This document shows positions 1 to 64,000 of a stretch of 64,000 nt of DNA, piece by piece (the stretch's first letter is position 1; every line of letters begins with the position of its first letter). The DNA is taken from positions 23,727,262-23,791,261 of the forward strand of contig NC_092642.1 of the NCBI RefSeq assembly GCF_039555335.1, read 5' to 3'. Source of the DNA: Amphiura filiformis. Taxonomy: Eukaryota > Echinodermata > Ophiuroidea > Amphilepidida > Amphiuridae. Position numbers and translations under genes: made by a program. The notes under the pieces were generated by a model. The model saw only the letters and a program-made list of their open reading frames with translations. It was not told where the DNA came from and searched no databases.

Positions 1-39
1 AATAGGCTTTGAAGAAGCTGAGTGCAAATTCCCCTTCAG

Positions 40-99
40 GTAGTGGTGCAACAGACCGGTATCGTCTCTTGCTATCAGATGGCGTCCATAGCAACTCGG
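40..99 (+). CDS. RPA70N exon a
   Basis: Phase 1 to phase 1 exon after acceptor ccccttcag and before donor GTAGGT. It encodes SGATDRYRLLLSDGVHSNS, which aligns with human RPA1 around residues 36-54 (GNSPPRYRLLMSDG). The two arginines corresponding to R41 and R43 of the human basic cleft are present. Confidence 0.8.
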
Positions 100-3000
100 G
101 TAGGTATTGCGCCATCTTACTATACTGCGCCAATAAAGTATCCTTACACTTAGAAAAATAATCATAATTTCAAAACTGAACAATATTGGGGTACATTTGT
201 TTTTTTATAGAAGCACTATGACTATCTTATCCTGCACATTATGACACCACATTGAATCCAATGTGACCTCAAGAAGTAAAGTTACAAGCAATTGAATAGA
301 TGAAGGTCCGGTTTTAAAGTGACAAACTGGCCATATGCAAGGCGCAAAAAGATTCCAACAAGTGAAACAAAGAGACAACACAGTTTCTTCAATGAAGCAT
401 TATTTAAAGCAGTTTTTATTTCAGTTTTTGCTTAGACTGTACTTTTCATAATTTTCATTTTATTTGTCAGTTCTTTTGTTTCAGTTTTCTTTTGTTCCTT
501 TTGTTTAAATTAAAGGCAAATGCATAAATTAGCCATTCACCACTCTCAAACCAGATGTCTAGTCTGTGGAGTTTTGAATCTAGGCCAGTTTGTCACTTTT
601 AAAACTGGATCTTCGTCTAATCAAATGGTTTTAACTTTGCTTCTTGAAGTCACATTGGATTCAATGTGGTGTCATAATGTGCAGGATTAGATAGTGCATC
701 TATTAAGGTCATGCGGGTATGGGGTATAGGAAAAGGTGGCGGTGTTACATTTTTTTTATTTTTTCCCAAACATTTTTTCTCAAGAATGGATAGGTGTACT
801 GAACTGGTTTTGGAGTGTAAGGATACTTTATTAGCGCAGTATATAATTCACTTTGTTGTATGTATGCATGTTAATGGCTCTGTACACTTTCATCAGTTTT
901 GATCCAAATATTGCCAAATTCATATGGGAGATTGAGAAATAATACGAGGAGTATTATAAACTACAACTTTCTGTTTACTGCCCTCCATAGGCCTACTTCT
1001 AAAAGGCTAATGGCAGAAATTTTATCAGCCAAGAAAAACATAGCACAGCAATGGCATATATTGTAACGGAACCCCCAGTAGGCACCTCAGTAGGCCTACT
1101 ATTTTTAATATTGAAAACCATCATTTAAACTTCGGCAGCACTAATCGTATTTTTATCATATTTTATAATCTTTTCATTTCAATCTTTATTTCATTTGCTT
1201 AGGTATCGCGTGCTTGCTTTGCAGGCGCCAAGCGACGTGCATAATCGCTGCGTCCCAAATAGTGCTTAGCGCGATATAGAAAAGAAATGCCGTTGGTGCA
1301 TCTTGGAGCGGCTGAGTTGCGGCCCAGGCTTTGTACCGGGTGGGCGTGTTTTTCATGTCTTGCAACTCTGCCGTTGGTGCATCTTAGAGCAGCTGAGTTG
1401 CGGCCCAGGCTTTGTACCGGTGGGCGTGTTTTTCATGTCTTGCAACTTCGCACTTCGGCACTCGGACATTCTGATAGATTCGCTGATCCTTTTAGGATCA
1501 GCTACGTGAAATGTTGTAATAATTCGTAATGATTACGTATTTAATATAATATCTGACTAGAAATGTGCTTTTAATTTACTTATAATTTTGTATACTTTTG
1601 GATCACGGAGACTCAGTAAGCGGATTAATTCCGAGTGAGTTCTCGCTTTAAAGGGCGTGATCAGGTTTTTGGCTTTTCTATTTTTAACTTCAGTCAGATA
1701 AATAAAATACGCATCGTCGATCAAACATAAATCATTAATTTCTTTAGTTAATTCATCTCATTAATTGTCACGATTTTCTAATCAATACGTCGGCCTTTTA
1801 ATAAATAAATAATATAATAAATGTATTTGAGAGATCGGCGATAGAGTCCGATACTCTAATTTTCGCATCAATTTGAGCGTGGGAATTTACAGCGATCAGC
1901 TGTTCATTTGTAAACAAACCCACGATGATTTTATAAGTGAAGCTTTTATGCCGATGCACTCGTGACTTTTACAGGATGAAGTGACTGGTTTTAGTGATTA
2001 AATAATGTCGTTATTTTGCTGATAATTTCAGTAATGAGATTGGAATTGTAAACTTGATACGTGAATATTGAATATATTGTTGTGCATTGTGAAGCTTACA
2101 GTTTATGCTGGGAAACCAGTACAATATAATATTGATAATTTTATATGTTGTCATGAGTCACTTTTATTGATCTCATTTCTTTAATTAAGTTACTTAAATT
2201 AATTAATTCACAATCCGTGGCAAATCACAATCAATCTTACAACCATTTCATAATTAACGACGACCAGGTATTTATGCTATTCATGATCCTGACATTTAGG
2301 CCTATAATTCACATCGATCCTTTGGGACTTTCACGCTACCATATTTAGTCCATATTTATATTTGTAGGCCAAGGCACATCCGTTTCAATATTCACACATG
2401 AATTGAAGTTTTACCCAGTGTACACAAGGTGGTTTTTTTTCGGGGGTGGGGGGTCACTTCTGGACCGAAACCGAAAAACCTTCAAAATTCCCCTTCTGCC
2501 ACAAATAACATGGCAGAGTGATGAAATGTGCACCACAGGCTAGTTACCGCAAACGTTCGCCTAATGGTGCACCTGGGCTCCTTTCTTTGCCTTGGGGTAA
2601 TTTTCATGTGTTAAAATAGAGAGCTCCCTCCTCTGAAATCCATCTAGAATTAAAGTTCCGTGCCTGTATTTGTTGGTGGGAATTTTATGGGAGGGCACTT
2701 TTAGGGTGTGTGTAAATTCCCACAAATGTCAAGGAAGCCCATAGCCCCATTAGGCGAACATTTACGGTAGTTTATTATTCAACAAAGCTCACATGTACTT
2801 TGGAAATATTTGGGATTTGAATTTTAAAATCAAAAGTATGTTTTGACAATTTTGGAATGTTCAATTGTTCATGAATTAATGAATCAATCCCTTCCATTAG
2901 CCTTTTAGAAGTATGGAGGGCGCAAATAGAAAGGGCATACAATACTACATTTTTAACAATGTTGATATCGAAAACCAAGCTTATTTTACTTGTGCACTTC

Positions 3001-6000
3001 GCAATAATTAGCGATGGAATTTGTAGATCAACTGAATGGTTCTTGTCAGCAGTGTTGCATTATCCGCTTGCATTACTTGATTTTTGTTTAGTATACTTCA
3101 CTTTTTACATGGTATAGTGTATGGCATAAAATTGCTACACATTTCCAAAATTGTGTGGCAAAGTGATCAAAATTATGCGTAGCATTTGCTCCATGATACG
3201 GCTATAATAGGCAACGCTGGTGGCGTGCAGGTTCGACCTCTTTCGAGGTTTCGAGCAAAAAATGGGATGAATTTGCCACATGTAAGTATCAAATTTGGCC
3301 CAGAAATAATCATCGGAAAAATGAAAGTTATACCTCATCTTAAAGGTAAAGGCTTATATATTACTACTTTCCCATCGTTATATTTATAGTCTTAATCAGA
3401 TTTTTACTGGAAGCCTATGACTTGGGTGCCCGTTTTCACCATTCGCTATTTTATTTTTGGACCGTTGATATCATACCATAATCATACTTCACACCGATTT
3501 CTCTACCAAATTATAGGCATGTGTCAAACATTCCACAATTACATTCTTGCTATCAAATTTTGGTATATGGACCTCCAAAATATAATTTACAAGTTCTAGA
3601 AAACGTAAATTTTCAGTGCTCTACACTTGGCCAAAAGCTTATTCATTAAAATTCTTCTATTTTCATTGTTGACCCATATTTTAAACTAGCTGCAATATAT
3701 CACTGAATCCTACGTAAGGGATCTGGAATGAGCGTTTCGACAGTATTTTTTATGGAACATGAGAGCACCTCAGACGTATCGAATTGCATTCTGAATACGA
3801 AGCATGTCTTTCTGATATCAAATAATTTTCATTTTTTGAAAATCACGATATAATACAAATTTTTTGTTATATAACAGTCCTCGAAGTAAATTTTATAAAT
3901 CTAATGATATATTCTTAAAGTGTATGTAGCTGGGAGGAAAAGCCGACGATCAATTGAAAATTTTGACCTTTCATATTGAAGATATGGATTTTTTCCCAAA
4001 AAGACCTAATTTTTTGTGTGTTTTGGGAAAAAAATCCATATCTTCAATACGAAAGGTCAAAATTTTCAATTGATCGTCAGCTTTTCATCCCACCTACATA
4101 CACGTTAAGTATAAATCATCAGATTGATAAAGTTTACTTTGAGTACTGTTAAATATAAAAAATATCAATTTTTAATGATTTGCCATAAAATGTGTACTAG
4201 TATTACATTGCAAATTTCAAAAAATCAAAATTATTTGATGACATTCTTCGTATTCAGAATGCAATTCGATATGTCTGATGTGCTCTAATGTCCCACAATA
4301 AATACTGTCCAAACGTTCATACCCCTTGCCTTAAAGGGGGATAACCCTATTGGTTTTGGATATGGATTGTCTTTAAAATTACATAATAATATCAAATATC
4401 GCCCCCTTTATGCTGCTTTGTGAAAAAACGAGAGCATTTCAGCGTAAATGTGAATAAATAGCCAAATTTGCAATCCAATACCTTGGTATACGTGAATTGC
4501 ATTCTGGGCAGGCAAGCAACAACAACAATTCCCGACGAATGCTGACATGCTGTACAATGCCCGGCCCGTATTGAACAGAAAATATTTGTGTTTTTTTCAG
4601 TACCGTTTCAGAAAAAATGGAAACAAAATATATTTCCCTTGCAATATGTACATTTCAAATGAATATTAAAAAGTTTGGGTTAAAAATGGAGAGGAAAAAA
4701 AACTTCTGATACCGGGTTTTGGACCGGGTACCTCGCGGGTAACAGCATAATGCGCTAACCAATTGAGCTAAATCGCCCACGATGTCCATTGTGGAATTTA
4801 ATTATTAAATACGCCACACCGTCTCCTCAGCAGTTAGTGTGGTTCGCTTTTTTCACAGAATGTGTATAACGTGAAACCAAAGTAGCTGTTGAGGAGACTG
4901 TTGATTCGCAATTAATTCCCTCCCCAGAAATCCGAAGTAATTTTTTGTATTTACAAACTGGTAGCCTGTAAAAACCGCTGTGTTTCATGATTTCTCCGAA
5001 ATACATCGACTTGGAGCGTCAAATTTCAGGATAGTAATGAGAAAAATAGTATCTATTATGTGATACCAAAACCTCATCAACAATGAAAAAAAATCGGGGA
5101 TGATGCTGTCGATCGGGTTACGGACCTTTAAGCCATAGGTACAAAGTTTGTATGTCTAAGCTACAGCAGTGATGAAAAATAGTGACATTTCTTGCCACCA
5201 TTCTGCCAAATCACACACTTTTTCAAAAGCTTCTGTTTCAATCATTTTTGTGATTCAAGTACCTGTTTTACAATTATGTGTTGAATCAGTTCTAAGTTTA
5301 CCATCTCAATTGTACTCACCATTTATATCCCAAGCTAAATGTATACATCCTTTATATTATATCCAAATTCAGGTTCAAGAACAGGCAAAATAGACCAAAT
5401 CTCAAATGTCTCCAGTCATATAAAAAGCTGAAGCAGGACTGGTGTTATATTTATTGTCTGAATATATTGATATTTATGGATTTTCTCTGCCTTGTGATTA
5501 ATACATATTATCAATGAGAAGGGATTTTTATGCCCTCACCTAGCAACGGTAAACAACATAAATGTAGGGCAAAAATGAATACACTAAATCATTTTTAAAA
5601 GCACTTTTAGGCACAAATTTGGCAATTTGAATATGGTCATTTTCACAGTAAAGGGTGTAACTTTTGATTTTTAGGGTCAACATTTCAAACCACTTAAATA
5701 TGTTTCTGTTTACTGAAATCATGCATAGAAGCAACTTAAATTTCAGTAAAATAATGTTTCAAGGCTTAAACCTTTTGATTTCTAATAACAAATTTGACAT
5801 TTCCATAACATTTTGGTTAAAATCTAAGAAAAAAATGTATTTTACATAAGCTCAGAAAATTATGACATGAAAGCTGGAATACATGTGAAATCCCATTCCA
5901 AAGTAAGTCAACAGATATAAGTTACATTTTAGACCATGTTTTGCTATGTTTGTAATTGCAGTTTTGAAAATTTTTAACATCAAGTGTCATTTACAATGGA

Positions 6001-9000
6001 AATTTCCTAACCTTAAACATATTTTTCAAGTTTTAATTGGGTTCCTAAAATAATTTGAATGTCTAACTTCATGTACAAATACTACTTAATGACAGGATCC
6101 TCCCAGCCAAGTTTCACAGGAATTGGAGTTATTTTTTAGAATTGGCAATTCAAGCGATTTGTGTTTCGGAGGCTTCAGTTAACAACACAGGTGATCATAA
6201 AAGTAAAATATTTGGCTAAATACTACAAGTTGACATGAAAAAATAGGTAAAAAATATCACAATTACCAATTTTCATGCTTTGCTTCTAAGTATTGAATTT
6301 CAGTTGTGACAAAAATTAAATTATCACAGCAAGTCATTTTTTTGTTTCGGAGGCTTCATGTTAAAACAATGGTTAAACATTGCAGAAGTAGTTTTTTTGA
6401 AAACAACACTGTTGGGATCATCTCTAAGCTGTTATTTTCTTGTGTGTATTGAATCAATGATTCTATGCGGCAGATATTGTAGATTTATCACATGTTAATT
6501 TTTTCACCCATTTGTTAAGTGACAGGCTTTTTTGGGTATCAGTATATTTTTCAAACATTAACCATAATATCAACAATTTTTTTAATTTATGACATTCTGC
6601 ACATATCAAGTAACAATTACAATGCAGATATCAGTATGAAACACACCAATTTAGATATGCATAGATAAGATGATAATTAATCTTATTGTTGTTTCGGAGG
6701 CTTCATTTGTTTCGGAGGCTTCAATTGTTAACGGAAAGTTTGTATTGGGTCCCATTTTCAAATGGTGATATATATCTCCACGATTTAAAAACAAGTGACT
6801 TGAGGATCGACTTTGCTACATTTTGATAAATAGATTGGATGAGCTCTTTTATTTATATTTGCCCAAGCTTGCTGAACAGTTTTTTTCGGAGGCTTCAAAA
6901 ATGTTAACGGAAAATCGGCTCTTTGAAGTCAAGATTTTATAAAAATTTTAAAAGCTTGCAAATCGACTAATTTTTGTTACCCATTTCAAGTTAAGATATC
7001 AACTGTTCAGTCTGCCGCCTGGACAACCAATTCTTTAGAAATGCTTAGTCGCGCTAAAAGTCGATCGATACATGTAAAAATCAGCACAATTCAGAGATAC
7101 ACCTTTTTGCTATGAAATTAATTTTCTCGGTCAAATATAAAGCAATATTTTTTTTTCTTCAGTAATGTCAGTTAAAAACTTGGTGCTTGGATATACATTT
7201 TTTTATATATCCTGGTGTTAAAATTAAGCATCAAATTGTGTCTTTTAGTGTGATATTTTTGATTTTTATAGGCCTTGAATTAAGCCTGCAGCTTTTTTAC
7301 GGAATTCATGTTTTAGCGTCTCAAACTAACATAGTTTGCTAAAGAAAGATATTTCCCACCTCTGTAAAGCACATCGTGTGGGTCTATATGTTATAGTTTT
7401 GTCAGAATTTCCGTTTTGTTTTACCCTTTTTCCATTCAGTCTCCGAAAATGTCAAACTAAGTAAAAGTAGGCAATGGTGAGTACTTTATCTCGAGAGCAA
7501 CCAGCAGAAATAGTCGATATTTCCTTTGTTGTTATCCAGGTCAATTTTTCATTGAAAGCAAATTGCCCGACCAGCGATTAAATCCCCAATTGGGTGTTCT
7601 GGTTAAACATGATCAGTAGGGCGCTATAGGTCTGGGAATTTCTTTGCTATATTGAAGTTCTGGCAACACTATAGCCATGCCGGTATTCCTATTAAACCCA
7701 GGGATATCGATCCACAATGCTAGTACTAGCCTTTAGATTTCACGTGTTGATTTAGAAATTTTTTCAGCTCACAGTGAAAGATGGTGAAATCAAAACGGAA
7801 ATTCTGACAAAACTATGATATATAGCTCACGGTGATGTGCTTTAGAAAGTTGGGGAAAATCCTTCATTAGCGAACTATATTACTTTGAAAAGCTAAAAGG
7901 TTGATCCAAGAAAAAGCTCATGGGCCGAGCTGAAGCCTATAAAAATCGAATATCTTACACTAAATGACTGAATTTCAGGCCTAAGTTTAACACCAGGATT
8001 TAAAAAAAAAATCAGTATCAAGCATTATAGTTTTTCCAGCCATTTACTGAAAAAATGAAAATTATTGCTTTTCATTTGGCGGAGAAAAAAAAATTTTACA
8101 CTGAAAAGGTGTAACTCAAAATTTTGCTCATTTCAACACCAATTTCGATCGTTTGTATTGCCTCATTAAATGACTGAGTGAGCCTTGCAGAACAAAAGAA
8201 TCGGTTGTGCAGGTACCTGACTGTGTTATGAATCAAGAAGAAGTGAAGAAATAACCAAGAATTATGAACCAAAGCTATACCCACAAAGTTTGTTAACAAT
8301 TGTTAACAGAAAATGAAGCCTCCGAAACGACAAATAGCGAAGTCAGGTTCTCAAAAATACAGGGCTGTTCAAAATTAAATCTAATGTGGCAGTGCTTACT
8401 GAACATATGACCGTACTTTCAGGATAAGAAAGTTATCCATGAACTGAAGAAAACACAGGGTTTTACAAAAATGTTAATGTTTTTTATAGTTTTTCAAAAT
8501 GGCAATATTAAGTACATTTAAGCCTGCTAAAACTAAACACAGTAACTCCCAAAGATGATTATGCTACCCAAGGTAGCTGCTAACTAGATGACTTATGTGG
8601 CCAAAAATCATGGAATTCTGTGGCTTTATTTGAACACTACGGATCAAAATGTTAAAAATCCAAAGTTACACCCTTTACTGTGAAAATTACCATATCTGAA
8701 GTGTTGAATACATTGAAAGTCCCGGCACTCGCACCCACACAAACCGATATAAAGTTGATATTGTAATTTAGTGATTTGACATTGGTCTACCTCTCTGTAG
8801 CTATGCTGGCTGTCCAGTTAAACAAGCTTATCGACGACAGCACAATGGAGTTATTCAGTGTAATCCAGTTGGATAGATTTGTGTGTAACCCTCTGCCAGA
8901 TAACAGGTTAGTAAACACAATTCAAGCTCAAATTTTTGTGTTGTGGGGATGTTAAATACATTTAGGAAATTAAAATCAGCTGTTTTTTTTGTGAAAAAGA

Positions 9001-12000
9001 AAAAAAAACCAGAACCACTTGAAAGGTCTGTTTTCCTGTAGAACAGGCTGTTTCTGTCACCAAAAGGCTATATGTAAACTATTTAACCCTAACACCGAAC
9101 CCTGCTTTTTGATATCGGAAGTCAAAGAAGATCCGAAAAAGTCAAGAAGAAGAAGAATTTTTGACTTGGCACCCCTGGGATTCGAACCTTTGACCCCCCG
9201 CATGCCAACCACACGATCGCGGACCAGTAGCTGCACAGGTTATTGCTGCCCGGCCAGCAATTCCGTGCGCATAAAACACTTAGGGTGATTGCGTCATTGC
9301 AGACCCTGTGTCGTGGTATTTTGTGGTATTCACTGGTGTTAGGGTTAATGTAAGCAAAAATCCTACACACCGGTGCTTAACCAAATAATGCACTTCGAAA
9401 TTGAATGAAATACTGATCCAGTGTGGATCACAGCTACTACTGACAGAAAAAACAACCAGATTGTTGAACAACCGCCATGTTTAAGAAATTTCTATAAGAG
9501 AAATACTAAGAGTGTTAATTTTGTGAATCATCTTGCTTTCAGGTTGGTCATGATCCTGTAGACAATGGTAGAGTTGAAAGAATGAGTACCTCATGTCCCA
9601 GAAACATAATTTAAATAAGACCTATACTACATGATGATATCAAAAACTCAATTTTCAAAATTAGTGACTTAGTCTGGTTTTGTGTGAGCGGGTCACATAT
9701 GTACAAACTGATCAAAAGCAAACAGATTGTTCAATTGTTAAACATCCTCCATTAAAGAAAATTTTCTGAAATATTTAAAATGTGAATCCTTGCTTTCAGG
9801 CGTGTCATGATTGTGTTAGAAGTTAGCATTCTACAGCCAGGTAGTCACGTACGCAACAAAATTGGCAACCCGGTATCTCTAGCAGCAAGCGCATTGTTGA
9901 CAAATCAACAACAAATAGGTGGGTATATACACATCAGTAGGGATTAAACTTTAAGGTAGGCGAGTGTGATCGCAAACCTAAACCCATTCCTAAACTCCTT
10001 ACTGAGTGCAATTTAATAGCACACCTGACAGCCCACTTTAACATTTCCAGAAGTGTGATTTGTAGCATGTGTTAATGTTTCAAAACTCAACCCCTGCATC
10101 AGTGTCATACATGGAGGCTCAACTGAAGTTACATTGCATCGCTTGGTGATTGCGATGTCGCTTTTGCATTTATGCTAATCACATCGATACAGTGGCATAG
10201 CCAGGATTTTTCAGGGGGTGAAGGGGCAATGCAACTTGAACTTTCAAGGGGGACAAATTTCAGTGGTCAAAAATGTGCTACAAAGGGCATACAAATTTTT
10301 AATAACAAGGGTCACCAGCATCCAACAGGGGGGCAGGACTTCTCACAGTGAGGGTAGCTGCCTCCCTCCCCCGGGCTCCCTCCCCCTGCTACACCACTCC
10401 GACCATAGCGATTGCAGATGACAATCAAAATATTTAAAATGGAACAAAATACATTAATACAAAATACATATGGCAATATAATATATACTTGGTCCGCCTT
10501 ATAATTTGCGAAGACTTTGAGATTTGCGTAATGTGTGACTAGTGTAGGCTTATGAATTTATGCAAGCTTAAGTTGGGACTTTATTGATGCACAGTAATTT
10601 TTGTCAATTACAAGTAGAGGTACCACTGAATTACTGGGATAAATACTTTATAAAATGGTAGGAATGTGGTAACCAGCATGTTTTATAATTCTTTTGTGCT
10701 AGGAGGACCTTCTGTCGTTGCACAGAGACCAGCTTGGATGCAGCAATCAAGAGGTTTTCTAGGTAAGATTTTTGCCTTTGTAAAACTCATTCCATGAAAA
10801 AAAGGGGGTCAAAATTTGATGAAAATTGTCACAAATGGGCTAAAAAGTACAAAAGGGGCATAAAAATCTTAAATAACCAGGGTCGCCAGCATCCTGCAAG
10901 GGGAAAAGACTTCTCACATTGGGGTTGCTGCCTCTCTCTTCCCCCTCCCTGGCTACACCACTGCGGCGAGAGTGATTGCAGACGGCGATCAAAATATTAA
11001 AAGAGACAAAATACATAGAAGTGCATAGACATTGAAATATTCACATATTTTAAATATACTTTGTCCGCCTATAATTTGCGAAGACTTTGCGATTTGCGTA
11101 ATGTGTGACTAGTGTAGGCTTATGGATTTATGCAAGCTTAAGTTGGGTCTTTATTGATGCACAGCAATGTCAATTACAACTAGAGGTACCACTGAATTAC
11201 TGGGATAAACACTTTATAAATGGTAGAAATGTGGTAACTGGCATGTTTTTATAATTCTTTGTGTTCAATTTCTAGGAGGACCTTCTGTCGTTGCACCAGT
11301 TGGAATGCAGCAATCAAGTGGTTTTCTGGGTAAGATTTCTGCATTTGTAATACTTGGCCCATGAAAAAAGGGGGTCAAAATTTGATGAAAATGATCAAAG
11401 ATATGCTAAAAAGTACAAAAGGGGCATAAAAATCTACATAACCAGGGTCACCAGCATCCTGCAAGGGGGAGAGACTTCTCACATTGGGGTTGCTGCCTCT
11501 CTTCCCCCCTCCCTGGCTACACCACTGCGGCGATAGTGATTGCGAACGACAATCAAAATACAAAAGTGGAACAAAATACATGAATACAAAATATGTATAG
11601 AAAGGCATAGACATTGAAATAGTCACATGCCTTAAATATACTTGGTTCGCCTTATAATTTGCAAAGACTTTGATTTGCATAATGCATGACTGGTGTACAT
11701 GTGATTTATGCAAGCTCTTAAGTTGGGACTTTATTGATGCACAGTAATTTTTGTCAATTACAAGTATAGGTAACGCTGAGTTTTGGCACCGGGATAAACA
11801 CTTTATAAATGGTAGAAATGTGGTAACTGGCATGTTTTGTAATTCTTTGTGTTCATTTTCTAGGAGGACCTTCTGTCGTTGCACAGAGACCAGCTGGAAT
11901 GCAGCAATCAAGGGGTAAGATTTCTGCATTTGTAAAACCAGAGAAGATGTAATAAAGAGGAGGGTCAACAGAATTATATCCTTGAGATAATCCCGTAGGT

Positions 12001-15000
12001 AATCCTGTCGCATCTATTCATAGTCCTTTATTCTCAAGTAGTTAAACATCCACTTGAAATATCCTATGATGTTATGTGTGTGACCGCCCATGGTTGACCG
12101 ATTTTCACTTCAGAATTGGAAATATTTCCAATGTTTCTATAGAGAATTTGTTGAAAAGTATGAAGCGCGTGTGTTAAGGACCTGCTGCTTGGATGGAATA
12201 CCACATGTGGATAATACAAGAAAGAAATCGAGTGCTGTAAAATTTCCCCCAAATCCGCCCTTTTTTGTAAATATATACATTTCTAAAGAAGAAATTTTAG
12301 GATTTTTTAGAGAGGTGACGATTGTTGATCATTTCTATTTTATTATTTTATGTATTTTCCTGTCATTTCCTGAAAACCTAATAAAGATATTCTGATAATT
12401 GAAAACGTTCTTTATCATAAATAATAGAGGCTGAAAGTGGCAACAAGCAGCAAAAATTATAATTTGCCATGGAACTTCAGTCATATTTTATCCAAAATCT
12501 GACAAGATGACAGGGTCTGCATGCATGGTGTGCATGGCATGATGACATGCACACACTGACCTATCCCTAAAAGCAGTTAGCTGCAACTTGTGTATCACAC
12601 CCATCCCGGGTTCAAACCCCATTGTGGTATTCTATTGTAAAGCAGCTAAATAGGGTGATTCATCATTTACTTTGAATGAGCGGTCTCACACATATTTTGT
12701 TTGAGGATAGCTTGTTCAACCTCCTCTTTATTACATCTTCTCTGGTAAAACTCATTGTATTTTCAAGAGCAACAAACATCAAACTTATGCTTTAGTTATG
12801 AAAAAAATAAGGGAAATGAATTTTTTTTTACATTTCCTAAATTGGTGTATTTTAGCTTAGGGGGTGATATCTCACATGTATGTGCCTTGGTTAGTTTGCC
12901 ATTTTAAAGCCATATTGTAACATTTGCTGAGGATGCCCTTAATATTTTTCAAAATTCTGTTTTTTACAGTACAGTAATGTACTCTACCACGCATACCAAC
13001 ATACCGTGCAAAAAAAAAAAAAAATGCTGTAGTTTTCTTTGACTCTTTGATGCGTTTTATATTTACATTACACTCCTTGTCCAGAATTTTGGAATTTTGG
13101 CCCCATGTGGGGCTTATGTTATCATCCAGATGGTTGTTTGTTTGCCTGGCTGATTGGCTGCCCATCTGTTTGGCTGTTCAGGCGGAAGCAATTCATTTAT
13201 CCACTGTGCAGCTCAAACATAATAACTTCAAGCGTGGCATGGTGATGGGAAATCGTGACCTGGTGTGCTGTATAGTTTTGTCATTTTGTGTCATGTTATT
13301 TTCATATTTATTAATATTAATGAGCTGATTTGCATATGTTGCCTACATTTTAATCCCGGGATTTTCATTAATCCAATCTTTTGCAAAGACAGATCAACTT
13401 CAATGTTGTTTGAAAATCAAATGCATTTATGTGACAAGCGACATCACGCCTGGGAGCAGTGTCTTAGATATCCATCCGTCTGCCCATCATTTTAGCTGAG
13501 GAATTTGCTCCTGGGACGGGCAAAATGAATCTTGATGTTAAAGTACAGAATACAGTAGTCTTGGTTAAGGGATTATTAATGTTTCCTCTAAAATTTGCCC
13601 AGCAGCAACATGTTGATCAGAAATTGGCACAGAGGGAAAAAAATCTAAAAAGAAGGGCTTATAAGACATTGAAATATCCACATGCTTTATACTTTGTTTG
13701 GCTTATAATTTGCGAAAACTTTACGTAATGTGTGACTGGTGTGCATGTATATGCTTATGTGGATTTTATGTAAGCGTAAGTTGTAACTATTGACGCACAG
13801 TAACTTTTGCCAATTACAAGTATATGAAGAGATTTGTTTCAAAACCCCTTACATCCACTTTTGGCTGAAATTGAGTTATTGACATGACATTATAGTGTGG
13901 GTAAAAATACACATTTTGGTGGTTGTTTGACCTTCATACCACTTTCCCTTACGAAGATATGGTATATTTCCCGTTTGGGAAATCTTAGGGAATTTCCGGA
14001 AATCTGAACTTAAAATGAATATAAAATTTTAGGAAAATAATAAGTAAATGAGATAATTCAATTTTTCTTTTTGAAAAAAGTTACATAAAGTAGTGCAAAC
14101 AAATGGGTTCAAATTTGATTGCAAAGGTGGTTTCTAGAAAAGGGATAAATTTATTTTGTTGCAAAACCCCTTACATCCACAAAAGGTGCCATATTAAAAA
14201 AATAATAAATTGGTGCAAAACTATTCGTTTAGTTTCTATTCATCAACACTTGATCCGAACTCAAATTGAATTAAATCGAGCAAGTAATACTTTTACAGCA
14301 ATTAAAAAAAGCTGTTTTTCTCAAAAAGTCAAAAGTGGATGTGTAAGGGGTTTTGAAACAAAGCTCTTCATATGTAACACTGAGTTTTGCCACCGCGATA
14401 AATACTTAATAAATGGTAGAAATGTAGTAATGCATGTTTTATAATTATTTGTGTTCATTATCTAGGAGGATCTATGGTCTTTAGACTAGCTGGAATGCAG
14501 CAGCCAAGTGGTTTAGGGGTAAGATTTCTGCATTTGTAAAACTCAGTCTATGAAAAAAAATAGGGAAATGTCAATTTTATTGAATTTTTTTTTTTACATT
14601 TCCTAGATTGATGTATTTGGAAAATGACACCACTCTGAAAAATTAAAGACTGGTGGTTTGTCCTGTCAACCAGTACTGCGCTGGTCAGCAACCAATCACG
14701 CCGCACCTTTGCCCTGATGTCAGACACAAACTAGTCTTTTTAAATTTGGGGGGCTCTCAGGTTTGGTTATGGGTTATGGCGCTGAGAATTGAAGTAGATC
14801 CATCCATATACCAATATTCCAAGAACTAAATTACTTAAACTCACAATTTTCTACCAAATTTAATGCAACGTTTTTACAATTTACCTCAAAGATTTTGACA
14901 ACTTTGGGGGCAAAATTGGGCTGTTTTTTGAAGAAAAAAAATGGGAATAATTTGAAAAATTACCCATACATATACCAAAATTGGTCTTGAAAAAGAGGTC

Positions 15001-18000
15001 ACTGATATACCAAATGACCCAAAATGAGACCCATGGTCATGTCGCAAAGTACATCCCGGTATGGTCATTTGTGACTGGACACCGCGAATCAGCCGTAAAG
15101 TCGGCCCCGGTCAATTTGGTTTGATTTCGTGTGTAGAAAATATATATCATAGGCTTTAAAATGGTATATCATTTGACTTCAAACGATATCCAGAAGCGGG
15201 GTTATGGTTTGTTGAACTCTATTCCTTCAACAAAATTGTATCTTTTATCGGTTCTACATGTGTCTCTATTTCCACATTTCTGGTAATAAATATCAAACAG
15301 TCATAATTGGCGGTCATTTCAAATCATCCCCAAGTCAACGAGGTTCAGAAATATCCTCTCATTGTTCATTGTTGATTATACATACCTAGACAAAGTACAA
15401 TGCTTTGTTATCTACCACTTGAACAGGATTTAGCAAACAAAGACAAGAAATATTCTATACATTGTAGAAATAGGTAGAAGCTTATTATCCTCTTCAGCAA
15501 TAGTATTATTGATTTAAACAGTGTTTGATGAGATACTTGTCGCACTGAATTGTGATAGCTATGAATACGACCTTCACACATATTTTATACTGTAACTCGG
15601 AATACAATTTCCCGAGTTTACGGCGCATTCGTAGTGTCCACTCACATTTGTACTGAGTACCCCCCCTGAAATTTTCACTGTTTTTTTAGAACCTACAAAC
15701 AAATTACTATATAAAAGTATATTATTACAATTAAACATGAAATTACAAATGGAAACATAACATGCATAGGCAGATATACCAGAGAAAAAACTCAGAAAAA
15801 ACCTGCCTGTGCATCCGGAGTTTTTCAGGTATGTCCTGAGTTTTTTCTCTGGTATATCTGCCTATGCATGTTATGTTTCCATTAGTAATTTCAAGTTTAA
15901 TTGTGCTACTGTATATTGATATATTAAGAATAACGATTAAGCATCATTAATATCATATGATCTCATGCACTAGTTTGTAATGTTTAAATGTTTCCATGTT
16001 CCAGTGTATGATGCGTAAGCCTCTTCCCTTGTTTGTATAATATTATTGTTGACATGATTGAACTTGTGCTTTCTTTTCAGCTCATAAAGTGGCTTCAGGT
16101 GGGCATATGTCACAGAAGAGTAGCCTCCTACAAGACATGTCTCAACAGCTTACGTGCAGCATATGCCTGGATCACTACACAATTCCTAAAACTGTCACCC
16201 CATGCTTACATACATTTTGCCAACAATGCCTCCAAGAAACTATAGACACTACTGCTACATCTAGTGGGCCTATAGGAAAGTTTCCATGCCCAAAATGTCG
16301 AGGAAATATTGAGTTTGATTGTCCAGATTTACCAACGAAGAAAAACGCAGCAGAAAAACAATTTCAAACAAATTTTGACATTCAAAGTCAACTAGAAATT
16401 ATCAAAAGCAAGATCACAAGTGGATGCTCCAAACACGAAGGTGAAATGCTGATATTTTTCTGCCGGTCTTGTGATCAACTCATCTGCTCTTTGTGTCTTG
16501 GGGAGAAGCATCGGTACTGCAAGTTTATTACTGTTAAAGAAGAAGCGGAGTGTATTCGTGCTGAAGTTGAAAGTGAGCACAAGAAAGTTGATAAAGAAGA
16601 GCTGTTGTCACAACATAGAAGATATTTAGCAGAACTTGAGAACAGTTATAAAAATGCTGATACCATAATTGCATGCCTTGATGCTTACAAAGCTGATATA
16701 AAAGATTTCATGTGTGAAGTAAAGCAGAAGAAACAAACCTCAGAAATAAATATCAAGGGCGTCCAAGAGTATCCAGACAAGTATGCAAGACTAATTCAAC
16801 TTGTGAGCGGAACAGATGACTTGAAACTTTTACTAGAAAGAGAGACTGTGTCAAATTTACGTCAAGAACTGAGGAGGGCCAATGATTATGCGCCTACCAC
16901 TCCAACGCTACCTTCTGAGGATCGCTTAGCTGAAACGCTTGAGTGCTTATCAGGCAGTGTGAAAAAAATGATACAAAAACTAGAGCTTAAAAAGGTAAAA
17001 GAACTTTTTAAATATTTTTAAAAGATGCTTGTCTTTGCCCACTTTCAGCAATTCATTAAGAGACTGGGTTGGTAATCATGTTTTCTCCCAACCACATAAT
17101 TATTATTATTATTAATCAGCACTTATATGGCGCTCTAAACAATAGCTCAGCGCCTCGCAGTGTCTCACATATGTGACGTGTCTTGTCAAAATCAGACACT
17201 TTTGGGCAGGTTATAAATGTTGAGGTTTTTACATATATCTTAATATAAAGATATTTTGCTCCATAACACCATTTTCCCTAATGAAATCGGACATTCCTAA
17301 GCGAAGATAATGAGTTCGTAAGTTATGGTATTATAACTGCCGTCAGTAGTAAAGGACATATTTTGAGGGTATTATGGCAGTGGGGATGGGCACCCATGGC
17401 ATTATGTCATGGGTTAATTTGAGGGCTGGCTGCCCCATCCTAAAGGTCCACTTCAAGTTCCACCTTTTGCTATAAAAAGGAAAATAAAAGGTCCACATTT
17501 TTTGGTGATAAGGCCTTCAATAAGTCCAAAAACGACAATTTTCAGGGGTTTAGACAAGTGCACTTTTTGGATGTCAAGCACCCCCACCCCCAAATCAATC
17601 CTGCGTACAGGCCTTGTTATCTTCTGTTATGAATGTTCATAAGTGCATTAAAGTTTTGTGTATAGAAATAATTGTGTTGATGTCTTAAAAGACAAAAAAA
17701 ACTTGTCCAAGCTGTACCAGCTTGCTTGGACTAATTGTGGCTGTTTTAGTGGTGCCCTGAAAAGTGTGAAATTTAAAAGTTGTAAATTCACAAATATTTG
17801 CTTGATTTTCAGGTTGCGGAACTGAAGAAACAGAGTAAGGCAGCTGCAGACAAGAAACCAAAGGGTAAGTTCATAAAACCCAATAAAAATTTGTTTAGAA
17901 AAAGGGGTTGTGGGACTTGCTGTAAAAAATACATCTCCAGACCTAAAACTTCCTCTTTTCAGCTGATTTCCTCTTTTTTTATTCCTGAAATTTATGCGCT

Positions 18001-21000
18001 TTCTTTTATTTTCAGCCCAATTTGAGCCATTTCACCCCAATTTACGGGGCTTTTTTTAAAGCATTTTTTTGAGCATTTTCAGGTTTTTTCCTCTTTTTTT
18101 TTTATAAAGACCCTGTTTCAGGTCTGCATCTCTGTGCATTAAAGTGTAGGGTACCATCGTGTATTGGTCATGTAATCTCATTTTGAACCAGTTTAGCATT
18201 AAAATGGCACATTTTCATGTGCTTCGTGTGCATTTGTCTCAGTAAGGTCATCCTGGTAAGGTCAGTGAAATTGTGCCCACTTTGGAAAATTTGCCCGGTA
18301 CACAGCATGCAAATTATAAGTTTTGTTACGTAACAGCATTTAATTATGCCTTGGGTGACGCCATATTTGTCATATGAAATTTTGGTCACTGGAAAAGTTT
18401 GGGAAGTCTTGAATTGTCCAATAGAGCTTGGAACTTGTAATTAACTAAAAGAAAAAAGGAAGGAAGGTTTAATTTCAAACTCTAATGTTGACCCGCAGGT
18501 CAAATTGCTAGAATTTTACATTAAACACACCTAAACAGACACAATGCAATTTGCAGGCAGCAGCTTAATCAGCACCAATATTGCAACATTGAAATAAACA
18601 ACTATACAAACATCCAATCCAACCCAACCCCATCCCCTAGTAGGCAATGAGGATAAAGTGCCTTGCCCAAGGACACAACACGTTAGCACGAAGGGCTCGA
18701 ACTCGCAACCTATGGATTATGAGTTGGCGCCTTATCCACTCGACCACACGTGCTCCCAACTGTGACAATTGGTATTGAGATTTTGAGATAATTGTATGAT
18801 CAAGGGAACAACCCAAAAGTTTGATGACATCCTATAAATGAAAGTGCTTTTGTTAGGCGGCTGACCCCCTCCCCTCCCTCTAAAGTAAGTTTAAAATGTT
18901 GAGAATTTCCCGGGGGTACTCAGTACAAATGACCATACGGGACGTGCATAAACATGGGTAGCATTTTCAGCCTTCTGGTATATCAATGACCCTTTTTCAA
19001 AGCCTATTTTGGTATATGAATGGGTCCTTTTTTCAAAATTTTCTCAATTTTTTCGGAAAACAGCCCAATTTTTCCTTAATCTAGCCAAAATTTTCAAAAT
19101 TTTCCCAAAATTTCCCCAAAATTTGTAAAAACTAAGACAATTTTGGGTAAATTCGGCCGAAAATTTTGACTTTTGATATATCAATGGGTCCAAATTTCTT
19201 GAAAAATTGGTATATTTATGGGTCTACTTCCAAAATCTCAGCGGCACGTCCCTACCAAAACCAAACTTGAGTACCCCCCCCGGTAGAATTTCAACCCAAA
19301 AGATCACATTTGACCGATATTTTACAAAATATCATACTTTTTGGCCCCCTTCACATACCCCACTCCCCCCCCAACGAAAGGACTTATACGTGTATAGGAC
19401 ATCATCAAACTTTTGGTTTGTTCCCTAAGATATCTGTTTGTTATTTATGAGATCTACAATGTACGTACGTGTGTGTAGTCCTAAATAACATACTGACATA
19501 ATGTGTTTGTTTGTGCAGATGATCAAGGTTTTGATTTGATTTATTGATATGATAATCCAGGCAAGCATAGGCGTAAAAAGCAGAAAAGAGACGAATCAGT
19601 TGCCAAGTCATGGGTCTTATTGGACATCAAGCCACGGGATGACAAGACCGATCTTGGCGCACTAGAGCTTGTGAGAACTATCGTAATGGATGGTCTAGTA
19701 TGGAGAAATTGTAAGTACACTGACACCCAATGGACTGAAGCTTTTATTCATCTATTTTGTCTGCTTAGAGCGGTGACATATTACTATGTTGCCAATCAAT
19801 ATTCATGAACTGTGGATTTTGTTCATTTGAAACAATTTCTATGTAAAATGATGGTCTTGTACTCACATTGTAGTGATATTTCAGTTTCACCACTTCACTA
19901 GTGGTTTCATCAGACTGGCAACTCATCACATCAGGGTGTTTCCTCTTATGGGCACCAGGTGAGCCGTCAGAGGGTGTGATAAGTTGGTCAGTGAGAAATT
20001 CAAAGGCATGGTTGTAGTCCCCTATATATAGAGGGCTTTTCTGAGCGAGTCTCCCGTTTGTTTAAAAACAGGATTTTCTACTGCCATGGAACCACACCGT
20101 ACTAAAAACAAACTTCTCCCTCAACAAAAAGTGGAGGCCGTTTACGAGATCCCCTGTGGTGACTGCTCCAGTTCGTACATTGGTGAAACTGGCTGTCCTT
20201 TTGGCATTCAACTTGCATATATAGACAAGACATCGCATATCATGTGAAAAGTCCCACGGCAGTATATACCATGCGAAGTGTGGAGGATGTTTTTGTAAGC
20301 ACCATCTTGCATTTTTAAATGCAGTGAAAATGTTAAAAAATTAAAATTGTTTATAAATTGCTTAAAAGTGAAGGATAAGTCATTCAAATTGTCATTTGGT
20401 ATTTTTGAAATGAAAAATTTGGCAAAATTAAAGAAAACAGCAGTATTGATGAAGTTGAAGCCCCATTCGAATACATGTAGCTAATTTAGATACTGTCAGT
20501 ATCTAAATTACAGTTTCATATAAATTCCTTATTTTTGTCTTAAATACACGGCTTTCGGCTGTACCGCTAGCAGGCTATGTTTACATATTTATGGAAATGA
20601 CAAAGGTACCAAATTCTGAATTTTGATGATTTCTCGATCGTCCGATGAGCAAATCACTGAATGGGCCTTTAAGTAAGATGTATTATCATGTTGCATTGTT
20701 ACACATTCTTTCTTCACAGCCAATCTTATCCCAATCGGTGATGGAATGAAGAAGTTGCAAATTCAATGTGAGGTGGAAGATGACAAGGTGAGTATGTACA
20801 TTGTAATATTGTCAATGGCATGGGGCATTTATCACTACTGGACTAGCTTCATAAAAAGAAAGTCCAGTAGATCTACTGGACTAGCTTCATAAAAAGTAAG
20901 TCCAGTAGATCTACTGGACTAGCTGTAAGTCCAGTAGATCTACTGGACTAGCTTCATAAAAAGTAAGTCCAGTAGATCTACTGGACTAGCTTCATAAAAA

Positions 21001-21813
21001 GTTAGCCCAGTAGATCAGATTACATCTCAAATACATAAGTTGTTACTATCTGGATAAATGATAATCTAAACAATAATATATTTAAAGCCATATTATAACA
21101 TTTGCTGAGGAAAACACCCTAAAAAATTTTCAAGTCTGGTTTTTACACGATTGTAATGTACTTTAGTCAATAAAGATACTCTGCAAAAATCAAGACTTTA
21201 GTGCTGCAGTTCAACGAAGGAACCGGCATTTTATTATTACGATGGAAATATTAATCGAACACATATACACAGTATATTGTACACGGCGTGCGGGATACAC
21301 ATAATACACATCCAGAGGATCGTACCGTATTGAAACCGCGGGAGTAACTTGCATGGGCACTAGTAGTAAATTCCAATTTTCTATGCTTTACCTCACTTGT
21401 TCGGCTCAAAATTAAAAGGGGACATATCTGACAGTAAAAGCTAACATTTTGTGGAAAATAAATACTAATCTAATTTTACAGAAATGTTATAATATGGCTT
21501 TAAAGCAGCATAATAATTATATCAGACTAACCTCTTTAAATATGCAAATAGGGGCCTACTCGAGTTATTTATTGTGTATCATTTCCTGGGTCATTTAATA
21601 TGTAAGTACTCAATAGAACATTGGATTGTGATTAGATACAAATTTATGTAGGTTCACATAATTGACACTCATGGTGTTCCTATTAATCAATTTGTGTTTT
21701 CTGTGCGGGTTTTGTTTCATTTTTAGGTCAGCACTGACGAACTAAAAAACAGCATCACTGCTTTTGAAGACTTCGTACAGTCTGTAGACATTGTTGCCAT
21801 CGACAAGATGTAA
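40..21813 (+). CDS. Composite gene: RPA70N OB-fold + RING/B-box + eEF1B GEF (5' partial)
   Basis: Gene model built by hand from exons 40-99, 8801-8906, 9800-9918, 10703-10762, 11276-11329, 11864-11914, 16081-16994, 17813-17864, 19561-19710, 20720-20787 and 21727-21813 (stop TAA). All introns are GT..AG and intron phases agree at every junction (1,2,1,1,1,1,0,1,1,0), so the joined coding length gives 573 residues without a stop. Domain order: RPA70N, which in RPA binds checkpoint and repair partners; a Gly/Pro/Gln/Ser-rich linker of repeated exons; RING C3HC4 and B-box, the usual front end of TRIM E3 ubiquitin ligases; coiled coil; then the eEF1B domain that exchanges GDP on eEF1A. The start codon and about 35 residues lie left of the window. 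The domains are well supported. That they form one transcript is inferred from phase and order; neighbouring separate genes or gene remnants remain possible. A candidate AATAAA lies at 23022-23027. Confidence 0.66.
121..843. repeat. Foldback element in RPA70N intron
   Basis: Outer arms TACTGCGCCAATAAAGTATC (from about 123) and the complement ending GATACTTTATTAGCGCAGTA, with inner arms at about 233-330 and 582-690 (GACACCACATTGAATCCAAT and its complement). No transposase frame. Confidence 0.8.
1287..1450 (+). repeat. Two-copy tandem repeat, about 78 bp unit
   Basis: Two nearly identical direct copies of a unit beginning GCCGTTGGTGCATCTT and ending TTTTTCATGTCTTGCAACT. The short reading frames across it are repeat artefacts. 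From 1450 to 3710 nothing else was recognised; the DNA is AT-rich intron. Confidence 0.8.
3713..4335. repeat. Long foldback element, family F1 copy 1
   Basis: Arms of about 290 bases meet at a small loop near 4000-4015; for example GATCAATTGAAAATTTTGAC (about 3948) is answered near 4053. Ends carry ATGAGCGTTTCGACAGTATT and its diverged complement. Diverged copies lie at about 37595-38225 and 51236-51978. Confidence 0.85.
4709..4782 (-). repeat. tRNA-like sequence (pseudo-tRNA or SINE head)
   Basis: Reverse strand reads GGCGATTTAGCTCAATTGG then TTAGCGC (box A-like), followed by GGTCCAAAACC (degenerate box B). The anticodon stem (TTATG/CCGCG) and acceptor stem do not pair, so this is not a functional tRNA. 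Confidence 0.5.
5630..8702. mobile_element. 3 kb terminal-inverted-repeat element without recognised ORF
   Basis: Ends are inverted copies: TTTTCACAGTAAAGGGTGTA at about 5639 and its complement ending near 8690. The motif TTTCGGAGGCTTCA recurs on the plus strand at about 6166, 6348, 6692, 6708 and 6884, and once inverted near 8312. No transposase was recognised. The interior has a second, nested palindrome (7070-8130). It sits in the large RPA70N intron and is probably a non-autonomous DNA element. Confidence 0.6.
7070..8130. repeat. Nested long inverted repeat inside the 3 kb element
   Basis: Left arm (about 7070-7430) and right arm (about 7780-8130) are diverged complements. The clearest pair is TTTTGTCAGAATTTCCGTTT (about 7397) against AAACGGAAATTCTGACAAAA (about 7794), and the AAGCACATC/GATGTGCTT pair just outside it. 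Confidence 0.7.
8801..8906 (+). CDS. RPA70N exon b
   Basis: Follows a good pyrimidine tract (ctacctctctgtag) and ends at donor GTTAGT. It starts with two bases that complete the split codon of the previous exon (Ala) and encodes MLAVQLNKLIDDSTMELFS followed by VIQLDRFVCNPLPDN. This matches RPA1 residues about 57-91 (FMLATQLNPL, CQIHRFIVNTLKDGR). The arginine in LDRF corresponds to human R81. Phase 1 in, phase 2 out. Confidence 0.85.
9083..9347 (-). mobile_element. tRNA-promoter repeat with TAACCCTAACACC ends, copy 1
   Basis: Begins TAACCCTAACACC and ends GGTGTTAGGGTTA, a terminal inverted repeat of 13 bases. Inside, on the minus strand, lies a tRNA-like box B, GGTTCGAATCCC. A related copy in the opposite orientation is at 58205-58461. 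It combines SINE-like promoter sequence with MITE-like ends. Confidence 0.65.
9540..9580 (+). pseudogene. Decayed duplicate of RPA70N exon c acceptor
   Basis: TTGCTTTCAG then GTTGGTCATGATCCTGTAG mirrors the true exon at 9800 (TTGCTTTCAG, GCGTGTCATGATTGTGTTAG), and about 90 bases upstream are similar as well. In the exon frame it meets a TAG after six codons. It is a short tandem duplication 258 bases upstream that has lost coding capacity. Confidence 0.55.
9800..9918 (+). CDS. RPA70N exon c and start of linker
   Basis: Acceptor ttgctttcag, donor GTGGGT; phase 2 in, phase 1 out. Encodes RRVMIVLEVSILQPG, then RNKIGNPVSLAASALLTNQQ, matching RPA1 RRVVILMELEVL and VKIGNPV, the last strand of the N-terminal OB-fold. 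The Arg pair equivalent to human R91-R92 is kept. After IGNPV the sequence becomes linker-like. No DBD-A exon of RPA1 was found downstream, so the RPA similarity ends with this domain. Confidence 0.82.
10190..10398 (+). mobile_element. CAGTGGC-type small element (hAT-like MITE remnant)
   Basis: Starts CAGTGGCATAGCCAGG and ends near GCTACACCACT, a common hAT-type end pair. Parts of it were carried along in the linker-exon duplications (10800-10965, 11365-11525). Confidence 0.5.
10703..10762 (+). CDS. Linker exon, copy A
   Basis: 60-base phase 1-1 exon (acceptor tttgtgctag, donor GTAAGA). Encodes GGPSVVAQRPAWMQQSRGFL. First of four near-identical small exons, each within a duplicated block of about 0.58 kb. 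Length is a multiple of three, so adding or removing it keeps the frame. Confidence 0.65.
   Translation, partial: EDLLSLHRDQLGCSNQEVF
11276..11329 (+). CDS. Linker exon, copy B
   Basis: 54-base phase 1-1 exon, acceptor caatttctag, donor GTAAGA. Encodes GGPSVVAPVGMQQSSGFL, a copy of exon A with a two-residue deletion. Confidence 0.65.
11864..11914 (+). CDS. Linker exon, copy C
   Basis: 51-base phase 1-1 exon, acceptor cattttctag, donor GTAAGA. Encodes GGPSVVAQRPAGMQQSR; the final GFL of copy A is missing. It can join directly to the RING exon at 16081 in frame (split codon G|CT, Ala). Confidence 0.65.
11939..12744. mobile_element. 806 bp hAT-like element splitting the linker-exon block
   Basis: Terminal inverted repeats CAGAGAAGATGTAATAAAGA and its complement ending CATCTTCTCTG, flanked by a 7-base direct repeat GTAAAAC. 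A 101-residue open frame inside (12090-12395) resembles nothing I know. It lies just after linker exon C, so it inserted after that copy existed. Confidence 0.75.
12904..13020. repeat. Partial copy of TTAA element with AGCCATATT ends
   Basis: TTAAAGCCATATTGTAACAT followed by TTGCTGAGGA matches the left end of the complete element at 21086-21499. The right end was not found. From 13020 to 13650 no further gene was seen. Confidence 0.5.
13822..14371. repeat. Foldback element inside linker block D
   Basis: Ends TATGAAGAGATTTGTTTCAA and the complement near 14350-14371 (TTGAAACAAAGCTCTTCATA), with a further arm CAAAACCCCTTACATCCAC repeated near 14163. It interrupts the duplicated intron sequence between CAATTACAAGTA and GTAACACTGAG. 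Confidence 0.75.
14466..14518 (+). pseudogene. Linker exon, copy D, frame-breaking
   Basis: Fourth copy of the linker exon with intact acceptor (ttatctag) and donor (GTAAGA), diverged to read GGSMVFRLAGMQQPSGLG. It is 53 bases long and leaves in phase 0. Joined to the RING exon it shifts the frame into one that stops at 16243-16245. It is therefore a decayed exon, skipped in productive transcripts, or a poison exon. Confidence 0.6.
14880..15670. repeat. Diverged GAGTACCCCCCC-type element
   Basis: Contains TTTTTCAAGACCAATTTTGG and TATACC words shared, inverted, with 18909-19283, and ends near CTGAGTACCCCCCC (15652). Partly degraded; the boundaries are uncertain. Confidence 0.4.
15734..15901. 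repeat. Foldback hairpin before the RING exon
   Basis: Nearly perfect arms of about 75 bases (GGAAACATAACATGCATAGG and its complement) around a short loop near 15815. It would form a strong hairpin in the intron RNA upstream of the RING exon acceptor. Confidence 0.85.
16081..16994 (+). CDS. RING finger, B-box and coiled-coil exon (TRIM-like)
   Basis: One long exon of 914 bases; acceptor ttcttttcag, donor GTAAAA, phase 1 in, phase 0 out. About 20 residues in is a complete C3HC4 RING: CSIC, then CLHTFCQQC, then CPKC. About 75 residues later a B-box follows: CSKH, then FFCRSCDQLICSLC and HRYC. The last zinc ligand, usually His, is Cys here. The following 150 residues are charged and helical (coiled coil), ending in LSGSVKKMIQKLELKK, which looks like the leucine-zipper region that precedes the acidic part of eEF1 delta. 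Family knowledge: RING-B-box-coiled-coil proteins are E3 ubiquitin ligases. No SPRY, NHL or filamin domain follows. An internal ATG (HMSQK) could have been the start of an ancestral separate TRIM gene. Confidence 0.9.
17098..17160 (-). repeat. Non-LTR retrotransposon or SINE 3' tail fragment
   Basis: An (ATT)n run adjoining AGCACTTATATGGCGCTCTA and AACAATAGCTCAGCGCCT, typical of L2-like tails that end in a short simple repeat. The rest of the intron (17160-17812) shows nothing recognisable. Confidence 0.4.
17813..17864 (+). CDS. Lysine-rich connector exon (eEF1B-like)
   Basis: 52 bases, acceptor gattttcag, donor GTAAGT; phase 0 in, phase 1 out. Encodes VAELKKQSKAAADKKPK, a Lys/Ala stretch like the segment between the leucine zipper and acidic region of eEF1 delta. 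It bridges the coiled coil and the GEF exons in frame. Confidence 0.7.
18468..18760 (-). mobile_element. tRNA-derived SINE
   Basis: Minus strand has box A TGGTCGAGTGGATAAGGCGC and box B GGTTGCGAGTTCGAGCCC at tRNA spacing. A conserved-looking body contains TGTGTCCTTGGGCAAGGCAC. A SINE of the Ser/Leu tRNA type is likely. Confidence 0.8.
18909..19283. mobile_element. CCCGGGGGTACTC foldback element
   Basis: Starts CCCGGGGGTACTCAGTAC and ends CTTGAGTACCCCCCCCGG. Inner inverted words GGTATATGAATGGGTCC and TTGGTATATTTATGGG occur. Located in the intron before the first GEF exon. Confidence 0.7.
19561..19710 (+). CDS. eEF1B GEF domain, exon 1
   Basis: Encodes KHRRKKQKRDESVAKSWVLL, then DIKPRDDKTDLGALE and DGLVWRN. 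This matches the eEF1B beta/delta signature (AKSSILLDVKPWDDETDM.. DGLVWG). The invariant Trp of WDD is Arg here. Donor GTAAGT, phase 1. The acceptor used in this model is aatccag at 19560, which has a weak pyrimidine tract. A stronger acceptor, gtttgtgcag at 19518, would add DDQGFDLIY and then a TGA at 19545-19547 in the same frame. Confidence 0.8.
20065..20245 (+). mobile_element. Penelope-like element fragment (GIY-YIG region)
   Basis: The frame from 20065 reads FSTAMEPHRTKNKLLPQQ, then VEAVYEIPCGDCSSSYIGET and GCPFG. The VYxIPCxxC..YIGETG signature is that of the GIY-YIG endonuclease of Penelope-like retroelements. The frame is lost after about 60 residues. A dead 3' fragment inside the intron between GEF exons. 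Confidence 0.65.
20316..20670 (+). repeat. Dispersed repeat family R2, copy 1
   Basis: Shares long blocks, in inverse orientation, with about 53150-53490: TTGAAGCCCCATTCGAATAC, ACGGCTTTCGGCTGTACCGC and TTGTCATTTGGTATTTTTGA have complements there. An internal hairpin, TAGATACTGTCAGTATCTA, is present. Confidence 0.75.
20720..20787 (+). CDS. eEF1B GEF domain, exon 2
   Basis: 68 bases, acceptor tcttcacag, donor GTGAGT; phase 1 in, phase 0 out. Encodes NLIPIGDGMKKLQIQCEVED plus DK, matching the core strand [22 protein letters not shown] of eEF1B. Confidence 0.9.
20836..21014 (+). repeat. Intronic minisatellite, about 38 bp unit
   Basis: Four to five copies of a unit containing the palindrome GTCCAGTAGATCTACTGGAC followed by TAGCTTCATAAAAAGTAA. 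One copy is truncated. Lies just after GEF exon 2. Confidence 0.9.
21086..21499. mobile_element. TTAA-flanked MITE, AGCCATATTATAACATTT ends
   Basis: Inverted ends AGCCATATTATAACATTT and AAATGTTATAATATGGCT, flanked on both sides by TTAA, the piggyBac-type target duplication. 414 bases, no ORF. Confidence 0.8.
21727..21813 (+). CDS. eEF1B GEF domain, last exon and stop
   Basis: Acceptor catttttag; encodes VSTDELKNSITAFEDF, VQSVDIVAIDKM and TAA. It matches the eEF1B C-terminus (VGTDMLEEQITAFEDYVQS). In yeast eEF1B alpha the penultimate Lys205 reaches into the Mg-binding site of eEF1A; Lys is penultimate here too, so the exchange function may be intact. Confidence 0.9.
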   Translation, partial: VSTDELKNSITAFEDFVQSVDIVAIDKM

Positions 21814-22775
21814 ACCGGACCAATACAGGAATTGTGCCAACTGATTCAGACCAGGCACACAATAATAGCAAGACCTGTTTACTCAATGGCTCTTCCAGTT
21901 GAAATCCATACTCCCCTATGAAAGATATTACCTTAATCTGCCACACAGGGAATGTAGATTTCAAATAGAGTCGCCAATTTCAAATCGAGTCAACCATTCA
22001 GGTACCCACATTTGAAATCCTCACCCCCTGTGTGGAAGATTAAGGTCATATCAAACATATGGGGTGTATGAATTTCAACTGGAACAGCCCAATGATAGAT
22101 TTCTTGACACTTGGGTAGAGCAATATTATTGGATTATCCGGAACTACCTGCAAACAAAGTGCAAAATGAACTTGATCAACTTTGGCTTATAATTGGTGAA
22201 AATTATTTGGTTTATGTTACGCATGTGTCAATGAAGTCCCAACTTATGCTCGCTTAAATTCACATAAGCAAGCGGCAGCCACACAACTAGCTGAAGTACT
22301 GCGTTCACACCATTCTATATCTATATTCTACATGTATATTAATACATGATTTTACAAGTCTCCATTTTTGTTGTCAATTATAAGCCGAACAAGGTTGTAA
22401 CTGGTACTGTATTTCAGAACAAAATCTTTGGTGACACAATCAATCAAGATGACTGAAATTGATCAAATTTGAGATAATTTAAAGATGTGTTGAAATACAT
22501 TTCTCTGTTGATTACATTATGGAAATACCCATGTCTCAAAAACTAAAACTTTAATTTGGATGATAATGAATTTCAAAATGAAAATTTCTTGTGTGATTTG
22601 CTTTTGCCTTGATTCTTGCAAAGCTAAGATAAGATTTCATTTGAGGTAGAGCAGAAGGATAAAACCTTCAAAGTAAATATAGGGTGCACACTAGTAAATA
22701 GCCACCATTGACTTTCTGTACAAACAGGGTCTGGGAAAACATAATTTTCTTGATCTGAGAGCGACTCAGTTCTTC

Positions 22776-22933
22776 AAAACTTACCCTTTCTGCAAGTTGA
22801 AGGTCAGATAAAGACAGGCAGTTCAGTGAAAACGTACCGAGTCCAGTGACTTTTCGCAGAAAATTGCCGACTAGATCACCCTGTAGCTCACACCGCTTAA
22901 GCCAGCTCACAAATCTGAGTAGATTGGTATTTC
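22776..22933 (-). CDS. Candidate exon of an unrecognised gene
   Basis: Minus strand: acceptor GTGTTTTCAG, open exon, donor GTAAGT. It would encode NTNLLRFVSWLKRCELQGD and SLNCLSLSDLQLAER. Composition looks coding and both splice sites are good. I do not recognise the protein and found no partner exons. It lies downstream of the composite gene on the opposite strand. Chance or a repeat-borne fragment is quite possible. Confidence 0.25.
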
Positions 22934-23427
22934 TGAAAACACATTTTGAAAGTTTAGCCAAATCTTCATTATAAAAAGTTGGATCCTGTTCATTTTTCAT
23001 GTACAATCTATCTAAATGAGGAATAAATATGAATCAGGGCCTAATATAGTCACATGGCACTTTCTCACTTTTCGAAACACTGATTTTTCTTCCAAGGGTA
23101 TAGGAGATTTGTATTTACAGGTGTGTACTCATAAAGGACGTCCAAGAGTATCCAGACAAGAATGAGAGACATACATACAAAATGCTAACTAATTCAACTC
23201 ATGACTTCCAAATATTACCAGAAATAACTTGAAAGGTGGCTGTATTCCAGGGTGAATATCATGCTTATGTATGAACTTCCAAAAATAACCAACACTTTAT
23301 TCAGATTTTTGACACCCTAAATGATGTACTTCTTGATGTTTTGTGTTCAAGGTCCTGTCAAACTTTTATGTTTTTGATGTTTTTGACACGTAAATGATGA
23401 ACGTGCTTACAGCAAAATTGTTAAATT

Positions 23428-23615
23428 AGAGAATAAAGGTATTGGTTTTAGCCACTGGAGTGCATCTATCGTCTCATATAACACGGGCGACATCATTATT
23501 TTAAGTAAAACAATGAGGCGAAGCCGAATTGTTTTACGCCAAAAATAATGATGTCGCCTGTGTTATATGAGACGATAGATGCACGACAGCGGCTAAAAAC
23601 AATACCTTTATTCTC
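23428..23615. repeat. Foldback element
   Basis: AAAGGTATTGGTTTTAGCC with GCATCTATCGTCTCATATAA on the left and their complements on the right (TTATATGAGACGATAGATGC at about 23563). From 23615 to 26555 there is no supported gene, only AT-rich DNA. Confidence 0.85.
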
Positions 23616-26555
23616 ATTCTTAAACACTTCAATTCAAATAGAAATATCATAAGTATTTTAATCAAATTAAATCCTACATTTTACAAGGAACTACCTAGGG
23701 CTTTAAATCGATCAGTCCCGTTGTTGCTATGCGCCGCCGATTGGTTCAAATAGCGAGCACGCGTATCGCGTTGATGCACATGAGCCGACCCGTGTGATAT
23801 CACACGGGTAAGAACCAATGAGATTGCAGGAACGTTCTCAAGTGTTTAAGAATCTTTTTTTATACTGCTTCTAATTAAATTCCAAGTAGTTTATTCACAT
23901 ATAGACTATGCCATGTTATTATTCATGATGAACGCAGCATTCAGTTGAACTCGAAATTATACCGATATTTATTACATCAAAATACTAGTATAAAATGGTT
24001 ATGAAAAAGTTTATATAATTATATTTGTGACAGTAAAAGTAAAGTATACGTATATAGGCTTATATTATTGAATGCAACATATCATAATGGCATAACTATA
24101 ATGGTACTTCAATACTGAACAATTCTAATTTTAGAATCTGCCAGTTTATTAATCGCGAAAGCCAGAGTTAAAAATCGACTATGGACTTTGAATTTTAAAC
24201 GGGACTTTCATAGGGCAAAGTCCCTCAACGCGGCTGTGTACTCTAGCCATTGTTTCTTTCGCGAAATTGAGCTTTTTTGAAATGTATTTACTTTGTTATG
24301 TTTTATAAATACAAGGAAAGAAAATCCAGATTTGTTAACTCTAACTGCTCTATTTTATGGATTTTATTTCACTATTTCACTCGTTTCCGCAATTGAAAGG
24401 AAAGCAAAAAAAGTTTTGTAGTCGCGCAATTTGTTAACGGACAGATACGCTACGCATACGCAACGCTTATCTGCATGCGCGGCGCATCTTATGGAAGCAC
24501 CACGGAAGCACTGATTTCACAAAATCCTAGCGGTCAAATGGCTCCGTTTTAACTGATAAAATGCGAATTTTTTTCAAGTTCTTTCCCCCGATTTAAACAT
24601 CAAGATATAAAAAGATGTTTCCCAAACTTCTCAAGGGGCTGTGGATTTATCCGATGTTCACGTAATGTAAGGTAGAAAAACGAGAAGTGCCGCATTCTCC
24701 TGTGAGCTTCGATCCAAGTACAAAATGTGACCACTTTATACTTCAACGGTCTTTATTTCAATGTTCATTTTCTGGGTAAAATGACGATTGATTTAGGTAC
24801 ACGATAACTCAATAAATACAGCATCTATAGGTAAGCAATTATGCTCATCATAAAAAGCATGATCGACTTAAGAAACAGTTTTCTCATTTTTTTATATTTT
24901 GGTCTATTTCCAATTTTAGGCATCATTTTGTGCAAATAGGCGTTTGTGAATTTTAAAAAGTTCATTTTGATGCCTTATATGGTCAATGTCTCAAAAAATA
25001 AGGCCAATATCAAAAAAACTATAAAAGAAAACGTTTTTGGAATGGTGCCTCAAGACTAAGAAAAAAACAAAACAAACATTTTTGGAAAGAGTGTTTTTTT
25101 GTTATGATGTACCAAACAAAAATTGCCAAAAATTCACTTTTTTTGTGATTTCTTCATAATTGTTGTTTTTACACCAAATCTGTATTTATATTGAGATTCA
25201 TTGATGTCTTGCCTTTATAAAAATGTATACTTTTATATGTCTTGCGTGAATAATTGCAAAGTTATGGTACTTTTACTACATGCATGTCTGTGAGTACACA
25301 ACAGAGGGAGTACGGTGACTGAAAAGACCAGATGTGAAAATCTATCAATTGTGCACAAATTAATTGAATCAGAGTTCTAAGCTTAAATGCAATAGCCAGA
25401 GTATGCACAGTTGGCAAGTGATCTCCGAGTGAGATTTTCTTTAAAAGTGCACTTTTTGTATATATCATGTGTACATTTCAAAATTTGAATTCGGGGCCTT
25501 TAAAATTGATGAGAACCCTTAGAATTTTGGACTTAGTGGCCCAAATGGCCCTTGAATAAAACAGACCATTTGTGTTCTGATAGATTTACATCCATTTATG
25601 TCTGAAACTCTGAATGAATTTGTACAACTACTGCTGATGAAGGCAGGGTCCATGCATGAATGACGGCATGTGGACATACTTGGTATGCTCTCTTCTACTG
25701 AGTTGTGCCGAGGGCACGATGTTTGATTTCTTATTATTTTTCATGTTGCCCTTTAAAATTAAAAAAAAATAATTAAAAAATGTCAAATTGTGTTAAAATA
25801 TGTATCATTTGTTGAACATAATTTATGTGCAGCTTTGAGAGTAATTTACATAGGATTTTGGAGACAAAATCTGATAATTGTGTGGAGATACAGAATCATC
25901 TGAATGGTAGAACAAACAAATTTAACCTTTTCCTGGAATGTGTAGACCGTATGCTTTCTGTTCCTACGGATTTTGATACTGAAATAATTCTTAAAATAAC
26001 GTTCTTTGATGATGTTGGCATTTCTAGAGGCAAACATGTAGGCTCATTTCGCAATGTGCAAGACAAGCCATGCCCTGTATTGTACCTGTGCTGGGATTAC
26101 GTACCAGGGTCTATCGATTAACATATTAATATTATGCATGCTTGTTCTACTGAGGATAATTTATAAACCCGCAACTCGCATGGTACAATGGGTAGAAGCC
26201 GTTTCCAGTCCCTTCATCTTCATACACACAGTCCCTGTTGTGAATGACATACTTGGTATGCTATCTTCTAAGCTACTCATGATGGTTTGGATGACATACT
26301 TGGTATGCGATCTGCTGCTGATGAGGGTGTGATGACATACTTGGCATGCTATCTTATCTAGCTACGAAGGTGTGGATAATATACTTGGTATGCGATTTGC
26401 TGCTGATGAAGACAGATCATAGGGACTTAAAATGTCCAAATGTTTCCCAATAAAGTGGCAATGTGGTAATCATCATTATTGACTTAGGCCTACAATGCCA
26501 GACCTGGGTTTATTTTAAATGTTTATTTTTGTCAGTATTTCTTAGAATTTTGTTA

Positions 26556-26685
26556 AAGAGGAAGCCCTGCCAAAGCAGTTCTTCAGATTCAGAGATAACA
26601 TTGTCACAGATTAATTTGATAATCTGGCAGGTTTGGTTTACCCCAGAAGAACTGCTCTGGCATGGGTGGGCTTCCTCTTTAAAAC
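26556..26685. repeat. Short foldback element
   Basis: AAAGAGGAAGCCC and AGCAGTTCTTC at the left end pair with GAAGAACTGCTCTGG and GGGCTTCCTCTTT at the right. The overlapping opposite frames are a by-product of the palindrome. Confidence 0.8.
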
Positions 26686-27164
26686 CACATATCATTTCCT
26701 GTAGTCTGTCTCATCTCAAGTGATGCCATGTTGGATTTTGCAGTGGCAGATTTCTAATAGTGTGAGCTAACCTTATCATGTGGGGGGGCAAACACACGCT
26801 TTTGTTCATGGCCCCTGACCTTCGGGCACCTGGATTTTGTCCACATTAATCATAATGATACAGCTGTGGAGCAGAGAGGGGAGGGAGAGAGTGAGAGGAT
26901 AGGAGATTGCAGAGAGTGCAAATACAACAACCAGAGTGGGAGGGGGGTCTGAACTCCTAAGTGTCACATAAATATGGACCAGAGTAACATCAGTCTTTAA
27001 TTTGAGTTTGGGCCATGGAAAATTGATGAAGACCCGTATATTTCAAGATCAATAGTCCTTATTTGGAAAACTGGGGTGGACCCTTGCCTCTTTTATATCC
27101 CCAACATTGCATAATTTCATTAAATTATGAACAAAAATTATAACATTCTTAAAATGTGACATGA

Positions 27165-27390
27165 TCTGCTCCATGGAGACCAAAGGAGGCATTTTTAAAA
27201 GTTATTATAATTATTTCCTTATACAAACATTAAGCTATACTTGGTACTAAAGTTTAAGTTATGAAGATTTGTGATGTGTATTTTGTTATGTATTTTATTG
27301 TTTTTTTACTCCATAATTTTGCCTTGTAAATCTCAATTTCAAATTTGCCGCCTTTGGTCTCAATGGACCAGATCGTGTCAATGGACCAGA
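27165..27390. repeat. Foldback element
   Basis: ATGATCTGCTCCATGGAGAC with CAAAGGAGGC on the left answers GCCGCCTTTGGTCTC and ATGGACCAGATCGTG on the right, where the last part is repeated twice. Confidence 0.6.
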
Positions 27391-27398
27391 TCGTGTAC

Positions 27399-27627
27399 CA
27401 GGGTTGTAGCTAGGATATTTTTAGTGCCGGGTGGCATTTGATGAAAATCTTGCATTTTTGGCAATATGCCGTCAAAATTGACCAAATTCTTGACTAATGC
27501 AGTAAATTTGTACAATTTTGGTTCTGAGTGGTGGGCTCCAGTGCTAAAATTGCAGTTGAGTGGCGGGCTCCAAAACTGAGTGGTGGGTTCTGTCGCCCAC
27601 CACCGCCCACTATAGCTACAACCCTAC
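27399..27627. mobile_element. CAGGGTTGTAGC MITE, copy 1
   Basis: Starts CAGGGTTGTAGCTAGGATAT and ends TAGCTACAACCCT. Very similar to the better preserved copy at 45741-45967. No clear target duplication is left here. Confidence 0.75.
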
Positions 27628-27714
27628 CCAGCACCCTTATAATTACCACACACCTGTATTGAAATAAGATGCATTAAGCAAACCGTATCAAGTTATGGAT
27701 CAACTCTCGTAATC

Positions 27715-28920
27715 TACTGCTGATGAGGGTGTGGATGACATACTTGGTATGATATCTAGTGCTGATGAGGGTGTGGATGACATACTTGGTATGATATCTA
27801 GTGCTGATAAGGGTGTGGATGACATACCCAGCAAAACACAAAAAGCGTTTTAAATAAGGTCATGAAAACGATTTGTATGAATACACACTGCAACAATATT
27901 TTTAAAATGTGTTCAAAATGTTCTTGTAAACTATTTTTGCAAACATTTTTTGCTAAATATTTTGTCAACTCTTAAATAACATTATGTTAAAATATTTGCA
28001 CCCAGCAAACACAGAAATGTTCTTAAAATGTTTTTTACAAAACGTTTTAATAACATTTAAATGTCGAGTTATATAAAGGTCATGAAAACGTTTTTTAAAA
28101 ATTTATTGCAAATATTTTGGGCAAACATTTTTCGCAAAATATTTTTTTCAACCCCAAAATAACATTCTGTATAGAATGTTTTGTATCAAGTTTTCAAAAA
28201 TGTTTTTGGAATGTTATTAAAACGTTTTTATACCCTTTATATAACCCGACATTTTAACATTTTCTGTAAAACATTTTGTGTGTGCTGGCCAGTAGATTAT
28301 CAGAAAATGTTTTTTAATGTTATGAAAACGTTTTATACTCTTAATATACCCTTTATATAACCCGACATTTAAACGTTTTCTGACAACCTTTTTATAACCT
28401 TTTGCGAATGATGTCAAAAACGTTTTGTGTTTGCTGGGTATGATATCTACTGCTGATGAGGGTGTGGTTGACATACTGGTATGACTATGATATCTACTGC
28501 TGATGAGGATGTGGATGACATACTTTGTATGCTATCTACTGCTAATGAGGGTATCAATGACATATTTGATATGCTATCTACTGCTGATGGGGCTGTGGAT
28601 GACTTGGTATGTTATCTACTGATATGATGAGGGTGTGGATGACATACTTGGAATAACTGATTAACTGCTAATGAAGGTGTGGATGACAATACATGGTATG
28701 CTATCTACTGCTGATGAGGGTGTGCATGGAATGCCATCTACTGCTGATGAGGGTGTGCATGGTATGCCATCTACTGCTGATGAGGGTGTGGATGACATAA
28801 CATGGTATGCTATCTACTGCTGATGAGGGTGTTGATGATACTTATGTACAGTGTATGTGATCTGCTGCTGGTGAAGGCATGGATAACATATACCTGTACC
28901 TGGTATATTGCTATCTACTG
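27715..28920 (+). repeat. Minisatellite, about 42 bp unit
   Basis: Many copies of CTACTGCTGATGAGGGTG followed by TGGATGACATACTTGGTATG, interrupted at 27828-28438 by a transposon. Scattered related copies already start near 26240-26420. Confidence 0.85.
27828..28438. mobile_element. TA-flanked CCCAGCAAACAC MITE in the minisatellite
   Basis: Left end CCCAGCAAAACACAAAAAGC, right end ACGTTTTGTGTTTGCTGGG, flanked by TA (Tc1/mariner-type target). A second copy of the end sequence, CCCAGCAAACACAGAAATG, lies inside at about 28003, indicating nesting. AACGTTTT-type words recur throughout. Confidence 0.75.
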
Positions 28921-29099
28921 CTGCTGTTGAGGGTATGACATCCAACCAGCTCCCAACAAAACCCGGAACAAGTTGCCTGGCATGTTTTTGAGTTATAGGC
29001 CTTTAATAAAGATGACATTCCCATAAAAAACTAGAGCGATAACCGCACCATAGCTGAACCATGTGGGTTCGGCAGTATTTGTGGTAGGCCTATACCTAC

Positions 29100-29645
29100 A
29101 ATTGAAGCATTTTGAAAACTTGACCTTTGACCCCTGTATTGCCCCTTAATGACCTTAAATGAATTTTAAAATATTTGCAACATGTTTAGAATGTCAAAAG
29201 AATCATTTCGTTTAAATTTCGGCTCAATCGGAGTATTTTGCAAAACTTGACCTTTGACCCATTTATGACCCCGTAATGACCTTAATTGAATCTTAAAATG
29301 TTTTTAAAATGTTTAGCATGTCATAAGGATCATTGCATATAAATTTCAGCTCAATTGGAGCATTTTGATAAACTTGACCTTTGACCCCTTTATGACCCCT
29401 TAATGACCTTAAATGAATTTTAAAATATTTGCAACATGTTCAGAATGTCATAAGGGTCATTGCGTTTAAATATCAGCTCAATTGGAGCATTTTGAACAAC
29501 TTGACCTTTGACCCCTTCAGGACCCCTTAATGACCTTAACTAAATTTAAAAATGTTTAGACTGCCATAAGGATCATTGCATTTAAATTTAAGCTCAATCG
29601 GAGCATTTTTGGTTGAAATGACCTTTTTTGACCCCTGGATGACCT
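29100..29645 (+). repeat. Tandem repeat, about 127 bp unit
   Basis: Four to five copies of a unit containing AACTTGACCTTTGACCCC, CCTTAATGACCTTAA and AGCTCAATCGGAGCATTTT. Spacing between the TTGACC words is 127-128 bases. Confidence 0.85.
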
Positions 29646-30245
29646 CTGACGTTTGGAAATATTTTAATTATATTCTTTTTTTTTTCTCTTTCATATGACA
29701 CCACTCATGGGGTCATACCTTCGTGGCATTTAGAGATATGTCCATTTCAGACCAAATGGTTAGTTAGGGACCTAGTAACCTAGTAACATATGCAGTTATA
29801 GGCTGATCCATTTCATGGTTCAGCAAAAAATCAAATTTTGGTATTCTTAATTTCATGGTATTTGACCTTGGGACTGAGTGGGCTTTCAAGCCATGAAAGT
29901 ACTTAAATTAAAAAGAGGTTTATTTAATCAATAATTGACAGTTGAACTATGATAATCCCTATTCAATCCTGTGTAAAGCAGGAAACTAATTATCCAATTA
30001 CTCAGATTAGCAGTTCGGCAAAAATATCAAGGTATCATTTACAAAATTATCCATATCTTGAAAAGTATTGATGCTATGTAATTTTTGTATAATTTTGAAG
30101 CTTATTGTCCCATGGTTACACTTTTATTCAAATCATGAAATGTCAAATAATTATGTGACTTGTTCCTGGTTTTGTCAGAATGGGTCACATACAAACTATT
30201 GTTGTATGTATGACATACTTCGTATACCAAATACTGAAAATTATT

Positions 30246-30993
30246 ATACTACTGTCTGTTCAATTAGCTTAGATTCTTGAATTTTTAAGATATTTGAAAA
30301 AATAAAAACTTGTGGCCAAAGTCATGAAAGAAAAGTGTTAGCACAGCCTTAGACCTAACGTGATTTATACTTTTCAAATTCCAAAGTTCAATTTAAAACC
30401 CCATTTCTTTTAAATTTTGCCTCATTTTAGGCAGTTACTTGGGTCCACCGAAAGGGTTCGCGACCTTTTTACAAATCGAGTGGGACGGTCCATTCTCAAC
30501 TTAGGGCATAGACCCTATCCAATTTAGCAAAACAATCTGTCCACCAATCTGTCCTGCCATTTCAATTGTTATACCGTTCCGGTTATTGGATAGGTTCTAT
30601 AGGTGATGATGGTCCACCGGTTTTTGTTACACGAAATTATATGGCGCGATTACGTTTTATGCATAACATTATTCTGAGTGTTACTTTTCCCTAAACACTA
30701 GGATTTCGTTCTTCAACTTCACTTCAATGTAAATTGAGTTTTGTTTAATACCACCATTCCTTCCCAAGAATATCAGCATTCGCTTGACATTTTCAGATAC
30801 AGTGACTTTACAAGAATTGTTTTCTGTAACCTGATTATTTTAAATAATATTTTCTTGTACAAAAGTTCTTTTGTTTCACGTTTTTTTCAGTTTGTATTCA
30901 ACAAACAAAACGAAATAACAAATTGAAAATGAATGTGTAGTTTTATAATAGGCCTATACCTTCTCAGACCCATTCTCAGATCCATACGCACAA

Positions 30994-31056
<63 letters not shown>

Positions 31057-31495
31057 ATACGCAAGGAATGTATTTATATAAGCTGTGCCTAGAAAACCTT
31101 AGTTCATAAATAATAACGTATTGTTTCAACAGTAGGGTTTCAACACAAATTAGGCATACTGGCAAATATTTTGCTGACCAATACTTCCTGATGGGGATGG
31201 TCGAATAAATACTATCGCCGCGCATTGTAACATTCGTCACCATTGCTCTAAATGGATTGATTCAAAAAAGTTTATGGTACCCGACGTTCTCTACGGCTTT
31301 TTATAAAAATATCATGGGAAAAGACCAAAATTGAAAAGAAATGGGGTTTTAAATTGAACTTAAGAATTTGAAAAGTATAAATCATGTTAGGTCTATGGCT
31401 GTGCTAACACTTTTCTTTGATGACTTTGACCACCATTTTTTATTTTTTCAAATATCTTATAAATTCAAGAATCTAAGCTAATTGAACAGACAGTA
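30246..31495. repeat. 1.25 kb foldback element
   Basis: Left arm about 30246-30420, right arm about 31325-31495: CTGTCTGTTCAATTAGCTTA at the left end is answered by TAAGCTAATTGAACAGACAG at the right, and GTGTTAGCACAGCC by GGCTGTGCTAACAC. The loop contains the AAAT microsatellite. Confidence 0.85.
30992..31060. repeat. (AAAT)n microsatellite
   Basis: About 17 tandem AAAT units. Explains the LFIY-repeat frame on the minus strand. Confidence 0.95.
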
Positions 31496-31529
31496 GTTCT
31501 CTGGGTTAATAGGATGAACAAATTTTAAT

Positions 31530-31915
31530 CTTTCCCCAGAGTAGGCCAGTGCACATAAACGTTGAAAAAAACACACCAGTGCATCCGGCCGGATTCGAAC
31601 CGGCGACCTTCGTATTACTAGCACAACGCTCAGAACTGCATATTTATAACAAATACACGAAGTCACATAAGTATGAAAATTATTATACTTAGTTCTCTGG
31701 GTTAATAGGATGAACAAATGTTAATCTTTCCCCAGAGTAGGCCAGTGCACATAAACGTTGAAAACAAAACCCCAGTGCATCCGGCTGGATTAGAACCGGC
31801 GACCTTCGTATTAGAGAGTCGTGCTAGTAATACAAAGGTCGCCGGTTTGAATCCGGCCGGATGCACTGTTTTTTTGGGGTTTTTTTTTTTTCAACGTTTA
31901 TGTGCACTGGCCTAC
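31530..31915. mobile_element. tRNA-derived SINE copies, two in inverted arrangement
   Basis: GGTCGCCGGTTCGAATCCGG-type box B occurs on the minus strand near 31584-31605 and 31780-31803 and on the plus strand near 31838-31860. Flanks GCCAGTGCACATAAACGTTG and its complement close 31740-31915 into a palindrome. Confidence 0.7.
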
Positions 31916-33239
31916 TTATATATCTAAATCCTAATCCTTCAGTTAGTTCTAATTAACTGGCAATAAATGTCAAATTGTAAAATTTTTGCAATTTAAATAA
32001 GCTAACAGTTTGCTCATAATTTTAATATTAATATGTTATTTTTGATAATTGATTACAAAATAGATTATAAAATATGTTTTTCAAAAATTAAAATGCATAA
32101 ATTGAAATAAGTCTACTTGATTATCATCATACCATATGAAAAATACCATGCTTTTGACCCTTATTTCCAAAAATTTGACAAAATTTGTCTTTCATTGCCA
32201 GTTAGATTAGTTGGCAGTTAAAGGATTAGGATTTAGCCATATTTCATGTGGCAAAACAAGATATTTTTTAATAAAAAAAAAAGTGCTGTATTTTTCTGGA
32301 ATAGGGGAATAGTATGCCTACTTCCAATGAAGACGGGACACAGCGTCATCATCCCTATATCTTCGTGTCAAAAATTGCCGTGATAGTACGGCAAATCCTC
32401 TCGTTTTTCAACAGCTACGCATGGCGATTTTGTTCGAGATGGCCGAGCGACTCAGGCTAAGCATACCATTTACACGATATGAGATACCACAGAGTTTCTA
32501 TTCTACACGTTTTTACGATTTGCGCATGCTCAGTAACCCCATAAGATATTGCCATTACAAGAAAATTTGATATGTTGTCAGGTAAAACCCAGGTTTTGTT
32601 TTCAATACACTAACTGGAAATTCAATAGTCAATAAACTGGGTTTCTGTTGATCAATGGGCTACATTTTCGATCAGTGCTCCAAATAAGTTGAGCCCTTGG
32701 GCCAAAGCCAATGAAATTTATTGAATTTTGTCACTGAAGTCTGTCAGTAAGATGAGCTTGATACCAACTTCATTACCTGTTTTGAGTCTAAACACTTACA
32801 AAGTGTCACAAAATGTGAACCAGTGTGACATTAAAGCCATAATGTGTGATTTACTGCACAGCAACGCCCTCAATTTCTACTTTTTGCACCATTGTTTTGG
32901 CCATTGGATGACCCTGTGAAAGACTATAAGCCTGAAGTGCTTTAATTACAATAAAATTTAACATTTGTAATAAACCGGGTATCCCTGGTTTTATTCTGAG
33001 CTCACTGATCGAGTGATGAATAAATACATTGCCTGCTTGTGTATATTGGATCATTGAATAAGTGACGTATCATATAAACTGTATGCATATCGCTATTCGT
33101 AGTACGTCTTGTTTGTACAACCAATCAGCTGCGTGTAGTTCCGCCAATAATCATGACAAGGCGGTTCTCGAACCACGAGTCGCGCCTGCTTTCACATCTG
33201 CCTGCTTTCGCGATTACTTTTGGTAGAAGTAAATGAACC

Positions 33240-33600
33240 TGCAACAACCCACTGAACCCAGTGACCCCGAAATCACCTTCCAAAAATGTTGGCTCTATAT
33301 GTTGACTATACCCACAAAGTTTCATGCCCATACAATAGTTTTTAGACCTCAGATGACCCCTGGGTGAACTCGGATGACCCTGAACTGACCTAAAAATTTG
33401 ACTCTAAAGTTTCGTGCCCATACAACAGTTTTAGTAATTTGACTTCAGATGACCCATGGGTGACCCCGGATGACCTTCCAAAAATTTGGCTTTAAATGTT
33501 GACTGTACCCACCACGTTTCATGACCATACGAGTTTTTAGTAATACGACCTCAGATGACCCCTGGGTGAGATGACCCCAAAATCTAATCAGGTCGAGAAC
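33240..33600 (+). repeat. TGACCCCTGGGTGA satellite, block 1
   Basis: Three diverged units with CTCAGATGACCCCTGGGTGA and TGTTGACTGTACCCACC, the same satellite as at 40660-41840. Confidence 0.8.
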
Positions 33601-33637
33601 GTCTGGTCACGCTACTCCCCACCAAGTTAGGTCACTG

Positions 33638-34393
33638 TACCCATACCTGCCAACATTGTAAAAATCAAAATCTGTACAGGGTGCTTGCTGAAGCACACGC
33701 TCACCCGTGAACGGACACATGCTTGCCAACCTTTGGAACTAAGGTTGGTGTCTAATTAGAGTGAAGCGAGAAGCAAAACAAAACTTTGGAAAAAACAAGT
33801 TATAGACCATAAATTACTTGTTATTCAAGGTTGAAAAAAAATTAAAATTTTTTTTTTTTTAAATTAAATTTTTTTTAATTTTTAAAAAAAAAAATGTCAA
33901 AGTTTTTGGCAACTTTAGAGAACCACTGGAACTATTCTGAAGTGCTAAGATCATTCACAGGTAATTTGAAAAAAATTTGAAAAAAAAATTACAAAAAAAT
34001 TACAGTTTGTTATCCTTAATATGTTAAACCATTAACTAGTGTTTACCTCTTCATGTATCACATATTATAGATGCATTGGTTTTCCATGCATTTATAATAT
34101 GTGCTACATGAAGAGGTAAATATTGGTTAATGGTTTGCATATTAAAATAACAAACTGTAATTTGTTTGTAACTTTTTCCAATTTTTTAAAATTAACTGTG
34201 AATGATCCTTATGATCCTAGCACTTCAGAATAGGTCCAGTGGTACTCAAAAACTTTGAAAAAAATCTAAAAAAAAAAAAAAATCTAAATTTTTTTTTTTT
34301 TTTTTTTCAAAATCGGATTTTTCCGATTTTTGTGACCATTGACCTCAAAAATCGGAACGAATCCGATTAAATCGGAACGGTTGGCAGGTATGC
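33638..34393. repeat. Foldback element, CATACCTGCCAAC ends
   Basis: Ends CATACCTGCCAAC and GTTGGCAGGTATG; inner arms such as ACATGAAGAGGTAAA near 34105 and TTTACCTCTTCATGT near 34045. The interior has poly-A/T tracts. Confidence 0.8.
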
Positions 34394-35258
34394 TGTACCC
34401 CACCCCATACGGATCTCCAGATAATTTGTTCATACGGCATTTTGCTTGTTAATACCTTCTGCCTTACGTCGACTTGACGCATAAACTGTGTGTATATCGC
34501 TATTCATCTTCTACGTCTTGTTTGAATCCCATCAGCTGCGTGAAGCTCCCGATATAAATCATGATAATTATAATCGGCGAGCTAAATACACACATTGTAG
34601 ATGCTGGAATGAAATACCAATTTTCTTTGTTTTACCTCATTTGTTTGGCTCGGAATTATAAGGGGACAATGTGATCAGTAGCCATCAGTGGCAATTTTCA
34701 TTTAAATAGGAATCTTATTTTTTATGCAAATCACACATTGCTGTAACTTACCGATTTGAGCCAGAGAAAATGGTACTTCCTTCATGCATGCATGCAAGAC
34801 ATGCAGAGAAGGGCGATTCAGAGATACACAAGTTTTGATTATTTATCGGGCCAACATCATATTGTTGATTTTGGTGTAAAACTACATCATGAAGTTCAGA
34901 AAAATAACCAAAATACCTAATAGACTTCATACACAAAACTTCAAAACCTGGGTGCACCAACTAAATTGTTTATTAATTTCTTGAAATTTTGCACGATGTA
35001 TTTTTACACCAAAATCAACAATATTAGAGGTTGGCCAATTGAGTATTTCTGAATCGTCGTAATGCAGAAATAATTGAGGAATATACGGGATACAGCTTAT
35101 CATCCCTCAATGAAGTTTTCACACTAGACTAGATGAAGGAGTGACCGAGAAAACTGATGGGGCCCCATCAATTTCAAATGCAGTCTTTGATGAATTTCAA
35201 CAAAATGTCTTGCATAAAGATTTGTAGGTTGATTTTCCTTGGGCATCCCATTCATTAA

Positions 35259-35607
35259 GGGGGTACTACACCCCTGCCCAATTTTGTGCCTATTTTTGCA
35301 TTTTTCTCAAAAATTATAGCGCATTGGTAAAAAGTAAGATATGTATATTATTGGGGCAAGGACTACAACTACTGCACTGGACATTTTATTTCAGCACAGT
35401 CAACAGTTGTGGAGTCACAGTCAAAAATGAGGGAAAACCAATATTTGATCAATAAATCAATAGCTACTTGCCTTGAGTTGCTGAATTTTTAGTGCAGTAG
35501 TTGAAGTCCTTGCCCCTATAATATACATATCTTACTTGCCACCAATGCGCTATAATTTTTGAGAAAAATGCAAAATGTGCACAAAATTGGCTAGGGTGTA
35601 GTGCCCC
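35259..35607. mobile_element. TTAA-flanked foldback MITE
   Basis: GGGGGTACTACACCC at the left and GGGTGTAGTGCCCC at the right, bordered by TTAA on both sides. Arms of about 110 bases include ATTATAGCGCATTGGT and its complement. Confidence 0.85.
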
Positions 35608-35746
35608 TTAAGTTTACTAACACATTGAGCAAGAGTCAGCAATCAATGTTTTTCCAAAATGTGCTCAGGCCTATTTTTGGGAAATATTGAAATGCTACTT
35701 GTCAAGCTTGAAATTTTTCTCCTACCTCCAAAATTAAACTTCTTAA

Positions 35747-36843
35747 GGGCAGAGTAATGGGAGAGAACATGGACCTTTTCGAGCATCATTATTTCTGAAT
35801 TGTATCTCCAAAGTATATAAAACTATACATTTTTGGAAAGGAAATGAGTCAAGGAATCCCATGGTGACGTCAGATTTTTTCAAAAATCTCGAGTTTTTGA
35901 TAAAATCACAAAAAATCACTTTTTTACCCTAATGTTTTTGTGACAACGTAAAAAAAAATCAGTTCGGAGTAAAAAAAAATCAGTTAGCTTTTAATGAAGA
36001 AGAGACATGAACTTAGGGAAGGTTTTTTATTTTTTTTTTTTTTTTTCTCTTTTTTTGAAATATTGAAATATACATATTAAAAAAGCAATTTTTTCATTCT
36101 ATTCAGCTAAAAATTGCACATAATTGTGTATATTTTTGTTTAAAACAAATATTTTGAAAAAATGAGAAAACCTTCCCTAGACTTTGATGTACTCTAAACG
36201 ATAGTGCAAAAGTTTACCTTTTGCTTGCATATTTTTCGAGTTATCTTGTCACAAAAATCGTGCAATATTGTCAAAAGTGAACTATGAGAAATCGACGTTT
36301 TAGTAAAAAATGTCAAAATTATGCACAAAATGTCCTTATATTTTAAAACGGCAAGACTTTCACGCTTGTAAAAGCTGTACCTGGTGCATGTTCTTAATAT
36401 GCATCTTTTTGCAACAATGAATTTATAATGTCTGCTTTTAGTGCACCAAAATTCAAAATAATTAAAAAATCTAAGTGGCATTTTGACTGCAAATTTGTGT
36501 TTTGTTTACACCGCATTTGCGGCGTTAAACATACCGAATGCGCCTTGACTGCGTTGGACATACGCCAGAGAGTTGCGCACGCTGACGCTTGAATCGCTGC
36601 AGAATCACAATATTTACGCATTCGCGCATTTCTGACTCATTATTTCCGCCAATTTACTAAGCTGTCTTGAGCCATGTGACTTTTTAGAGTTGAAAAGAGT
36701 GAAATAAATCAAGCAAAAATACGTGTAAATATTAACAAGTTGTATTTTATCAGTTTCAAGTGAAAGAATACATCTTAGTGTTGATAAATATCAAGAAATC
36801 TCAAATTCGGGCGTGGACGAATGTGTCTTCCATTACTCTGGCC
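35747..36843. mobile_element. 1.1 kb TTAA-flanked element
   Basis: Short inverted ends GGGCAGAGTAATGG and CCATTACTCTGGCC, bordered by TTAA at 35743 and 36844. Two minus-strand frames inside have no recognisable domain. Confidence 0.65.
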
Positions 36844-36847
36844 TTAA

Positions 36848-36997
36848 GGCTGCGATCACATAGAAGTATACCCTATACGTAATACGCTCATTCGATCAGG
36901 CCGAGTTCACATAGGAGTTTATTATGTGAACTCAGCCTGATTGAATGAGCGTATATTACGTATAGCGACTACCATATACTTCTATGTGATCGCAGCC
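36848..36997. repeat. Foldback element abutting the previous one
   Basis: GGCTGCGATCACATAGAAGT and its complement ACTTCTATGTGATCGCAGCC enclose second arms TAATACGCTCATTCGATCAG and its diverged complement. Confidence 0.85.
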
Positions 36998-37594
36998 GAA
37001 AGGTCATTAAATGGGTGGCCCATTTAAGTATTAGGTTTTTTTACCTCACATGGAGACCTATCACCAAAATAACCAGATTCCAAGTTTTGAGCTCAACTGC
37101 ACCAGCAGTTTGGATATTACCAGCAAAAAACATGTGCATCACAATGGAGCATAGACAGTATATGTTGTGGACCACCATGGGGATGAAGACATCACATCTA
37201 AACAAAACATTCTTTTGGTGTCACAATCTGTATTTTGGTGGGGTGAGGATAAGGTTGTCGATCAGTTCAAGATGGGTGACCCAATCCACAGTCTCACCCC
37301 CCCACTTTATTCTATCAAAATAGAGATTTTGGCATCGGAAGAAAGCTCATATTTTTCTCATAATCCTGTTGAAATATTAAGCCCAAAATATAGTCTGTTT
37401 AGATGTTACGAATGAAAAAGTGATAACCTCACAGTCATCCCCAATTGTGGTATACCACACATACCGTTCTATGGGCAGTAATTTGTGAAACATATTTTTA
37501 CTTCCAAAAACCTCTGGCGCAACTATTATTTGATACAGGAACTCAATATGAGGTACAAAACACAAAAATCTGATCACCTACCTTTTAAGGGCTT

Positions 37595-38225
37595 GGATAG
37601 CGATGTTTTCACATGTTTTTTGTAGGACCTGAGTTATGTCCTTCTGATAGCAAATAATTTTGATTTTTTTTTAAACTTGCGATATAAAACATATTTTATG
37701 ACAAATGATAACAAAATTGATAGTTTTGAAATTTAAGTCCTCAAAGTAAATTGTATTATGTACTTAAAGTGTATGTAGCTGGGATGAAAAGCCATCCATC
37801 ATATGAAAATGTTGAACTTTCGTATAGAGGTTGTGCAAATGACGTATCATACCGTAAATATGGCGGACTACTCAAATGCATTCAACAAAAGCATGATTGC
37901 AGTACCACAACAGTTCGTCTCACACACACAACAAATGCACTACGATCAAATAGGTTGATGACAACATTTGATTGAATGGACTGCACTGCGCCATGATTAC
38001 GGTGAAGGACACCAGTTCAAATTCTTTGTTTGGAGCCAATTGATAAAAGCATGCAGGGCTTCCATTGAAGATATACATTTTTTTTCCCAAAACAAAAAAT
38101 TAGGTCTTTTGCAGAAAAAAATGTATATATCTTCAATATGAAAGATCAAAATTTTCAATTGATGGTCAGCTTTTCATCCCAGCTGCATAAACTTTAAGTA
38201 CATATCATAAGATTTATAAAGTGAT
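37595..38225. repeat. Foldback family F1, copy 2
   Basis: Shares AAGTGTATGTAGCTGGGATG and GATCAAAATTTTCAATTGAT with 3713-4335. About 200 bases in the loop (37830-38050) are unlike the other copies, probably a later insertion. Confidence 0.7.
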
Positions 38226-38568
38226 CCATGATTGCAGGTCTAAACCATTTTTCGCCCTGATGTGACAGTGACGTCAACACATTGAGGCAGCTATTTTGAG
38301 CATCTATGCGGCGTCTTTAAGTGTATACCAGCGTTTTAAGCGAACGCTAGAGGTTTAAAGCTGCGTCCAATAAATTGACGTCATGCCACATCCTGGTGAA
38401 AAATGGTATAATACTAATTAATACATGGCTTATACCGCCATATATATTTTGACACATCAAGCAATGTAAAGCTCCACTTTGCAAAAGCACCTTTCAATTT
38501 CCATTTCGTTCAACACAATATAAAAAAGAGTACAAAACAACAGCTGATTTCCCAAGTTGTGATATTTC

Positions 38569-38574
38569 TTTATT
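38569..38574 (-). terminator. RPS14 polyadenylation signal
   Basis: AATAAA on the minus strand, about 130 bases after the RPS14 stop, fitting a short ribosomal-protein 3' UTR. Confidence 0.65.
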
Positions 38575-38701
38575 TGTCACATCTTGTTTTCAGATTTAGC
38601 TTATCACATCTTTTGTCTTCTATGAGAGTCTGTACAATTTACTAACAGAAACATTGCCTTTGGTGAGTACGGAGCGAGTTCTGAGAATTTCAACCACTGG
38701 T

Positions 38702-46139
<7,438 letters not shown>

Positions 46140-49100
46140 TCTGCAAATGAAAGAAAGCAAATTGTTATGACACATAAATCTGAGTGAGGGCCGAAGAAAG
46201 TTATTATATTTCTAACTTGATTTTTAAAACCAAGGGGTTGTTAACATTTCTAGGGTGATTTGTGGGTATTAAAAGTGATATATATTTTTTTGCTTCCTGT
46301 ATAAAAATTCATTTTTCCCATAGCAATTACATTTAGTACGACGTCCATTGAGTGACCTCGGCGATTTATTAGCTATGATGGCGCCCTTCACATTTTTAAA
46401 TTTTTTAAATTTTACTGTCGCAAATTTTATAATGCACCAAGGCACAAACACAGTGAATTCCTTTCAAAATCGGAAGACCTGTTACAAAACTGCTTACCTA
46501 TATTGTGAAATATCATTCCAATGCTTGTCTTAAATGTATTCAGGAGGAATTTCGAGATGATTATATCGGAAAAAATCGCCGTGTTTTGGCTGCAAGTCAT
46601 GTCATGAAATCACTAAAATCTGGATGTTCGTATGCGTTAATAATTTTTTTTAAATATTTCCGTATTTGCTCAAAAATTTGAAGTAAATCCAGAGGTAGCC
46701 ACTGTCATAATAAACACTATAATGAAGTTTCCAAGTACTCTCCAGGGATAAGACAGCCATAAATCATATCAACGCATGCGAAGATTAAGCAGTGCAAAAT
46801 TGAAACCCGTGCGCCAGACGGAGATTCATGAAGTTTGAGTTGCGGCTAAGCCTCTATGGCCTGTGTCACGCCTCCCCATCTTAAATGTTCCAATAAATTC
46901 AAATTCTCACTTACGTTCATAAAGAAATGATAGAATTAAATATTTTTACATGAAAAATATTTATTTTTTATTTTACCTATCAAAATCATTGTTTATTTCA
47001 CATTTTCGTAAATAACTTAAAACAGTCAAATCAGCGAGGTCGTATACGTCACGAGGAATCCCGATTCGGGATTCTCAAACTATGTAAATAAACAAAACGT
47101 ATCCCGAGCAGAAATGTTAGATTTGAAGTATTTATTTATTATGAAGAGACTTCTAAATTACAGTTTAGTGAATTTCCCGCTAATGCTGTTTTCAATATCC
47201 GCGAAATTAAAATTCCTCGCTTTCACTATTAACTCAAATATGACTATCAGATGACATTCACAGGTACGGATGCTGAACAGGCTTTGATGAGTAGCAGCAT
47301 TTAGTAGAAGTGATAATAGGCCTATCATGCCAAAAGCCCCTTCATAACGAGTACCCACTATTTCTATGAAGGACAGATATGAACCCACTTGGGGAATAGC
47401 TGGGAGGGAAGCATATTGGACTCGGGGGGGGGGGGATGGTACTTGATGAACCCGGGCAAGTAATGATATAAAATTGGATCGATTGAGCCCATATCTATTG
47501 GTAGAGCTAATGGTCGAGTACAATATTTTAAAAATCATAGCAAGACCAATAAATATTGGGCGTAAAGCATCTAATTTTATCATTATTATGTTTTGGCTCC
47601 GATATTTTCACACACTTGGATTCATCAAAACATAATGAGTCCGATCGGATCCTAAAATTTGGTGGCCTTTTTTTACAGTGATTTTGAATTTGGATGATCA
47701 ACATGTCATTATACTTTTGCTGGATACAGACTCGCTGGACTCGGTTGTACTATAGTTTTGGGACTCTGCACCGACTTGGACTGGATTGCAGATACAAGAA
47801 TACACAATGAGATTGAGATGGACTCTGTGGCACCGTCTTATAGGGGCGTGGCATGCCCCTGCTCATGGGAATCAAAATTTGACAAATTCTATTTAAAAAA
47901 TAGTGCCCCCCTCAATCATATCCAGCGAGTCCCAAGGCCTGGAATGAGCCCTCACCAAAAAAAAATTTGATGACTCACTTTTGGTTCATACATAGGTTAA
48001 AAAAGTCCCGTCCTCAAAGCGCCCATGCAAATTTTGTTTTTCTTAGCACGTCCATTTCGGTTGAAATGACAAAATAATTTTTTGTTTCCTTTTTTTTTTA
48101 GTTTTTTGCCGTTTTTCTTTGTGTAAAAGAACCTAAATTTTATGCTGTGTACTTTTAAGTAAAAAAGAACACTAGCAAATGACATATTAATTAATTCAAA
48201 TTTTTTTTAAATCTTTAAAAAAATCTTAAAAAACAACCGCATTCGTGTTTGGAACTGCCAATTGCTTTGAGACATAGCTTTTTTTTTTATAGTTTAGCCT
48301 CATCAGGACATTTGCTGGATCGAATTACATCTCCTGCTCTTGGTCAATCACAACTACAGCTAACAAAACACACATTGGTTCAAATATTTTCTAATCACAT
48401 TTTATTTTGTATCAAACAGAAATTTGTCACAAATTTCTTAACAACTATATGAGTTCTTCACAGCCATTTTATTTACCACAACATGGGTCAGTCACCTACA
48501 TTAAACATTACACTTATCACTTAAAATTCACTCTATCATGACAGTTTATGTCATTTGAATTCAAGTAGCACATTTTCAAAAATACAAATGTATTTTGGGT
48601 TTTAGCATGTCTCCATTTGATGACTAATACCATTCCAATTCTTTGAGGTAATTGTATCATTCATATCAATGGTTCATGCTCTTGACCACCCGCTATGCCA
48701 GGGACATGTTCTTATACATTTACATTTCACTTTGTATTAACAATACATTACAATTCTTTGCATTTGCATAATACACAAGCCATTCACCATTTTAATACCA
48801 CCATGCACCACATTGTAAACAAACAGTCTGTACGACATAACAGCACAAATTCAAGTACCATTACTGAAGATGACGGTATCATAAATCGTCATATCATCTA
48901 CAAGCCATTCACCATTTTTCATACCACCATGCACCATTATGCACCACATTGTATCAACAAAAGTTTGTACTACAAAAAAGCACAAATTCAAGTACCATAT
49001 CTGAAGATAAGGGTTACACAAGTCATCATTATTTATGTAACAATACATTTCAATTCTTTAGATTGCATACACATGCCATTTAATACCACAATTATGCACC

Positions 49101-49165
49101 ACATATAAAACAAACACTTTTTCTGAAATGAGTCTTCATTGTCATACCCTCCATGTACACCTATC
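46140..49165. other. Upstream of RPS14: no supported coding gene
   Basis: Should contain the RPS14 promoter and non-coding first exon. Possible minus-strand donors are at about 46493-46498 (GTAAGC) and 46910-46915 (GTAAGT). A 141-residue minus frame (47158-47583) has no recognisable domain. I see no clear TATA box or pyrimidine-start motif. Confidence 0.4.
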
Positions 49166-49169
49166 CAAT

Positions 49170-49372
49170 TCACATTTTTTTAAATCCCATAAGCCTTTGC
49201 ATGTAGACCTGAGATGTGGTCCTTTGACACCACGCCAATGTGTACATCATTTAGCGAACATCGTTACTGTGCATTTGAAAGCCATGAAGTGCGCAGTAAC
49301 AATGTGTACATCGGCATGACAACATCAGAGGTCTACCCACAAAGGCTTATGGTATTTCCCGAAAGGTGAATT
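49170..49372. mobile_element. MITE family M3, copy 2
   Basis: AAATCCCATAAGCCTTTGCA at the left and AAAGGCTTATGG near the right end, with GTACATCATTTAGCGAACAT shared with copy 1 (38876). Confidence 0.8.
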
Positions 49373-49429
49373 GTGTCTTACCCCTCTCCATTTCTATATT
49401 ACCCTTCTCCATTTCTATCTTCCAATCCA

Positions 49430-49865
49430 TTTCCATTGATTACTGTCTTACCATCCCTCCCCATTCCTGTCGCATTCATCCCTGTCGCACCATCCCTACC
49501 CATCCCTGTCGCACCATCCCTACCCATTCCTGTCACACCATCCCTCCCCATTCCTATCGTACCATCCCTGTCGTACCATCCCTACCCATTCCTGTCACAC
49601 CATCCCTCCCCATTCCTGTCGTTCCATCCCTGTCGTACCATCCCTACCCATTCCTGTCACACCATCCCTCCCCATTCCTGTCGTACCCTCCCTGTCGTAC
49701 CATCCCTACCCATTCCTGTCACACCATCCCTCCCCATTCCTGTTGCAGCATCCCTCCCCATTCGTCGTACCATTCCTCACTATTTTCCTGTCTTACCATC
49801 CCTACCCATTGATCCCCTCTAGTCTTACCATTCCTTCCCATTCCTGTTTTACCATCCCACCCCTC
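49430..49865 (+). repeat. Pyrimidine-rich minisatellite
   Basis: About 17 units of roughly 25 bases of the form CCATTCCTGTCGTACCATC / CCTACC. Accounts for the Pro/Ser/Thr/His-rich frames here; they are not genes. Confidence 0.95.
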
Positions 49866-50422
49866 TCCATTTCTAAATTACTCCTTGCTCTCATTTAGAT
49901 ATTTAGGGATTTGTAATTTGATGAAACCACAATTTGGTGTAAACATTGTATTGTATTCCAGCACTTCAAATTGATTTAAAAAATTCTTATATGGAATGGA
50001 TTTTGGATTCTGAAATTTAAAAAATGCATTTGCCTAAAGAAATTAGCTATATACATGTATAATAAGGTATTAAATTAATTTTGTTTAATGAATTTCTGAA
50101 ATAAATCAAACCAAAAATTGAGAGCTTTCAAATCATATAACTTAATTTGGCACGTATGATTCTTTATGATTTGTTAGTGTAAATTATATATTAGTAATAA
50201 CAAGACTAATGTGCAAGTGAAATTAATTCTAATAATATATAAAACAATAGATCTGAAAAGTTTTTATACAGTGGAAACTTGTTAACACACTCTTAACCAA
50301 AATGTCTGATAACAGTGATTTTAGAGTCTCAAGTTTATAAATAAACTCATGATGCCACAAACTTAATTCATTAGCCCCAGCAATTTCGTGTTAACAAGTT
50401 TCCTGTATTTTGCAACATAAAT

Positions 50423-50863
50423 TACCGTATTGACGCGAGTATAGTCCCACCTTCGAGTAAAGTCCCACCCCAAAGTTTCAAAAAATTCTGAGAAATATTT
50501 TCGGTTTTGGTGTGTACCTGGACCTGGAGATAAATGTTAGGATCATTCATGGTTGATTAAAAAAATTTAGGCCTATATGTTTTGAATAAATTTGTGCTCA
50601 TGTCATACTCTATTATGAATTCAAAATGCATTGAATTTGTATACAAATTTATTCAAAACACATAGGCCTACAATTAAAATTTTTTAATTTTTAATTTTTT
50701 TTTTTTAATCAACCATTAATGATCTTACCATTTAGGTTTAGGTCCAGGGACACTCCAAAACCAAAAAAAAAAAAAAAAAATCGAAATTGAGTATAGTCCC
50801 ACCCCAATTTTGAAAAATGTTCACCCCAAAACGGGGTGGGACTATACCCGAGTCAGTACGGTA
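50423..50863. mobile_element. Foldback MITE, TACCGTATTGACGCGAGTAT ends
   Basis: Ends TACCGTATTGACGCGAGTAT and ACCCGAGTCAGTACGGTA, then AGTCCCACC and GGTGGGACT. The inner hairpin (about 50500-50765) carries GGATCATTCATGGTTGA, shared with the element at 60962. From 49865 to 50423 only AT-rich DNA. Confidence 0.85.
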
Positions 50864-51235
50864 TATAATCTCATAAAGTACATTATACACAAAAATAATA
50901 ATAAATATTTGTAATTATCACTAAATAAATTTTGAAAGACAAACAATAAATTTAACAATTACTTTTTATTTGACATAGAATATTTGATGCAACATTGTAT
51001 TTGTTATTTAATAAAATCCTATTCTATTGCAGCCAAAGGTTTAATTTATAATGAATGTTTGATTATGTAAAATCAATAATATATATCAATCAACCAACAT
51101 AAATTTTGATTTTCGGTCAACTAACATTATTTTGTTAAAAGATAGAATTACATGTACCGGGGGGAATTGAAGTAGATTGCATAACAAATACTTGTTGAAG
51201 GAATCTTCTATATCAAATATTTGGAGTATATGGAC

Positions 51236-51978
51236 CTTAAGGGCTCTGGAATGAGCGTTTGGACAGTATTTTTTGTGGGATATGAGAGCACATCAGACAT
51301 ATCAAATTGAATTCTGAGTACGAAGAATGTCATTCTGATATCAAATAATTTTCATTTTTAAAATTGCGATATAATACAAATTTTATGACAAAATTTGATA
51401 TTTTAAAATTTTGATATAACAGTCCTTGATGTTAACTTTATAAATCTAGTTATATGTACTTAAAATGTATGTAGCTGGAAGGAAAAGCAGACGATCCATT
51501 GAAAATTTTGACTTTTCATATTTGGAGACATACATTTTTGCCCAAAAAGACATATATTTTTTTGTGTGTTTGGGGGAAAAATCTGTATCTTCAATACGAA
51601 AAACAAAAAATTTTCAATTTATCGTTGGGTTTTCATCCCAGCTACATACACTTTAAGTTTAAGTACATCATCAGATTTTTAAAAATTGCAAATTTCAACA
51701 AAAAAAAATCAAAAATTATTTGATATCAGAACGACATTCTTCGTATTCAAAATGCAATTTGATGTCTGATGTGCTCTCATGTCCAGGGACAAATGATTTG
51801 CGCGAAAAAATGGCCAATTGCGCGGAGATTGTGCGAACTTTTTTTCAATGCAAATGCCCATAGGAAAAAAATAGCCAATTGCTTGGAGATTGCGCGAAAA
51901 AAGTTCAGCGCAAATCGTTTGTCCCCTGCTCATGTCCCACAAAATACTGTCCAAATGCTCATACCCCATCCTTTAAGC
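51236..51978. repeat. Foldback family F1, copy 3
   Basis: CTGGAATGAGCGTTTGGACA and TTTTTGTGGGATATGAGAGC at the left, complements at the right. Interrupted at 51784-51928 by another element. Confidence 0.85.
51784..51928. mobile_element. Small hAT-like MITE nested in F1 copy 3
   Basis: Ends CAGGGACAAATGATTTGCGC and GCGCAAATCGTTTGTCCCCTG (one base cut here in reading), flanked by the direct repeat CTCATGTC (8 bases). Inner words GCGCGAAAAA and TTGCGCGGAGATT. Confidence 0.85.
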
Positions 51979-52136
51979 TCTGTACCCCATCTATGTACCT
52001 ATCATTGTGACCCAAAGTGAGTTAATATACTGAAAATGTGATAGATCTGAGAAAAAGACCGTGCTTCGATAGCTTGTTGGAAAATAATTGATCAGTAATG
52101 CAGAGATTTCATTTCATCCATCTTAACACTGTAGGG

Positions 52137-52305
52137 ATCCATTTGGCTTGCTCGAGATCGTAAAATCAGTGCATGCTCTAGTGCGTGTAGTATTAACTCG
52201 CGTGAGATGAATTGGTGCGTTTACATGCGCGATCAAAAGCGCTACATCTGTACACCTGCAACGTATGTCAAAGTGCAAACATCACCGTCTTGAGGGAGCC
52301 AAATG
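52137..52305. repeat. Possible MITE, CCATTTGGCT ends
   Basis: CCATTTGGCTTGCTCGAGA and the diverged complement CTTGAGGGAGCCAAATGG bound 170 bases relatively rich in CG. No ORF. Confidence 0.5.
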
Positions 52306-52884
52306 GACAATACAATATAGCATATTTATAGTAAATAATAGTATTACTATTAGTATTACAGTTAATAATGTACAGGATTGTTCTGTACATTAGTTGCATC
52401 TTAATTGCAAATTGCGCTACCCTACTACATGTACGGTAAATCACGCAAGAGTCTACCGCCTATACTTGGCACCAAAAAGTAGTGCTATTTCAGTTCGGTA
52501 TCGGTAAAGCTTTTACACTCTAGCCACGGATGTAAAATTCATATTAGATACCGAAACTCGCAAAGAACTTTCTCGCAGTGAAAGGGAAGTCTGCTAGCTA
52601 CTGGATGATAACAAGAACTTTCTAAAATGTTGCCGAGTCAAGATGCTGTAATCAGTGAAGATAACTTTTAGCAGTAAAACTGCTTGTCTACATGTAAATA
52701 CATGTAAATGACTTTATATCGCATATCTCCATTGTCCCAGTTTTGTTTCTGGAAATAGAGACAAATAATCACATGAACAGTAAATCCGCAATAAAAATCC
52801 ACGGTTATGATCCATGCCAGACGTAGCGAATAGACGAGTCAGTCTTTAAAGGTTCAATTATAGTCTGATCAAAAATATGAGCGT

Positions 52885-53044
52885 TGGTGATTGCTGAACA
52901 TCTTGATGGAGCTGAAGCGGAAATTGCAGTGACAAGTCTTCAGAGAGACATGACAAATCCACACATCCTTGGTCGATGGTTGACATCATTTTCTGGAGGA
53001 CAGAAAACCAGAAAGAACAATTTTAAAAACAAGAAAAGGAGCTA
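52885..53044 (+). CDS. Candidate coding fragment, unrecognised
   Basis: A frame reading IAEHLDGAEAEIAVTSLQR, then DMTNPHILGRWLTSFSGGQK and ending NKKRS and TAG looks coding in composition, unlike the AT-rich ORFs around it. No in-frame ATG near the start and no good acceptor were found, so it may be a terminal exon remnant or a retrocopy fragment. Family not recognised. Confidence 0.25.
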
Positions 53045-53149
53045 GTTGGCTTCCTGAAAAATTTACTGTGCAAATTATTCTGAAATGTTAAATTAGGGGT
53101 TCATTCATAGGATTGAGGGCATGATCGCTGTTTATGCCCGAGGCGTGTA

Positions 53150-53490
53150 TACAGTACATATTTTGGTACCTTTGTCATTGTCATAGATGTGCTGACATAG
53201 TGACATAGCCTGCTAGTGGTTCAGCCGAAAGCTGTGTATTTACGACAAAATAAAGGCATTTACATGAATCTGTAATTTCTGTACTCTCAGTACAGAAATT
53301 AGCTACATGTATTTGAATGGGGCTTCAACTTCTTCAATATTGCTGTTTGCTTTTTGTTTTTTGCAATATTTTTCATTTCAAAAATACCAAATGACAATTT
53401 GAATGCCTTATCCTTCACTTTTAAAGCAATTTATAAACAATTTTAATTTTTTTACACTTTCGCTGGGATCACTGAATAGGCCTTTAATAC
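53150..53490 (-). repeat. Dispersed repeat family R2, copy 2
   Basis: Inverse copy of 20316-20670: GTATTTGAATGGGGCTTCAA, AAATACCAAATGACAATTTG and GCAATTTATAAACAATTTTA. A CTGTACTCTCAGTACAG hairpin sits at the matching place. From 53490 to 55540 nothing was recognised. Confidence 0.75.
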
Positions 53491-55539
53491 TTTGTGACAT
53501 TTATAATGAAAACATAAAAATTAAAACAGTCAAAAACGTTATTTCGATAACTTCACAAAGAATTGTTTTAAATTTAATATATTTGAAAATTGGTGACGAT
53601 TGAATGAATTGAATTGTCTACTTGTATTACAAACGGTCACCGAATCTGAAAGTAACAGGAGTTGTACACACGTCACTTGACAGTACATGTAGATACATTG
53701 TAGATTTCTCGAATATTGTACCAAGTCATGAAGTCCAAGGCGGCAAGAGCAAACCAAATGAAAAGTCAGTAAAATTAGGATTTAGGTCATAGCAGCTGAA
53801 TGCTATGCTGGGATCTTGTCTCGTATCATAATACATGGACATGGTAATTCATGAATTGGTATAAATATGTTGAATTTGTTTGAGTTTGATTGACATTCGA
53901 CATTCAGAACTTGTCATTGACCCGACAGAATTATCGAAAAATTGACATAATGGCCATCAGGATCAGCATTGTAAATTACGAATAAACAATCATGACAATA
54001 CCTGATGTAATGCAGCAGTGAGTTTATGGCTATTTAATACATGTATAAGCTTACCAATCATGTTACAGTACAATCGTTGTTCGGCTAATCGCCATATTCG
54101 TGCACTGACAACACATGTGAAAGAGCATATCATAGCGCACATGTCATGCACATGTGCGAATTTTGCTCAATTTTGAGACACTTTTCTCTACAATCCGTAT
54201 CTTGCTCATTAACGGTTTTACAATCAAAAGTTGCCTAAAATACTAATGAAACAAATGCATGCATGTAATTTAGGCTCACAGGGATAAGACAAGAAATATT
54301 CTAATCAACTTAGCGTAAACAATCGTAAAATACCACTTACCAGTACAGTCAAGGACGCCGCTGCTGGGGATGATATTTTCCTAACCGGATTAGCAAGGTT
54401 AATCCCAGATATATATTAAGAAAGTTCCTATAACTAGGTTTATTTTAAAACAAACCCGGTTTAAAACAATCAATCTGACCTTTTAGAATCGATTAGAGAA
54501 GTAAACCCGCTTATGACGCGCGAAAATATATCGATCTTGATACCCACGAGGGCTCAGTTCGTCAATGCGAAGTTCGCATCGTAAAAACTTGACCTTTAAC
54601 GGTCAAATCGCGAGTTGGACGTCGTACTACATTGTGCCGTGTCCGAAGATCCGTGATCCTCCCACTTTGCACTTCGTTAACTTATTGGTGCGTAAAATTA
54701 ATTAGCAATGTCATATGTCTTATCTTTTCATTGTTTTGGTAGCATGTTCAGGCAGAATAATTAGGATTATGACGCTGTCTTAAATTAATTTTAAGAGAAA
54801 AGTTGAAATTTTCAGTCAAAGTGTCACCCTCCCACTTTTTCAGGGTCTCGACAATGGCCATATTTGAACATGTTCCTGATATTTTTCTACACGTTTTTAG
54901 GGCTTGAGTGTATATAGAAGCGGTGCCCAAAATATCTGTGCCCAAAATCACCTGACCCCCCCCAACTGCTCCATTGACACTGTAGTACTGTACATAATTT
55001 CGATCGGCAGTCTGGGCATGCGCACACTGAAATGCAGAATGGCGCACACAATAAGTTTTACCATTGAATTATCGTCCACAACAACCATTTGATCCATGGA
55101 TGCATCCGGCCATTTGTCTCTGTGCTTGTTAAATGTTTTGTGTGCCTTGCCGAATTTGGCACCAAATGAATGCTTGAAACACTAACTTTCAAATAAAAAA
55201 TATTCCATTTCCTGACAAAAATATGAAAATACGCTAAATCTAACAAATCTAGGATAGGGTAGGCCTACATACCGATTTACATTGATTTTACCGATGTGCG
55301 GTCTCAAATTGGGACAAAATCGCCGTAGAAACTTACGATACCTCGGTTATGAAACGACATTCAATGGGGAAAGCGGCATGATATTTTCGATAGATTGATA
55401 CGTAGACTCTTTTTCACAGTTCTCTTGCCATCTCCCATCCCCCCAGTTTTGAGACTAGCTCGATCGGCATTCGGCTGAATTGAAAAGCCAGGATATCGAT
55501 GCGATGATGACGCGTATGACGTCATATGATATGAGTGGC

Positions 55540-55920
55540 TCTGTTCCGTTTTCTACTTCATTTGCATAATTTGTTTGTGAAATCCTGTGCAGTGTTTTGG
55601 CAGTGTCCCCTTTCGACCTGCCAAAAATCGCTTGACCCCCCCTTTCAATGTGCCAAAAAATCTTTGCCCCTGTAATTCACCACCCCAGGGCCGGGTATAG
55701 GGTACACATAATTATTGCATCACTCCATTCCCATGTTCCATTCCATTTGCATAATTTGTTTGTGAAATCCTGTGCAGTGTTTTGGTAGTGCCCCCTTTCG
55801 ACCTGCCAAAAATCGCTTGAAACCCCCCCTTTCGACCTGACAAAAATGCTTGCCCCCCCTTTCAGTGTGCCAAAAGTCTTTGCCCCCTCACCCCAGGGCC
55901 GGGTACACATAATATTGCAC
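55540..55920 (+). repeat. Tandem duplication, about 190 bp
   Basis: CATTTGCATAATTTGTTTGT, GAAATCCTGTGCAGTGTTTT, CTTTCGACCTGCCAAAAATC and CACCCCAGGGCCGGGTA each occur twice. Short C-rich units (CCAAAAATCGCTTGACCCC) are also found at 60560-60830. From 55920 to 57225 nothing further was recognised. Confidence 0.85.
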
Positions 55921-57310
55921 CACTCCTTAATATTTTATTTCTGATCGCAGTGCACAGCCCATGATCATGCCATGGGCATGAGCCGCATGCCCAGGATGAC
56001 ATTTGATTTGCCATCCATCATGATTCATGAATTTGATCTCCAATTGTTTCGAATTGAGAAATTCCTCTTCCCATAAATAGCAATTTACCTGATCTACATT
56101 CATTAAAATAATAAGCTTGCCATCCTGCCCTATGACGTACAATGATCACATTCATGCATTCGTGAAATATCATTTATTTCCCACACACATTGCACATTAA
56201 CGTGTAGTATTGAATTTCTGAACATGACATTTCGGACCTCCAATTAGGTCGATATATTACACTCTGCGTTTAAAATATGTATCATTTTGTGTAGCGTTAT
56301 ACTTTATCTGTATGCTTCTTGCATTCAAATGTCTTATTTTTATGGATTTGTGGACGATTTTGTCGGATTTTTACACTATGATTTTACCTCAGTATGGATG
56401 TATTTGTTTCTGATGTCAAAAAGGTCAAAGTTCAATTGAACTTGGGACGGCTCACCTCATCTGTAAATTGCTAAAAAAAATGGATTTTTTAATATATGAT
56501 TAAAGTTTATAAGACTTATTTTCATATTTAAAAAATACTATCACTTTAAAAAAATTAATTCAAAATCAAATTAACTGATTTTAAGGAATTTTAAGCGTTT
56601 ATTTGTGTCTATCTTGAAACACATATTGAATGTGCTTACACGACCCAAGGTCAGTTTAAGGTCAAGGACGAAATTTAACCGGAAATTACCGAGTACGAAA
56701 ACCGATCATTTCCGATCGTAGATGCCATGTTATTGTTTGGAAACTGGCCAGCTGGATGAACTGAGGTCGATGAAAGGACAACTTGATTTTTGTCACCAAA
56801 ATGGACATTTAACTCGGAATTTGTCTCGTATCTACTTGATGAGAGAGTGAAGTATATGGCAGCATGTTTGATGATTAAAAACATTCCATCTATTGGTTGA
56901 ATTGTTTGGCTGAAATTTAAGTAGCCGGGCATGAAAATGTCCGTACAATGATAATGGGTGCACTGCTGTTGTTCATTCATTGTTCCCAGTTTTATTGTTC
57001 TCAAATGTCTGTGATTATGATACGACTTCCATTTCCATGATATTACCGTGAATTTTAGTTGAATCATCTTGCGTGAAATAGGCTGTAAGTCTCGTATTTA
57101 TAACGTTTCAATCTTCGTACACACCCTTGTTCTTTGTCAAAACCGGCATTGCCCAACACAGTTCACACTGCACTGTGTGTGTGTATCAGTATCAGCCAAC
57201 CACAATTGCAATTCTGGCTGTAGGCTAGCTAAGCTGAAATTTTAATTTGGCCTGCAGATTGTTATAAGGCAGAAGAGACCCAAGATTAAGTTAGCTAGTG
57301 AAAGAAGACC

Positions 57311-57542
57311 ATGGACTACATGTTGGACTGGGATGATCCACAAGGAGACCAGTTCTCATTTGAAGATAGCGATCGCTTCGAAGAAGATTCTTTATGCTCT
57401 TGGGTGAGTGAAGCAGAAAGCGTCTGCAACAACAATTGGCGAGGATGGAAGAAGAGTTCTTCAGGACCTCCTGTTGCTGGACCATCAGCATCTGTAGCAA
57501 GTTTGGCAGGATCATCTACATCCCAGAATAGTTCTTCTGAAG
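57311..57542 (+). CDS. ZSWIM8: ZSWIM8 first coding exon (5' part)
   Basis: ATG in good context (GACCATGG) starts MDYMLDWDDPQGDQ, then FSFEDSDRFEEDSLCSWVSE, AESVCNNNWRGWKKSSSGP and a Ser/Ala-rich end, closing at donor GTATGT in phase 1. The block FSFEDSDRFEEDSLC..SEAES..NWRGW is the conserved N-terminus of animal ZSWIM8 (EBAX-1 in C. elegans). ZSWIM8 is a substrate receptor of a cullin-RING ubiquitin ligase that drives target-directed microRNA degradation. The SWIM zinc finger and all later exons must lie beyond 64000: I found no second exon in the following 6.4 kb, which is plausible for a long first intron. Confidence 0.88.
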
Positions 57543-57954
57543 GTATGTATGTTTTGAATTGAACAGTGGACTGGGTTAATTAGTTTGTAACTTGTCTTGT
57601 TGAATTGAAGAGTAAACATAAAAGAAGTATCTTGCCTTGCCTTCCCGTTATTACACGAGCATTTGTAGGAAGCGACATAGGTACCATACAAGACTTTGTG
57701 TTCCTAATTATGTCATTGCCACCAAACAAAGCTTATTGTTTGGTTGCCGAAGTTGAATGACACTAATTTGGAAGATTTATACATCACATCAATTACTTGA
57801 GCTGAATGAATTGAAGGGGCACCTCACTTATGGATCTCTGATCATCTCTCTTAACACTTCCTACACTTGTACAATGTTCTTTGTTCTAAATGGAAACTCA
57901 TCATCAATGATTCAATGTGTCTGTGTCATTATCAGGATATCCCAATAACGACAC

Positions 57955-57985
57955 ATTGATGATGATGATGATGATGATGATGAGT
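57955..57985 (+). repeat. (GAT)n microsatellite
   Basis: Nine or more GAT units in a row. Confidence 0.95.
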
Positions 57986-58204
57986 TTCAGTTTACCAAGA
58001 TTTAAAAGTGCAAGCCCATGGCAGGCATCATGTTACTGCACAGGAAGATGAATTTCTGCTCTTGAATGAAGAAAACTGATGGCCTCCTTCGTCCTGTGCA
58101 AATAATATTGCGACTTGGGCTGAGAGTTAGATATTGTACAACTCCAAATATTGTGAGTTTCACATAGGACGTGTTTTAAAAAGAAAAGCATGTTATTAAG
58201 TTTT

Positions 58205-58461
58205 TAACCCTAACACCCATACTGCCATACATGTAGATACCACAAAATACCATGTTGAGCAATGAAATCACTACAGGCTCTGCGATGACGCAATCACCCT
58301 ACATGTAAGTGGCTACCGGTCCGTGATCATGTGCTTGGTATGAGGGGTCTAAGGTTCGAATCCCAGGCCCGCCAAGTGACTTCTTTCTTCATCTTCTCTC
58401 CTTTTTCGTTTCTTCTTTAACTTCCGATAGGAAAAAGCAGGGTTGGGTGTTTAAAGTATCA
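58205..58461 (+). mobile_element. tRNA-promoter repeat with TAACCCTAACACC ends, copy 2
   Basis: Starts TTAACCCTAACACCCATAC and ends near GCAGGGTTGGGTGTTT. Box B AGGTTCGAATCCC and GCGATGACGCAATCACCCTA are shared with copy 1 at 9083. The tRNA-like part is on the plus strand. Confidence 0.65.
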
Positions 58462-58720
58462 GGTGAAAGCTCATATTTTTCTCAAAACATCTTATAGGCC
58501 CTACTGAAATTAGACATTCCAAATTGGTATATAAATTTCCGGAGAAATCATCAAAAAACTCAAATTTATAGTCTCTACTGTGGTGTACCACATTTGAGAC
58601 GAATTCAACAGTTTTTCGATGATATCTTCAAAAATACACCTGATTTGGAACTCCTAATTTCAATAACATATAAATGAGAAAAATAGGATCTCTCATTTCA
58701 TATCAATTTATTACATGATC

Positions 58721-58899
58721 AGTGGCGTGGCAAGGGGGGGCAACATGCCCCGGGTGCTACCACTAGGGGGCACCAAATCGGCCTCACTTAAAAAATATTA
58801 AAGCTACCACACCCCCGCGTCTAAGATATTCTCGGGTGGGGGTAGGGGCGCTAATTTTGTTTCTTGCCCTGGGCGCTACCAACCCTATTACGCCACTGT
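58721..58899. mobile_element. CAGTGGCGTGGC MITE
   Basis: Ends CAGTGGCGTGGCAAGGGG and CTATTACGCCACTG, an hAT-type pair. G-rich and C-rich halves partly pair. Confidence 0.65.
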
Positions 58900-59557
58900 A
58901 CATGTACATGATCAATGATCATGATGATTATCATTGATAATTTAAACGTTGTAGACTACCAGCATCATGCTGTATAAATTGGTCATGAATATGTCAGTGA
59001 CCAGAATCTATCTTGGGTTGAAATTCAGGACCCCCTCCCCTCTTGCACACAGTCACACACACCCAAAACAAATTTATTCCCAAAAGGTCAAGAAATATTT
59101 TTTATAGTCACAAGGCCTTTTAATTTTATGACCTTCCTATTTTTGGTGCAAAATAATATTACCCCAATTGTGAAATATGATCCCCCAGTATGCCCCCTTC
59201 TAAGACTCCCCATATATGTTGTCCCACTCCCCCAACTCCCATGGGAACCCCCCTTACCTTTGGTGGTATACGCCTCCTTCCCTTTCACTCAATCCTGTTA
59301 ATGTAAATTTATAATTATGCCTCTGTAGAGAAGGGAAAACCTATGCATGCAGGGAGGGGTCCCCCTCATAAGTTCAGTGAACATCTAATTGAACCCATTT
59401 GGTGCAACATTTTACCAAATTATAGTTTCAATAGACTACAATGTAGACAAGTTTGTACCAGAAAGTGGACTCTTGGGAATGGACTTCTAGGAGTGGGGCA
59501 TGCCCGTACACAGGATTATTTATGGGAGGTGCAGATCTTGAAAAAGTGGATCTTTTT

Positions 59558-59898
59558 CAGGGGTGGAATTTCGTAAAGTGCCACAGGAGTCCAAGTGGAT
59601 TCTCGCAAGAGAGTTTTGCGAGAGTCCATGGATTCCCGTAAATGGATTCTCCTTGTACAATCTTGCGGGAGTCCAAAAGGTATTATAATTATGTAGGCCT
59701 ACGTAAAATGCATTCAAACAAACAAACTCTCACTTCCATATTATGTCATTGCATCTTTGGCGACTTTTCCTTTATATTTTGCAGGCTTTGAGTTTTAAGG
59801 CTTGTTGAACTTAAACGTAAGTGGACTCTCGCAATAGGACTTTTACAGGAGTCTCTGCGAGAGTCGACTCTCGGACTCCCGCCGAAATTCCACCCCTG
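59558..59898. mobile_element. CAGGGGTGGAATTTCG MITE
   Basis: Ends CAGGGGTGGAATTTCG and CGAAATTCCACCCCTG are perfect inverted repeats. Inside, GGATTCTCGCA / GAGAGTCC words alternate in both directions. Confidence 0.85.
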
Positions 59899-60559
59899 TT
59901 TTTCAAGGGCAATTTTATGAAAAGTGGATCTTTCCCAAAATTTGGAACTCAAATGATAAAAAACTATTGGCATTTTGGGGAATTTTTTTATTGCCAATTG
60001 GGAGGGGTACAGGTGCACTCCCCCCTGCGTATGGGCCTGGAGTAGGGCATGCACCCCTTGCGGCTATGGCCCTGATCTCGGCTGTCCATGCAGATGCCTG
60101 TTGGGTAACATTAACAACATCAAGACTTCTCTTAGTTCTTACAGTGGTTATCGTTTATTTTTTTTTGTTTTGAAAGTAAAGACTCTGTTTGGATTGTTAT
60201 CTCAGGGGACACAAGACCCACTGTTGGAATGAACATGGTGTTGCTTGGTAACCATTGAAAAGCTTGTTTTTACCTTGGAAGTTTTGCACTATGGTACTTG
60301 TAATTACAAAATGTCTTTTGGCAAGTGCTTGGTCATTCACCCATTGTTTGGCTTTCATTGTTCTCAAATGGTAATTGCAGTAATGGAAACATTGCAAAAT
60401 TGTGGTGTGATCTGTGGACCACGCAAGATCATATTGTGGTGTATGTTTTCTGTTTTAAAAGTGATTATATAATATGAGAAATTGATAGTTCTGGACTGCT
60501 GTATGAAATTACAAACAACTTTCAGCAGGACTTTTAAATTTAAATTTAAAATTTCCAAA

Positions 60560-60835
60560 TGGCTAGCCAAAAATCGCTTGCACCCCCTTTGGCCCACCAA
60601 AATTGCTTGCCCCCCCCTCTCTCGGCCCACCAAAAATCTTTGCCCCCCCTTGAACATGCCAAGGTGTATGTTGCGAGCACAGCCAGCAGATACTGTTTCC
60701 GTACTGTTTTAGCCTTTTTAGAGCGTTTTGTTAAAAAGGCGCTCCATGAATGTGTGTCAAAAATTGCTCCCCCCCTCGGCTTGCCAAAAATTGCTTCCCC
60801 TCCCCCACCTTTCGGCTTGCCAAAAATTTCTTAAT
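60560..60835 (+). repeat. C-rich short tandem motif
   Basis: Five or six diverged units of about 30 bases, CCAAAAATCGCTTGCACCCC and similar, related to units at 55540-55920. Confidence 0.75.
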
Positions 60836-60961
60836 GTAAGGTGATATAAAATGTAGGGTCAAAGATCATTTAGGGGCCATGAGAGGTAATTGTTGATGTT
60901 GAGTTAAGGGCCCCAAATGTTAACATTTGTCCCACATGCTTTGATGGATTTGTTTGTTGAG

Positions 60962-61433
60962 AGTAGGCCTGGCATTTTCGGGTACTTTTGTACCCGGTAC
61001 CCGCCGCATTTTTCGGGCGGGTAACCGGGTACCCGAAATTTCAACAACAAAAAAAAAAGGGAGGTTTTTTTTTTCGGTTTTGTAGTGTCCCTGGACCTAG
61101 ACCTAAATGCCAGGATCATTCATGGTTGACCTAAAAAAAAAAAAAATCAAATTCAATGCATTTTGAAATCATTAATAGACTATGACATGAATACAAATTA
61201 TCAATTTTCATATTAAAAATACAAAACATCTTGAAATTTTATTTTTTATTTTTTATTTTTAGGTCAACCATGAATGATCCTAGCATTTAGGTCTAGGTCC
61301 AGGGACACTACAAAACCGAAAAAATAAAAACTTTTTTTTTTTTTTTTGAATTCTCGGTACCGGGAGGGTATTTCCTACCGGGTAATGTAATCTCGGTAGT
61401 ACCGTTTACCCGCCCGAAAATGCCAACCTTAGT
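60962..61433. mobile_element. Foldback MITE, TTGGCATTTTCGGG-type ends
   Basis: CTGGCATTTTCGGGTACTTT at the left and TACCCGCCCGAAAATGCCAA at the right. Inner hairpin arms with CCTGGACCTAGACCTAAATG and GGATCATTCATGGTTGACCT resemble the core of 50423-50863. Confidence 0.8.
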
Positions 61434-61733
61434 TGAGAGGGAGTTGAAAATGGGGTCAGTGTGGCGCACATCCCTGTCACCCAGTTTTAGGTAATTTAAT
61501 ATAAAATTTACCCCTAATGATTTTTATGGCTATTAAAAATAAAAAAAACGTACCCTTTTTGGACTCGTAATTCACCAAAATTTTGACAAGTACCCTGAAC
61601 AAGTTGTTCAGTTTCAGGAAAGTACCCTTATTCTTGAAAATCATTATTTTTTAGACCCTAAATGCATCACTCGCGTAACTTGTCTTGCCTAAAAAAACAC
61701 CCGCTCTTCCTTGTTTTTTTGGTCACACATGCA

Positions 61734-62178
61734 TATCAGGTTCGTAGGAACTGGTAATTACAAGACGTCTCGTAATTACCAGACTCCCAACTCCCGGGCC
61801 ATATGACAGTCTTGTAATTACCAGACGGTCTTGTAATTCACGGACTTTACCTGAACGTGAACATCGGACTCATTGCAAATCGGAGTGGATTTTCTTACTG
61901 AAATGTCCCCTCTTAATGTCTTTGCAACTTTGGGGCATTGCTGTAAAAATTTGCTAGCATAAAATTCAGATTTTCTCAGATAAAGTTTTAGTAAACAAGT
62001 AAGAAATTTATTAAACGTGCTTACCCAGATGCCAAAATGCTGTAGCGAGTGCCAAATTCAGAAGACTTGCAAGAATCAACGAAAGTCTCGTAATTCAGAG
62101 ACTCACGGTCTCGTAATTCACAGACGGTCTGTGAATTACGAGACGTCTTGTAATTATCAGTTCCTACGAACCTGATAT
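61734..62178. mobile_element. Foldback MITE, ATCAGGTTCGTAGGAACTG ends
   Basis: ATCAGGTTCGTAGGAACTGG with TAATTACAAGACGTC at the left, exact or near-exact complement at the right. The motif TCTYGTAATTNNCAGAC is repeated many times inside. Confidence 0.85.
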
Positions 62179-63224
62179 AGACCATTTACAATACATGTAT
62201 GTGAGTGGTCCCCCAGGATTTACACTTTATCTTTATGCCCTTTACCTGATTAAAAACAGACAGGAAATTGCATAAATTTATCATATATTATTGAAAATAG
62301 GCCTACTTAATATTTCTTTGTATATTTGCAAGGCAATTGAGTGCCCTTGCAATTATAAATTGCCTTGCATAGTGCTCCTTTACCTTGGCCACTGTGTACA
62401 GTGCCTTTGTTCAATTACACTGACCATCACAACAGGTAAACCATTTCAAGGAAGGAACCCAATATCATGAACATAATGTAGCCTTATCCTTCAGTATGAA
62501 AATAGCTTGGACTACAATATAGCACAGTTTGTTCAGGTGCTGGTGTAATAGACCCTCCCTGGCTCTGAACCAATAGTTCATTCCAGTTTCCCCCGGTGCT
62601 TTCCGTGCACGCTAGTTGGGGGTGTCTCGACCAGAGAAACCGAGCAAGCCAGTTCTAGCTTAGACAATACACATAAGATTAGCATCAATGGAGAAATGTA
62701 CGTCCACAGGGGTGGATATCAGCACTAACATTTAAAACTCACCAAAGTCCTTCAACCCATTGATCACTTTGGATTGGGCAAGGATGGATCTTCCAGCTGG
62801 GACTCTAAAACTTATACCCCCCCCCAAAGTATGTCAAATTTGATGAGAGACCAGCAAACTTTCAATTTCTTGTGTCACATAAAACATTTTGCCCATTCAT
62901 TTTCTTCTTCCCAAGACTCCTTGCAAATGAACCAACCCTAAACATGATAGGCTTTTGGCGGTTCAGGTACCCCTAATGTGTGATGCCTTTTCAAAAACAC
63001 CTCTTTTTGAAAGAAAAAAAAAGATGATGACAAGTGATACCATGATGAAAAAGACACCCTCTTCGATAGTTTTGTTAGATGCGTACATGATACCCGAGGG
63101 TGGCTAACAAGTCACTTTTTAATGATTACCCCCCCCCCTTTTCTTTGCCTTTGCCCCTCTTCATTTGCTTCGAATTTGTATTCTATGAAAGCATGGAAGA
63201 AAGATGATGAAAGTTGGGATCTGT

Positions 63225-63335
63225 GGTGTGACAGTAAGTGGCTCCTGGTTCATCCAAAGTGGCTCCTGGTTCACTCCAAATCTTGGTGAACCAGGGGCCA
63301 CTTTTTTGCCAAAGTGGCCCCTGGTTCAAGCTAGA
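63225..63335. repeat. GTGGCTCCTGGTTCA repeat and hairpin
   Basis: The unit occurs three times direct and once inverted (TGAACCAGGGGCCAC), enough to form a stem of about 15 bases. From 62178 to 63225 nothing was recognised. Confidence 0.7.
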
Positions 63336-63382
63336 ACTCTTATTTTCAACCTTGGTGACAACCTCTTCTTCAAACGAGAAGG

Positions 63383-63640
63383 GACGAGTGTGGCCTAATG
63401 GTTTCAGTATTTGCCTTTGGTGCATGAGATTCCAGGTTCAATTCCTGGTGATGGAGATTTTGACTGGGGGGAGTTCAGACTTCAGCTCTCTTCCATTGTT
63501 CATTAGAATTGGGTAAATGAATCATGAAAGTACTCTGTCCTTCAGAGGGGATGTTAATCTGTCAGTCCTGTGTGTACTTAGAGCCATGTATCTCGCAGTC
63601 CATTTTGAAAAGAGTAGGGTGTTAACTAGAGTCTGAAGTT
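63383..63640 (+). mobile_element. tRNA-derived SINE
   Basis: Box A-like GTGTGGCCTAATGGTTTCAG and box B TCCAGGTTCAATTCCTGG, followed by a tRNA-unrelated body (CTTCAGAGGGGATGTTAATC, CAGTCCTGTGTG) of a type common in invertebrate SINEs. From 63640 to 64000 nothing further. Confidence 0.65.
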
Positions 63641-64000
63641 TTCCGTTATATGGAAAATGGAAGAAAATCACGGAATCGGAGACAACACGGAAAATTACAT
63701 TTTTGTATGATGTGACAAAAATTGTTAAAAGATAAGAGAAATAAATGTTAAAAACAATCATGAGTTGTGTAGGCTTACATGTATGTCAATTTTTATGATA
63801 AAAATACTGTTTAATAATACCGAAATAAAGCTAAATTCGTCGGCTGTATTCCATAGTGGCGTATAGTGATTTTTGGTCATTTTTTTTGAAAATTGGCACA
63901 TATGTTTTTAATGATGTTCTCTTTCATTTTTTCTAAGTCTCATCAGTCATAATTAGCTAATTAATTAGTAATTAATTAATTAAATGTATGATAGTTACAA

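Follow-up and report, generated by a model that had tools for sequence, protein, structure and literature searches.

The window, i.e., the whole 64,000-nucleotide stretch of Amphiura filiformis (A. filiformis) DNA analysed here, carries on its plus strand a series of exons for three kinds of protein domain, namely the N-terminal RPA70N domain of RPA1, a TRIM-type RING/B-box core and the eEF1B exchange domain, which can be joined into one reading frame. These exons, together with their counterparts in a database protein (P0001), are as follows:

6–99 (+): RPA70N exon ALKKLSANSPSGSGATDRYRLLLSDGVHSNS, with an AG acceptor at 4–5
8801–8906 (+): RPA70N exon MLAVQLNKLIDDSTMELFSVIQLDRFVCNPLPDN
9800–9918 (+): end of RPA70N and start of the linker (RVMIVLEVSILQPGS...NQQQI)
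10703–10762 (+): linker exon copy 1, present in P0001
11276–11329 (+): linker exon copy 2, left out of P0001
11864–11914 (+): linker exon copy 3, present in P0001
14466–14518 (+): linker exon copy 4, diverged/worn, absent from P0001
16081–16994 (+): TRIM exon, coding for the RING and B-box and for a likely coiled coil and C-terminal helix
17813–17864 (+): joint exon VAELKKQSKAAADKKPK, from TRIM to the eEF1B part
19561–19710 (+): eEF1B exchange domain, exon 1 of 3
20720–20787 (+): eEF1B exchange domain, exon 2, in which D replaces a conserved aromatic (yeast F163)
21727–21813 (+): eEF1B exchange domain, last exon, with the penultimate lysine (yeast K205) and the stop

Exon structure and predicted protein

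Joining the 11 exons that a preliminary description of this DNA had listed gives an open frame of 572 residues whose sole stop is terminal (one of the eight border combinations tried was open), with AG at all 11 acceptors, GT at 10/10 internal donors and agreeing phases at every joint; the order, borders, phases and single frame of that description thus hold. The start of its first exon, placed at position 40, does not: bases 6–41 are in-frame coding sequence (ALKKLSANSPSG) that resembles RPA1 at the same place, and with exon 1 taken as 6–99 the joined frame amounts to 584 residues. Leaving out the exon at 11276–11329 yields 566 residues that are identical to the last 566 of P0001 (593 aa), i.e., P0001 consists of 27 residues from beyond the window plus 10 of the 11 exons exactly. 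Its N-terminus, MSNFLTRGAIKEIADG, completes RPA70N, and the gene start, to judge from this match, is upstream of the window. P0001 being a predicted model, the composite is already predicted in some annotation.

Pfam finds all three of the parts that had been described in one frame, and in that order, as Rep-A_N, RING, B-box and EF1_GNE (E-values of 3e-18, 3e-9, 3e-7 and 4e-23, respectively, far beyond chance), and the solved structures matched are those of RPA70, of TRIM and other RING proteins, and of eEF1D/eEF1B. EF1_GNE is the sole C-terminal domain detected in the joined protein, and we know of no described TRIM class that has it as the C-terminal domain. Neither AATAAA nor ATTAAA occurs within 1.2 kb downstream of the stop, the first such word being at 23022. 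The four similar linker exons (starting at 10703, 11276, 11864 and 14466), together with flanking intron, resemble tandem duplicates. The three better ones (60, 54 and 51 bases) are mutually in phase, and their lengths are multiples of three apart; hence, any of them could be used or skipped with the frame intact. Exon similarity significantly exceeded intron similarity in two of the six linker pairs (p 0.003 and 0.006, as opposed to p 0.14–0.29 for the remaining four).

Within the TRIM exon, the RING scores above the cut-offs of three Pfam models and has eight zinc ligands in the arrangement C-x2-C ... C-x-H-x2-C-x2-C ... C-x2-C. It is followed by a B-box (PF00643, 31 bits against a cut-off of 24) whose last ligand is C, the usual last ligand being H. 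A long helix is predicted at residues 342–413 (block pLDDT of 63–78 over 341–410) in what is a low-confidence model, i.e., a mean pLDDT of 56 and a pTM of 0.23 from an alignment of eight sequences, to be taken as a hint on helices only; a TRIM_CC match was found in one relative only (P0020), under the cut-off. The end of the same exon had been described as an eEF1-delta-like zipper, which put the TRIM-to-eEF1 joint within this exon. It is TRIM sequence: three of the six TRIM relatives (P0018, P0020 and P0023) align with the window up to 16970–16985, i.e., almost to the exon end, and the three eEF1 proteins tried (P0002, P0004 and P0005) match exons 9–11 only and gave no match to the TRIM exon. 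The joint therefore lies at or near the intron between 16994 and 17813.

The highest-identity TRIM relative is P0020 of A. filiformis (57% identity over 69% of the query; third among the TRIM-type relatives by E-value), a model that lacks a RING and has a B-box, a weak coiled-coil match and a C-terminal pair of PABP/UBR5-type MLLE domains. Members of this TRIM subfamily may readily acquire domains with a role in translation or in ubiquitin signalling. TRIM debris with stops at 23128–23322 (+), which matches the P0020 coiled-coil part at an E of 0.007, marks remains of TRIM duplication at the locus. An inverted repeat at 15704–15927, with arms of 102 bases that are 87% complementary and 20 bases apart, lies some 150 bases upstream of the TRIM exon and is possibly a small mobile element. 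The next genes along from the composite include that for ribosomal protein S14 (uS11; RPS14) on the minus strand at 38702–46139, with four exons, the first three of which, when joined, match PF00411 (E 1.3e-36). A further coding exon, DYMLDWDDPQGDQFSFEDSDRFEEDSLCSWVSEAESVC..., is found at about 57312–57541 (+); we take it to resemble the N-terminus of ZSWIM8, presumably placing a ZSWIM8-like gene among these neighbours too.

A second three-part protein in the same animal

A protein search with the RPA70N part as query yielded 11 proteins, i.e., P0001, P0009, the intact A. filiformis RPA1 (P0008, encoded on another contig) and eight other RPA1-type proteins, and a search with the TRIM part returned 46, of which only P0001 and P0009 have all three parts according to the listed Pfam domains. 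P0009 (598 aa), also from A. filiformis and also a predicted model, has the parts in the order of P0001, joined by a similar linker, and is apparently encoded on the same chromosome as the window gene. The two proteins are 70% identical overall and 64–79% identical in the first two parts; we rejected the possibility that they are alleles because, at 70% identity, they are too different. Both contain the linker motif SVVAQRPAGM and the residues AHK[VI]A directly ahead of the TRIM core, and their TRIM-to-eEF1B joints are similar, V[AV]ELKK...[KR]PKGK. Further, the TRIM exon of the window has an ATG at 16107, preceded by 26 open bases; P0009 shows partial conservation of the residues that these encode but lacks a Met at the matching position. 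Translation of its TRIM part would hence have to begin either in coding sequence further upstream or at a Met further along.

The search with the eEF1B part returned seven proteins, P0009 not among them, and the lack of other composites in that search therefore says little. For species other than A. filiformis, the absence of composites applies to the matches listed in word-based searches. Two of the proteins with an eEF1B match, P0002 and P0003 (three member sequences each), carry a nucleoside diphosphate kinase domain (PF00334) in addition to eEF1B, and P0004, a bivalve protein named as a cytochrome P450, combines a P450 with an eEF1 domain in what looks to be a merged model. That is, eEF1B domains are found in other odd joins that are possibly artefacts, and the case for the present gene accordingly rests on P0009 rather than on P0001 by itself. 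With P0009, the three-part gene looks real as far as predicted models go, and the earlier view of one composite gene as opposed to mere neighbours gains support from it, although the argument then offered, i.e., a joint within an exon, fails.

Our leading interpretation, for which we see about an even chance, is that the window holds one protein-coding gene, one of two A. filiformis paralogues, encoding a TRIM-type ubiquitin ligase with a captured RPA70N on a flexible linker at its N-terminus and a captured, partly worn eEF1B domain at its C-terminus.

Constraint on the core and on the flanking domains

In the TRIM part, P0001 and P0009 are identical at 225/290 positions. Of the 65 differences, 14.3 would be expected at columns that are invariant in relatives and 3 are found there (p 1e-4), and each copy retains 61/64 such columns (defined as invariant in at least five of six relatives, as P0020 has no RING). 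Relative-rate tests of the TRIM core did not set the two copies apart against any of the six outgroups (p 0.39–1.0). For RPA70N, 95 ungapped columns were compared, residues ~101–118 being left out since P0014 is short; in the latter residues, both P0001 and P0009 diverge further from RPA1. P0001 is identical to P0008 at 90 of these 95 positions, and its five changes are too few to test (hits at invariant columns: one observed, 2.1 expected; p 0.32). For the 18 changes of P0009, the corresponding figures are two observed and 7.4 expected (p 0.006). Judged by these tests, which compare proteins with invariant columns and are weaker than dN/dS, the data show constraint on the TRIM core and on RPA70N in P0009.

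Two RPA70N changes are unique to P0001, 15 are unique to P0009 (p 0.002) and one is shared; this asymmetry calls for either unequal constraint or gene conversion with RPA1 as the donor. Two separate captures of RPA70N would not fit well with the shared linker. As a separate observation, P0009 has accumulated far more change than P0001 in both the RPA70N and the eEF1B part, although the TRIM cores are even.

The basic binding groove of RPA70N was assessed at 13 positions taken from PMC10479964 (V97 and K16 of that source fall outside our mapping). It equals that of the animal's own RPA1 at 13/13 positions in P0001 and at 12/13 in P0009, the remaining one being an R to K change. Compared to human RPA70N, 8/13 positions are alike in P0001, including R41, R43 and R91, and the five differences (R31K, N29A, I33L, S54N and K88P) are the same five found in the animal's own RPA1. 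The preliminary description had allowed that independent full-length RPA1/eEF1 genes would count against it if they explained these exons as dead fragments; an intact RPA1 does exist, as P0008, yet the exons are not dead fragments, being open and with their groove kept.

The eEF1B part of P0001 is identical to human eEF1D at 55/87 positions. Between P0001 and P0009, identity in this part is 29/85, far below that of the TRIM part, and 31/35 invariant eEF1B positions are kept in P0001 as opposed to 20/35 in P0009 (15/35 changed). The lysine aligned to yeast K205, the catalytic residue, and the frame to the domain end are kept in both copies, with three further residues after this lysine in P0009. 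The aromatic corresponding to yeast F163, which is F or Y in 9/9 references, is lost in both (D in P0001, N in P0009); I165M is common to both, and P0001 also carries W130R and E133K in the KPWDDET motif.

It is possible, and somewhat unlikely in our view, that the gene makes an expressed, largely useless chimera, i.e., that a TRIM gene took up RPA1 and eEF1 exons by shuffling, that only the TRIM core is maintained, and that the flanks are passengers, with the eEF1B part decaying. The state of the eEF1B part, without its conserved aromatic in either copy and with the above losses at invariant residues in P0009, agrees with such decay, and the RPA70N of P0001 has too few changes for a test. On the other hand, the RPA70N of P0009 avoids invariant positions and the groove is kept, the K205-aligned lysine and the frame to the domain end persist in both copies of the eEF1B part, and all three parts have been retained in two copies.

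One gene or merged neighbours

Alternatively, three adjacent genes could have been duplicated as a block and both blocks then fused by gene predictors, which we consider improbable. Several features point that way: AATAAA/ATTAAA words occur between the parts (though these are common in such A+T-rich DNA), short read-through would meet stops after exons 6 and 7, an ATG is available within the TRIM exon itself (16107), and one other eEF1 match, P0004, looks merged as mentioned above. Against this stand the agreement of phases at all joints and the partial conservation between copies of the linker and of the coding stretch before that ATG, at which P0009 has no Met. That is, the joints are kept as protein in both copies, which disfavours the duplication of a block of three neighbours. 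Nor does the window hold the remainder of an RPA1 gene: tblastn with P0008 at an E of 0.01 matched only the three RPA70N exons. Accordingly, we rejected, for the window, a layout in which the TRIM gene sits inside an RPA1 intron and the other RPA1 exons follow downstream. Pfam likewise finds the RPA1 DNA-binding domains A, B and C missing from both the joined protein and P0009. Finally, stitching of fragments through an assembly or haplotype artefact is most improbable, since nothing specific favours it beyond a genome described as highly rearranged in PMC11310086, and the two copies, at 70% identity and hence not alleles, have the same order of parts.

A proposed damage-to-translation switch

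The preliminary description had proposed a link from damage to eEF1A; in this reading, the protein would sense DNA damage via RPA70N and act by nucleotide exchange on eEF1A. The RPA70N groove, being that of the animal's own RPA1, and the retained K205-aligned lysine speak for such a switch. The other end fits poorly: in yeast, F163 binds a pocket on domain 2 of eEF1A and even an F163A substitution raises the Kd ~6.5-fold (PMC10844748), and the corresponding residue here is D (P0001) or N (P0009); P0001 in addition has W130R and E133K in its KPWDDET motif. Because neither copy has the pocket-filling aromatic, normal exchange activity is doubtful and the proposed link to eEF1A is weakened; a switch of this kind is therefore very unlikely, and a changed binding surface on the eEF1B part is possible judging from its sequence.

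Discussion

Returning to the interpretation that we favour, i.e., one ligase gene with captured domains at both ends, the introns retained within the RPA70N and eEF1B parts lead us to infer that the capture took place at the DNA level, by which exons would have entered a duplicating, immune-type TRIM family. According to PMC11310086, the TRIM-like family of A. filiformis is expanded and takes part broadly in immune responses. In the protein, the TRIM core would dimerise, bringing its RING domains together and thereby activating them, and RPA70N would serve as a bait or docking head on its flexible linker. It might dock the acidic amphipathic motifs of DNA-damage proteins (such RPA70N-binding motifs are named for RAD9, MRE11 and ETAA1 in PMC10479964), or those of invaders that imitate or seek such motifs, and the docked partners would then be ubiquitinated. 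Ubiquitination of RPA70N partners, which the preliminary description had also suggested, is possible. The eEF1B-like tail would act as a second docking surface rather than as a normal exchange factor, and the whole scheme would follow the TRIMCyp pattern.

Provided that it is produced, the protein would be a ubiquitin ligase whose two ends carry RPA's main docking module and a translation-factor domain, respectively. Moreover, the presence of a diverged second copy and an intact RPA1 in one animal would make it a natural test case, both for the retention of captured domains as baits and for the ways in which TRIM families outside vertebrates acquire new targets. It is tempting to extend the model to a class of brittle-star TRIM ligases with integrated baits, in which captured pieces of the replication and translation machineries (RPA70N and eEF1B here; MLLE in P0020) sit on a ligase core and trap invaders that attack those machines, although we regard this broader proposal as speculative and unlikely.

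Among the matches listed in open-licence PMC (i.e., no subscription papers or preprints), no title or abstract opening described an RPA70N-TRIM-eEF1B architecture; as far as we can tell, the parts are known and the combination is new. The Amphiura TRIM-only proteins P0018, P0019 and P0021 and the MLLE-bearing P0020 belong to the same TRIM subfamily (47–57% identical over the matched part) but have neither an RPA70N nor an eEF1B part. RPA1 (P0008) has the same N-terminal RPA70N with the same groove, followed by DNA-binding domains, whereas the composites have RING and B-box in their place. The eEF1B-alpha and eEF1B-delta (eEF1D) proteins have a C-terminal EF1_GNE with the K205-aligned lysine in common with the composite, which differs from them in the missing conserved aromatic, in an eEF1 N-terminal part that Pfam did not find, and in having a TRIM core as carrier.

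A close parallel in design is TRIMCyp (TRIM5-cyclophilin A), since in both cases a TRIM ubiquitin-ligase core has gained a domain of a host protein; in TRIMCyp, the captured cyclophilin is the bait for capsid. The captured cyclophilin is a retrocopy, unlike the captured parts described here, which keep their introns. A rodent TRIMCyp fusion has anti-retroviral activity that is reversed by cyclosporine (PMC6677749), whereas the Amphiura composite, with captured domains at both ends (from RPA1 and eEF1B), is not known to have antiviral activity. Should the proposed integrated-bait class prove true, it would represent an animal parallel of the integrated-decoy receptors of plants and a two-bait extension of TRIMCyp.
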